A stretch of 64,000 bases of DNA from Brachycybe producta (lineage: Eukaryota; Arthropoda; Diplopoda; Playtdesmida; Andrognathidae): assembly GCA_036925085.1 (NCBI GenBank), contig JAUPFP010000126.1, positions 1-64,000 of the forward strand. The letters are read 5' to 3'. A program made the translations under genes and the position numbers. The notes below the pieces were generated by a model. The model was not told where the DNA came from. It worked only from the letters and a program-made list of their open reading frames with translations, and ran no database searches. Below, in pieces: positions 1 to 64,000 of the stretch. Position 1 is the stretch's first letter. Every line of letters starts with the position of its first letter.

Positions 1-3000
1 GAAAGAATAAAAAAATGGATGAAAGGATGAAAGGATATATGAAAGGATGAAAGGATGGATGAAAGGATGAAAGGATAAAAGGATAGATGAAAGGATGAAA
101 GGATGGATGAAAGGATGAAAGGATGGATGAAAAGATAGATGAAAGGATGAAAAAATGGATGAAAGGATAGATGAAAGAATGAAAGGATGGATGAAATTAT
201 AGATGAAAGGATGAAAGGATAGATGAAAGGATGAAAGGATGAAAGGATAGATGAAAGGATGAAAGGATGAAAGGATAGATGAAAGGATGAAAGGATGAAA
301 AGATAGATGAAAAGATGAAAGGATGAAAGGATAGATGAAAGGATGAAAGGATAGATGAAAAGATGAAAGAATAGATGAAAAGATGAAAGGATAGATGAAA
401 GATGAAAGGATAGATGAAAAGATGAAAGGATGAAAGGATAGATGAAAAGATGAAAGGATGAAAGGATAGATGAAAAGATGAAAGGATGGATGAAAGGATG
501 AAAGGATGAATAAAAGAATAGATGAAAGGATGAAAGGATGGATGAAAGAATAGATGAAAGGATGAAAGGATGAAAGGATGGATGAAAGGATGAAAGGATA
601 AAAATGGATGAAAGGATGAAAAGATAAAAAATGGATGAAAGGATGAAAGGATGGATGAAAGGATAAAAGGATGAAAGGATAGATTAAAGGATGAAAGGAT
701 AAAAATGGATGAAAGGATGAAAAGATAAAAAATAGATGAAAGGATGAAAGAATAAAAAATAGATGAAAAGATGAAAGGATGGATGAAAGGATGAATAAAA
801 GGATGAAAGGATGGATGAAAGGATGAAAGAATGGATGAAAAAATGAAAGGATAGATGAAAGGATGAAAGGATAGATGAAAGATGAAAGGATGAAAGGATA
901 GATGAAAGATGAAAGGATGAAAGGATGGATGAAAGGATAGATGAAAGGATGAAAGGATAGATTAAAGGATGAAAGGATAAAAATGGATGAAAGGATGAAA
1001 AGATAAAAAATAGATGAAAGGATGAAAGAATAAAAAATAGATGAAAAGATGAAAGGATGGATGAAAGGATGAATAAAAGGATGAAAGGATGGATGAAAGG
1101 ATGAAAGAATGGATGAAAAATGAAAGGATAGATGAAAGGATGAAAGGATAGATGAAAGGATGAAAGGATGAAAGGATGGATGAAGGATAGATGAAAGGAT
1201 GAAAGGATAGATGAAAGGATGAAAGGATGAAAGGATAGATGAAAAGATGAAAGGATGAAAGGATGGATGAAAGGATAGATGAAAGGATGAAAGGATGGAT
1301 GAAAGGATAGATGAAAGGATGAAAGAATGGATGAAAAGATGAAAAGATAAAAGGATAGATGAAAGGATGAAAGGATAGATGAAAGGATGAAAGGATAGAT
1401 GAAAAGATGAAAGGATAGATGAAAAGATGAAAGGATAGATGAAAAGATGAAAGGATGAAAGGATAGATGAAAAGATGAAAGGATGAAAAGATAGATGAAA
1501 AGATGAAAGGATGAAAGGATAAAAGGATGGATGAAAGAATAAAAAAATGGATGAAAGGATGAAAGGATATATGAAAGGATGAAAGGATGGATGAAAGGAT
1601 GAAAGGATAAAAGGATAGATGAAAGGATGAAAGGATGGATGAAAGGATAGATGAAAGGATGAAAGGATGGATGAAAAGATAGATGAAAGGATGAAAAAAT
1701 GGATGAAAGGATAGATGAAAGGATGAAAGGATGGATGAAATATAGATGAAAGGATGAAAGGATAGATGAAAGGATGAAAGGATGAAAGGATAGATGAATG
1801 GATGAAAGGATGAAAGGATGAAAGGATAGATGAAAGGATGAAAGGATAGATGAAAGGATGAAAGGTGAAAAGATAGATGAAAAGATGAAAGGATGAAAGG
1901 ATAGATGAAAGGATGAAAGGATAGATGAAAGGATGAAAGGATAGATGAAAAGATGAAAGAATAGATGAAAAGATGAAAGGATAGATGAAAAGATGAAAGG
2001 ATAGATGAAAAGATGAAAGGATGAAAGGATAGATGAAAAGATGAAAGGATGAAAGGATAGATGAAAAGATGAAAGGATGGATGAAAGGATGAATAAAAGA
2101 ATAGATGAAAGGATGAAAGGATGAATAAAAGAATAGATGAAAGGATGAAAGGATGGATGAAAGAATAGATGAAAGGATGAAAGGATGGATGAAAGAATAG
2201 ATGAAAGGATGAAAGGATGGATGAAAGGATAGATGAAAGGATGGATGAATGGATGAAAAGATGGATGAAAAGATGAAAGGATAGATGAAAAGATGAAAGG
2301 ATGGATGAATGAATGAAAAGATGGATGAAAAGATGAAAGGATGATTGAAAGGATGAATGGATGAAAGAATGAAAGGATGGATGAAAGGATGGATGAAGAA
2401 ATGAAAGGATGATTGAAAGGATGAATGGATGAAAGGATAGTGAAAGGATGAAAGGATATATGAAAGGATGAAAGGATAGATGAAAGGATGAAAGGATAGA
2501 TGAAAGGATGAAAGGATAGATGAAAGGATGAAAGGATAGATAAAAGGATCAAAGGATGGATGAAAGGATGAAAGGATGAAAAAAAGAATAGATGAAAGGA
2601 TGAAAGGATGGATGAAAGGATAGATGAAAGGATGAAAGGATGGATGAAAGGATAGATGAAAGGATGAAAGGATGGATGAAAGGATAGATGAAAGGATGGA
2701 TGAAAGGATGAAAGGGATGAATGGATAGATGAAAGGATGGATGAAAGGATAGAGGAAAGGATGAAAGGATAGAGGAAAGGATGAAAGGATGAAAGGATGG
2801 ATGAAAAGATGAAAGGATGGATGAAAAGATGAAAGGATCAAAGGATGGATGAAAAGATGAAAGGATGGATGAAAAGATAAAAGGATGATGAAAAGATGAA
2901 AGGATGGATGAAAAGATGAAAGGATCAAAGGATGGATGAAAAGATGAAAGGATCAAAGGATGGATGAAAAGATTAAAGGATGGATGAAAGGATGAAAGGA

Positions 3001-6000
3001 TGGATGAAAGAATGAATGAAAAGATAAAAGGATGAAAGGATGGATGAAAGGATAAAAAAATGGATGAAAGGATAAAAGGATGGATGAAAAGATGAAAGCA
3101 TGAAAGGATAAAAGGATGGATGAAAGAATAAAAAAATGGATGAAAGGATGAAAGGATATATGAAAGGATGAAAGGATAGATGAAAAAATAAAAGGATAGA
3201 TGAAAGGATGAAAGGATAAAAGGATAGATGAAAGGATGAAAGGATGGATGAAAGGATAGATGAAAGGATGAAAGGATGGATGAAAGGATAGATGAAAGGA
3301 AGAAAGAATGGATGAAAGGATAGATGAAAGGATGAAAGGATGGATGAAATTATAGATGAAAGGATGAAAGGATGAAAGGATGAAAGAATAGATGAAAGGA
3401 AGAAAGAATGGATGAAAGGATGAAAGGATGGATGAAATTATAGATGAAAGGATGAAAGGATGAAAGGATAGATGAAGGATGATTGATAAGGATAGATGAA
3501 AGGATGAAAGGATAGATGAAAAGATGAAAGGATGAAAGGATAGATGAAAGGATGAAAGGATAGATGAAAGATGAAAGGATAATGAAAAGATGAAAGGATG
3601 AAAGGATAGATGAAACGATGAAAGGATGAAAGGATAGATGAAACGATGAAAGGATGAAAGGATAGATGAAAAGATGAAAGGATGAAAGGATAGATGAAAA
3701 GATGAAAGGATGAAAGGATAGATGAAAAGATGAAAGAATGAAAGGATAGATGAAAAGATGAAAGGATGAAAGGATAGATGAAAAGATGAAAGGATGAAAG
3801 GATAGATGAAAAGATGAAAGGTTGAAAGGATGGATGAAAGGATGAAAAAATGAAAAATGAAAGGATGAATGAAAGGATAAAAGGATGAAAGGATGGATTA
3901 AAGGATGAAAGGATAAAAAATGGATGAAAGGATAAAAAATGGATGAAAGGATGAAAGGATGGATGAAAGCATAAAAAGATGGATGAAAGGATGAATGAAA
4001 GAATAAAAGGATGGACAAAAGGATGAAAGGATGAATGAAAGAATGAAAGGATGGATGAAAGGATGGATGAAAGGATGAAAGGATGGATGAAAGGATGGAT
4101 GAAAGGATGAAAGGATGGATGAAAGGATAGATGAAAGGATGGATGAAAGGATGAAAGGATGGATGAAAGGATGAATGAAAGGATGAAAGGATGGATGAAA
4201 GGATGAAAGGATGGATGAAAGGATGAATGAAAGAATGAAAGGAAGGATGAAAGGATGAAAGGATGGATGAAAGGATGAAAGGATGGATGAAAGGATGAAA
4301 GGATGGATGAAAAGATGAAAGGATGAAAGGATGGATGAAAGGATGAAAGGATGGATAAAAGGATGAAAGGATAAAAAATGGATGAAAGGATGAAAGGATG
4401 AAAGGATGGATGAAAAAATAAAAGGATAGATGAAAGGATGAAAGGATAAAAAAATGGATGAAAGGATAAAAGGATGGATGAAAAGATGAAAGCATGAAAG
4501 GATAAAAGGATGGATGAAAGAATAAAAAAATGGATGAAAGGATGAAAGGATATATGAAAGGATGAAAGGATAGATGAAAAAATAAAAGGATAGATGAAAG
4601 GATGAAAGGATAAAAGGATAGATGAAAGGATGAAAGGATGGATGAAAGGATGAATGAAAGGATGAAAGGATGGATGAAAGGATGAAAGGATGGATGAAAG
4701 GATGAAAGGATGGATGAAAAGATGAAAGGATAGTGATGAAAGGATGAAAAGATAGATGAAAGGATAAAAGGATGAAAGGATGGATGAAAGGATGAAAGGA
4801 TGGATGAAAGGATGAAAGGATGGATGAAAGGATGAAAGGATGGATGAAAAGATGAAAGGATGGATGAAAGGATAAATGAAAAGATGAAAGGATAGATGAA
4901 AGGATGAAAGGATGGAAGAATGGATGAAAGGATGAAAGAATGGATGAAAGGATGGATGAAAGGATGAAAGGATGGTTGAAAGGATAGATGAAAGGATGAA
5001 AGGATGGATGAAAGGATGAATGGATAGATGAAAGGATGGATGAAAGGATAGATGAAAGGATGAAAAGATGAAAGGATAAATGAAAAGATGAAAGGATGAA
5101 AGGATAGATGAAAAGATGAAAGGATGAAAGGATAGATGAAACGATGAAAGGATGAAAGGATAGATGAAAAGATGAAAGGATGAAAGGATAGATGAAAAGA
5201 CGAAAGGATGGATGAAAGGATGAAAGGATGAATAAAAGAATAGATGAAAGGATGAAAGGATGGATGAAAGAATAGATGAAAGGATGAAAGGATGGATGAA
5301 AGGATAGATGAAAGGATGGATGAATGGATGAAAAGATGGATGAAAAGATGAAAGGATAGATGAAAAGATGAAAGGATGGATGAATGAATGAAAAGATGGA
5401 TGAAAAGATGAAAGGATGATTGAAAGGATGAATGGATGAAAGAATGAAAGGATGGATGAAGAAATGAAAGGATGATTGAAAGAATGAAAGGATGATTGAA
5501 AGGATGAATGGATGGAAAGGATTGATGAAAGGATGAAAGGATAAAAATGGATGAAAGAATGAAAGACTAAAAAATGGATGAAAGGATGAAATAATAAGAA
5601 ATGGATGAAAAGATGAAAGGATGGATGAAAGGATGAATAAAAGGATGAAAGAATGGATGAAAGGATGAAAGAATGGATGAAAAATGAAAGGATGAAAGGA
5701 TGGATGAAAAGATGAAAGGATGAAAGGATGGATGAAAAAATTAAAGGATGGATGAAAGGATGGATGAAAGGATGGATGAAAGGATGAATGAATGAAAGGA
5801 TGAAAAAGATGAAAGGATGAAAGGATGGATGAAAGGATGAATGAATGAAAGGATGAAAAAATGAAAGGATGAAAAAATGAAAGGATGAAGGATGGATGAA
5901 AAGATGAAAGGATGAAAGGATAGATGAAAGGATAAAAGGATAGATGAAAGGATGAAAGGATAGATGAAAGGATGAAAGGATGGATAAAAGGATAAATGAA

Positions 6001-9000
6001 AGGATGAAAGGATGGATGAAAGGATGAAAGGATGAAAGGATGGATGAAAGGATAGATGAAAGTATAGATGACAGGATGGATTAAAGGATGAAAGGATGAA
6101 AAGATGGATGAAAAGATGAAAGGATGGATGAAAGATGAAAGGATGAAAGGATGGATGAAAAGATAAAAGATGAAAGGATGGATGAAAAGATAAAAGGATG
6201 AAAGGATGGATGAAAAGATGAAAGGATGGATGAAACAATGAAAGGATGAAAGGATGAAAGGATGATTGAAAGGATGAATGGATGAAAGGATGATTGGATG
6301 AAAGGATGAAAGGATGGATGAAAGGATGAATGAATGAAAGGATGAAAAGATGGATGAAAAGATGAAAGGATGATTGAAAGGATGAATGGATGAAAGGATG
6401 AAAGGATGGATGAAAGGATGAATGAATGAAAGGATGAAAAGATGGATGAAAAGATGAAAGGATGGATGAAAAGATGAAAGGATGAAAGGATGGATGAAAC
6501 GATGAAAGGATATATGAAAAGATGAAAGGATGGATGAATGGATGAAAGATGAAAGGATGATTGAAAGGATGAATGGATGAAAGGATGAAAGGATGGATGA
6601 AAGGATAAATAGGATGGATGAAAGGATGAATGAATGAAAGGATGAAAGGATGGATGAAAAGATAAAAGGATGAAAGGATGGATGAAAAGATGAAAGGATG
6701 AAAGGATGGATGAAACAATGAAAGGATGAAAGGATGAAAGGATGAATAGATGAAAGGATGAAAGGATGGATGAACAATGAAAGGATGAAAGGATGAAAGG
6801 ATGATTGAAAGGATGAATGGATGAAAGAATGAAAGAATGGATGAAAGGATGAAAGGATGGATGAAAAAATGAAAGGATGATTGAAAGGATGAATGGATGA
6901 AAGGATGAAAGGATGGATGAAAGGATGAAAGGATAGATGAAAGGATAAAAGGATAGATGAAAGGATGAAAGGATAGATGAAAGGATGAAAGGATGGATAA
7001 AAGGATAAATGAAAGGATGAAAGGATGGATGAAAGGATGAAAGGATGAAAGGATGGATGAAAGGATGGATGAAAGGATAGATGACAGGATGGATTAAAGG
7101 ATGAAAGGATGAATGGATAGATGAAAGGATGGATGAAAGGATGAAAGGATAGATGAAAGGATGAAAGGATAGATGAAAGGATGAAAGGATGGATGAAAAG
7201 ATGAAAGGATGGATGAAAGATGAAAGGATGAAAGGATAAAGGATGGATGAAAGGATGGATGAATGGATGAAAGGATGGATGAAAAGATGAAAGGACGGAT
7301 GAAAGGATGGATGAAAGGATGAAAGGATGGATGAAAGGAAGGATGAAAGGATGGATGAAAGGATGAATGAAACGATAAAAAGATGAAAGGATGAATGAAA
7401 GGATGGATGAAAAGATGAAAGGATGGATGAAAGGATGAAAGGATAGATTAAAGGATGAAAGGATAAAAATGGATGAAAGGATGAAAAGATAAAAAATGGA
7501 TGAAAGGATGAAAGGATGGATGAAAGGATAAAAGGATGAAAGGATAGATTAAAGGATGAAAGGATAAAAATGGATGAAAGGATGAAAAGATAAAAAATAG
7601 ATGAAAGGATGAAAGAATAAAAAATAGATGAAAAGATGAAAGGATGGATGAAAGGATGAATAAAAGGATGAAAGGATGGATGAAAGGATGAAAGAATGGA
7701 TGAAAAAATGAAAGGATAGATGAAAGGATGAAAGGATAGATGAAAAGATGAAAGGATGAAAGGATAGATGAAAAGATGAAAGGATGAAAGGATGGATGAA
7801 AGGATAGATGAAAGGATGAAAGGATGAAAGGATGAAAGGATAGATGAAAGGTTGAAAGGATGGATGAAAGGATAGATGAAAGGATGAAAGGATAGATGAA
7901 AGGATGAAAGGATGAAAGGATAGATGAAAGGATGAAAGGATAGATGAAAGGATGAAAGGATGGATGAAAGGATAGATGAAAGGATGAAAGGATGGATGAA
8001 AAGATGAAAAGATGAAAGGATAGATGAAAGGATGAAAGGATAGATGAAAGGATGAAAGGATAGATGAAAAGATGAAAGGATAGATGAAAAGATGAAAGGA
8101 TAGATGAAAAGATGAAAGGATGAAAGGATAGATGAAAAGATGAAAGGATGAAAGGATAGATGAAAAGATGAAAGGATGAAAGGATGAAAGGATAAAAGGA
8201 TGGATGAAAGAATAAAAAAATGGATGAAAGGATGAAAGGATATATGAAAGGATGAAAGGATGGATGAAAGGATGAAAGGATAAAAGGATAGATGAAAGGA
8301 TGAAAGGATGGATGAAAGGATAGATGAAAGGATGAAAGGATGGATGAAAAGATAGATGAAAGGATGAAAAAATGGATGAAAGGATAGATGAAAGGATGAA
8401 AAAATGATGAAAGGATAGATGAAAGGATGAAAGGATGGATGAAATTATAGATGAAAGGATGAAAGGATAGATGAAGGATGAAAGGATTGAAAGGATAGAT
8501 GAAAGGATGAAAGGATGAAAGGATAGATGAAAGGATGAAAGGATAGATGAAAGGATGAAAGGATGAAAAGATAGATGAAAAGATGAAAGGATGAAAGGAT
8601 AGATGAAAGGATGAAAGGATAGATGAAAGGATGAAAAGATGAAAGAATAGATGAAAAGATGAAAGAATAGATGAAAAGATGAAAGGATAGATGAAAAGAT
8701 GAAAGGATAGATGAAAAGATGAAAGGATGAAAGGATAGATAAAAAGATGAAAGGATGAAAGGATAGATGAAAAGATGAAAGGATGGATGAAAGGATGAAA
8801 GGATGAATAAAAGAATAGATGAAAGGATGAAAGGATGGATGAAAGAATAGATGAAAGGATGAAAGGATGGATGAAAGGATAGATGAAAGGATGGATGAAT
8901 GGATGAAAAGATGGATGAAAAGATGAAAGGATAGATGAAAAGATGAAAGGATGGATGAATGAATGAAAAGATGGATGAAAAGATGAAAGGATGATTGAAA

Positions 9001-12000
9001 GGATGAATGGATGAAAGAATGAAAGGATGGATGAAAGGATGGATGAAGAAATGAAAGGATGATTGAAAGGATGAATGGATGAAAGGATAGATGAAAGGAT
9101 GAAAGGATATATGAAAGGATGAAAGGATAGATGAAAGGATGAAAGGATAGATGAAAGGATGAAAGGATAGATGAAAGGATGAAAGGATGGATGAAAGGAT
9201 GAAAGGATGAATAAAAAAATAGATGAAAGGATGAAAGGATGGATGAAAGGATAGATGAAAGGATAGATGAAAGGATGAAAGGATGGATGAAAGGATAGAT
9301 GAAAGGATGAAAGGATAGATGAAAGGATGAAAGGATAGATGAAAGGATGAAAGGATGGATGAAAGGATGAAAGGATGAATAAAAAAATAGATGAAAGGAT
9401 GAAAGGATGGATGAAAGGATAGATGAAAGGATGAAAGGATGGATGAAAGGATAGATGAAAGGATGAAAGGATAGAGGAAAGGATGAAAGGATGAAAGGAT
9501 GAAAGGATGGATGAAAAGATGAAAGGATGGATGAAAAGATGAAAGGATCAAAGGATGGATGAAAAGATGAAAGGATGGATGAAAAGATGAAAGGATCAAA
9601 GGATGGATGAAAAGATGAAAGGATCAAAGGATGGATGAAAAGATTAAAGGATGGATGAAAGGATGAAAGGATGGATGAAAGGATGAAAGGATGGATGAAA
9701 GAATGAATGAAAAGATAAAAGGATGAATGGATGGATGAAAGGATAAAAAAATGGATGAAAGGATAAAAGGATGGATGAAAAGATGAAAGCATGAAAGGAT
9801 AAAAGGATGGATGAAAGAATAAAAAAATGGATGAAAGGATGAAAGGATATATGAAAGGATGAAAGGATAGATGAAAAAATAAAAGGATAGATGAAAGGAT
9901 GAAAGGATAAAAGGATAGATGAAAGGATGAAAGGATGGATGAAAGGATAGATGAAAGGATGAAAGGATGGATGAAAGGATAGATGAAAGGAAGAAGAATG
10001 GATGAAAGGATAGATGAAAGGATGAAAGGATGGATGAAATTATAGATGAAAGGATGAAAGGATGAAAGAATAGATGAAAGGAAGAAAGAATGGATGAAAG
10101 GATAGATGAAAGGATGAAAGGATGGATGAAATTATAGATGAAAGGATGAAAGGATAGATGAAAGGATGAAAGGATGAAAGGATAGATGAAAGGATGAAAG
10201 GATAGATGAAAAGATGAAAGGATGAAAGGATAGATGAAAGGATGAAAGGATAGATGAAAAGATGAAAGGATAAATGAAAAGATGAAAGGATGAAAGGATA
10301 GATGAAAAGATGAAAGGATGAAAGGATAGATGAAACGATGAAAGGATGAAAGGATAGATGAAAAGATGAAAGGATGAAAGGATAGATGAAAAGATGAAAG
10401 GATGAAAGGATAGATGAAAAGATGAAAGAATGAAAGGATAGATGAAAAGATGAAAGGATGAAAGGATAGATGAAAAGATGAAAGGATGAAAGGATAGATG
10501 AAAAGATGAAAGGATGAAAGGATGGATGAAAGGATGAAAAAATGAAAAAATGAAAGGATGAATGAAAGGATAAAAGGATGAAAGGATGGATTAAAGGATG
10601 AAAGGATAAAAATGGATGAAAGGATAAAAATGGATGAAAGGATGAAAGGATAAAGAAATGGATGAAAGGATGGATGAAAGAATGAATGAGAATGAAAGGA
10701 TGGATGAAAAGATAAAAGGATGAAAGGATGAAAGAATGAAAGGATGAATAAAGGATGAAAGGATGGATGAAAAGATAAAAGGATGAAAGGATGAAAGAAT
10801 GAAAGGATGATTAAAAGGATGAAAGGATGAAAGAATGAATAAAAAGATGAAAGGATGGATGAAAGGATGAAAGGATGATGAAAGGATATATGAAAAGATG
10901 AAAGGATATATGAAAAGATGAAAGGATATATGAAAAGATGAAAGGATGGATGAAAGGATGAAAGGATATATGAAAGGATGAAAGGATATATGAAAAGATG
11001 AAAGGATGGATGGATGGATGAAAGGATATATGAAAAGATGAAAGGATGGATGAAAGGATGAAAGGATGGATGAAAGGATGGATGAAAGGATGGATGAAAG
11101 GATGAAAGGATATATGAAAAGATGAAAGGATATATGAAAAGATGAAAGGATATATGAAAAGATGAAAGGATAGATGAAAAGATGAAAGGATAGATGAAAA
11201 GATGAAAGGATAGATGAAAAGATGAAAGGATAGATGAAAAGATGAAAGGATAGATGAAAAGATGAAAGGATAGATGAAAAGATGAAAGGATAGATGAAAA
11301 GATGAAAGGATAGATGAAAAGATGAAAGCATAGATGAAAAGATGAAAGCATAGATGAAAAGATGAAAGGATGAAAGGATGGACGAACAGATGAAAGGATG
11401 GATGAAAAGATGAAAGGATGGATGAAAAGATGAAAGGATAGATGAAAAGTTGAAAGGATGGATGAAAAGATGAAAGGATGGATGAAAGGATGGATGAAAG
11501 GATGAAAACATGAAAGAATGAAAGAATGAATGGATGAACGAATGAATGGATGAAAGGATGAAAGGATGGATGAAAAGATGAAAGGATAAAAGGATGGATG
11601 AAAAGATGAAAGGATGAATGGATGAAAGAATGAAAAGATGGATGAAAGGATGAAAAGATGGATGAAAGGATGACAGGATAGATGAAAGGATGAAATGATA
11701 GATGAAAGGATGAAAAGATGGATGAAAGGATAGATGAAAGGATGAAAGGATGAAAGGATAGATGAAAGGATGAAAAAATGAAAGGATGGATGAAAAGATT
11801 AAAGAATGAAAGGATGGATGAAAAGATGAAAGGATGGATGAAAGGATAGATGAAAGGATGAAAACATGAAAGAATGAAAGAATGAATGGATGAAAGAATG
11901 AATGGATGAAAGGATAGATGAAAGAATGAAAGGATAGATGAAAGAATGAAAAGATGGATGAAAGGATGAAAAGATGGATGAAAGGATGAAAGGATAGATG

Positions 12001-13205
12001 AAAGGATGAAAGGATAGATGAAAGGATGAAAGGATAGATGAAAGAATGAAAAGATGGGATGAAAGAATGAAAAGATGGATGAAAGAATGAAAAGATGGAT
12101 GAAAGAATGAAAAGATGGATGAAAGGATGAAAAGATGGATGAAAGGATGAAAGGATAGATGAAAGGATGAAAGGATAGATGAAAGGATGGATGAAAAAGA
12201 TGAAAGGATGAATGGATGAAAGAATGAAAAAATGGATGAAAGGATGAAAAGATGGATGAAAGGATGAAAGGATAGATGAAAGGATGAAAGGATAGATGAA
12301 AGAATGAAAAGATGGATGAAAGGATGAAAAGATGGATGAAAGGATGAAAGGATAGATGAAAGGATGAAAGGATAGATGAAAGGATGAAAAGATGGATGAA
12401 ATGATGGATGAAAAGATGAAAGGGTAAAAAATGGATGAAAGGATGAAAGGATGATGAATGGATGAAAGGATGGATGAAAAGATAAAAAGATGAAAGGATG
12501 GATGAAAAGATAAAAAGATGAAAGGATGGATGAAAAGATAAAAAGATGAAAGGATGGATGAAAAGATAAAAGGATGAAAGGATGAAAGAATGAAAAGATG
12601 AATAAAAGGATGAAAGGATGGATGAAAGGATGAAAGGATAGATGAAAAAATGAAAGAATGAAAGGATGAAAGGATGAAAAGATGGATGAAAGGATAGATG
12701 AAAGAATGAAAGGATGAAAGAATGAAAGGATGAATAAAAGGATGAAAGGATGGATGAAAGGATGAAAGGATAGATGAAAAGATGAAAGGATGAAAGGATG
12801 AAAGGATGAAAGGATGAAAAGATGGATGAAAGGATAGATGAAAGAATGAAAGGATGAAAGGATGAAAGGATGGATGAAAGGATGAAAGGATAGATGAAAA
12901 GATGAAAGGATGAAAGGATGGATGAAAAGATGAAAGGATATATGAAAAGATGAAAGGATATATGAAAAGATGAAAGGATGGATGAAAGGATGAAAGGATG
13001 GATGAAAAGATGGATGAAAGGATAGATGAAAGAATGAAAGAATGAAAGGATAGATGAAAAGATGAAAGGATGAAAGGATGGATGAAAAGATGAAAGGATG
13101 GATGAAAAGATAAAAGGATGAAAGGATGGATGAAAGGATAAAAGGATGGATGAAAGGATAAAAGGATCAAAGGATGGATTAAAGGATGAAAAGATAAAAA
13201 AATGG
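1..13205. repeat. Long GGAT/GAAA satellite with higher-order structure
   Basis: A continuous tandem array made almost only of the blocks GGAT, GAAA, AGAT and their one-base variants, giving 8-bp and 12-bp units such as GAAAGGAT and GAAAGGATGGAT. Because nearly every unit is a multiple of four bases, the minus strand (TTTC/ATCC) rarely makes a stop codon, which explains long spurious open frames there. The array is not uniform. The marker GAAAGAATAAAAAAATGG occurs at 1, 1533, 3122, 4516, 8216 and 9813, indicating a higher-order unit of about 1.4-1.6 kb. Pairs of these markers are also spaced 6683 and 6691 bp apart. The left end is cut by the window edge, so the full length is unknown. Confidence 0.97.
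11161..11360. repeat. Homogenised 20-bp block inside the satellite
   Basis: Ten consecutive copies of the 20-bp unit GATGAAAGGATAGATGAAAA stand in register. The first eight are identical and the last two carry a G-to-C change (AAAGCATAG). Just upstream (about 10870-11160) the same unit has TATATG in place of TAGATG. This is the most regular stretch of the array and suggests recent local expansion. Confidence 0.9.
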
Positions 13206-13938
13206 ATGACAGAAATGGAACAGAAATGGCGGCGAAAATGGACACAAAATGGTGACAGAAATGGCGGCAAAAATGGACACAAAATGGTGACAGAAATGGA
13301 CACAAAAGGGCGGCGAAAATGAACACAAAATGGCGGCGGAAATGGACACAAAATGGCGCCGACAATAGACACCAAATGGCGGCGAAAATAAACAAATGGC
13401 GACGAAAATGGACACAAAATGGCGGCAAAATGAACACAAAATGGCGGCGAAAATAGACACAAAATGGCGGCGAAAATGGACACAAAATGGTGACAGAAAT
13501 AGACACAAAATGACGGCGAAAACGGACAACAAACGGCGGCGAAAATGGACACAAAATGACGGCAGAAATGGACACAAAATGGCGGCAAAAATGGACACAA
13601 AATGACGGCAGAAATGGACACAAAATGACGGCAGAAATGGACACAAAATGACGGCAGAAATGGACACAAAATGGCGGCGAAAATGAACAAAATGGCGGCG
13701 GAAATGGACACAAAATGGCGGCAGAAATGGACACAAAATGGCGGCGAAAATAGACACAAAATGGCGGCGAAACTGAACAACAAATGGCGGCAAAAACGGA
13801 CACAAAATGGCGGCGGAAATGGACACAAAATGGCGGCAAAATGGACACAAAGTGGCGGCGGAAATAGACACAAAATAGCGCCTAGAATGGACACAAAATG
13901 GCACCTAAAATGGCTACCAAATGGCGGCGAAAATGGAC
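13206..13938. repeat. 23-bp minisatellite with YY1/Pho-like word
   Basis: About thirty degenerate copies of a unit close to GGACACAAAATGGCGGCGAAAAT. The full word ATGGCGGC occurs about 17 times by eye, with variants (ATGACGGC, ATGGTGAC, GGGCGGC) in the other units. It follows the GGAT satellite with no spacer and is much richer in G+C and CpG than its surroundings. Plus-strand frames through it (repeating M-D-T-K-W-R-Q-K) look like repeat artefacts, since the same composition is open in both directions. The core AAAATGGCGGC matches the well-known YY1 site, and its complement contains the Drosophila Pho core GCCAT. Actual binding is inference. Confidence 0.92.
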
Positions 13939-14295
13939 AGAAGTGAATTAGAATAGAGAATACATTATTTCACTAATTATGGAAAAGTGAAAGTTGGAAA
14001 AAGCGGGGTTGGAAAAGTGAAAATTGAAAAAGTGGGGGTTTGTAAATTAGGGTTGTAGTTTGGTTTTGTCCCTGCTATAAGATTATAAACTACATATGAC
14101 AATTTACTGTCATATGACAGTTAAATTCTTTCTCTTATGAGGCCCAAGGTTGTCATATTCCAACCTCATTAATCTGAAACATTTCTAGCCTCCACCTTCA
14201 ATCCTCATCAAAGTCCGAGAAGATATCTAGCCTATATAATCTAGGTTAACATGGAATCGGACGAGATGCAAAACTTAATTATTCTTTTTTTTTAG
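13939..14295. other. Spacer between arrays and first recognised exon
   Basis: AT-rich single-copy-looking DNA. It holds a two-fold direct repeat at about 13981-14040 (GGAAAAGTGAAAGTTGG and a variant, each ending in a G-run) and a poly-T tract that serves as the acceptor of the exon at 14296. I found no ATG exon here with a donor in the phase needed to join that exon. Confidence 0.6.
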
Positions 14296-17200
14296 GCATT
14301 ATAAAACTAAATCCGGAAGTGAGTTTAGCATTAAAGGGAAAGAAACCAGTTGTTGCTCTGGAAAGCACCATCATTACTCATGGAATGCCCTATCCAGATA
14401 ATCTCAAGTGAGAGCCGATGGCTACAGATTACAAAGTATGTTGCTTATAATTTAGCAATAATTCTACAATGTTCTGTATTCAATTCAAGCACTGCCATAG
14501 AAGTGGAAGCCATCGTTAGAAGAAACAGAGCAGTTCCAGCAACGATTGCTGTTTTTCGTGGTACAATTCACGTTGGTATGTATTTCGACTAAAGCTGGGC
14601 CTCCCTAAAGTGGTGTATTTGGCAAATATTTATGAAATTATGAAATGAGCCTCAGTGCGCAGCTAGGTTTTTGACACCCTGGAGCAAAAAGATGCAGTCC
14701 GCCCCCCCCCAAAAAATTTTTTTTAAAAAGTACAAATTCATAACTAAACGAAAAATTGGGGTTTAAATTTACAGAACCTGGTTAAAAAAAAACTTTTTTT
14801 TTTACTAAAAGTGCATTTTTTTTCTGGTTGCCTTACTAATTAATACTCTCCGCAACAAAACCTCCTGTGCCCCCTCGCAGTTGCGGGGTCTGCAGCCCCA
14901 AGCTACACCCGTGATAAGCCTAGACACTCCAGAGTTTCACACGCTATGAGACGCGCTCAATTTTGAGGTTTCTAAGTTGCTCAAATGGCTCTAGCAACCA
15001 AAGTGTAATTCAAAACATTCTGAAATTATTTAATACCTGAAAGACATATAGATGATTACACATAGTGTTTCTTAAAGCTGAAAGATGTCCTTTTTTTCTA
15101 ACTACCTTAAGTTCTTCATTGACATCTTTCAGCTTCAATATAAATTTGGTGTGTTCTTTAATATGTTCTTTGGGTAAGAAGGAGTTTGGAATCATGTTTA
15201 AAATCGCCGTTTAGATGCTAGAGTTATTCGAGCAACTTTGGCACTGCAAAAAAATCGCCGTTTAGATGCTAGAGCTATTCGAGCAACTTTGGCACTGCAA
15301 AATTCACAATGTTTCATGGCATGTACGATTCTGGGGTGTCCACGACTTTCTAGGGACCTCATTTCATAACCATGTAAAAGCACGTGTAATATCAATTGCA
15401 TTATAGAAGCATGTAATAGGACTATCATAAAAGTATGGCAGTTATATTCTAGTTGTGATTATAGTAAACTATGTCATCAATCATAATCAATTCATGCCAG
15501 TATTGCAACGAATGTCATTTCTAACATTTTTTAATTACATGTGCTCCTGCATTGTTATTATAGCATATGTTATATACAGTATACACCTGCCTAATCGTTA
15601 AGAAGCTTGTGTGACGTCATTGAGTCCGATTGACGTATAATTTAGGCTTGTGCCATTTAGTCTGGTAGCAAAATTTTTCAACAATTTAAACAAAACGGTT
15701 CTTAATCAGACAAAAATGGCAACCCTAAGTTTTTTTTATCAATCCCTATGATGACACAAACTTCTTATGATGAGGCAGGTGCAGGTGCAGGTTTAAATGA
15801 GCTAAGGATGATTATATGATTGAATTAGACCAGTCATAAATATATCATACACATATATGAAAATATTTGTCATAAAAGAATGTTATGTAATTTGCTTTTG
15901 CAAATGTTGCAAAGTCATTTGCCTATCTTTAATAATTATAGACAATAAGCACAAAACATCACTTAAGTATGACTGTTTCGAATTTATGATCTTTTCTGTA
16001 ATGAGACCCTAGACGCATAACAAGTCATGTGAGAAAGGACACAATGCATTACTCTAAAGGGTCGATTCACACTATCCAGTCAAAGCGGAGTCTGGAAGAC
16101 TATGATAGAGATTTTCAACTGAAATCCAAATGCATTTAGAAAATCGGCGTTTAGACTCGCAACCACACTCACAGCATGATTTTCCACAGAAAAATTTGAA
16201 CAAACCATGACGGTACTTGCCAAATACACAACTCATGTAAGGCTAGCTTAACCAAATCCACCAGGCGGTAAAGTTATAATTCTATAATTTAGGCTTAGAA
16301 GAATCTTTGTTAAAATGTCTGGCTCAAGAGAAGGAAACCATCAAGATATCGAGAAGAGATCTAAGTGTTGCAATAGCTAAAGTAAAAGCCTTTAATCTGA
16401 TTTTACATAATATATAGAGAAAAAAATTACCATTTCTTTATTGTTCACGATTATGATACAGAAGTACAGCGGAGGTACAACAGTGTCCGCAACAATGTTA
16501 GTGGCTCATAAAGTTGGCATTCAAGTATTTGTGACTGGAGGAGTCGGAGGCGTTCACCGTGGAGCAAATGAAAGTGAGATTATTTTGCAAACATACTCGA
16601 GTGTTGAATCTTTGCATGTTTAAGGTGGTGCATCAAACAGGGGCGGCCCTAAGGAGTAAAAAAAAAACCATTAAAATGCCTAGAACTCCACCCCATTTAA
16701 ATGCGATGATAAATTTCACTTGGTTCTAATTTTCATTTTTGCCTAAAATAAGCCAAAATGAAAGTTTTCGAAAAAATTTCATTTTATGGTAGAGGTTAGC
16801 CTTAGTTGGTTTTATATCGAATGATAAGTTGATAACATTTATGATAAATTCAATCAGAAAATCGCATTTCTCTTCTACTCTTAATATGGAGATACTGTAG
16901 ATATTGACTGACAATGAATCTATATTTTGAAATCTTCAGTGGTCAATAAAAGTCTCATTACAAAAAATCACCAAAATGTGAGTTATGATGTCTATGTTTG
17001 GGTTGTTGGATCGGGAGAGCGCAACATAGACTAAAGCTGACCATGAGAAGTAACCGATTCATTTAAATTTAATAAAATTCTGACGTGTTTAAACGTTTTT
17101 GTTGTTGTTTGTACAGCGTTATACACAGGCAGACAAAGCTTATATATATAATAACAATCGTCTAAATTATAGTTTCCGATATTCTTTCCTACATAGGTAT

Positions 17201-20200
17201 GGATATCAGCAGCGACTTAACCGAGCTCAGCAGAACTCCGGTTGCAGTCGTATCTTCCGGAATCAAATCCATCCTAGACATTGAAAAGACACTACAATAT
17301 TTGGTGAGATGCAAAGCACCATCAAATAAAACCTCTTAATAACATATAATCCTATATAATATACAAGTAAATAAAAGAAAAATGCTAATTTTTCTAATAA
17401 TTTTGTGTCCTGTTTGTTCGATATACCTTTATAATAGGAAACACAAGGCGTGTGCGTCCTCAGCTATGGACCAACAAAACAATTTCCATCATTTTTCGCT
17501 GTTAAAAGTGGTTACGAAGCGCCACACAATGTGGAAACTCCGCAGGCAGCTGCAAACATAATCTGTAAATATACAAACACAATTACAATTAATAAAATGA
17601 ACAAGTGTTTTCATGTTGGTTTTGCTACGTGCAAATGTTTTATTTTCGAGCAGCAAAGTGGTGTGAGTTTGGTGGCAACAGTGGTATCTTGTTGGCGGTT
17701 CCTCCGCCCGAAGACGAAGCGGTCGACGGAGCAATCGTAGAAACAGCAATCTGTGATGCTGTTGAAGAAGCAAGGTTGAATTAATCTATCTACATTTAAG
17801 ACAAGAAAATAAATTTTCTAGAGAAGAAAAAAAAAAAAGACAAAACATCAAAAACTTAACTCTTTTTCGATAAATTCAGGAAATTAAAAATAACAGGAAA
17901 CAATGTGACGCCTTTTTTACTTGCAAGAGTAAATGAACTTACACATGGCAAATCTTTAAAAGCTAGTATCCTTTTTTTCTTTTCTTGTTGCTTTACATTT
18001 TATTTGAATAAATCTAGCAACAACGACAACAATAACAAAATACTAAAACTTAACATAAAACGTAGACATGGCGCTGATTAAAAATAATGCGGACATCGGA
18101 AGCCAGATTGCAGTCAAGTTGGCTGAAGGAGGTCGGAAATAATTAACTTCGCCCACTCGGCAATCATGAGTTATTTATGGCTATTTTTAACCAGTTTCAA
18201 TCAATTCATCACTTATCTAGGAAACAAACAAAATCGGTATTTATCTTCAAGCAACAATCTTACTAAAGAAACTTCAACTGTGAACAGACCAGTAAGTAAC
18301 AATTTACATAAAGATAATTTAAGACAACTAAAGCATGTTTTCCCCCACTGTGATTATATGCATCAACTACATACAGGGTTGGGAAAAAATCATTATTACA
18401 TTTGAGCATTGGTTCAATCCTGATTGAACGTGTGCACAATATTATTGTGCGGTTGTTCAATTGTATTGAGCGAAAATTATTTTGCGAAGAATTAGATGCC
18501 TGTAGTCGCAGCTGTTGCAGGTGTAAAATTGAGTTAGTGATCATGTTTAGAATTAAAAAAGTATAATTATTTCGTGTAAAAAATAGCAAAGATTATTAAA
18601 GAATACGATATATATGTATTATGATATTCACAGTCTGTAAGGGTTGATTGTGTGGGTATAATTAATTAATTCCCTTGCCTAAAAAAACTCCAGTGAGGCA
18701 AAATAATTATTTAAATTATTTATTTAATATAACAAAACAAATAAAATGTATTAATATTAACAGCTGTTTAGTTTACAAAATATGAATAAATAATGGCATT
18801 TAAAAATATGATTAAATAACCAACAAAATACAAATGGAATTTCTTGCACATGGTCAAAAGGAAGTACAACTTCAACTCCAAAATGAAGTTAAACATGAAG
18901 TTAGGGTGTTCATGGAGTAGATTTCATGCAATACCAGATGATATGAAGTTAGATTATGAGATGCTGCTTAGGATGAAAGATGGTTGAAAATTGTTCATAC
19001 TATGCTGACATAGATGAACAGTTGAAAATATAGTTCACACATTGATGACTATTATAAAGCACAAAAGGCTACACAATAATGATGGTGTAATGATGTACAC
19101 CATGATGAAACAAAAGCAGTAAATAGTTCCTGCACTGATGGTTTTAAAAAGATGAATCTGGCCCACTACTTAACTGGCACCCTCACAGACTTCCAGAAGC
19201 AAGAATGAGTAAAAAAGAAGAAAATCCCAGCTCTTTATATACACTGGAACTAACCAAGAATGTTACCATGTGACCAACAGAAAAACATTCCAAAAGTAAA
19301 ATATTCAAAGGTTACAAATTAAATTATTACCTCACTGGAATTTGATTATGTCATAGTTATTCATGACACATGCCCCCTCTTTATTTCTAATTACATAATT
19401 GGAATTTATGACCTCACAAGTCTATTCATAATATCTAAGAACACTGAAATTCAAGCACTTGTAAAAAGTTGAATTGGTGTCTATTACTACATTTACATGA
19501 GAGAAATTAGTACAGCAAATCTTTTAGAGCTCTAGATAATAAATAAGTTGGATAACTTCATATGTAAACAGTTGAAAAAAGTAGGTAAACGAAAAAAAGC
19601 GCTATCATAATGGTTTTAGGTGGGGTTTTTTTTTGAAAAAAGCGACAAAAATCATTGCTCCCCAAATCAATTTTTGTCATGTGTTTGAATGTCAACCTAA
19701 TTTAGTAGATGCCTATAAACACTTCAAGAATTAGTAGTTTAATTTTATGTCGTTAAAAGTTTAGTGATTAATTTCTCTCATGTAAACGTAGTATATGTCG
19801 CATCCATTTGGCATAATTGTCCATTACACAAAATGTATGTCCATTTTCACGAAATGGACATAAATTGGTCTGATGAAAAACGCGAAATGAATGCGATATA
19901 CATGTATATGGTTGAGTTGTGTATTGTCTCTCTGGCGCGTCAACCAATTCGCACAACCCCAAGTTCTTGCAAAGTGCATTTAGCAATTAAAAAACGTTTC
20001 AGTTGTTGAATTTAAAATGGAATCCCTCCAAGTTTCCTTATCGAATTTGAATCTTAACCGTCAACCAATTTACAAATTTACGTAGTGATAAGTTGCACTG
20101 CCAAGTAGACAATCAAATTACAATTACTGCATAATAGTTCATTTTAAACTTTTAATCACAGTGGTACTCTGTGGCTATATTATCTATTAATATGGATTAT

Positions 20201-20276
20201 TTTTTAATTATCTTAGGTAGTTATTGGTGGTTCAAATGCGGATCTTTTAGTCAAATTAACTCGGGATCAAGTAAAG
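14296..20276 (+). CDS. Pseudouridine-5'-phosphate glycosidase (PsuG family), 11 exons, partial
   Basis: Exons: 14296-14407, 14490-14575, 16293-16381, 16462-16573, 17197-17303, 17438-17564, 17654-17774, 17880-17965, 18066-18131, 18221-18291, 20217-20276. All junctions are AG/GT and every splice phase joins in one frame, giving about 345 residues. The enzyme splits pseudouridine 5'-phosphate into uracil and ribose 5-phosphate, reversibly, in pseudouridine breakdown. Diagnostic motifs appear in family order: [93 protein letters not shown] and [13 protein letters not shown]. These include the Glu, Lys, Asp, Lys and Asn positions known as active-site residues in bacterial PsuG. Missing: the start exon, since 14296 follows a clear poly-T acceptor and begins in phase. 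The donor of exon 9 (GTCGGA) is weak, but the phase fits. The last two exons form a linker and a kinase start (separate entry). Confidence 0.93.
15201..15302. repeat. 51-bp tandem duplication
   Basis: Two adjacent copies start at 15201 and 15252. Each begins AAATCGCCGTTTAGATGCTA and ends GCAACTTTGGCACTGCAAA. They are nearly identical, with one clear substitution (GAGTTATTC versus GAGCTATTC). Confidence 0.9.
15585..15780. mobile_element. CRE-bearing MITE, copy 1 (intronic)
   Basis: Inverted ends: the left end CCTGCCTAATCGTTAAGAAG pairs with the right end read in reverse (CCTGCCTCATCATAAGAAG). Just inside the left end is AAGCTTGTGTGACGTCA. The right arm has lost the exact CRE word. The internal part shares GGCTTGTGCCATTTAGTCT with the copy at 32753. 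Length is about 195 bp with no coding capacity. Confidence 0.75.
18292..20216 (+). other. Glycosidase intron 10
   Basis: A 1.9-kb intron with an imperfect hairpin at about 18422-18462, an inverted-repeat-bounded stretch (next entry) and a short hairpin at about 19837-19863 (TATGTCCATTTT and AAATGGACATA arms). No exon was recognised. The open frames here are short and AT-rich. Confidence 0.65.
18685..19345. mobile_element. Possible inverted-repeat element in intron 10
   Basis: ACTCCAGTGAGGCAAAATAA on the left corresponds to the reverse of TTATTACCTCACTGGAATT on the right. Inside are repetitive ATGAAGTTA motifs and a TATA-like CTCTTTATATACACTGG. This could be a MITE or an LTR-like remnant. The family was not recognised and the ends are approximate. 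Confidence 0.4.
20217..20276 (+). CDS. First segment of a PfkB-type (pseudouridine kinase) domain
   Basis: Exon 11 starts in phase 0 after the Ser/Thr/Asn-rich linker of exon 10 (18221-18291, ending STVNRP with a GTAAGT donor). It reads [20 protein letters not shown] and ends at a GTAGGA donor. V-V-I-G-G-S/T-N-x-D is the usual first strand of PfkB sugar kinases. A glycosidase-linker-kinase fusion is the established architecture of the eukaryotic bifunctional pseudouridine-metabolising proteins. The kinase should need about 280 further residues, including a GGVGxN segment and a D-T-x-G-A-G-D motif. I found neither on the plus strand to the window end, so the gene may have remote exons, be truncated, or continue beyond the window. 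Confidence 0.75.
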
Positions 20277-23182
20277 GTAGGACAATAAACATTAAATATC
20301 ACAATTGATTTGATGATGATAACTTTGGCCATAGACCTAAGTTATAATTTCTAGGCACTATAGCTAAATTATCTTTAAACCAGACGTGTTACATTTAATG
20401 GCTCTAAAACTTAAATGCATTTGATGTAGTTTTTTTTAAACAATTTCTAAAAACCTGTTTTTTATTTGCCGAGTGCGTTTTCTACCAAGTGAAAGATTGA
20501 TTTAAATGGTTTAATTCTTCATTAAAATCAACTTTATCATTGCTTTAAATCGACCGATTTTTTTTTATTAAAATCAATTAAATCATTGATTTAAATTTGA
20601 TTTACATGTATATCACAATGTTTTATCACACACTACAAGCTAAGAATGGGCTTCTAAACGTCATAGTTAATAAACCCCGATTCTATTTTTTTTAGTAAAT
20701 GGTTAGACACACTTCTAGTGTAAAAATCAAGTACGCACTCTACAATTAAGTTGATCTAAGCAGTTATTCCTATTTCTCTGAAAGGTAAATTTTTCATGAA
20801 AGGGACTCAATTTTACAGAAAAAATAATTGGACCAATTTCGACGTTTGCTAGAAATTCTAGTAATAAACTTGTAACTGAAATCACATTTTCATCTTTGAG
20901 AAGAAAGATTTTAATAAAAAAAATTCTCTGGCTAAAAATATAAATACACATTCAAATCTCTTTCTGAAAACTGTTACAAGATTGAGAATCATCGACAGTT
21001 TCAATTTCTCAGTTTTTATAACTTTATAAATACATTTATGATTTGACAGAAGATTAAATTTCCAATTTTCTTAATTATATTGAAGTTTTCATTTTCAAAC
21101 TGATAATAAATGTTTACTTTCGGAAATATTACCATAAAATACTCATGAACAACATTTAGTAACAAATGTTTTAACTAAACCTGGTAATTTTTAAACTTCA
21201 CTTTTTTTTTTTGCTATGTTCTTGAAAATATATATTGATAATTTAACAAATTTACAAAGAAGGATCCTTATGTTATTCAATTAAAACACCAATCAAACTA
21301 TCGAAAAAATGCTCTAAGTTGCATCTTTGATTCATAACCAAAAAAAACATCACTTTTAAATTTGAAATAATCCCTCTGCCCCCCCACCAAAAAAAAACAA
21401 TGCTTAGATTTTATTAATAAATTCATAACAATTTGAATTTATTCAAAATTGTTATCTGTTTTTCTATCTATATTTCTGACGTGAGATCAACTTTGTTTTT
21501 GTTGCAAAAATAAGAATCAAACACCTACAATGATATTCTTGTGCATTTCGACAACAAATCAATACACGATAAATAAGCAAGATATTGAACAGTTTTGCAT
21601 TTACTTTGATATAAATAGTAATACAATTTTTCAATTCATATACAATTGTAATTATGAATGGTAAAAAGGATAAGAGAATTTTTTTGGGTAAAGAAACCAA
21701 TATATATATTACTGTATATAATTTTTTATAGAACTAAATAACAACATCCCTGGATATTTGTTTTCCTCTTCAACCTGAAATGAATATTTTGTTTTCTAGA
21801 CAATACAGAATATCTACACTACTTTTGAAAACTAACAGAACTATGCTGTTTGATAAATAATTATTAGGCACTGAATTATAATCAGCATTATACCATGTTT
21901 CAACATAACATTTTGGTTGACAAGATGAAGCACAGCATAATTATACAGAGTATTCTGAAACGGCCGTTATTCTATTCCAAAGGGTACATCATCTATTGAA
22001 CTACATTAGATACGGTACCATTAATTAGGGATTTGGAGGACTTCTGAGGCATTTTCAATTTGAAAGAAGACATTCTAATTTTTCAGCCTTTTCTCTTGGG
22101 GTTTCTTCGGAACAATTTAGATTTTTGGAACTTACAATTTTGTTTTTATTAATCACGGAAGCAGCAGAAAATATCTTCATTTTTATTTGAAAAATGACTA
22201 TAAAATGGCCTGTGGCAGAGGGACATGACTCCAATAGCAGCATGCGAAACGCATTTTCAGATGACTTAAGGCCTTTTCAGGAGATTTTAAGACATGTGGT
22301 TTTTTAAGCAATTTAAATAATGCAGTCCTTTGTATTTCTCAGTATTTTTAGGACTTTTTACAATTAACACAATATTACATATTGTTAAGTACTTCAAGGG
22401 CATTTTCAAAACATTATGAATTTTAGCATTGTTTAAAATGGAAAGTCGTTTATCTTTTGGGAAGATTTCTTGAGATACTTAATAGATTTGTAAAATTCAT
22501 AAATAATTTAGAACTGCTGAATATTTCCAAAACCATTTATCTAATTTTTAATTTAAAAAAAAAGTACAAAAACATGCGAGATTTTGACATATCCGTATTT
22601 GGCAATAGTACTGAATGTAATGTAGTTCAAAAGTTGACCTAGTTCATAAAACCAGTTTCTGAGTAATCTGCAAAATCATTTCAACAGTACATATGTTACA
22701 GGCAAAGTTTCAATGTTTAGAGTATTTTATTTTACCAAATGTCTAGTTGCTGTAATTAGACAGAATAATTTAATTATTACAAACTATTGAATAGTTCACA
22801 AGTTTTACTTAAAATTTTGCTTGTAACATAATACAATAATAATAATATAGATCTATATAGTTGCTAATCATTATGGAGTTATGCTCCGTGCTAATATATT
22901 CTATTATCTCTTGTTTAAGTTATATCACAATCTTTAGACCTGCTGGTGCTCTGGCATAGGCCTACATGTTTTCAATGTCCCTTTCCTTCTTGAAGGTCTC
23001 TTAAAACTGATTTTGGCTCGCTAAATTCTAGCTACACAGTGGCATGATGCATTTTACACAAAACGATACAGACACACAAACATACATTGTAAGTACTGTA
23101 TTATGTGACAGACTGTGTGATAGTAATAGTAAACTGACAGTCTGTCACACACACACCTACACACATTCAATCTATCTTTATC
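20277..23182. other. Gene-free AT-rich stretch
   Basis: No exon of the expected kinase and no other coding frame was seen. It holds A- and T-runs and a fragment at about 22210-22260 (GTGGCAGAGGGACATGACTC...GCAGCATG). That fragment belongs to the same family as the hairpin element at 44370-44474. Confidence 0.55.
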
Positions 23183-23478
23183 ATTGTTTCCACTCAGACT
23201 CATAAGTCTTTAAACATTTCCACTGCAACATGTTGCAGCCATAAGCAAGTGAACATTTTCTGAGATCTTCAAAGGAAAGGGGAGTTTTTTCTCTTTCTGC
23301 AAATTGGTTTAGACGTTTGAAAGAAATGTATTGCTCTTGGTGTGAGCCACTTGCAACATGAGCCCATAAACATTTTAATCGTTTTTGCACGAATTTTTGA
23401 GTCTATAAACAAAGTATTTGTGTCAAGGTCATGTCGCAGACTCATGTATACAGACTCATAAGTCTGAGTGGAAACATA
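23183..23478. mobile_element. MITE with palindromic ends, copy A
   Basis: The left end at 23186 (GTTTCCACTCAGACTCATAA) is repeated inverted at 23452-23475. Each end also contains the internal near-palindrome AGACTCATAAGTCT, so the ends can fold on themselves. Length is about 296 bp. No transposase. Confidence 0.8.
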
Positions 23479-23497
23479 CCAATACAACCTGTCAGAA

Positions 23498-23785
23498 GGT
23501 ACGTTTCTACTTAAAACTCATGTGTTGTATACACGAGTCTACAACATGACCTTAACAAAAATGCTTTGTTTACAGACTCAATAATGTTGCAAAAGCAATT
23601 AAAATGTTCCTGGGCTCATGTTACATGCGCCTTCTCCATCATGAAAAAAATTCATGTTTGCTCCTAAAAATGCACATAAAAAGAAAAAGACGAGTCAGCA
23701 TTTTATATACATAAGAATAAACTGTGCACTTCTGTATATTTTGATAAAAAATTTTACAGACTCAAGAGTACAAGTGGAAACGATG
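23498..23785. mobile_element. MITE copy B, adjacent to copy A
   Basis: A diverged relative of the preceding element only about 20 bp away. Its left end ACGTTTCTACTTAAAACTCA pairs with the inverted right end near 23760-23782 (CAAGTGGAAACG). The two share internal words such as CATGACCTTAACAAAAATGC versus the reverse complement inside copy A. Confidence 0.65.
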
Positions 23786-24420
23786 CTAAACACATGACTA
23801 TTTACTATCAGGCATGTCACGTACACTCTGCCACAATGTCAAACATACAACCCAATATGTCTCGTCACACACGCACACTTCCAGTCTGTCAGATACATCT
23901 GTCAGGATGTCACACCTATACAAACATGACTGCCACTGCACCTGACCGCAGACCTTACAAGTTAGGCATCTTTGAAAAAAAAAACAGAATTTATCTTCAC
24001 AGCTGTATGTTTTTTAAAACGATATTTTCAGTATTTACATTTACTTCAAACATACCATATTGAAAAATATGGAATGCTTTAAAACAAAACAAAAAATGCA
24101 GTCCAGTTGGTGCACCAGTCCGATCTCACAATTGTCACAATATTTATATAAAACAAAATTTTCTCTTCTGACTGCCATGACAAAAGTACCCTCCCCCATG
24201 CATCTGTACTAAAAACTACACTTTGTATACCATGGGTGTATGCTTCTTTTTTTTCCCCGAATATTTATCATTGGGTTTATAGCAGCTAATCTATACATAT
24301 GTTGTAACTATGTACGCAAGAACCTCTAAATTCTAAGCCTGTGTTCTGCGGGTCTCAATTCATTCTACAACCGAGAAAATCCCTAGGCTTCATTTATAAA
24401 GCGCGTAATGCGCAAACGCC
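23786..24420. other. 3' flank of the tetraspanin gene
   Basis: CA-rich, low-complexity-leaning DNA (repeated CATACA and TCTGTCA motifs) followed by AT-rich sequence. It probably includes the tetraspanin 3' untranslated region on the minus strand, but I could not fix a polyadenylation signal. Confidence 0.5.
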
Positions 24421-25533
24421 TTATGTATGCGTCATTTCCTTCAACTCCACGTCATTGTTGTTGCCATTCGAACTAGTCTTCTTGTCAAACAGAAGTAAAT
24501 GATTGACCGAAGGATCCGTCAAAGAGTTTAAATGATGTCCGAGATTGTCGATGGTGACACTATTCTTATGTTGGCTGCTTGGCGAATGCAATCCCAAAGA
24601 CATAAGTTCGGGGAAGGCTGGCATGTCGCTCTGTAACACTTTAATCTTCTGTATCATCTCTTTAATCTCATAACGTAAGATACCTAAGAAACATAACTTT
24701 AGGAAGGCAATAACGCAGTAGCCCAGCACAAAGAGTACGTCGGCACTGTGCTGCATCCAGTTCTGAATGGCACCGACACATCCTTCGACAGCAACCCTTT
24801 CGACAGACTGCAAAGATGAGGAAGACTGGACACACGACACTTCAGACATCTGTTCCAATGACGATGAAGAATAAGGCCCATTAGAGGAGGATAAGGAAGA
24901 GGAAAAGGAGGTGGTGGTGGTGAAGCTATCACTACGGTTACTATTAGCATTTTGATAAACGACTTTTGTTTCCGGATTAAAGTCTGCTTCAAAGTCTATA
25001 GACACGCAGCAGCTGCTTGGCACAAACGAAGATCCGTTGGCCATCAGAAGTGCCCACCGAGTACCGTTATAGTCTCTCGGACTATGAACACCGCAACATT
25101 GCATCTGTTGTTGCAGTTGATCCCAATCGGCTGTAAACCGCGGATTGTGTCCGTAATCGTCTTGAAGACGAGCCCACAGTGAAACGGGCAAACTGTGTGT
25201 GATACTGTTGAAGAAGAAAATCCATACGACACCAACTAAGATATCACCGACAAGAAGAAACAAAATACTCAGCCAGTAAACGTTTAACCATTTTTCATTT
25301 AAGCGCAAAGCACCATAACATCCGATGGCCTGAAGTAGTCCAGCCTGAGCCAAAAGTGCCAGATAGGCATAAATGAACGTCGGATGATACATTGGAACTG
25401 GCACAAATTTAGATCGTAAATCTGTAAGCACAACTGTAGCCGTGATGACAAAGATTACAACGCCCAAAAACAGCACGACATTGCAAGTGTAAATCCATAG
25501 ACGGTAATACCTCATAGCTTTCTGGAGGAGCAT
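24421..25533 (-). CDS. Tetraspanin, intronless frame of 370 residues
   Basis: A four-pass membrane scaffold protein. Predicted membrane helices lie at residues about 12-36, 52-76, 84-108 and 264-288. Between helices 3 and 4 is a large extracellular loop with the defining CCG motif at 146-148, a second Cys pair in SSCC (175-176), and single Cys at 234 and 252. These would form the usual disulphides. The loop carries a Ser/Thr/Asn-rich insert (about 196-245), longer than in most family members, and several N-x-S/T sites. The cytosolic tail is about 80 residues and ends ELKEMTHT. I start it at MLLQKAMRYYRLW because the helix-1 context begins there. The frame stays open upstream to 25887, but that part is a translated trinucleotide repeat (His and Trp/Arg runs). 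The subfamily is not assigned. Confidence 0.92.
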   Translation of the reverse strand: MLLQKAMRYYRLWIYTCNVVLFLGVVIFVITATVVLTDLRSKFVPVPMYHPTFIYAYLALLAQAGLLQAIGCYGALRLNEKWLNVYWLSILFLLVGDILVGVVWIFFFNSITHSLPVSLWARLQDDYGHNPRFTADWDQLQQQMQCCGVHSPRDYNGTRWALLMANGSSFVPSSCCVSIDFEADFNPETKVVYQNANSNRSDSFTTTTSFSSSLSSSNGPYSSSSLEQMSEVSCVQSSSSLQSVERVAVEGCVGAIQNWMQHSADVLFVLGYCVIAFLKLCFLGILRYEIKEMIQKIKVLQSDMPAFPELMSLGLHSPSSQHKNSVTIDNLGHHLNSLTDPSVNHLLLFDKKTSSNGNNNDVELKEMTHT

Positions 25534-26286
25534 GGGGATGGGGCTGCGTCTTCTCCTCCACCACCACCACCGCCGAAGCCGACACCCACCACACCAACTC
25601 CACCACCCCAACGTTTCACCCCTGTGGTCCGGGGGTAGAGGACCACTGCTGCCTCCGTCTTCGTCTGTCTCGATTATCGTTTCACTGTGACGACGGTGGT
25701 GGTGGTGGTGGTGGTGATGATGATGATGATGGTGAGCCTGATGCTGGTGGTGGAGGAAAGAAAACTTAATAAGAAGATTTATAAAACGTGAAGTCAACTC
25801 GTAAAGTCTTTGGAACCGAATGGTTTGACCGCAGTTGGGAGACACGGTTGTAGATTTATGTTGGACACCACAATAAAGGATGACCACGATTAAAGAATAA
25901 CTTTAAATTACAAATCAATCATCTATCGAAATAGAATTTTGAAGACTTGAGAGTTTTGCCGGACCAAAAAATGTTACCCAAAGTGTTAAAAAGATAATTA
26001 ATTGCAAGGCACTTGACACAGTGATTTCACTAGAAATATAAACTAGAATAAGAAATATGCAGAAATTATTTATATTTTTTCTTGGCTAAATTTCAGTAGA
26101 TGTGTTTATGTAGACGTTTTTACTAAAGAGATGTCATAACAACAAAAGTTCTTCATATCAAAGTGAAGTGGAATTCAAACCCGTATTAAATTATAATTAA
26201 TGTGAATGACAGCTGGTTTTAAGAAGGTTGGGATCAAACTTTGTTGTCCGCATATTGAAGACATTCTTGTGTTGAACACATCCGAT
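25534..26286. other. 5' region of the tetraspanin gene
   Basis: On the minus strand the frame is open from 25887 and includes a 13-His run encoded by the GGT/GAT trinucleotide repeat, then WWSW and RRWWWWRRRR. This looks like translated low complexity in a 5' leader, but an N-terminal extension cannot be excluded. Beyond 25887 is ordinary AT-rich DNA. Confidence 0.5.
25694..25755. repeat. GGT/GAT trinucleotide microsatellite
   Basis: (GGT)n followed by (GAT)n and again GGTGGTGG on the plus strand. It lies in the open frame upstream of the tetraspanin start, where it reads as His on the minus strand. A second CCACCACCAC run lies at 25557-25570. Confidence 0.9.
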
Positions 26287-26550
26287 TTACAGAACTCTTC
26301 TAACGCGAAGACGTTTTCTGAGTGGGCTCGGATAAGGTATGCCCAATTCAGACATGTAATGCACAGAGAGAAGTAACTCCATGATCTGGTCATTGGTGAG
26401 CAAATCAAGTCGACGTTTTCCCAAGAAACGGGACGGCAACAATATGATATGACCTGGCATATGCCAGCGGTATATTGCCGGCCACCTCGTGTCCAAGTCC
26501 TCCCGACACGAACTCACCGTCAGATCGTGATATCTACGAACAGAAGACAT
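26287..26550 (-). CDS. Putative coding exon, unknown family (87 residues)
   Basis: An open frame starting MSSVRRYHDLTVSSCREDLD and containing RWHMPGHIILLPSRFLGKRR and DLLTNDQIMELLLSVHYMSE. Residue composition is balanced and codon choice is less AT-biased than the surrounding DNA, unlike the chance frames elsewhere. The stop at 26287-26289 overlaps a good donor (GTAAAT, GT at 26290-26289), so it may be an internal or first exon. The frame also stays open upstream to a possible TTTTTCAG acceptor near 26600. It is divergent in position from nothing nearby and tandem with the tetraspanin frame. I do not recognise the family, and a link to the tetraspanin gene is not shown. Confidence 0.4.
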   Translation of the reverse strand: MSSVRRYHDLTVSSCREDLDTRWPAIYRWHMPGHIILLPSRFLGKRRLDLLTNDQIMELLLSVHYMSELGIPYPSPLRKRLRVRRVL

Positions 26551-28632
26551 TATTTTACAGTTATAATCGGTATGAGAAACAAAACAAAAACCAAACTGAA
26601 AAATCGTGCAAAAGAATAGAAATTCAGACAGAGTAACAACTCAAGCAACACAAATGACGAACACAATGAAAAAGTACAAAACGAAAGTGAATGCGGTTTG
26701 AAATCTTCAAGTAAAATTAGTTTTCAGGCAACGTCAAGCTAAAACTTCGACAGTTTCTAAATAAAATTCGACCTTGGCCGTAGACTTAAAAGAATATTGG
26801 CAAAGAGCAAGCTAAAAACAAACCTGTTTTCTATATTTAAACAAATATGTGAAGTAATATTCGGTATTATACAGCATCCAACTTTGGTACACATGTTTTT
26901 CTTCAATTGGAAAACATGTTTATTTTTATATGTAGGCCTAAGTATGCATGCACCCGTGCATATGAGACTATTTCTATTGCAAAAGTTCTTTTTTCTTTCA
27001 AAAATATGTTTTTCTAACAACATTTTATGAATGCATTACATCCAAACATCCAAAACCAGCTTTACACGGACTACTTTGTGGAGCTTCTTTGCGGTACTAC
27101 AAAGTGGTTGACATGGCTTACGTTGCTTGATTCACACAGACCATTACATAAAACAATTTACCTGCTTTCAGTACGGGACGCTGGTATGACCACTTTATCA
27201 TCATCCAAAAAAAGGTGGTGGTCGCCACTTGTAACAGGACTCAACCACTCAATCGTATCTTTATTGCAAAAAAGAACAGTGGTAGTGGATAGTGTCAACA
27301 CCCCTAAGTGTTATCAATGATCTAATAAAACGACCACTTTATGTGTTGCCACAAAGTGTTCTGTGTGAGCCAGCCTTAGAAAGATTCATTGGGTGCTTGA
27401 GCACCAGAGCGCACCCATGCAGAAACTAATTTTAGCTGATGCTCCGTGCAAAGCCAGCCTAATAGGTGTTCAGCACCCCTAGTAATTTTCTTTAATTTTA
27501 ACATTTTTGCCAATTTTATACTAGCCATTCGCAGAATCAAAATACCTGGGTTTTTTTAACACTGTGCATTGAATTTGAGCGCTAAACAGTTTGGGCACAC
27601 AACTGAATGACGTCACATAAAATAGTGTGGTTAACACGATAGCCTCTAACAAGCAACACCTCACGCTATTATCAAAAGATACCATGTGGTATATTTCGTG
27701 GAGCCCTCACCACGAATCAGCGGCAAAATTTCATCCAGGTTCAGAGATACCCATGTTTAACACAAACCTACTTTTAAAAAATATGCATACCTGAAAATTG
27801 AAACTAATTACGTGCACACTAAATCCGAAACCATACAATTTCATTTCATGCAAATATTTTGCGGTTAATTAGGCAGAATGCAAAAATAGCAAACAATTTC
27901 TACAAAAAGTTTATTAATAGAAGAAAGAAGTAAAAAAAATTGTTAAAAAAAGTTAATCAAAAATGTACCCACATAACAATACAATAACAACAACAACAAT
28001 AACAGAAATAACTTGAATAATAACTAGTTCAGTTTACCCGTCACAAAAGGCCTATCGTTGTTTCTTTGCCAACGTTATTACGGATAGTCAAGAAAGTGCA
28101 ATTCGTTCGCTTCTACCTGCAAAAAAAAAAGAAAGGAAGAATTTATAATGACTGTTTACTCGCATTCACCGACACACACAAGTCAGTGAATTGCAATTAT
28201 CAATTTACTACATTCATAATTAATAAGCAAACAAATGTTTTCTTCCAAATGGTTTTATATGAAAGAAAATCTTACAAGTTCATCGATCTTTGTAAAGAAA
28301 GCGGCTTCTCAACGTAGCTACCTCCTGACTGTTGCAAAATTCTCACTTATCAAACAAATTATGTGCTCTTGAAAATTAATTTAGAATTTGGGCATTTGGG
28401 TCTCTACTCTTCAATTTTACTTGCAAAATGTGTTGTGTGTTAATTATGACCTACTGCAGACATTATAATATTGTAATTATGCATTTTATTTAGAATCTTT
28501 TATTGAAAGATGATGAAAATGTAAAAATACAATGAACATGTTGAAGGCCTATAATGAGAGATTCGAATGGCAAATGAGAATTTTTTTTTACTTAAATCAG
28601 GACCTCATTTTTTTGTAAATTTAATTATAAAC
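26551..28632. other. Gene-free region with one inverted-repeat stretch
   Basis: AT-rich DNA. At about 27055-27376 weakly inverted ends (ACTACTTTGTGG and CCACAAAGTG) bound about 320 bp rich in CACTTT/AAAGTG motifs, probably an old MITE. A TGACGTCA palindrome stands alone at 27608-27615. No coding exon was recognised. Confidence 0.5.
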
Positions 28633-28992
28633 TAGTGGGGTAACCCGTCATAAATGACGGGAGCAAAATTCACAGGCAATTGTGCGCATGCGCGTCGTTT
28701 TTTTCCTTTTTTTACTCCTTTCATTTCAATTTCAGTCACCCCCTCCCCCTTTTTTCCTCCCTCCTCGTTTCTCTCTCCTCCCTCCTCGTTTCTCTCTCCT
28801 CCCTACTCTTTCCAACCTTTTCCCCCCTCTCCAATTTAATATCATGTGGTTCTTAGATGGGAAGAGTTCAACATATAGTTGACCTTGAGAAAAAAAAGCA
28901 GTTCATTTATTCAAATTTATATAAATTTTGACACAGCGTTAATTCCCTCACACACACACACACACACACAGACCTGGGATATTATATATATA
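28633..28992. mobile_element. Possible Helitron- or retroposon-like element
   Basis: It starts near ACTAGTGGGGTAACCCGTCA. An 8-bp perfect stem follows (CCCGTCAT / ATGACGGG around AA, at about 28647-28664), then TC-rich repeats. It ends with a (CA)11 microsatellite at 28949-28970 and GACCTGGGATATTATATATA. The CTAGT edge, GC-rich short hairpin and microsatellite tail recall non-autonomous Helitrons or retroposons, but neither end is proven. Confidence 0.35.
28755..28806. repeat. 21-bp TC-rich tandem repeat
   Basis: About two and a half copies of CCTCCCTCCTCGTTTCTCTCT in a pyrimidine-rich strand, inside the element above. Confidence 0.75.
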
Positions 28993-30658
28993 ATTATAAT
29001 TAAAAAAATATAACACGCCCTTAATATTAATTGTAAGTCAACTGAGTAAGTATAATACTTTTATGCAAATAAAAATTAAAACAATGTGCAAATTGTTTTT
29101 AAAAATAATACTTATTATTATAAATAAAATCAATAATATATGGGCAAATGCCCCTTGGGACATTGGAATTAATTTAATGACTGAAGTCACGAGAATTTCT
29201 ATAAATGTTTTAATTGAGCTATTTCATTATTCTCGGTAACATTTTACAAGTCCAGATCGGACCTGTTCCTACTTTTCTAAGTTTTCTATCTTTTTTCAAC
29301 AAACAAGCGTCATTTTAACTTTTTACATATTTTTTACTGCTAAAAACATTAGTTTGTGCGATTTTTAAATTTTCATCACATTTCATTATAAAATCGGCTC
29401 TCAAATTGTGGGGCTTATCGGGAAAAGCCCTGATTGCCCGAGTTGGTGATTCAAAACCACCATGTTTTACATGGTTATATTATGTATAGAGAATCTGAGT
29501 TATGTAATTGAATGAACAAAAAAACTTTTGTATGAACAAATGTGATGTTCCATGAGGCCCAATCAAAAAAACCCAAAAGCCCTTTAAGAAACCAAGTATA
29601 AAAAAAACATTCCAATGTTGTCAACTCTCACTGGTCACATATATTGTGATATACTTTACTTACATAAAGAATATTCTTTTTTTTTAAAAAAAAAAAATAA
29701 ATACAAGGAGAAGAGAATCAATTTAACTGAATTATTCAAATGCAAAATCGAAAATCCAGAATAAAAGAAATCCTTTTCAAATCAAGTGAAGGCACCAAAG
29801 AACTGAACTCAGGTTATAATTCAAAAAATCAGAGTTTTCATTTCTTCTTTTTTTACATAAAAAATTCCAAATATTATAGCGACGTATTTCGTTTCATTTT
29901 TTTTTTTTGTTGTATACAAAAATTCTTAATAAAGCAACTATGGGTCAAAACCTTAAACATTTTTTTATATAAGAAAAAAAAAATCTATCAAAAAATCTAT
30001 AAAAGTTTAACATTGAAAATCCATCTCAAATGAAAGTCGAACGAGGCAAAACGTAATTTATGCTGGCAAAAAATTTCCCATTACATTATCATCTTTGTGG
30101 TTTTAATCTTCAAAGAGAGAAAGAAAAAAAAAAAAAAGACAACAAAAAAAAAGCGGCAAAGGCGGTTTCTTAATTATTATTTGCCATAACAGTGTAACTA
30201 ATGAACTATATATTAGCAAGCTAGAAACTTTTCTATGCAAAAAAAAAACACCACCTTCATTTGCATCTAATTAATTTATCACATTATGCATAGTAATTTC
30301 AAAGTCCAACATCATCATTATGTACACCATTATTAGTCATGCGAACAAAAGTTACAAGAAACAAAAAAAAAGCAAATCTATGTTGTCACACAAGGCCAAA
30401 TTAGAGAAACATTCAATAAACATGTTTTCAAAAACTGTCACATGGGCAATTTAAGTCAATGCATTTTACTCACGTCATTATCAGATCTCCTCTCCCCGCA
30501 CACACATTTTAAACAATGCATTTTATGAATAGATTTCCTTTTTTGTTTTGGGTCCAACAAAATATTTGGGTAACTAGTTATTTCAAGTGTGTCACACTTT
30601 GTATTTTCTGTGCCTGGGGTCACATTACTCACCAAATTTTTGTACAGTGGTTTAAACG
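28993..30658. other. Gene-free AT-rich region
   Basis: Many poly-A and poly-T tracts. A stretch at about 29240-29460 (ending GGGAAAAGCCCTGATTGCCC) has a diverged counterpart at about 62760-62970 (ACCGAGAAAATCCCCGATGG), so it is a dispersed repeat. No coding frame was supported. Confidence 0.5.
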
Positions 30659-31029
30659 TAAGGTGGTTTCAAAATGTAAACGCCTCCTGAACTCTTAATT
30701 TTTGTCTTTCTAGCGCAAAGTGAAGAGAAACTTAAATGTGTTTTAAAAACTAGAAGAGTAGCGCAATCGTTTAAGAATAATTTCATGTTGATATCTTTCA
30801 AAGTAAACTTTTTATGTGAGCTTAAAAATGATCCAACTTTAAGCAGACAGTTTTAGTTTCAATCTTTGCCTATAAAAAGTTTATTTTGAAAAATATCAAC
30901 ATGAAAATACCCTGAAGCGATTGAGATACAATTTCTTGTTTCTAAAATACTTTCTAGTTTCTCTTAATTTTGCTCCTGAACGACAGAATAATCAAGAGTT
31001 CGGAAATTAGCTGTTCATAAACCATCTTA
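30659..31029. mobile_element. Palindromic ACTAGAAG-family MITE, copy 1
   Basis: Nearly the whole 370 bp is a degenerate palindrome. The left half (TAAGGTGGTTTCAAAATG, then AAACTAGAAGAGTAGCGCAA, then TTTCATGTTGATATCTTTCA) returns inverted on the right (AATATCAACATGAAAATACC, then TACTTTCTAGTTTCTCTTAA, then CTGTTCATAAACCATCTTA). No coding capacity. Confidence 0.8.
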
Positions 31030-32752
31030 AAAACGCCCACACTCCAAGCCATTTTAATAAATGACATTATTTATAGATACAACCCAATAGCAACAGTGTA
31101 GTAGAGACTCCAACATTGACGGATGTATTTTTATTGGTAGCAAAATCTACAGCTCGACATAAAATAGAAATTCGTCCTATTCTCCAAAACACAGATCTAC
31201 AGCACCACAAGTCATACACTGTCCTATACATTGAAACCAAAAGAATTGATACCGGCAAACAAAATACATTTAATATGTCCACATCCAAAAAAAAATACAT
31301 AAGTAGGTCCAACAATGTTGTGTCAACTAGGAGTAGCACAAAATATCAAACAAACTTATGATAAATGCAATATTGATCATGTAGATTCTAATCTGTATTG
31401 TTTGTGATTGGCTATAAGCCTTCTATCGCTGAATTTTGTTGTATTGAAGGTAGAGCAGGTCTTACTTTTGATGGTTATGTCAAATGTTGGAACCAATACA
31501 GTTTTATTTAGACATACACGATCTAACTTTTTGGTTTTAACAATGTTAATTCCAATAAATCAGATCGTGTATGTCCACCAGTATACAGTATGTTGCAATT
31601 GGTGGCAAGTGGCCTTTTGCCATACTTGACAACAAATTATTGAGTAATGTTGACCCTCTCATTTATAATTTACAGTAATGTATTACAATATTTAAAAATA
31701 GTTAGTGGTTCATCATATTCGTTATTAGCATTGTGAAAGTATCACGTGCAAGTCATTTATAAGTTAAATTATAATACAGTACCCTTAACCAAATATTATT
31801 TCGCCTAGCAATCGCTTGTCCTCCTAATAATTATTATCAATTTACTTGTTTAATTCATCTTCCTAAGTGTAAGAGTAACTGGAGTCGTTCCTAAGTGATT
31901 CCTGATTGCATAAAGTAATATAGTAAACCCAAAGGCTATATATAATAATAGAAATGTTTTTGGCTGTTTATAAAATGCGGCCTCCCTCCTATCAAATACA
32001 AAGCATATTTGGAAATGACTCTAGAGAGTATAGGCTTGCCTCAATATCTGTCATGAAAGCCACCGGCACTGTGTAGGTGTGTATATGTGTCACAATGTAT
32101 CCTATGTATTTCTATGTGTGTCTCACGCATGTGGATTTTTTCGTGCGTTTGTTGTTGCTTGCTTGCCTTTCAATTTTCTTTTAAAAATCTCTCATCAATT
32201 CTTCAGTCCATTTCAAGTTGAATACCTTATCGATTACTTGCGAGTTAACTGCCTTATCACACGCCAAACTTTTACCTCCTTTTAAATGACAACTACGGTG
32301 TACTAGGGGCGTACACAATGAAGTACTTACTGATGTTATTTTCAGAAAGTTAACATTAGCCTGGATAAATAATGTTGGTGCTGTGATAAGATCTACAATA
32401 TTTACAAACTCATTTGCAAAAAAAAAAAAATTTAATAACTCTGTGTTCATGTACTATATCATCTTTACCTCAAACTCAATTAATTCAACTTTTCTTATCA
32501 TAAGTTTGAGGGCTGAGTTGGATCATCTTTTATCCATTCATGTCTCATAAAAGTTTCAGAAAAAAAACGCTCATCTTTGAAGCTTATCCGAGTCTTTCGA
32601 AAGCAGCAACAAAACCCTTCACATAACGTTTCCAAAAGCAACTTTTAAGGCCTGATGCACACCATCAAGTAATGCAACAGAATGCAAGAATGTTACTTCC
32701 TGCACATGTGAACAATACAGCTAGTAACTATGCTGTTACTGTATTATACAGT
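31030..32752. other. Gene-free region
   Basis: AT-rich DNA without supported exons. A block at about 32648-32750 (AAGGCCTGATGCACACCATC) resembles the element end at 55431, showing it is repeat-derived. Confidence 0.5.
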
Positions 32753-33323
32753 ATGTAGTTGCCTCACCGTAAGATGAAGCTTGTGACGTCAGATCGGTAG
32801 TCAAAAAAATTAGGCTTGTGCCATTTTGTCTTATAGAACGATATTAGTAACCACTCTTGAGAAAACACGAGCGTAAGAAAGATTTTTCACATTTACATAC
32901 TCGTATTTTGTAATTTTGGGTCATTTGTAGTCCTACATGAGGTGATTTACTTCCAGAGGAGATTGTACACGAGGAACATTTTGATTTAGGGAATTTATAG
33001 AGGTGCTACTGAACAAGGCATATGATATGCTAATGCTGCTATTCAACTCAATATTTTATTTGTATGGGGAATTGTTACAGCAGGCGATAGTTCATTTTGA
33101 CAATGCATTTGTATGATGCTTTTGGACTAAATGATCCCTCTGCCACAGGCCCTCTGGGCTGTTTGCAGAGTAACTATTCAAATTCAAAATCAAACAAAAA
33201 GAATGCAAGAACCGTTTTCTTTAAACTGTTGAAAACATTAATTTTGCTATCATAAACACAATCCTAAATGAATGGACCAATTCATCTGACGTCACAAGCT
33301 TTATCTTATGGCGAGACAGCTAT
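32753..33323. mobile_element. CRE-bearing MITE, copy 2
   Basis: Long inverted ends: TAGTTGCCTCACCGTAAGAT followed by GAAGCTTGTGACGTCAGAT on the left, and ATCTGACGTCACAAGCTTTA followed by TCTTATGGCGAGACAGCTAT on the right. Perfect TGACGTCA words lie at 32784-32791 and 33287-33294. The interior (CTCTGCCACAGGCCCTCTGG and the ATTCAACTCAATATTTTATT region) is shared with about 38340-38640. Length is about 570 bp, without transposase. Confidence 0.85.
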
Positions 33324-33664
33324 ACCTCATGGTGTGAACTTGGTCTAATTACTTGCTTTGTTGTCTAAACGTGTTATCCTAGCAAGGTGGTCCAATTTTT
33401 ATTTCCTGATTTCTCTTTTTAGCACATAAATGAAAGTGTCATTCATTTATGTGTCTTTCCTCCTCATTTTCTTACTGTATAACAGAAATTCTTTAAGCAC
33501 AGGCGACGACACACCTCCAAATTCTCACACAGAAAAACTATTTCTCTCAGAAGAGCCACAAATGCAATGTGACACAATTAAGTCTCCTTTTTGTCATTTT
33601 CTTATTAACTGAGATCCTGGCAACGCAGACACGCCCTCCCCCTCGACACACATAAGATATACCA

Positions 33665-33675
<11 letters not shown>

Positions 33676-33728
<53 letters not shown>
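33676..33728. repeat. (AT)n microsatellite
   Basis: About 26 uninterrupted AT dinucleotides, preceded by CAACAACAACA. Confidence 0.98.
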
Positions 33729-33729
<1 letters not shown>

Positions 33730-35769
33730 TAGACAAATGAATGTCTAAATATTAATGAACGTTATTCCAGTCAACTAAAAAAATGGAAAAAGAAACCCTA
33801 GTAAAAAAAATAGTAACAACCAGGGAAATGTGTTTGCACGCAAAATAAAGACATTAGACTGGATCAAAGAACGTACCATTAGACTTACATGTTTAATGAA
33901 ATCGAACAGAAATAACAATTGAAACCGCTGAAGTTTCTGGTTACAAACACCAACAGCATTTCAAATTATGTTGGGTCAATTTTTATGATTGTTTTGTATT
34001 ATAGAAGATGGAGTTCAATGAAAAAGCGTGAAGGTCAGAATTTGAAACATCTGCTACTCATGTGAGATAACAAATATTGAAAATGACACAATTTTGAAAT
34101 AATTAAATTGACCATAGAATCGGTGTTTATTATTCAAATCAAATAGAACTTTTCAAGAAATAATATTTTTAATTCCGGGATATATTTTAAAAAGAATGAA
34201 ATTTACAACACTTTGATTACATTTTTAAGTTCTAGAATTATATAAAGAAACAATCAACTAGTCAAGAATTTTGAATAATATTTCTTTATAAAAGAACAGA
34301 AATTTGTGTCGATATTCGAGTTGTGGAATTGAATACAAACCATGTATCAAAGACAAACTCAAACCCAAAGTGTCATTATTACTATTAATAAATTCCATTT
34401 TTGCACACCCGTCGCCTCCTCCCACTACCGCTCCCTCATGAGAAACCAACAAATGTCAATTTCTAATTTTAGTTCACATTTATTCCCCACCTCCAATGAC
34501 AAGAGTATCAAACACAATTACTGAATTTAATATGCATAACAAAAAAAAACAGAAAATGAGTAGCAAACTGCATGAGAAGTCGATTCCAAAAATTCAATCA
34601 AATCGAGAGGGAATTAAAAGTCAATATCATATGAGGTTGGTGGTGGTTATCATGAGCAAACAGTTCCAACATGAATCAAATTTGCATATGTCAGGGCCAC
34701 ATAATATTAGGCTGTATTTACGAATTTCAAGTAACGCCTAGAAATATCCCTCATTTGCATAAGGTTCTTTCTATCTAAGCCACGGGTCTCAAACAGGAAG
34801 CTCACAAAATCCACTTACTGATTTTCTTTTCTTTCAGAATTTTCTTGAATTTTAGTTTTTTTTTTTTGTAATTTTGAAAAGTTAGTGTAAATATTGCCAA
34901 ATATTCAGCACTACTGAGACCTTGTTAAGACTAAAGCCTAGTACACACCGGGCGATAACTGCCGGGCACACGTAAACAGCGACTTAACAACATTTTCGTC
35001 AGACACAGCAACCTGTATTTGAATACATGGTCCAAGTGATGTTGCTCGTACAAACCGAATTCTGCTCGCCGAATTCAGTATCTGTTGTTCACTTACATGC
35101 AATAATAATTCACAACGAAAATGCGAAAATGAATTTCATTAACCCTTCACAATGAAATCCTTTGTCGCTTGTTCGATTCTAGGTACAGACATACTGAGCG
35201 ATGTTTTTCACTTAAAGTGGAAAACAGAAACAAGTAACATACTTTGATGTCAAGCTTTATACCCGCACTATAGGCTTTGCATTTCGCCATTATTGCATAA
35301 AAGTTGGCCAATAAATATTTTTTTTTTTTATTTTCTGTCCACACTATACCAACATGTTTCTAACAACATTTCACACAGAATATATTTTACCAAAGTGGAA
35401 AAATAAAACATTCTACAAATCCACAAGTCCATTTGCAAAATCATCAATTCGATATAGTAAGTCTGCACACTGACTAGCATTTTAGGCAATGTATAATATG
35501 TCTAAAACAACAAGTCTGTCTAAAATAAATTGAATTATTTAGGCATCATCGAAATTGGCTTATTGATATAGTGATTTTGCATCATGAGCCACAAGTTTGT
35601 ACAAAATGCACCAAATGGAAAATCACGGTTCCAGCCCATTTTGGATGCATTGCGATATCATATAAGTGTAATCTACAATGTATGCAATAATAATTAGTTT
35701 AATAAAAATAAAGAAAAAGGCACGATTTACATACCATAATTTTGAAAAGTAGCATAACATTGCATAATT
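33729..35769. other. Gene-free AT-rich region
   Basis: No supported exon. Short open frames at 34258-34741 are AT-rich and overlap on both strands, as expected by chance. At about 34935-35090 a stretch beginning AGCCTAGTACACACCGGGCG resembles the ends of the element at 55429. Confidence 0.5.
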
Positions 35770-36780
35770 TCAGTTATTTCTGTGACGAGGCTGGCCCTTT
35801 AGCACCGCCCGTTTGGGGTGTTGTGGGCTGTGGACCAGCCCCTGATTTTACTGGTTGCGACATCTTGCATTGGCCAGGTCACTTTTACCGAGCACTAGTC
35901 TTTCGACGAACAGTTAAATCCTTAAAAAGCCCACAAAAAGACGTTGTCTCTTTAGGCCAGGGCCGGCAGTGGCCCTCCTTGCTTCTGAGGGTCTTCGGGA
36001 CACTCAGCCCTGTCCTGGGAATCTTTTGTACAGTTGCATAACCACTCCAATGGTCCTGTGGTCCTCTTTAATCGGTTTGAAGGTGCCAAGCAAAAGGACT
36101 CAGAAGGTTTCAGAGTGCCTTCGCTAGTGACAAGAACTGTTGGCTAAAGTTCCTCTTTTCATTATCCCCTCTAGAGGGGAAGAAGACACACAACAGTTTG
36201 AGATAGAAAAGTTCTCTTTACTTTTTATAACATTTCTATTAGATTTACATAATTGTGCATATACAATTGGTGATACAATTCTTGATTAAACACTTAGAGT
36301 ATAACATTGGTTCTAAGTTCAGAATTACTCGTCGAATTCTCTACTCGCATTCTCTCCTTGATCAGAAATTCTCTAGATCGAACTCTACCTCTGAACTCTC
36401 TTAAACTGAAACTGTCTCATACTGAACTGTCCTCAAACATAAGTGGCACGGCACTTTCGTTCGGTCTCAAGGGAGGGGCGACTGTCACCTCAGGGCTCAA
36501 TGAGTGGCCAACTGGGCCAATCATTGCCCTGGGCCTGAAGTATTACCTTTTAAGAAAAGACATTTTTGGGACTCTTTTCCCAATTTCTCATGGTTCTTCT
36601 GGGTTCCTCGAATTCAATAAGAATTCAGGCCACCCAAGTCTGGACATCTGTGCACCATGGGGTGCCATACTGAAAGAAAGGAATTTCTATGGGGTGTTCC
36701 ACAAATATGCAGATACATTGTGTCACATTTCTTTAAATAACACTTTTGTTCACAAAAATATTCTACAAACTGTTTTATAA
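35770..36780 (-). mobile_element. Probable LTR-retroelement remnant
   Basis: A 1-kb island of clearly higher G+C than its flanks. Read on the minus strand, it has a promoter-like C/G-rich block near 36470, a run of GAGAG/CAGTTT-type motifs (36300-36430) and a pyrimidine-rich TGTGTGTCTTCTTCCCCTCT block at about 36175-36195. It is followed by more G+C-rich leader-like sequence. This order resembles U3-R-U5 of a solo LTR plus leader. Plus-strand open frames (35742-36041 and 36307-36780) have no recognisable domain. No second LTR or reverse transcriptase was seen. Confidence 0.35.
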
Positions 36781-39700
36781 ACCAAATAGTTTTGCTATTA
36801 CATTTCCTATTATTATTTCTGATGATTTTGGTTAAAATTGCTTCAGTAATTTAATTTAATTTGCTATATAATATACATTTTTTTAATATTTTGCATAAAA
36901 CTGCACAAAATTATTTTAAACAATTTGCACACTTCTGAATTTATAATTACATCCAACATTTTGGCCTTAATCATGATCTTTCTGAAGTTGACAGATGCAG
37001 TAGTCCGTCCATTGTGTCCAACAAACAACTGTACACATAGAATATGTCAACGATCCATCTGTCACACACATCTGTCAATTTCTGACTCACAAAAAATACA
37101 CATACCGCAGCATGTGTTACTGCGCATTATACTGTGTTCCACTGTCACACAATGCACATACAAATACATTGGTAGTAATTTCAATGTAAAAGTATCCCAA
37201 ACAAGTTTGCATTAAAAAAATGAGTTCTGAAACTAAAATCTGAGTGATTGATTTAAAAGACAAAATTGAACCCATCTGCAATCTGAATTTTCCACAAGTT
37301 TAAGCAGAAAATGGGTATTTAAAAAACCCTTTGGTTTTTTTTTTCTTCTTCAAATTCCATCTCCTACAGTGCAGGAAACCACTTCAATTTAAATTCACTG
37401 CGTGTCTTGGCAGTCGACTCCTAATTGTATTTTCAACGCCAAACGTTAGTTAAGCTTTTGGGAATATAACCCTCCCTCCCACATCTCTCTTACTAACCAC
37501 TACCACCCCGTTTTACTATTTTCATCTACGTTTTTAACGCAAAATTCATTTTAACCCCATGGATAAAGAAATTTGTTCTCCAATGCTGTGTTTGTATTGA
37601 AGTATTTCAAAAGCTACACGCATACAAACACACACGATTGGATAAAAGTGCATTTTGCAATCGAGTTAGTAAGCAGAAAAACAAGCTCTAAGTTCCTCTT
37701 AACAAAATTATTAAGTTTTTCCAATAATCTTACTTAAGATTAGACGTGGAAAGGAAATAAAATTATTGTACTAATATAGATATATAAAAAAAACCAATCA
37801 TGAAGATTTGAGTGTGTTTGGCAGTTCACATAAAAGGAGCTGTTGTTTCCAGAACTATACATGGTTATGGTACATTTACTTTGTCCTAAAATAATACCTG
37901 TCTTAACAATGTACTTGGGTCTTTTTTTTTTCTATGTTTTTTTTGGCAATAGGCCCAAGTATTTCAGAGATCCTCATGTGAACCATTGGAATAGATAGAT
38001 GGGTTTGGTTAAATATCAGAAAGAAAGAAAGAAGAAAAAAAAGACTACACACAGATTATGGTGGAAAAATGGCTAGAAGCTTGTTAAAGAAATGAACGAC
38101 ATAAAAGTCTGGGGTGTGGCTACGAACGTTGTGTTGAATTTGAGGACGGTAGAGTTTTTATTTCGTAGACTTATTAGTTTGGTGTCTTTTTATTTTATAG
38201 TTGGGACGTGGCACAACTAAGTAGGATATGTATAAATTGCACATACAAGGTGTTTTTAAAACATGTCAACATTTTGGCATTTAATTCCTGCTTGGAAACC
38301 CAAACCTACTTCGGCAAAGCATACATGTATATATAATTCGGAGTGATCAGGTAACCACCCTAAGAAAATAAGAGTTTTTTTGCACGTACAAACGCGTATT
38401 TGTGGGTCATTTGTTTCTATGGTGATTCGACATTAGAATTTACTTCGAGAGGAGAGGGTGCTATTAAACAACACATATTGTGTATACTAATGCTACCATT
38501 CAACTCAATAATATATTTGAATTGGGAATTGTTATACATTAGTAGGTGACAGAAGTTTATTTTGACAATGCTGCTTTTGGACTACACGGTGCCTCTGCCA
38601 CAGTTCCTCTGGGCTACTTGCACAGTAATTATTCAAATTTAAAGACGCCGACAACCTTTTGCAATAAAAACCAATAAAAAGTGGTTCTTGTGCCCACGCC
38701 CTTCAGGAAGAAATACATCGACACTTTACTGACCAGCATGTGTTTCCATTGGCTCGATCTTCGGCCAAGGTGGCATTCTAGGTAGACGAAAGCGTCCTAT
38801 TGCGTTGTTTTGTGACATATGCTAAGCTACTGTATATGCTAAAAGGCCTACAAGAATAAATGTTTAGTATGATTATGTGTCTATTTTTTTATATAGAACT
38901 AAAAAAATTCTCTTACGGAGCTGTTGACGTATGTGTATTGATTGATATATGTTTGTATATAGACGTACATGGTGGATGGGTTTTTATTTAAATAAAAAAA
39001 ATCGATTTGTTTGATTTAAATCGGATATTTTTTTATTCAAATTAGACTTTTTTTTAAAGAAACAAAAAAACAAAAATATAAATTAAACATAAAAACAATA
39101 CTAACATTATTTGGATGTTTTTTATTCATTTTTTATCTAATAAATTAGTTTTTGTAGCATTAATTTTAACAAAAGAAACAACAAAGAATAACTTTAGAAA
39201 TAAGATTAAAACATATCTAATATTAGTTTTCATTAAAATAAAACAAAGTACGAAAACATAAGCAAAAAAATGGTTCACACACACACAGAAAATAATTCTA
39301 AAGACAAAAAATGTCATCTAATTTGAATAATTCTATTCTATTTATCGGGAGCTGAATTTCTGCAGTAACAAAAACGACGAACTTGTTTCTTTTTGACACA
39401 CGGAATTACATGGAATCGACCAATAGAAACGTGTTTTTCAGACGCATTATTCTTTAATGGCTCTCTGCCTTATAGTTTTTTCTCTCTTTTATAAAGTCAA
39501 CAGTGTGTTTATGTTTTTATGTTGTAATGATGCATAAGAACTCTTGCATTTCTATTTCTATTTTCTGCTTGTTTTTCAGCATGTGTGAACTACTCTTAAA
39601 ACTACTACGAATAACCAATAGACTAAAAATAAATTATTTTCTTCAGTAATATAAAGCGTTGCTTGAAATAATTTTTAAAGATGATACAAGACAAAACTGT

Positions 39701-41356
39701 CCTTTAAAAATCTATGGAAGGTCCTAAAGATAGTTTATGAACAGCTAATTATAAGTTTTATTTACAAAGTTTAGCTTTGAATTATGAAACATCGTTCAAT
39801 ATGACTGTATGTGATGAAATTTATTTTCTTTTTCACTATTATCATTGCAAGTATTTCGATCTATTTTTAAAATGTTCTCAATTTTTCATCTCTTGTTAGT
39901 TATCTTCAGTGCCCTTTTCAATTTCAATAGACCCTAGTTTCAAAAAGAAAAAAAAACCTGAAGTACAATCTTCCTAATCGGTTTCCATTTCAGTCTCAAG
40001 TTGGACATCAGTCATGTTGAGGTTTTGTCTCAACTCTCGAGAGTATATAAGATTTGTGTTTTCTTGTTGTTAAAAATTGAGACCTTTTCCATCAACTGTT
40101 CCATTTCTTATCCCAAAACATGACACTGAAATGTAATACATTGCATGTTCATTGTATCTATAAAAAAAATGTCAAAAATGTTAAAACACTATTCTGAAAT
40201 ACCCTGTACATGTACATCAATGTACAACGCACATGTATCATCTACATTATATGAAGTGACATAAACCAGTGACCCAGGCAGAAATTACTCAAATAAAAAG
40301 CAAACTTTCTCATTTTTATTTGCTCCCATCTTAATAAAAGTGTGAACAATATGAAACGTTTCTAATAAATATGAATGAAGTAGCCCTAATGCAGCTATAT
40401 ATTTTTTTACTAAGTTTTCTTTTTGAATTTCAATGGGAGTTTTTGCAGCTAAAAGAACCCTTTGCCTCCTATTTGTAATGCATATGTACACATTTTGAAG
40501 TTTAAATGAAGTGAAATTTATTAAGCAACTTAAAGTGGAATTTAATTTAATATAAGATGGCAGCATTATTTAAATGTTACATAGTTTTTTTTCCTAGACA
40601 GTAAACCAACGAACTTTGGCATTCATATTACAAGATATTCAGATCTATAGGACTTTTTAGTAAAATTCTTGGCGCAAATTGCAAAAAAAGGGAGGAAAAG
40701 AAGCGAGATGTCGCTGTCATTTACGTACGTTATACACATTGATAACTTTAAAAACACATGCCAACACAAATTACAAGGAAGGTTTTCTCTTATCTGAAAA
40801 AAGGTATGTAAAAAGATAAGCCCACACACAGTATATTATATTTTCTAGTGGGCACCTTTCCTTACTGATATGATGTCCATCATCACTTATTCTCAACTGC
40901 AAGACATTAATATCCACTGCGATCTCTCATTTGACATTTTCATTCTTAATCTTAACCAACCCAATCCACCTTCTTTCAGACTTTCACTCTCAAAAAATGT
41001 GGTTACAATAAAGTCTCACATACTACATGTAGGTACATATAGTCTAAACAGAAAAGAAAAAAACAAGACAAAACCTGCAGTACAACTGAACCATACATTA
41101 TGAAACACAAAAGACATACCATACACCAGACACATGGTAACAGTCACATAACAATACACTGTTCCACAAATTATGACAACACAAAACACACACATTTGTC
41201 ATATATTTTCACCTTGAACTCTTTTGCACAGGATTCCAACATAGAAAAAACCCTATTGAAGATCACAATAACTCACCAAATTGTAGTACACCTGTGGTGT
41301 GGCAACTTTAAAAATGCTTACACTAATTTATATACTAGTCATCGTAATAAATGGCA
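36781..41356. other. Gene-free region with repeat fragments
   Basis: It includes a degraded relative of the CRE-bearing MITE interior at about 38340-38640 (GAATTGTTATACATTAGTAG, CCTCTGCCACAGTTCCTCTG). It also holds a fragment of the ACTAGAAG family at about 39705-39755 and CA-rich stretches at 36990-37200 and 41090-41240. No coding exon was recognised. Confidence 0.5.
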
Positions 41357-41364
41357 TTCTAAAG

Positions 41365-41729
41365 CAGGGATGGACAACTCCTGTTGCCAATTGCCAAAAG
41401 TGACAAATTGCCAATGAAAAGCGTGGTAAATTTCGCTGCCAATTTTTTTTTTTTCATTGTCGGTGTTTCATTTTTTGTCTGGCAGAACTGAGATACGTAC
41501 TGAGCATATAAATTTGTAAATTCTTAAATTGCCGCTTCCTTAAATATTCTGATTTTTTTCTTCTGAAAAGTGAATGAGTACATGTATTGAATAAACTTGG
41601 TCAAATAGTTAATTTCAGAAATGATTCTATTTCCACAACCAAATTTTACATAGTGTGGCGAATTTCTATTGTCATTCGCCACACTTGTCGCTACATTGGC
41701 AAATAGGTTGCCCACCCAGGCTACTCCTG
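41365..41729. mobile_element. hAT-type MITE with 8-bp target duplication
   Basis: A 365-bp element flanked by the perfect direct repeat TTCTAAAG (41357-41364 and 41730-41737). The left end reads CAGGGATGGACAACTCCTGT. The right end, inverted, reads CAGGAGTAGCCTGGGTGGGC and then AACCTATTTGCCAATG, matching TTGCCAATT on the left. An 8-bp duplication and CAGGG-TGG-CAAC termini are hallmarks of the hAT superfamily. The interior has GCCAATTGCC repeats and no transposase. Confidence 0.9.
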
Positions 41730-42301
41730 TTCTAAAGGTTTAAAAAACACAATGTCACAAATTCTATGAAACAAGACCCCTTTTCTATTGGTTGCAACAA
41801 CTTATGCTTGATCAAAATAGAACACTTTCCTATTCCTCACAACACAGACATCTGTTGAAAGTGTGTAACTATATAATGTTGCATTACACTTTACAACAGT
41901 TTGTTGAATAGTGTGACCTCGCCTTTTTTACACAACCAAACAAAGCTAATGTTTCCAATTATTTTAGTTAACTTGTTCTTTACCATGTCCTCTGTAAATA
42001 AGCCTCCCTCAAAACCACACATTAATGTAAGCTACAACTGTATTAGGATCCATAAAAACATAATTAGCCTTCAATATAAAAATAGCGGTCAATGTCATCA
42101 TGCAAACAACTTCTCTCTCAAAATACCACCCACAAAAGATTGCAACTTTTAACTTGCATGTAGTTTGTAGTAACAACCACAGAGATCGAGGGGGGGGGGA
42201 AACATTACGGAGTCCAAAAATATAATTTGTACCTGTATTATATCATACAATCTTATCAATATAAAATCAGTCATCAACATTACGACTAATTATGCACACA
42301 A

Positions 42302-42673
42302 ATGTTTATGATCATAAAAAAATTGTATTATCTACGAAAAGTCAACCGAACAGACAAACTGAAAATAAATCTTGTTGCCAACAAAATAATAAAAATAAAT
42401 TACCGTTTTACATACGATAGTAATAATAAGTATGAATACATTTTTGGATGCGAATTTTTTTCTCCAAACGAACATCCAATTTTTTTTATTTCACCTGATG
42501 ATGCCTATTCCAAGATAATAATTAAGAACTATAAAAAGCAACGCACGAAAATAAAGGGCCTCCTCTCTTCCGGTGACTTTATTCAAATACCAAACAAACT
42601 CTATGAGTGGATGAGGTCGCATTTGTCTACAGAAGAAGGAAAAAAAACACTATATGCGGAATCTAATACATAA
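42302..42673 (+). CDS. Unassigned 123-residue open frame
   Basis: The longest frame in the right half that does not look like low complexity. Acidic, basic and aromatic residues are mixed (for example CEFFSPNEHPIFFISPDDAY and GDFIQIPNKLYEWMRSHLST). It starts at an ATG and ends TAA, in strongly AT-rich DNA where such a length can still arise by chance. About 15 bases after the stop, another frame carries a very basic Arg/Lys tract, which may be coincidence or erosion. I recognise no family. It could be a single-exon gene, an exon, or a relic of a mobile or viral gene. Confidence 0.25.
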   Translation: MFMIIKKLYYLRKVNRTDKLKINLVANKIIKINYRFTYDSNNKYEYIFGCEFFSPNEHPIFFISPDDAYSKIIIKNYKKQRTKIKGLLSSGDFIQIPNKLYEWMRSHLSTEEGKKTLYAESNT

Positions 42674-42895
42674 AAGATGATGAATCTCATCGGATAAGAA
42701 GAAGAAAAAAACGCAGAAAAAAGAAACCAAAAAAAAGAAACCTTTCAGAAAAATTAAAATAAAAAAAATACTTTTGTAACTAATTTTCAACAAAAAAAAC
42801 GACACTTTCTATTAACAAGATTCAAAAACTAAATTTAGCTCTTGAAATCTCTCAACAATGTTCAAAGACAGAAAACAAAAACCTATTTTATTAAA

Positions 42896-43250
42896 TGATA
42901 GTTTATGAATAGCTCATTTTTTAACTCTGGAATATTCTGTCTTTTTTTTTTTTTTAAAAAACTGCTTATTCTTGTCTTTCAGGGGGCAAAATTAAGAGAA
43001 ACTAGAAAGTATTTTAGAAACTGAAAGAGTAACTCCATCCAACTTAATTGTATTTTCATGTTGATATCTTTCGAAATAAACTTTGTATCGGCGAAAATTT
43101 GAAACTCAATTGTCTGCTTAAGTTGGGTCATTTTTAAGCTCACATAAAAAGTTTATATATCAAGATGAAATTATTCTTAAGTGACTGCGCTACACTTCTA
43201 GTTATTAAATCACATTTAAGTTTTTCTTCATTATGGCTCTTGAAGGCCAA
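42896..43250. mobile_element. Palindromic ACTAGAAG-family MITE, copy 2
   Basis: It begins GATAGTTTATGAATAGCTCA and contains GAGAAACTAGAAAGTATTTT and TTTTCATGTTGATATCTTTC, as in the copy at 30659. The inverted second half follows (CACTTCTAGTTATTAAATCA). A T-run interrupts the left half. Confidence 0.7.
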
Positions 43251-44369
43251 AATAGGAGAGTTTGTAATAAATTTGTATCCATGAACAGATTTTATTTTTA
43301 ATATGTTGGAACCCGGCTTAGAGGGTTTATAGTAAGTCGAATTTCAAGTGCAAAGTTTTCGTCTTGAATTTCGTAAGCACTGGGCATGCAAGATAATAAT
43401 GTGTATGTTAATGGTACAAGTCAAATTAGTTATCGATCAAAAAATGTCCATGGTTGTTAATTATAAAAGCTAATATGATTTCTATGAAGACTAATTATTA
43501 AAAAGTAACTTGAGTTACAGCAATTTTGTGGTAACAAAAAAACAAAACAATTGACGACAGATGACAGCCTCCAGTCATCAGGTTCATGTTTTTCATTTGA
43601 CCAATGGTGAAACCGACTTAATGTTTTAATAGAAAATATAATGTAAATGGAATATTCTTTTTCCTCCCATTTTCAGTGAGTTAGTTGGATGACACTTTTT
43701 TATTTAACTATTCTATCTTAACAGACTTTTTTTTTACTAAGAGAAAAAACAAAACAGTACAAACACACATTTTAAGCCACGTTCTTCTTCTTTACCCTCA
43801 ATTCCAACCTTTCAAACTTGTGCCTTCTTCATTGATTTACTCAGTTTTGATCATCCGGAAAATTGGCTTGATGTTCACTGGGATTTATTTTTGAAAACAG
43901 ATAAGAGATTGAGAGAGGGAAGAATGAACTCTCAAGAGACTGAATGAGTGGGAATGACAAGGACTGACTTAAAAGACAAGAATAAGAAGCAACCAATGTC
44001 GAGTTTACTAGAGAAACACAGAGAAAATAATGGGTTAAAAGTGGGCCCCTTTGGCTACAAATATTTATGTTTTAGTTTGTTGCAAAGACTTGTATGACCA
44101 TCATCAAACACAGTGACCATTGAACGAATGAAACCAGATTATTAGCACATGCGCCCTGAAAATTTGTACAGTAGAAAAGTGGAACACAAGAGTAGTAAAT
44201 CCATTGAAAGTTTTATTAGTGGCCCACATTAAGAGTTTACTCCGTTTACTATAGTGTTATTTTAAGGCTCAATTGATAGTTGCTTAAAATACAAATCTCA
44301 TACAGGATCACTAAAAAAGGATGTCGAATTTAAATTTAAAAAATGTCTACGCAAGCAGTCAAGAAGATC

Positions 44370-44474
44370 TGTGGCAGAGGGACAAAAGTACAATTGCAGC
44401 ATGTGAAATGCATTGTCAAAACCCAAAAATTTATAAAATCTTTGGGTTTTGACAATACATTTCACATGCTGCAA
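44370..44474. repeat. Near-perfect 34-bp hairpin
   Basis: Arms 44394-44427 and 44441-44474 pair over 34 positions with a single mismatch around a 13-base AT-rich loop. Left arm start: TTGCAGCATGTGAAATGCAT. The preceding GTGGCAGAGGGACA is shared with 22210 and, inverted, with 33135 and 38595, so the hairpin belongs to a dispersed repeat. As RNA it would form a microRNA-precursor-sized stem. Confidence 0.9.
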
Positions 44475-44599
44475 CAATCTGTTCTGATGCAGCAGCTATC
44501 ATAATGTATTATCAGAAAATTAAAAGATAGATTTGAAATGATAAACTAAAGACAGCGCAACAACACTAAGAGCTGAGGCTTTCACACAAAAAGTAACGG

Positions 44600-44830
44600 A
44601 CTGATTACAGAAAAGTCATGAAATTGTGAAAATCAACTTTATGATTTCATTCCTTGTGCTCAATTATTTTATTATGCTGTAGCACTAGTCAATGGCAGTC
44701 ATAAGACAATATTTGTCATAATATTTTATAATTTGCTTTTGTGACTGTTCATGAGCTATATATTTACTGTAATATGATAGTATTATATTTCTGTAATGAT
44801 CCCACTAGTGTGTATTTCATCTATAGACAA
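44600..44830. repeat. Dispersed repeat, TTTGTCATAA family
   Basis: It shares ordered blocks with about 54895-55115 and about 15816-16010: CAATGGCAGTCATAAGACAA, ATATTTGTCATAATATTTTA, TTGCTTTTGTGACTGTTCAT and TTTCTGTAATGA. Coding frames are absent. It is probably an old MITE family with at least three copies in the window. Confidence 0.7.
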
Positions 44831-44867
44831 AGGTTTACCTGCTTACTGAAAGTAATGTTACAAGAAA

Positions 44868-45090
44868 CGCAAAAGTTGGTTAGAAACTAGAAGAGTTCAA
44901 AAATAACGTCATAGTAGTACTCATATTTTCAAAATATACAGCAGTCTGAAAAAGACCTAATTTGAACTTATTCTTCAAAGTTAACAATCAAGAATTAATG
45001 CACTAAGCCATTTACAAACAACCATTTTAACAGACACCATCATGATTCATGAAATTACTTTTAAGTTATTCCTTTAATCTTCTAGTTTCA
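44868..45090. mobile_element. Palindromic ACTAGAAG-family MITE, short copy
   Basis: GGTTAGAAACTAGAAGAGTT on the left and TTTAATCTTCTAGTTTCAAA on the right, in inverted order. The middle has lost most of the family consensus. Confidence 0.55.
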
Positions 45091-45889
45091 AAACAAATCG
45101 TGAATTTTCTTCTACTGTAAAAATGAAATTTATGAAATCCAAAATTGAAATGTACATCTCTTAAACTTTTATGAAGAACTGGTCAAGTTCACATTTTGCC
45201 ATGACCAATTAATCCATAAAAGAACTAATGATTATAATGACATACAAGACAATCTCTTATAATCAAACAGCCACTTCTCTCTTGTTTGTCTAATCAATAA
45301 ATACGAGTACATTTTGGCTCAAAAATCCTCAGCTTCTTTCATCGATTTCCCCCCCCCCTCTCTCTTCATATATATTATATACATCAACGTTCACTCCCAT
45401 TCATATGAAGAATCTGTCAGCATAACCACCTCCCCCCTGTCCATTACAAGAACAAAAAACTACACAACAAAAACAAAACCACCTAAGATTTGATGATTAA
45501 GGTGTATTCGTGACTCATCTTTCAACTACAGGTCAAGGACCAATCTAGTCTGCATAAAACGCACCTATTTTTAATTATGCATAGTGTATATAAATACACA
45601 CACATATATGAGTTAATAAGCATTATTTCTCTTCGAACATAATTGGCTTTATACATTTATATACAAGAAACAACGAAGCAAAAAAAATCGATAAGAATCA
45701 CCAGCTGATATATGATGATGATGATGCTTTGCTCTTGATGCAATTCCTTTTTTTTCTCTCTCCCTTCAGACACACAACACACACTTTGATGCCTCCTCAA
45801 TTAAGTGAAAGGCAAGAACAACTGAACAGTTCATCCATCATTATAACCACTAACACTTTCTGTGAAAAATTCTAGTAAAAAGGGTAACC

Positions 45890-45986
45890 CCCCTCCCCAC
45901 CACCACCACCACCACCACCACCACCACTGATGGGAGTGTGGTGGGCCACCACCGCCACTGATGGGTGTGTGGTGGGCCACCACCGC
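45890..45986. repeat. CCA microsatellite and 31-bp tandem duplication
   Basis: (CCA)n at about 45898-45926 is followed by two adjacent 31-bp copies starting at 45925 and 45956 (CACTGATGGGAGTGTGGTGG, second copy with T for A). Each contains the palindrome-like GTGGTGGGCCACCAC. Confidence 0.9.
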
Positions 45987-46410
45987 CACAACCAGCAACC
46001 ACCAACCATTCACCTAACTTTTTTTTTTAAAAACAAAAAGCTTCTAATAATTACTCTTCCTATATTATTCATTTTCATCAGATGTATTGTGTGATTGCCG
46101 ACCTCAAGGGGCACCACCTAGTCTAGCAACAACAATAACACTCATTGTTACAGACATTCAGTACCATGTCAAATACAAACAAACATTTAAACACTAATTT
46201 TCAACTTAAATTAGGAGGGCAAAAAAATATATATAGAAAAGTTTAATGAGGCATCACTAAACGTGTGTGTGTTTATGACGCCTCTTCTAATATAAGAAAA
46301 CAGTTTTGAGTTGTTCAACTTTTGAGGAATATAATAACACTGATGGCTCAAATAAAACGTCTGAACGGTTTAAAGATGACTATCTCATACGATATAACTC
46401 TATCTACACA

Positions 46411-46508
46411 ACATTCTTTTATTTATCGATTTATTCAACAATGTGACATCGCATCAGATATATGCGGTGACATCACACTACTGGATAAATCGATGAATAA
46501 AAGAATGT
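46411..46508. repeat. Inverted repeat, 25-bp arms
   Basis: Arms 46411-46435 (ACATTCTTTTATTTATCGAT...) and 46484-46508 (...CGATGAATAAAAGAATGT) pair with two mismatches around a 48-base interior. It may be a tiny MITE. The overlapping 69-residue plus-strand frame is explained by it. Confidence 0.8.
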
Positions 46509-46762
46509 GCAGTATGCTTTTCTTTGTATAAGCATTATCAATCAAGCAATACTAAGTGTCGTCAATGTTAAAAAAATAATGGAGGTGTTGGATACATTAA
46601 TAATTCATTTTTTATTTCATCATTTTATATATTATGGTATAAGATTAATTATTGATAAATTCTGTTAAATGAGTATTTATATGAAATCAAAATTGAATTA
46701 ATAAGTATCAACAACCATCCATTCATTATTGATATGAAGACAGCTTTTTAATTTTAGAGTAT

Positions 46763-46996
46763 AGTTGTCTAATCGTAAAAGGAAGCTTGTGACGTCAGAG
46801 GGTTTGACAAAAAAATTGGATCGTGTCATTTAGTCTAATGAAAAAGTGATGATAGTAAACGGTTTCAACAGTTTAAACAAAAAGGTTCTTCCATTATTTA
46901 GTTATTACTCCTTTATTATCTGACAAAATGAGACAAAGGCTGAGTTTTTTTGTCAACGCCTCTGACGTCACAAGCTTCATCGTACAGTGAGGCAAG
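46763..46996. mobile_element. CRE-bearing MITE, copy 3
   Basis: About 235 bp. The left end GTTGTCTAATCGTAAAAGGA followed by AGCTTGTGACGTCAGAGGG is mirrored on the right by CGCCTCTGACGTCACAAGCT followed by TCATCGTACAGTGAGGCAAG. Perfect TGACGTCA words lie at 46790-46797 and 46963-46970. It is the shortest and best-preserved member. Confidence 0.88.
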
Positions 46997-47650
46997 CATA
47001 TAGCGTCGATTAGGTAATCTAAACAATAAAAAACAATTTAAACTGAGACATGTTCAAATCATATTGAAAATTGGTCTTTGAAAAAAAATTGGTATTGAGT
47101 ATTGGTACATTAAAGGAAAACAAAATATTCAGCAAAAAGCATAACTGTTTTGAGTTTTAAAAACAAGGTTTGAAAAGAGGTTTTAAGACAAAACAAGGCA
47201 ACACTGTAATCTTCAGTGAAGTTTTATCTCATCGGTTAATTAATCCGTTACATCAGCTATGACGTCACGTCGCTGTATCTATGAACTTCATGAAACCGCG
47301 AATATAACGGGTTGATTAACAGTTGAGATTAAAAACGTGCTGATTTTAATTTATATTATAGGCATTTTACGGGTTGTTTGTTCATTTTTTCATCAAATGT
47401 GTTCCCGTGTTAGAATTTCTTAAATGGCCTGAACTAAGTAAAAATAATATGAAGTCTGAAGAAGTCTGACATTGTTATAAGAATTTTCTTTTCTTTGTAA
47501 AAAAAAAAAGCAAAACTTTATAACAATTTCAAAAGGCAAAACAATTATACTTTTTTCAATAAAAAATGTTTTGAGGCTAGAATTCTCCGAGAAGTCTCCT
47601 AAAATTATTCATACCAACTGAATCAAAAGTTCTCGCAGATTTTAGCCTCT

Positions 47651-48028
47651 TATACCTCGTTTTCACTACAAACCGTAACAGCAGTTAAAATGTTAGCCAC
47701 AGTTCATTTTCTAGAGAAAACAAATGTGGTTACATTAACCATGGTTAAATTTCTGAACAACCGAGTTCAGTTTCAACTGCATTGACACAATGTAGTTAAC
47801 AACATTATTGAATGGTTAAATACGTTTTTTGACTGAATGACGAGTGAAAATTTCACAAAATGCACAACTGTTTCATAGGAAGTGAAACTGAACAAGAACT
47901 GACACAATTATTTAACCACAAGTAAGTTTCTTCTCTACATGGAAACTTCTAGCTTGTCTGCAGTTAACTACAGTATAATCGTGGTTAACTACAGTTTATT
48001 TATTTTTTTGTAATGGAAACGAGGTATA
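47651..48028. mobile_element. MITE with TATACCTCG ends
   Basis: Ends TATACCTCGTTTTCACTACA and, inverted on the right, TATACCTCGTTTCCATTACA (18 of 20 identical). The 378-bp interior repeats variants of GTGGTTAACTACAGTT and ACCATGGTTAA. Because the ends start TATA, the target duplication (probably TA) cannot be separated from the element. Confidence 0.85.
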
Positions 48029-49012
48029 ATGGTTTTTTTAATTGGAAAAAACATAATTTTCTTCGCCTTGGTTGCATGTATATGTGAATTTCGCTTTTTT
48101 TTACATAAATATTTTTTTCAAAACAAGTTTTAAAAATTTAATAACTTAATTGTTAAACAGTGAGGTTAATTTTTTTTTGTAGAAAAAATTTTCTTTCTGA
48201 TGTCAACGCGCCACTTAAAATTTGAAATGTGTAGCTTTAATAGTTTCTGAGATATTTATTATTCATTTTTAAGCATCAGACGTTTTAGTAGCACCACACG
48301 ATTATATATTCGTTTTGGTTCTTCAAAAAAAAAAACATTCCCGTAATAAAAATGTACAAATTTATCTTTCTATCTTTTTTTTTTTCGTTATAAACATTTT
48401 CATAGATGTAATTTAGCGTAAATGTGAACCGAAGTGAAGAAACCAAAAACAAATCTCGAATGAGCCCCTGTTTTTTTTTTTCTTCTTCTTCTTCTCTGAA
48501 TTCATTGCATAAACAAATTGCATGTTTGCATTATAGGTTTTAAAGAAAATAAAACTTGATTTAAGTTTTACACTGCACAACATCAGAAATAAATAAAGAG
48601 GGCAAAAAAAAAAAGCATTTGAGAGAGCAAAAAAAACAACAACAAAGACTTCAATTCTTTATTTTTCTCAGTAAAGTTTAAATTTTTTATGTTGTCGATC
48701 GTACTACAATGTATAAGGAAAAGTGGACGACGACTTAACTAAATGGGCACAAGACACACACACATTGTAATTTTTTCAAAAACAAAAAACAACATAGACA
48801 ATTGATTTGGATACAAGTTTACACCGATAAATAAATAGTGCTTCTTCACCCGACCATTTTTGAAGCTAAAAAGTTATGACGTACAACATATCTATACACT
48901 GTGTATCTGTTACTATTCAAGTGGAAAATCAGCCATTTTGTACCATTTCTAGGCATTGTGCAGAGTTTTCAAATAAATACAATTTTAAGCACTCAGCCAA
49001 ATGTGTGATATG

Positions 49013-49346
49013 GTTTTAAAATGTAAATGCCTCTAAACACTAATTATTTTGTCTTTCGTGATGAGAAACGCGAAAGTGTTTTAGAAACTAGAAGGGTAGC
49101 TCAATCACTTAAGGGTATTTTTTTTTCTTAGTATATTTGTTTTGTTCAAAATAAACTTTTTATGTGAGTTTTAAAATGACCCAACTTTAAGCTGACGATA
49201 TTTTCGCGATCAATATTTAAAATACACTTAATTGATCGAGCAACTCTTCTAGTTTTTAAAACACAATACAGTTTTCTCTCAATTTGCCTCCTGAAAGACA
49301 GAATCATTTTCAAGAGTTTGAAAATCAGCTGTTCACAAACCACCCC
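49013..49346. mobile_element. Palindromic ACTAGAAG-family MITE, copy 3
   Basis: It aligns by eye with the copy at 30659: ATGGTTTTAAAATGTAAATG, TTTAGAAACTAGAAGGGTAG, AACTTTTTATGTGAGTTTTA and, inverted, GAGCAACTCTTCTAGTTTTT and TCAGCTGTTCACAAACCACC. Confidence 0.8.
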
Positions 49347-49399
49347 TTAATTTTAACAACAATTCAATCTACATAAAATTAATTTTCATTTGAAAGAAT

Positions 49400-49690
49400 A
49401 CTAGAATAGCGGTTATTTTGTGCGTTTCAGTAATTAACATGAAGTAAAACCCTTAGCGTTTTAGTAACTAGAAGAGTAATTGAATTACATTATATTTAAG
49501 TCTTATGGGTATTTTCATGATTTGATCTTTAAATGTCAGTTTTAAAGATGATCAAATTTTTAATTTTCAGACAAATATTTTTTTAAGTTTTACTCTATAA
49601 AAGTTTATTTTTTAATGATATAAATATAAAATACCCTGACATGACTCACTTACTCTTCTAGTTTATAGAACACTTGAAAATTATTCTTCA
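49400..49690. mobile_element. Palindromic ACTAGAAG-family MITE, copy 4
   Basis: It lies just after copy 3. TTTTAGTAACTAGAAGAGTA on the left and CTTACTCTTCTAGTTTATAG on the right are inverted. The interior keeps GGGTATTTTCATGA and AAGTTTATTTTTTAATGATA. Confidence 0.7.
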
Positions 49691-50714
49691 CAATTATTCC
49701 ACAAACACAAAATAAACAAATTTTGATTGAAAACTCATTTTAACAATGAGTATAAAAAAAAATGCAAATAAATGTGCAGATTTACCAATGAATTGATAGA
49801 TTTGCACATTAACTAAGTGAATTTACAGAATGACTGTTTATCTACTTTGGAAATATTACGTAGGTTCTTTTTTTTAGTATCCACACTATAAATTATCATG
49901 AAGAAAATACAGAAAAATGAGGGGGGGGGTCTCTACAAATCGATTGAATGAGTCATTCTCAAAATAACTTCAACGCTGCCATCACCTCTCTCTCTATCTC
50001 TTTCTATCTAACTTTATCTCTCACTCTCTCTCTCTACCTTCTTTCTATATTTCTGTAGAAACTTTAGGAAGACTATTCATCTCTCTGGCTCTTTTCGACT
50101 TGTTCATAAAGTAAAAAAAAGACAGCCAAAACTCTTTAATCTAGTGTCTATATATGTAAAGAGACATACATAATGGGAGAAGAACATTTCCATTAGATTA
50201 CCGGAAGTGTCCAGGAAAATTCACAGCTGCTGTTACTGTTGCTGCTCTCTTACTACATTAAAATAAAAATACATGACATGGTGCTTTTTGCTTTTATACA
50301 CAATCTTGATGAAAGAATGTGAGACAGTTGGCATCTGGTAAATTCCAAATTACTTGGATACACTAATTAAAAACGTACCACAAACTCATTTGACAGAGAT
50401 AACAAGAAAGAAAAAAAAAATAGGCCTATACAAATTTGATCTTAAGCTATGTTTAAATTTACACAACTGTGTAAGTAGTATCAACTTTGAAGTTAATACT
50501 GTTAAGTGCACACCTGACCACTAGCTGCATTGGGAATTTAGTAATTTAGAAACAACTGATAAGATTACAAATTGATGCTGCTGCTGCTTGCTTGCTGCAC
50601 CTGTTTGGCTGTGTTGCTTCTTCTCTTCTGTGGTAGAATGGGAAATCACGTGTAATACAGATAATTGATAATGACATCACTTAAAACAGCAAAGAATTTT
50701 TACAAGGCTCGTTA

Positions 50715-51364
50715 TGCCTAGTTCTCACAACCTTCATGTAGCTCGGGCTAAAATAGCCTTGGCTAAACGACTGTGTTCACATGTGAGCAGCTACATATGG
50801 GCTTCGTGACCTGCCTAAAGGTGGCGCTGACTACAGCATATTTATTTCATTTTTACAAATTTGGCACTGGCCATTGTGTGGACATTGTGCTGTGTATAGC
50901 CTGCATAATGTATACATAATTGGAGGGAAAATGGCTGATATTGTCCATACTAACAAAACTGAATTGCATGGGTCTTCATTGAACACACTAAATGCAACAT
51001 ATTTTAATTGTAGGTAGGTTGATGATTTAGAGTTTATGGAAATAAGTAATTATTGAATAAAGATCAATTGATAATTTTAAATTATTTTAATAAATTAACA
51101 AATAGACTGAAACATCTAACAATGGAAATAGAAAATGAATGACGCCATTTTCTATTCAGATTTATGACCACCAGGTGGCGTACGATAAAGTTAACTTTGT
51201 TTTGCATTCACACTAAATAATGTGTAGGCTACATATGGGTAACCAAGGCTACCTAACCAAAGCTAACATTTGACATTGACCACCATCTAGTGTGTGTTCT
51301 CACAACCCTTATACATAGGCTAAGTCCTTAGCCTGAGCTACATGAAGGTTGTGAGAACTAGGCA
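50715..51364. mobile_element. PIF/Harbinger-type MITE with TTA duplication
   Basis: A 650-bp element with terminal inverted repeats of at least 34 bp and one mismatch (TGCCTAGTTCTCACAACCTT at both ends). It is flanked by TTA at 50712-50714 and 51365-51367. A three-base TWA duplication is characteristic of PIF/Harbinger. The interior is non-coding and includes GGTGGCG and TGGGTAACCAAGGCTACC. A diverged relative lies at about 58735-59090. The high end identity suggests relatively recent insertion. Confidence 0.92.
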
Positions 51365-51965
51365 TTATAAACCTTATGGTGCAATCACATTACACAACAA
51401 TTTGTAGGAAGCTCTTAACAAAATTAGAAAGATTCTTTCATGGATTCATATTACCGGTCATTTGTTCGGAGGAATGGAAGACAATAGAACTCTCTTACAG
51501 AGGATTTTATGCATGAAAATAAACGCCACCATTGCCTCTTTATCAGCTTCTGACATTTCTTTACCATATACACCATAATTTGAACCGGAATGTACTTTAC
51601 TGTCTTCTACGGTAAATGAGGGCTTTTTGTAGCTGATTGACTCTCAGGTGTTGCATTGCTAAATTTCATTTGTGGTCGTGGCAACAAATAACATACATGT
51701 ACATCAACACCTCCGCGAATAATATGCCTCAAAGTATAGCTTATTCACATTTATTTCAGTCGAATCTTAACATCTTCACATCTCTACAATCAATAGGTGA
51801 AAGGTTTTCTTTCATATGCCGCAAAATTATTTTTTTAACCATTTTCGTTAATGAGACAATAAACGATTAAACAAACAATCATGTACAGCCCTGAAATATA
51901 TGAAAATCAAAAATCAAAAACATGCCTATTTGCATATCTTTAATAGAATACACAATGCTTCTTAC

Positions 51966-52354
51966 GGTCCAGTCACACTAATATATACAGAATATTATAA
52001 AAGCATTTTATATGGTATCGTTTACATTTAACTTGCCGTTAAATGTGAACGATACCATATAAAATGGAAAGTCAACCAAATCGGTACGGTGGACATTCTT
52101 GAGAAGAATGTTTTGACGTTGACGGTCTATTCTGCAAGTGTGAACGTGTGACTGACACCGTCACAGCCAATCATTTCAGTACAAGATGCTCTCTACACTC
52201 CTTGAGGTTATAAGTTTACAATCACAGACGGCGTGGATTGCTGTCCTGTTCGCGGGTAGTGACATGACGTATATTGTGTGAATTGACTACAAAACTGACG
52301 TCACGTTACCGGTAGGTTCCGTGAGGCTAACGTTACGTATAGTGTGAATCGACC
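51966..52354. mobile_element. MITE with GGTC...CACACTA ends and central hairpin
   Basis: Ends GGTCCAGTCACACTA and, inverted, GGTCGATTCACACTA. Inside, arms 52004-52032 and 52038-52066 pair over 29 positions (one wobble) with a 5-base loop. A TGACGTCA word lies at 52296-52303. The right terminal 15-mer recurs at 16060-16074. Confidence 0.78.
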
Positions 52355-53125
52355 TTCAATCATACTGTAAATAATATGCTACTCAAAATAATTATTTTTG
52401 AATAGTTAGTCCGCTCTTACTCCATACAAGTACAATACACACCTAGTGTATGGTTGTCATGGACTTACTCCAATAAAGAGTATGGGGCTAGTGGGCTACT
52501 TCTTAAAATTTCAAAAGCTTAAAAGATTAAATATTTACTTTTGTATGTCGCTTAGACTTAAGGAACAAACCTCGAGTTACACAATTAACATTTTATAATA
52601 GCAGAAAAGTGTACATTACCACGTAACACTTAGAAAATAATTGCCTATTGCTTCACTTGGCCCATCTCACCTCACCTTATCCCAATTTTCCAACGCAAAA
52701 TGTACATAAAGAATAGTAATCTTAGATTACAATTCAAATTAAATAATGCAGTTTCACACTCCACTAAATTTATGTAGTTTACATTTGAAACTATAGTATA
52801 AAATGAATTTTGAAATAAAACATTATCTGAAAGGTTTTATTTTAATTAAAACGTTTTTAACTTCGAGTTTAAATTTAAAAAAAAAACGATTAATCGATTT
52901 AATTTAGGTTTTAACGAAAAATGCGATTTTTTACAACCTTGATATAAACAATAAAGTGAAGAAGAACACAAATATCACGCACACACATACACCTCATCTC
53001 AGGCCACTAAGGTAATAAATGTTGTTGTTGTTGTTCTTGTGTTTATCCATCTAATAACAACCTTTTGGCCATTCACTTTTACATTGATATGCAGATATAG
53101 CCAATTTCTTAAATGATCCTTAATA

Positions 53126-53148
53126 ATGATGATGATGATGATGATGAT
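53126..53148. repeat. (GAT)n microsatellite
   Basis: About seven consecutive GAT units. A shorter run of the same type lies at 45712-45726. Confidence 0.9.
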
Positions 53149-53873
53149 TGAACAGATGAATCCGCAAGAGACTTTTGGGGATCAACAAAAATTAAGACTG
53201 TAAAGAACACGCAACATATATTATACACTGTATAATTTTTAGTCCATGGTACACATACACACGGACCATATCATCCTTAATTAGAGCTTTAAAAAATCTT
53301 CAAAATAGGTCTTGACATTTTTACATACATGACATGTTTACTACTACTACTAGCATCATCTTCTTTCTACATTTTTATTCTATCAAAAAAAAATCTCTTC
53401 GAGAAACAACCATGACATCAAAAAAGGGACTTATGACAGTTAGTAAAGTAGGCCTATTATTAGTAGAGATACTCTTTGCTTACTCGTGGTGAATAAAGAC
53501 GCAATTTTCATATTCTTAATGTAATGCGGCACATACAGTATGTAGTTTGAAATTCATGTTTGCTATTTGTGTAATTACCTTTCTTCATATTCTTTTCAAT
53601 GTTGAGTGGCTGCGTGTATGTTTGGTGTTAGGTATTTCAGAAAGTTAAAAAGGGTTCTAAGATGGTTCAGGTTAAATGTCCTCAGTTTGAATATGAATAT
53701 CTTTCAAAAGCGAATATAATGTATAAAAAAAGCCACACATTTGAAAGTTATGACGGTTTATGCTCTGGTCAAGTATAAGCAGACAATTCATTCATGGCTT
53801 ATTACAGATTAATTTTGTGATTTTGTGTTAAATGATTGACTTTTGAATGGCGTTATCATTATCTGCCAAGATA

Positions 53874-54003
53874 AAGGTCGAGTCACATTATATGGAACGT
53901 CGCCGTCACGGAAAGAACCGTTAACTGTTTGTCAGTGATGAAAAAGATCACAATGCTCAGCAGGCCATTGTTTTCAATGATAGTCCCGTGTGAAGCTCGC
54001 CTT
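53874..54003. mobile_element. Short MITE with related termini
   Basis: AAGGTCGAGTCACATTATAT on the left, and inverted AAGGCGAGCTTCACACGGGA on the right, bound about 130 bp. It is possibly a diverged member of the family at 51966. Confidence 0.5.
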
Positions 54004-54565
54004 AAGTGGCAAACATTTAGAATTAATATTTTCTGACATAATAATATTTATACAAGGAATGTTTTACCAGCGCCAACTGATTATAATTCAATTGTATGTG
54101 TGAATATTATTCGTTTGCATGTGCGCGCAATTGTTGCAATATTACAGCCACTATATGAGCTAAGAAACTAGATTTTTGTTAGTTTATTTCACGGTCGAGA
54201 AATTATTTTTTTAAGTTTAGAATGAAAGCGAAAAGCGCATACTTTGCTTTAATTAGTTTTATATATACAAAACGAATGTATTATAGACACCCTCAGCTTT
54301 ATGAATCCTAATATTTGCAACGAAGCTAAAAAGTGCTTAGAAAATAAATTATCATTGATTTATATCAAGTTATCAACTGATGTGCACCATCAATTAAAAC
54401 TTAAACATTTAATAAATTAACTTTATGATATAGGAGGCAAATCGTTATTTTGGACGTTTTAAATCAAATGTGAATTATATTTTTGTCCATTAAATCCATT
54501 CATGTTTCTAAACTTAGAAAGACAAATGTCTTCAATGAAATGACACTTGTTTTTATATAGCAGTA

Positions 54566-54566
<1 letters not shown>

Positions 54567-54596
<30 letters not shown>
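54567..54596. repeat. (CA)n microsatellite
   Basis: Fifteen uninterrupted CA units. Confidence 0.97.
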
Positions 54597-54599
<3 letters not shown>

Positions 54600-54894
54600 T
54601 GCCACCTAAGTCAAAAACCAACTCACCAATAAATGATAAATGTGCACAATTGATAGCAATTCCTGCAATGTGCAAAATTTCATAAACAACAAACAAAAAA
54701 ACTTACATAAAGGTTCAACGACATAATTTTACATTTATCTTGCTGTTTAGGCGTTTTGCACTGCATTAACGATAGAGGCAATCAAAATGGCCATTACTTC
54801 CGCAATATTACAGTGCAAAAAAATGAGTCAAATATTGCTGTGAATTTCGCAAAAAATTCTCGCAAAAAAACCGATCATCATCGTTTTCTATAAA

Positions 54895-55115
54895 GTCATA
54901 AAACTGTGACATTCATAATCTATGATGTCACTGCTTGTGAGCTATTTTATGACTGTCCAATTATGTTGTACATCAGTCAATGGTAGTCATATTACAATAT
55001 TTGTCATAACATTTTGTAACTTGCTTTTGTGACTGTTACGAAGTTATAAGCTACATGCGGTATTTTAGTGTCACATGACAATCTTATTTTTTTTTCTGTA
55101 ATGAGGTCCCTGGGT
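54895..55115. repeat. Dispersed repeat, TTTGTCATAA family, second copy
   Basis: Blocks CAATGGTAGTCATATTACAA, ATATTTGTCATAACATTTTG, CTTGCTTTTGTGACTGTTAC and TTTCTGTAATGAGGTCCC keep the same order as at 44600-44830. Confidence 0.7.
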
Positions 55116-55428
55116 GCAAGAAACCACTGCAAGATTTGCAAGAAAAGTATCATATTCCCAATTGCTATGAGCGTATTTATTCAAGGACACAGTATTGGAA
55201 CCACTTACTGTAAATAGATGTCAATGTGATCTCTGCTTAAAATGTTATTGTACATAATTGCTACTGAAACGGTGGTTTTGGCGAATGGCATATTTTTCAC
55301 TTAGGCAGTAGGATATTCATGTGCTAGGCCCAAATATATTTTGACTAGATTAGATTTAGTTTAAGTGCATCTGGGACAACAGCACAACACAGTAGCTATA
55401 ACTAAATTAAGCGTGATGGAATAGCACA

Positions 55429-55565
55429 TTAAAGCCCGGTGCATACCATGAAGTAATACAGCAACAATACACATGTACACATACTTTGCGATTATGTGTG
55501 CATGGGCAGTAGACAGCGACCTTGCATTGCTACTGTATTACTTCATAGTGCGCATTAGGCCTAAG
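55429..55565. mobile_element. Short palindromic MITE
   Basis: The left end (CCATGAAGTAATACAGCAAC after AAGCCCGGTGCATA) returns inverted on the right (TGCTACTGTATTACTTCATA then GTGCGCATTAGGCCT). The interior is only about 50 bp. The plus-strand frame at 55473-55727 is a by-product. Related ends occur near 32648 and 34940. Confidence 0.75.
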
Positions 55566-55585
55566 ATGGTAACATGTTGTTCATT

Positions 55586-56279
55586 AAGTGGCGATCTCAC
55601 CGGCTATTTTTACAGCAAGATTCACTGTAAGAGTATTGTTGTGGTAGGTTTGCAATATAATGCACATTGCGCAACGACTCTTGCAGTAACTGCAAGCCCT
55701 TTTATCATAATGAAAATACTTATTTGAAATTTCACAGTTTTACTTATTGTATGTGAATTTTAACTGTGATCTGAAGTGAAATATTGAGTAAAACTGAAAG
55801 TATTTTATAACTACAGGAGGAAAAGAAATCACTTATAAAGGATTTAAATGACACACTTTCACTTTTGTGAAAATCTTAATCACTGGTCAGTTTGTAACTG
55901 TCATGAAAAGTTTTATTTTTAAGGATTATATTAAAATGAAATTACCTTTAAATGATTCGATTATTCTTCTAGTTTCTATGACACACTGAGGTGTTGCTTA
56001 ATGTTGTTCTGAATTAGTGCTGGAGTTCGTTTTTGGTTTATAGTTTCCCTCACTACTGTGTGTTCTTTGTCGCCATTTTGAAATGACGAATATTGCTTAA
56101 AATGTTGCACAGAATCTTGAAAAAAAACCGACCTGAATCATTTCTTGCAAGTCGGTGTGCAATAACGCATGCAAGTTTTGCAAGAGCGCCAAGAGTATTA
56201 TCACACTGGCAATTACAAGTGATTGCCGGGCAAATTTGCAGCGAATCTTGCTTTAAAAATAGCCAGTGAGATCGTTGCT
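55586..56279. mobile_element. MITE interrupted by an ACTAGAAG-family element
   Basis: The left end GCGATCTCACCGGCTATTTT then TACAGCAAGATTCACTG mirrors the right end CAGCGAATCTTGCTTTAAAA then ATAGCCAGTGAGATCG. Between them, about 55800-55995 carries the ACTAGAAG-family signature (right half GATTATTCTTCTAGTTTCTA), so one element probably inserted into another. Confidence 0.75.
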
Positions 56280-58116
56280 TTAGATTTCTTATCAGCTGGA
56301 CTATTTTTCAGCAAAATAATTTAGCTTTAGCTTGCCACGTTTTCCATTTTAACAATTGACAATTTCTTCAACGTTAAATTTCTTCTAAAAAAAGGGCCGA
56401 TCAAGCTCGTAACATCTTAATGTGACTCTTCATTTTCAGAACACTCAATAAAAGAAAATGAAATCTCAATTCCTAACACTGAAAACCATTTTTGTAAAAA
56501 AATAAACCATTCTCTTTGATAATAACCCTGAAATTATTCTGCTTTTATTCTGTGAAATTTCATCACAATAACAAATGCATAAACCGTTCTTGTTTTTTTT
56601 TTTTAAATAATAATGCTAATCAAAAGAAATCATTGATAAAAAATGTATCCATGGCAACCTGAAGCAGATGAGGTCTTTCAAATTTTTTTCTTTCTAATAT
56701 AGGGCCTACAACTATTCAAAAAGAAAATTCAAAAGCTTTGCAAGAATTTACACACAAACACACATATACAATAATACATACCGTTGTGTATGTACAGTAT
56801 ATTGAGACAAAATTCCATAACATTCCAACATATAAAAAAACACACATAAGATGAAACTCATACTATTACATTAAATATATAGTAGCAATAATTCAACGTA
56901 AAATTACAATGCTACAACATACTTGCAAAATAATAAAAAAGAAATAAGAAAATAAATAGTTGAAACGTTTTCTCTATTTTTCTCTTCTTTAAATTCAAAA
57001 AAGACTTGTTTTTTTTTTGAAGAAAAAAGTTCAGAAATTGTTGTTTCCAGTTGAGGACACAAAAGACGTTTTGTTCAAAACACCCAACTTACTACAAAAT
57101 ATCTAAGTTTTATGTCTATTTTCTAGCCTTTTTTTTTAAAAAAAAACAAGGTCTTATTTCTATTTTTATAGACATTTGATGTCTCTTTACGATATATGGA
57201 ACATCCAATAGTATCATTTTTTTTTTTCTTAAACGGTCTCCTCTTTAGTTTAAGTTCAGAAGAAGAAAAAACTTTTGCCAATTTTATGTCTCCATTTATC
57301 CATAATTGATAGATTGGGACAATTTTATTTTGAACAAAGTGTCGGTATCTTTTCTATTACTCTTTTGTTTCCCTACATCTTTTTCATTTAAGTAAACTCG
57401 TTAAAACACAGTATATATATGGCTGTTTATTTTATGAACATACTGTGCCAGAGAGAACACTGAACACACAACAAAAATAAAACTCTCTTAATATTATTTC
57501 GGGACTTAGAACGTCGAAAGAACGTTTTTATTCCAAACATGGTCACCATTCTTTTCTTTCCCTTTACCAATCTGTCTCTCTCACTCACACTCTCTCTCTC
57601 TCTCTCACACTCTCTCTCTTTTCTCCTTCAAAACTCTTATATATTTTCTCTCGAATACATAAATATCAAAAGTAATCATTTGCAACCCAAACGGACAGCC
57701 AACAGATAAAGAAGAAGAAAAAAAATCATTATTCCCACATTGCCATTTACTGACACGATAATAACTTCCTTTTCCGTCAGTTGACGGTCAGTGAACTCTC
57801 ACATATTAGACGTCCCTTTTTTCAATCATATAATATATACTATACCTCCAAAAATATCAAAAAGAAACAGAACACAAACATGGAACTTTTACATTTACAC
57901 CGACATCAGATGATCTAGAAACACAAATAGGTACACACGACAGGTTGCACACGATGCGTTCACTTGTCACATATTTTCAATTTGAACTTTTGCACAGGTT
58001 TTCAACATCGTAAAACCTTCCATATTGAAAAAGCACAAGTAATTCTTTGAATTATGAACATATTTGGTAACATATCTGTTGTAAAATGTGGTATACCTTT
58101 AGACCATGTATGACCA

Positions 58117-58147
58117 TACCCTTAGACCATTCATTGGTCTAAGGGTA
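58117..58147. repeat. Perfect 13-bp hairpin
   Basis: TACCCTTAGACCA and TGGTCTAAGGGTA around a 5-base loop. The related GGTATACCTTTAGACCAT just upstream (58090-58107) suggests a larger, partly decayed palindrome. Confidence 0.8.
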
Positions 58148-58734
58148 TACACCACAACACATTACCGCCTTCCACATTTTATGTCAGCATTGTAGAAAGT
58201 AGAGCTCTGTTCAAATTTTTGTAAAAAAAAACCACTGTTGTAGTCAACAGGAAACTACGATTCAACATTTTGCCCTTCAATATTAGAACACGGATGCAAA
58301 TTAATGAATACTGGCTGAAATAAATAAGCAACTACTTGCTGTAATTGTGCTTTTTTTAATAAGTTTGGATAGCCATATCTACTTATATGGGGGATTCTAG
58401 TAAGAAAGCGTTCAAGAAGGGCAATGCTTTGCTCCGCCCTACGGTTTGCCTAAATTGCTAGTGATTCCCACTAAGTTCACCTAGCATGAGGGTTCCACTG
58501 TAGGAATACATGTACTTATTTTTCAGAAATCTTGCAGCCTTAATCTGTACCTTTTCTATTTCATTCTAATAGTGTTTTGAAAAGATTAAAATAACAGACC
58601 TCGTTTATATTTTCTTTACAATATTACAAAGTTTGCTGTAAAACCCTGTTGTTTTATTCGACCGGGCCGATTTACGGTCGACCACCAACCCGTTTTAGTT
58701 AAGACAGCTAACATATAACTTAGGCTACAATAAC

Positions 58735-59090
58735 CATGGTTACATGACACTGATCAGACAGCAACATTACAAACAGGCTTCTGGGTCATTTACATAAGCC
58801 CATATACAGATGGCACTAAACTGCAAAGGTCAAAATTTCACAACAACACATTTGTTGTTGTCAAAAGAGAGTGAAATTAACTGTACATAGTCTACATAAT
58901 GCAATTAGATTTGGATGGAAAATGGTGATAGTTGTCTATTGTACAACCATCAACATCCAGTAGGCGACATAAAATCAGATTAGCTTTGCCTTACAATTCA
59001 CATTAAATAATTTGCAGGCTAGAAATGGGTAACCAAAGTTACCAAACTTAAGATTAGACACTGAGGAACATTACACGGCAGTACTTATCC
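58735..59090. mobile_element. Diverged relative of the 50715 MITE
   Basis: It shares ordered blocks with 50715-51364: CATAATGCAATTAGATTTGG before GGAAAATGG, CCAGTAGGCGACATAAA for CCAGGTGGCGTACGATAAA, CACATTAAATAATTTGCAGG, and AAATGGGTAACCAAAGTTAC. The terminal repeats are not clear here. Confidence 0.65.
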
Positions 59091-62000
59091 CACTATAAGT
59101 GTCTTATGTATGTCCTCCTGCACAGGCTTCAAAGAGTCCACAATCCTTTATTTTTAATTTTCTTCTGATATACAGTAAGTACTCATATGCATTATTAGAT
59201 GTGGAGCCTGTATAGGGGGACATTAATATATCGACACTTGCTCCCTGACATCTAGCACTGGTTCCTAATTTCTGTTTTTTTTTTTAAGTTTGGTAAAATT
59301 TCTCACAGCTATTTTTTATTACATGTGACTAATTTTACGCATTTGCTAACATTCTGATGAACATGTATAGCAGCACTTCAACCACGCCCACTCTCAGTTG
59401 GCATATCATTTGAGACATGCCTTGCACTGAGGAAATGAAGACTCGCTTGTCGTGCACATTCCCACTGGGAATGTAATAAGTTTAGTCGATTAGTAGTAAC
59501 TTTAGCCTCTATACAGTCTTAGATTAGAGGCTATATGTGGCTTGCTAATCAAATTAATACCCTAAAATATTTGTGAGAAATTCTAAACCAAAATTATCGA
59601 CATGGGCCAGCATACTGTAGCTTGAAATATAACAAAATAGGATGTTTAAACTAGGCATAAGCTGCATTTTCGTATTGCATCTGACTTTTCTCAAATATCA
59701 TCCTTCTGTGATGCTATTTTCATGCATTACTTTTGAAATTTCAAAAAGAAAAAAAAAAAATGGAAAATACAATGTAATGCACTTAATAAGCTTCAAATAA
59801 GTTATTTACAAATACAAATAAAACCCTGGACAACTGTTAAGAAAATAAAAACGTATATATGCTCATATATTGATTTCTCTTTTTAAAAAAACAAAAACAA
59901 AGCTTTTTTGAAGTAACTCGTGTAAGGTACATTTTCTTTTTATAATGCTTTTCTTCACTGAACACAAAGCTAAGCTCAAACGGAAAAAAATGTAATGCAC
60001 ACAAAAAAAAACTCTGCTAAGAAATTCTAACGGGATCAAGAGGCGAACACAACTTTAGAACAAAGTCTTTTTACCCATTTCTTTCTTCTTCCTGCATTTA
60101 TTTTCAACTTGTAAAGAAAGAAAAAGAATGATCTCAACCTCTCGAGAAGGATAAAAACACACACAGAGAGCGAGAGGGAGAGAAAGAGAGATAGAAGAAG
60201 AAAAAAACCCTGTTAGGCGATGGTGTGACACACAACTGATATTTTGCCACAATTTTATTACTTTAAGTTTGTAGACTAAGTTCTTTCTTGTCTGAAAGTC
60301 TAGCTTTTAACGCTTTTCCAGAACCTCTTTTTTTTTTCTTCTTTTTCGTTTCCATCCAAAAACTGTCAAAAACACTTGCCACTAGACTCAGGGCGTAGAC
60401 TAACGGCGAATAATTAATCAAACACCATTGTAGTTTTTAATGCACAAAGAAAAGAAAAACAGAGATAATAAACAGAAGAGATTTAAAAAGGCAACATAAC
60501 ATTATATGGATGCGCACACGCATACTTAGATGGAAATATATACTACTACTATATAGAGAGAAGACCCACATGATGAGAAAACATGCACACATGTAAAACA
60601 AAAAAAGAGAAACATACACAGATTTATTGGAGACACCAATGGCATGCAGTGCCTATTTTAGGCTGAGGGCGATCAGTGCATAAGCCCTAGGCATCACTTT
60701 TGAGGAGCATCAAAAAATTTGATGAAACTAAAAAAAAATCGTTTTTTTTTTACTCATTAATTTACAAAAAAATATATTGATACCTTCATCAACTGTTGAA
60801 AAATCAGAAAGACAGTTTTCAAAATTACAGTTAATCAAATGCTATCCGAGAACAAAAATGCCCCAAAGACAGACTAAAGAGTTTATCAATACAGGAAATG
60901 AAATTTGTAATAGGCTATACTTAATTTTGTACAATTTTTCTTGGTGAATATGCTACTCATAAAGATCCAACAATTTTAAGTACATGACAGTAGTTGCTCA
61001 GGTCTATCCCTGGGCAAGAAATAGATTTAAGCCAGTACTGCACAAGCACACAAGACACATAGAGAAATCACACATAGTAACAGAACGAACACACAAACAT
61101 AAAGGATACACAACATATAAAGATGCAATAATGCACACACAAAAAACTTGAAAAAATACAATACAAAGCTAAAGCACACACACACACACAATTGTCACAC
61201 AAGATTTCATTATTAAGGTCGCTTCAAGTAACAGTGTAGGTGTTTGAAAGTTTAGCCTGTTCGATTGAAAATAACTGTAGTATGCAGTAGAATACAATAG
61301 ACAATTAGCAGGGAGTAATTGAAATTGAACATAGCATCATAAGTAGGTAATAGCATCAATTTAATTGTCTCAAATACATGTATAGCTGCACGTATTTTCT
61401 AAATGCTGAAATTTGAGGCAATAGGTATAGTTGTTGATCAAAAAATAATGAACATAAAACACGGATATGGTGAGTTATTTAATTAGAGAAAGCCCAGGTT
61501 TATTCCACCAATAACAAGCGCATTGTAGAGACACTCAGCCTTCTAAGAAAACCAGCACTTAGAGACAACAGGCAGCCATTTATGAGTCATATAAATATGC
61601 ATTACACCCATGATGCAACAAAATCAAGTGTTCATTTCCTATCATTTCCAGTCATTAAGCAATATGAATAAAACAAAGTAAATGCTTTTACTGCTAAATC
61701 TGAAGATAATATTGCAAACCAGATTATGAATTAAAACGATGAGCAAAAGCAAAACCTTAAAAGTAACAGAAGCTTTTTAAACACTTTTAAGTACTGAAGT
61801 AAGAACTTTTATTAAGTGGTAAAAGTGCTTGTGGCATGAATAATACAACGTACATACTACTAATGTACAGTCAATGCTAGAAAATATTAGGCTCAGCTAT
61901 TGGGCTACCTTGAGAAATCATTATTTCCAAATGGAAGGAAGCATTTGTGGCAAAAACTTTATTATGGTACTACAATATCGTGATAAGCATGAAAACAGCA

Positions 62001-62162
62001 GGATATACATATCTCGCCCATGTTTTTTTAAATTCAAAATACAATCCATTATATAATTCGCATAGATCTCGGATGTTTTCAATTTGTGGCCCAAGTGCCA
62101 ATTGTGAAAAAAATCATCATCATTAGAGCATCTGCAATTATATTTTTTTCTAATAAAAAAGG

Positions 62163-62226
62163 CTGGTTAGAGGCTAGATAGTCTGGTTACTAGTAGTTGT
62201 CAAGTAGAGTTCTAGCCTCTAACCAG
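62163..62226. repeat. Perfect 16-bp inverted repeat
   Basis: CTGGTTAGAGGCTAGA (62163-62178) and TCTAGCCTCTAACCAG (62211-62226) around 32 bases. Poly-T/AAAAA tracts flank it. A related shorter pair, TAGCCTCTA/TAGAGGCTA, lies at about 59503-59535. Confidence 0.85.
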
Positions 62227-64000
62227 TGTTTTTGATTAAAAACCATAATTGTTGGTTGATCTAAACAGAATTGTTACTTCACAATTGGCCCTTGGACCAC
62301 AGATTGAGAAATATTTGCTTGATATTGCATAGAAATCCGAGCCATAACAATTAGTTACAAATCAATCACAGCGAAATCAATCACAACAGATTAAAATAAT
62401 TTGTCAAAACTTGAACCAAAATTTTGAATGCAAAATTTGACACTTTTTTGTTGAAATGGTTGCAGAAATTTTGACTGAATGTTCTGACATTATTGCACAT
62501 TTCAACGCTGCCTACGTTGACCACCCTGTGATTGTTGCCAGGCGTTCTCAAGTGCATAAACAGAGCAAGAGTTCACATGCTTCCATTATGATTTTATCTG
62601 TAATAAATGCGTCAATTTTCTAACGTTTTTATGCTATTTTGCACTAACTTTTAACTTTCAGCGAGAGTAGTAAGCAAAAAATGTTCTTGATCTTAACTTT
62701 CATGATTGATTTGGCCCATAATACTAATGATGACTCGTAATACTATTTGCATTAGAATTTAGAGCTGAGTGTACTAAGGCCAGAAAAAATATGTCCTCTT
62801 ACTTACGGCTAGTATTTGATACTATCTACTGTTCAAATTTAATTTGTCTTCCATTTTTTCGTGAATTTTGTAAACTATTGTCCGTTTCATTTTGAAATTG
62901 GCTCTATAATGAGAAGTTTTGGCCCCTCAAACTAAGCTACCCACCGAGAAAATCCCCGATGGCCCGATATGCCTTCCAGTCCGTTTCTGTGCATAAACAC
63001 AAAAATAAAAGTGAACACGAATAAAGGCTAAACTATAGAGTAGGGCTTACAGGAGGAGAAAACAATCCCACTTTGAAAGAAAACCAATTTTCAAATATTG
63101 CGTTCAATATAAAAGGTCCTATAATGAATTTCTCATTGCATCTAATAATAATAAACAGCCATAAAGAACACCAAACAAAGTTTACATTAAAACGGTTCCA
63201 AGAACCAATTCATCTAGATCATTCCGACCCTGTCCCATTTATTTAATCTAACGCTATTTTCGTTATATAAATGTTTCCTATATATACAGTATATAAGCAA
63301 ACCGCAAACGAATCCAAAAAAAAAGATGAAAATCTTGTTCAAGGATAACAAAACTTTGGTTTCTGTTTATGACTACAGATTTTAAAGACACTTTTTTTTA
63401 ATACATTTAAAAAAAAACCTTCGAAAATTATGCAAAATATTTCTTTTCTTCAATGAAAAACAACTAAGAATAAATGCTTCCTATACTAACAACTAACTGT
63501 ACTAAAAAAACAAAAAAAACTAAGCCTCATTTATTCAAGTGAATTTATAACCGCATAATTTATGATGTTCTAGAAATTTGGTTGAATAAATATAAAATTC
63601 AGCACAGTACACAAAAAAAATACAACGACAAACCCTCACAGCAAATAAGATTTTTTCAGAAATTTGATTTAAGAACATTACATATTCAAAAGAATGACAA
63701 CAAGACTAAAAAAAAAGAATGGGACAGCCGAAAAGTACAAGCTCTGTTGGGCCCTTAAGTCATAGAATACAAGTGTATCTTATTTTAGGTTGAACAAAAA
63801 TGACAATTCTTGAAATTGGAAAAATTAAATTCAATTTAACGTCTACAACTTTTTTGGCCCAACTTGAAATAACAACAGAAAAATGAAGAATTGGAAATTA
63901 CCGTAAGGAGTTTATTTTTAATTTAAACGGGCCCAGTTTCCACTCGACGAGTATGTTTGTAATATAGTTAGTTAGTTTGTTATATAGTTATATATCAACC

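Follow-up and report, generated by a model that had tools for sequence, protein, structure and literature searches.

In Brassicaceae, MITEs and Helitrons have amplified E2F sites (Henaff et al., 2014, as related in the review PMC12595863), and about 85% of the motifs in those plants lie in transposons, according to the sections of that review drawn on here (PMC12595863). In the clam Lucina pectinata, haemoglobin genes contain MITE-like elements in their promoters and introns, and the excerpted text describes a predicted CREB site (PMC4732748). Methylation of the CpG core in the CRE abolishes binding, as stated in the title of a cited work. No CRE-bearing MITE family appeared among the literature matches listed, as far as their titles and the starts of their abstracts go, which is not proof of absence. 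The genome of the diplopod Brachycybe producta offers a countable animal case of transposons multiplying one predicted transcription-factor site. What makes it unusual is that the same perfect CRE sits in two MITE groups of unrelated structure, and that the word in one group, MITE1, changes several-fold more slowly than the bases around it.

The window (the whole stretch of DNA analysed, 64,000 nucleotides) contains the perfect CRE word TGACGTCA eight times, starting at 15612, 27608, 32784, 33287, 46790, 46963, 47260, and 52296; 100 dinucleotide shuffles of the window gave a mean of 0.38 and a maximum of 3. Five of these words lie inside three inverted-repeat elements and the remaining three elsewhere. 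The first-pass annotation had placed the three elements with their five perfect words, and the extra words at 27608, 47260, and 52296, in the same positions, as is borne out by mapping of the arms and words. The features, with strand where one applies, are as follows.

14479..14580, plus strand: exon stretch of a pseudouridine-glycosidase-like gene (Indigoidine_A profile 28-61)
15584..15781, no strand: MITE1 copy 1, ~198 bp, arms 15584-15596/15769-15781 and 15599-15612/15754-15767
15612..15619, no strand: TGACGTCA in the left end of MITE1 copy 1, by word search
16423..16575, plus strand: next recognised exon stretch of the pseudouridine-glycosidase-like gene (profile 78-128)
about 17199-17303 and 17438-17569: further stretches of the same gene
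27608..27615, no strand: single TGACGTCA, form ATGACGTCAC, outside any repeat recognised here
32756..33322, no strand: MITE1 copy 2, ~567 bp, with a longer interior and arms of 39 nt that are 87% complementary
32784..32791, no strand: TGACGTCA in the left end of MITE1 copy 2, by word search
33287..33294, no strand: TGACGTCA in the right end of MITE1 copy 2, by word search
46760..47000, no strand: MITE1 copy 3, ~241 bp, of typical length, arms of 56 nt that are 80% complementary
46790..46797, no strand: TGACGTCA in the left end of MITE1 copy 3, by word search
46963..46970, no strand: TGACGTCA in the right end of MITE1 copy 3, by word search
47260..47267, no strand: single TGACGTCA, form ATGACGTCAC, weakly similar over 29 bp to a part of the inverted pair L041 that also bears the word
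52296..52303, no strand: single TGACGTCA, form CTGACGTCAC

All three elements represent one DNA transposon, MITE1, which is probably non-autonomous. They are short, have inverted end repeats (arms 56 nt/80% and 39 nt/87%), and belong to a family dispersed at unrelated sites. Exact AAGCTTGTGACGTCA was found in copies 2 and 3 (four sites in the window) and not in copy 1, so that the shared ends previously described for all three are exact in two of them. Copy 1 has the left end AAGCTTGTGTGACGTCA with the word intact and the right end TGATGACACAAACTT with the word lost. It lies between the exon stretches 14479..14580 and 16423..16575 of the pseudouridine-glycosidase-like gene, in agreement with the earlier placement of one copy in a gene intron. 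A tetraspanin ORF is encoded on the minus strand at 24421-25902, and the single word at 27608 is about 1.7 kb upstream of it.

The proposed family, dispersed and with a word in each end, is borne out at the genome scale, with 1,604 exact AAGCTTGTGACGTCA sites in 295 Mb and, by extrapolation, roughly 3,800 intact TGACGTCA words in MITE1. Copy 3 scored at 40 genome places, itself counted. An alignment of 30 loci including the window copy is near-palindromic, and the element is ~240 bp long with ends TATA[G/C][T/C]TGCC... and, in the consensus, one perfect CRE per end repeat. The flanks of aligned copies are unrelated except within larger shared repeats (L019-L022, L092/L093, and L094/L106). The site is thus part of the family consensus and has been multiplied by transposition, as in transposon-borne amplification of a transcription-factor site. 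TATA is frequent at both ends among 32 copies, in which no significant flank identity indicating a target duplication longer than TA was detected at any offset or length tried. Four long inverted pairs (L039-L042, 4-6 kb) were read as possible autonomous elements; in three of them, fragments of host genes lie between short elements that are separate from one another, the L040 pair has a single ORF of 80 aa and none longer, and no autonomous MITE1 copy was found among the four. Eight ORFs scanned from the other three pairs gave UNC-79, TrmO, and ELL pieces or nothing, and no transposase.

Genome-wide, TGACGTCA occurs 35,739 times, about 13x the dinucleotide expectation. Because this corresponds to 7.7 per 64 kb, the eight words of the window are about the genome average; the first-pass expectation of fewer than one by chance is right for the window, but it missed this genomic context. 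MITE1 does scatter CRE words through its many copies, as had been suggested, but its share of them is small, from ~4.5% when counted by the exact tag to 11% by extrapolation. Two samples of sites and the other MITE sources rule out MITE1 alone as the cause of the excess. Sample A (C1 13-372 kb, 58 TGACGTCA sites) has four sites in MITE1 and two in MITE2/3, and sample B (three runs of sites at C1 3.0-9.1 Mb, 54 sites) has three and 22, respectively; 73 of all 112 lie outside any repeat recognised here. The three exact MITE tags together cover at most 31% of the words. CpG-rich surroundings do not generally mark the non-repeat words, the CpG observed/expected ratio being 1.29 in sample A but 0.71 in sample B. 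Nor is TGACGTCA the most over-represented 8-mer; GCTCCGCC and CTCCGCCC, both parts of MITE2, exceed its z-score of 35 and leave it in third place.

A second MITE group, unrelated to MITE1 and with different ends, supplies about 9,400 TGACGTCA, more than MITE1 does. Its target duplications are 9 bp long (at least 7 of 9 bases agree in 15 of 30 end pairs, against a mean of 0.9 in shuffles), a length linked to MULEs. In this group (L123, L141) the word is located 85-90 bases from one end, on the interior margin of a long inverted repeat. The MITE2 copies chosen independently of TGACGTCA number only about ten, too few to gauge how well this group retains the word.

Retention of the word was assessed in 32 MITE1 copies found by their interior and chosen neither by position nor by word. 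Of the 40 places, 34 were read (the window copy and five others being left out), and L093 (a duplicate of L092) and L106 (with the same flanks as L094) were dropped; bases inside the search query were excluded from the end-repeat rate, which therefore describes the unselected end repeat. Changes affect 30 of 512 bases in the word versus 550 of 2,525 in the rest of this repeat, a ratio of 0.27 (95% 0.13-0.41), and of 82 eight-base windows in the end repeat, none is as well conserved as the two that hold the word. An intact word is present at 45 of 64 ends, whereas the neighbouring rate predicts 14-25%. Decay at the neutral rate, named beforehand as the outcome that would speak against the idea, is thus not what the comparison of TGACGTCA with its flanks gave. 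One explanation is that the founder held the word by accident and that no force maintains it. At the chance rate, roughly 0.2% of 240-bp sequences would contain the word, word-based sampling would find any such family, and the CpG decay products TGATGTCA/TGACATCA do occur at 4 of 64 ends; decay at 0.27 of the neighbouring rate despite the CpG in the word nevertheless disfavours this explanation, which we consider very unlikely.

The main competing explanation is that the transposase itself binds the end repeat, with the word, which starts and ends about 27-34 bases in from the tip, as the core of its site and the likeness to a CRE incidental, its retention reflecting constraint on mobilisable source copies. 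The word lies inside both end repeats and is kept symmetrically (22/32 and 23/32 per side), and Tc1/mariner-type elements usually have subterminal transposase sites. However, the outer end-repeat block (CCTCATC/GATGAGG, 16-22 bases outside the word) shows 132 of 440 changes, so that the outer repeat has been conserved less well than the word, and in the unrelated MITE group this 8-mer is found away from the tip. The tree of 33 copies is nearly star-like, with terminal branches making up 92% of its length, and much of the decay difference thus sits on copy-specific branches. This would also fit selection after insertion, in which many copies retain the word because it serves the host as a regulatory CRE. 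Exaptation of single copies would not account for retention as widespread as that in a sample unselected for position or word, and we regard this explanation as very unlikely.

The preferred extended form of CREB/ATF sites is RTGACGTCAY, a preference and not a strict requirement. Such flanks are present at 52 of 73 sampled non-repeat words (binomial P about 1e-16 against 25%). Genome-wide, the fraction (12,385/35,739, 35%) is no higher than that of the mirrored control YACTGCAGTR (2,926/7,349, 40%), and the flank argument therefore stands on the 73 sampled sites alone. MITE1 words do not take this form and are usually GTGACGTCAG/T/A; the base after GTGACGTCA at left ends (n=27) is G in 17, T in 6, A in 3, and C in 1. 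The absence of these flanks favours a transposase site, and the lack of a shift toward RTGACGTCAY argues against host use of the copies.

Upstream of 32 Ras-family first exons (35.2 kb; L169 dropped as a duplicate of L168), 15 TGACGTCA were found versus 4.26 expected, and the full 36.3 kb contained the control word ACTGCAGT 0 times, where 0.9 would be expected. This enrichment upstream of host genes speaks against a transposase site, which we consider possible but doubtful. Within 1.1 kb upstream, two words paired as in MITE1 (recognised by eye) precede one of the 32 genes and a MITE2 copy precedes another, as host exaptation would allow. The genome also contains a CREB-type bZIP exon with 43 of 48 residues identical to human CREB1 in PDB, and the exact TGACGTCA and a CREB-type protein, as looked for in a CREB/ATF response element, thus occur in the same genome.

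The best reading, to which we give slightly less than an even chance, is transposon-borne amplification of a predicted CREB/ATF site kept by selection at the level of the element. It draws on the family and its spread, the word position, the slow decay, the bZIP exon, the Ras-family upstream enrichment, the RTGACGTCAY flanks of the sampled non-repeat words, the weaker conservation of the outer end-repeat block, and the second MITE group with different ends and the same 8-mer. Against it, MITE1 words differ from the RTGACGTCAY form of sampled non-repeat sites, the slow decay is not assignable to CREB rather than to a transposase, and word loss is correlated between MITE1 ends (both kept in 20/32, neither in 7, one only in 5; Fisher P 0.001), suggesting word-less sublineages that still spread, so that the word may not be strictly required. 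The word would be a high-affinity site for CREB/ATF-type bZIP proteins and might be kept in MITE1 for the benefit that binding brings to the element, such as chromatin opening or help with mobilisation in germ cells. As a by-product, every insertion would put one or two CREs at a new location; the majority of copies probably do nothing there, while the host may make use of some few. If CREB/ATF binding is true, both the recruitment of host factors by transposons for their own mobility and the effect of thousands of decoy or spare CREs on cAMP-responsive gene control become testable. A broader and unlikely version is that the perfect CRE serves as a docking word across the genome, with several thousand or more host sites, many near gene starts, and that two unrelated transposon groups (TA-type and 9-bp-duplication type) independently adopted it and keep it, as CREB/ATF binding aids moving or insertion in the germ line. 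In that event, transposons and host would share, and compete for, one transcription factor.

Among known systems, MITE1 resembles Tc1/mariner-type (TA-target) MITEs such as Stowaway in being short, palindromic, and high in copy number, with TATA ends and no longer target duplication detectable. Unlike established members, it is a candidate whose membership is unproven because its autonomous partner and transposase were not found among the four inverted pairs. The second CRE-bearing group resembles Mutator-like (MULE) MITEs in its long end repeats and 9-bp target duplications. The exact 8-mer TGACGTCA with its CpG core is that of the classical CRE of CREB/ATF bZIP proteins, and binding at MITE1 copies is predicted from sequence. 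In the clam, as described in the excerpted text, the CREB prediction concerns promoters and not element ends, with no genome-wide amplification (PMC4732748). As in the Brassicaceae E2F case, to the extent covered by the cited sections of the review (PMC12595863), several superfamilies of short DNA transposons carry the word of one factor and account for much of its presence in the genome, and the function of most copies is doubtful. Unlike that case, the present one comes from an animal and concerns the CRE, with at most 31% of words under three exact MITE tags and 73 of 112 sampled words outside recognised repeats.

The CRE palindrome TGACGTCA (hereafter the word) occurs eight times in the window against 0.38 expected from shuffles, in line with the first-pass annotation, which had expected fewer than one by chance in 64 kb. 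That annotation had also placed five perfect words within three inverted-repeat elements, all of which were recovered:

About 14479-14580 and 16423-16575, plus strand: exon stretches of a pseudouridine-glycosidase-like gene, flanking element 1
15584-15781: element 1, inverted repeat between these exon stretches
32756-33322: element 2, inverted repeat
46760-47000: element 3, inverted repeat

Because element 1 falls between two exon stretches of the pseudouridine-glycosidase-like gene, the earlier claim of a word-bearing element in a gene intron holds for this copy. The three elements said to share ends are in place, but the exact end tag AAGCTTGTGACGTCA is found only four times in the window; the left end of element 1 has a form two bases longer and its right end is decayed. 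Words at 27608, 47260, and 52296 lie outside the three elements. No Pfam match above the cut-off was detected on either strand of 28001-37999 and 43001-52999, where PRIMA1 was the one weak match below it (17.8 vs 38.6 bits). Animal genes in the window and related loci include tetraspanin, UNC-79, and ELL. Positions 1-13900 contain a purine-rich tandem repeat of ~12 kb with extreme strand bias (GAAAGGAT-type), and GACACAAAATGGCGGC-type repeats precede about 13900.

Translation of a mitochondrial-type COX1 with the invertebrate code gives a sensible reading, with AGA as serine (positions judged by eye). Long copies in large contigs (C1:12697416-12698753 and C17:4027703-4029047) are probably nuclear copies of mitochondrial DNA, and an intact-looking COX1 lies on the last contig, C442.

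Searching the genome (295.3 Mb, 442 contigs) with element 3 identified 39 other places 74-83% identical to it (40, itself included, were scored of 1,416 first-look candidates). Thirty loci, including the window copy, could be aligned across a near-palindrome of ~240 bp, named here MITE1, with ends TATA[G/C][T/C]TGCCTCA in which the word sits about 27-34 bases in from either tip. Genome-wide counts of the exact tag AAGCTTGTGACGTCA are 799 + 805 (reversed control, 0); since 19 of 45 intact words in the conservation sample keep the full tag, ~3,800 intact MITE1 words are extrapolated for the genome. Comparison of 32 copies revealed no target duplication other than TA/TATA, and MITE1 is therefore likely a TA-type transposon. 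An autonomous copy was not found in four inverted pairs of 4-6 kb that were read. At L039:5060-5105, two MITE1-type end words lie inverted with just 30 bases between them and may represent an element that collapsed or was rearranged.

MITE1 is thus a dispersed family with the CRE in both ends, and this word is slow to decay. Retention was measured on copies retrieved with the interior alone (window 46816-46944) and so not picked by the word; among the 40 best-scoring of 461 candidate places, 34 were read (20 newly fetched, 14 from the element-3 search) and two duplicates dropped, leaving 32. When the count was confined to end-repeat positions not covered by the query, 30 of 512 word bases were changed (0.059) against 550 of 2,525 in the remaining end repeat (0.218), so that in the comparison of word and flanks proposed in the first-pass annotation the word changes 0.27 times as fast as unselected end repeat (bootstrap 95% interval 0.13-0.41), or 0.37 times (0.18-0.57) with variable positions left out (66 of 80 kept). 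Both word positions are the best two among 82 eight-base windows. Within the query region, where bases had been selected for similarity, some windows are better kept than the word; one of these, GTTTAAAC, is intact at 0.82. Terminal branches make up 92% of the copy tree, giving it a nearly star-like shape; together with the slow change, this indicates that the word in MITE1 is under constraint of some kind. Intact words number 22 at the left end and 23 at the right, with both retained in 20 copies and neither in seven; losses at the two ends are correlated (Fisher P 0.001), pointing to sublineages that shed the word at both ends.

Genome-wide, the word occurs 35,739 times and its reversed palindrome ACTGCAGT 7,349 times, 8.5-fold and 1.5-fold above their respective single-mismatch neighbours (means 4,223 and 4,882). 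The excess is ~13-fold over a dinucleotide expectation of about 2,700, scaled up from 168 kb of sequence from the window and related loci. This 168-kb stretch, much of it close to MITE1 copies and so biased upward, holds 45 sites where 1.5 are expected, the highest ratio among the 256 eight-base palindromes; a z-score rank of third among non-simple 8-mers rules out the word as the single most over-represented one. Most single-mismatch neighbours there are near expectation; TGATGTCA and TGACATCA, the products of CpG decay, are in excess (20 vs 7.4). L033:753-1072 and C1:900546-900785 each contain a cluster of five words, spanning about 240-320 bp.

The sources of the words were surveyed by reading consecutive sites along contig C1 in two samples.

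Sources of sampled words on contig C1
Sample A (n = 58, 13-372 kb): MITE1, 4; MITE2/3, 2; other repeats, 4; no recognised repeat, 48
Sample B (n = 54, three runs, 3.0-9.1 Mb): MITE1, 3; MITE2/3, 22; other repeats, 4; no recognised repeat, 25

For the 73 of 112 words in no recognised repeat, no long match was present among the sequences compared, and a few had short matches; repeats that are old or rare may therefore have gone unrecognised. MITE2 (~207 bp, beginning CAGGCAATTAGAAA) and the related MITE3 (~142 bp, beginning CAGGCAATTGTGCCC), exemplified by L123:63-269 and L141:65-206 with CAGGCAATT ends, usually carry the word once per copy. Their target duplications are 9 bp long (agreement at ≥7/9 positions in 15 of 30 end pairs; shuffles, 0.9), which sets them apart from MITE1 as another kind of transposon. 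Exact tags number 7,217 for MITE2 (reversed control, 1) and 2,212 for MITE3 (reversed control, 2), ~9,400 together; adding those of MITE1 brings the share of all words covered to 31% at most. MITE2 includes many young copies, its 40 best matches being 98-100% identical across an 86-base query.

The extended form RTGACGTCAY is present at 52 of the 73 non-repeat sites (A, 33/48; B, 19/25) against 25% by chance (P ~1e-16, paired sites not being fully independent). Its whole-genome share (12,385/35,739, 35%) is no evidence alone, because the mirrored control YACTGCAGTR reaches 40% (2,926/7,349); that it is below the sample share is attributed to MITE words, mostly without this form. In the strongest rival explanation for the constraint, the word would be a site of the transposase itself, a reading favoured somewhat by its context in MITE1 (GTGACGTCA followed by G, T, or A), which differs from the form at sampled non-repeat sites.

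The word found in both unrelated MITE groups is also enriched upstream of host genes of one family. For 33 of 129 Ras-family matches, those starting at profile position 1 or 2, the 1.1 kb before the domain start (stretches preceding recognised first exons rather than mapped promoters) contained 18 words, where genome density predicts 4.4, and 10 extended forms, where it predicts 1.5. With a duplicate locus removed (32 genes), the counts were 15 against 4.3 and nine against 1.5; at least one word precedes 10 genes (P 0.004) and at least one extended form eight (P 7e-5), and the control ACTGCAGT was absent (0.9 expected). Three of the 15 words are MITE-borne or seemingly so, one in a MITE2 copy at L161 and two in L168 (by eye). 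L168 (C39) and L169 (C90) share three identical TGACGTCA contexts upstream of Ras-family genes, reflecting either a recent duplication or uncollapsed haplotypes.

Thirteen bZIP matches were identified in the genome; one exon, identical to human CREB1 at 43 of 48 residues, predicts a CREB-type bZIP protein, and another is Jun-like. In the leading reading, CREB/ATF proteins are putative binders of the MITE1 ends, and such binding would benefit MITE1. Host genes could possibly use individual MITE1 copies. CREB recognises half and full CREs (PMC7532970), and the full CRE is reported in 22% of the top 1% of CREB-bound human promoters vs 3% of the bottom 90% (PMC2774331).

In the nearest described case found, MITEs and other transposons amplified E2F sites in Brassicaceae (PMC12595863); the phenomenon here is of the same kind, with another factor and an animal host. 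A source on clam haemoglobin genes (PMC4732748) mentions MITE-like elements, as well as a site predicted for CREB, but no CRE within the element itself.
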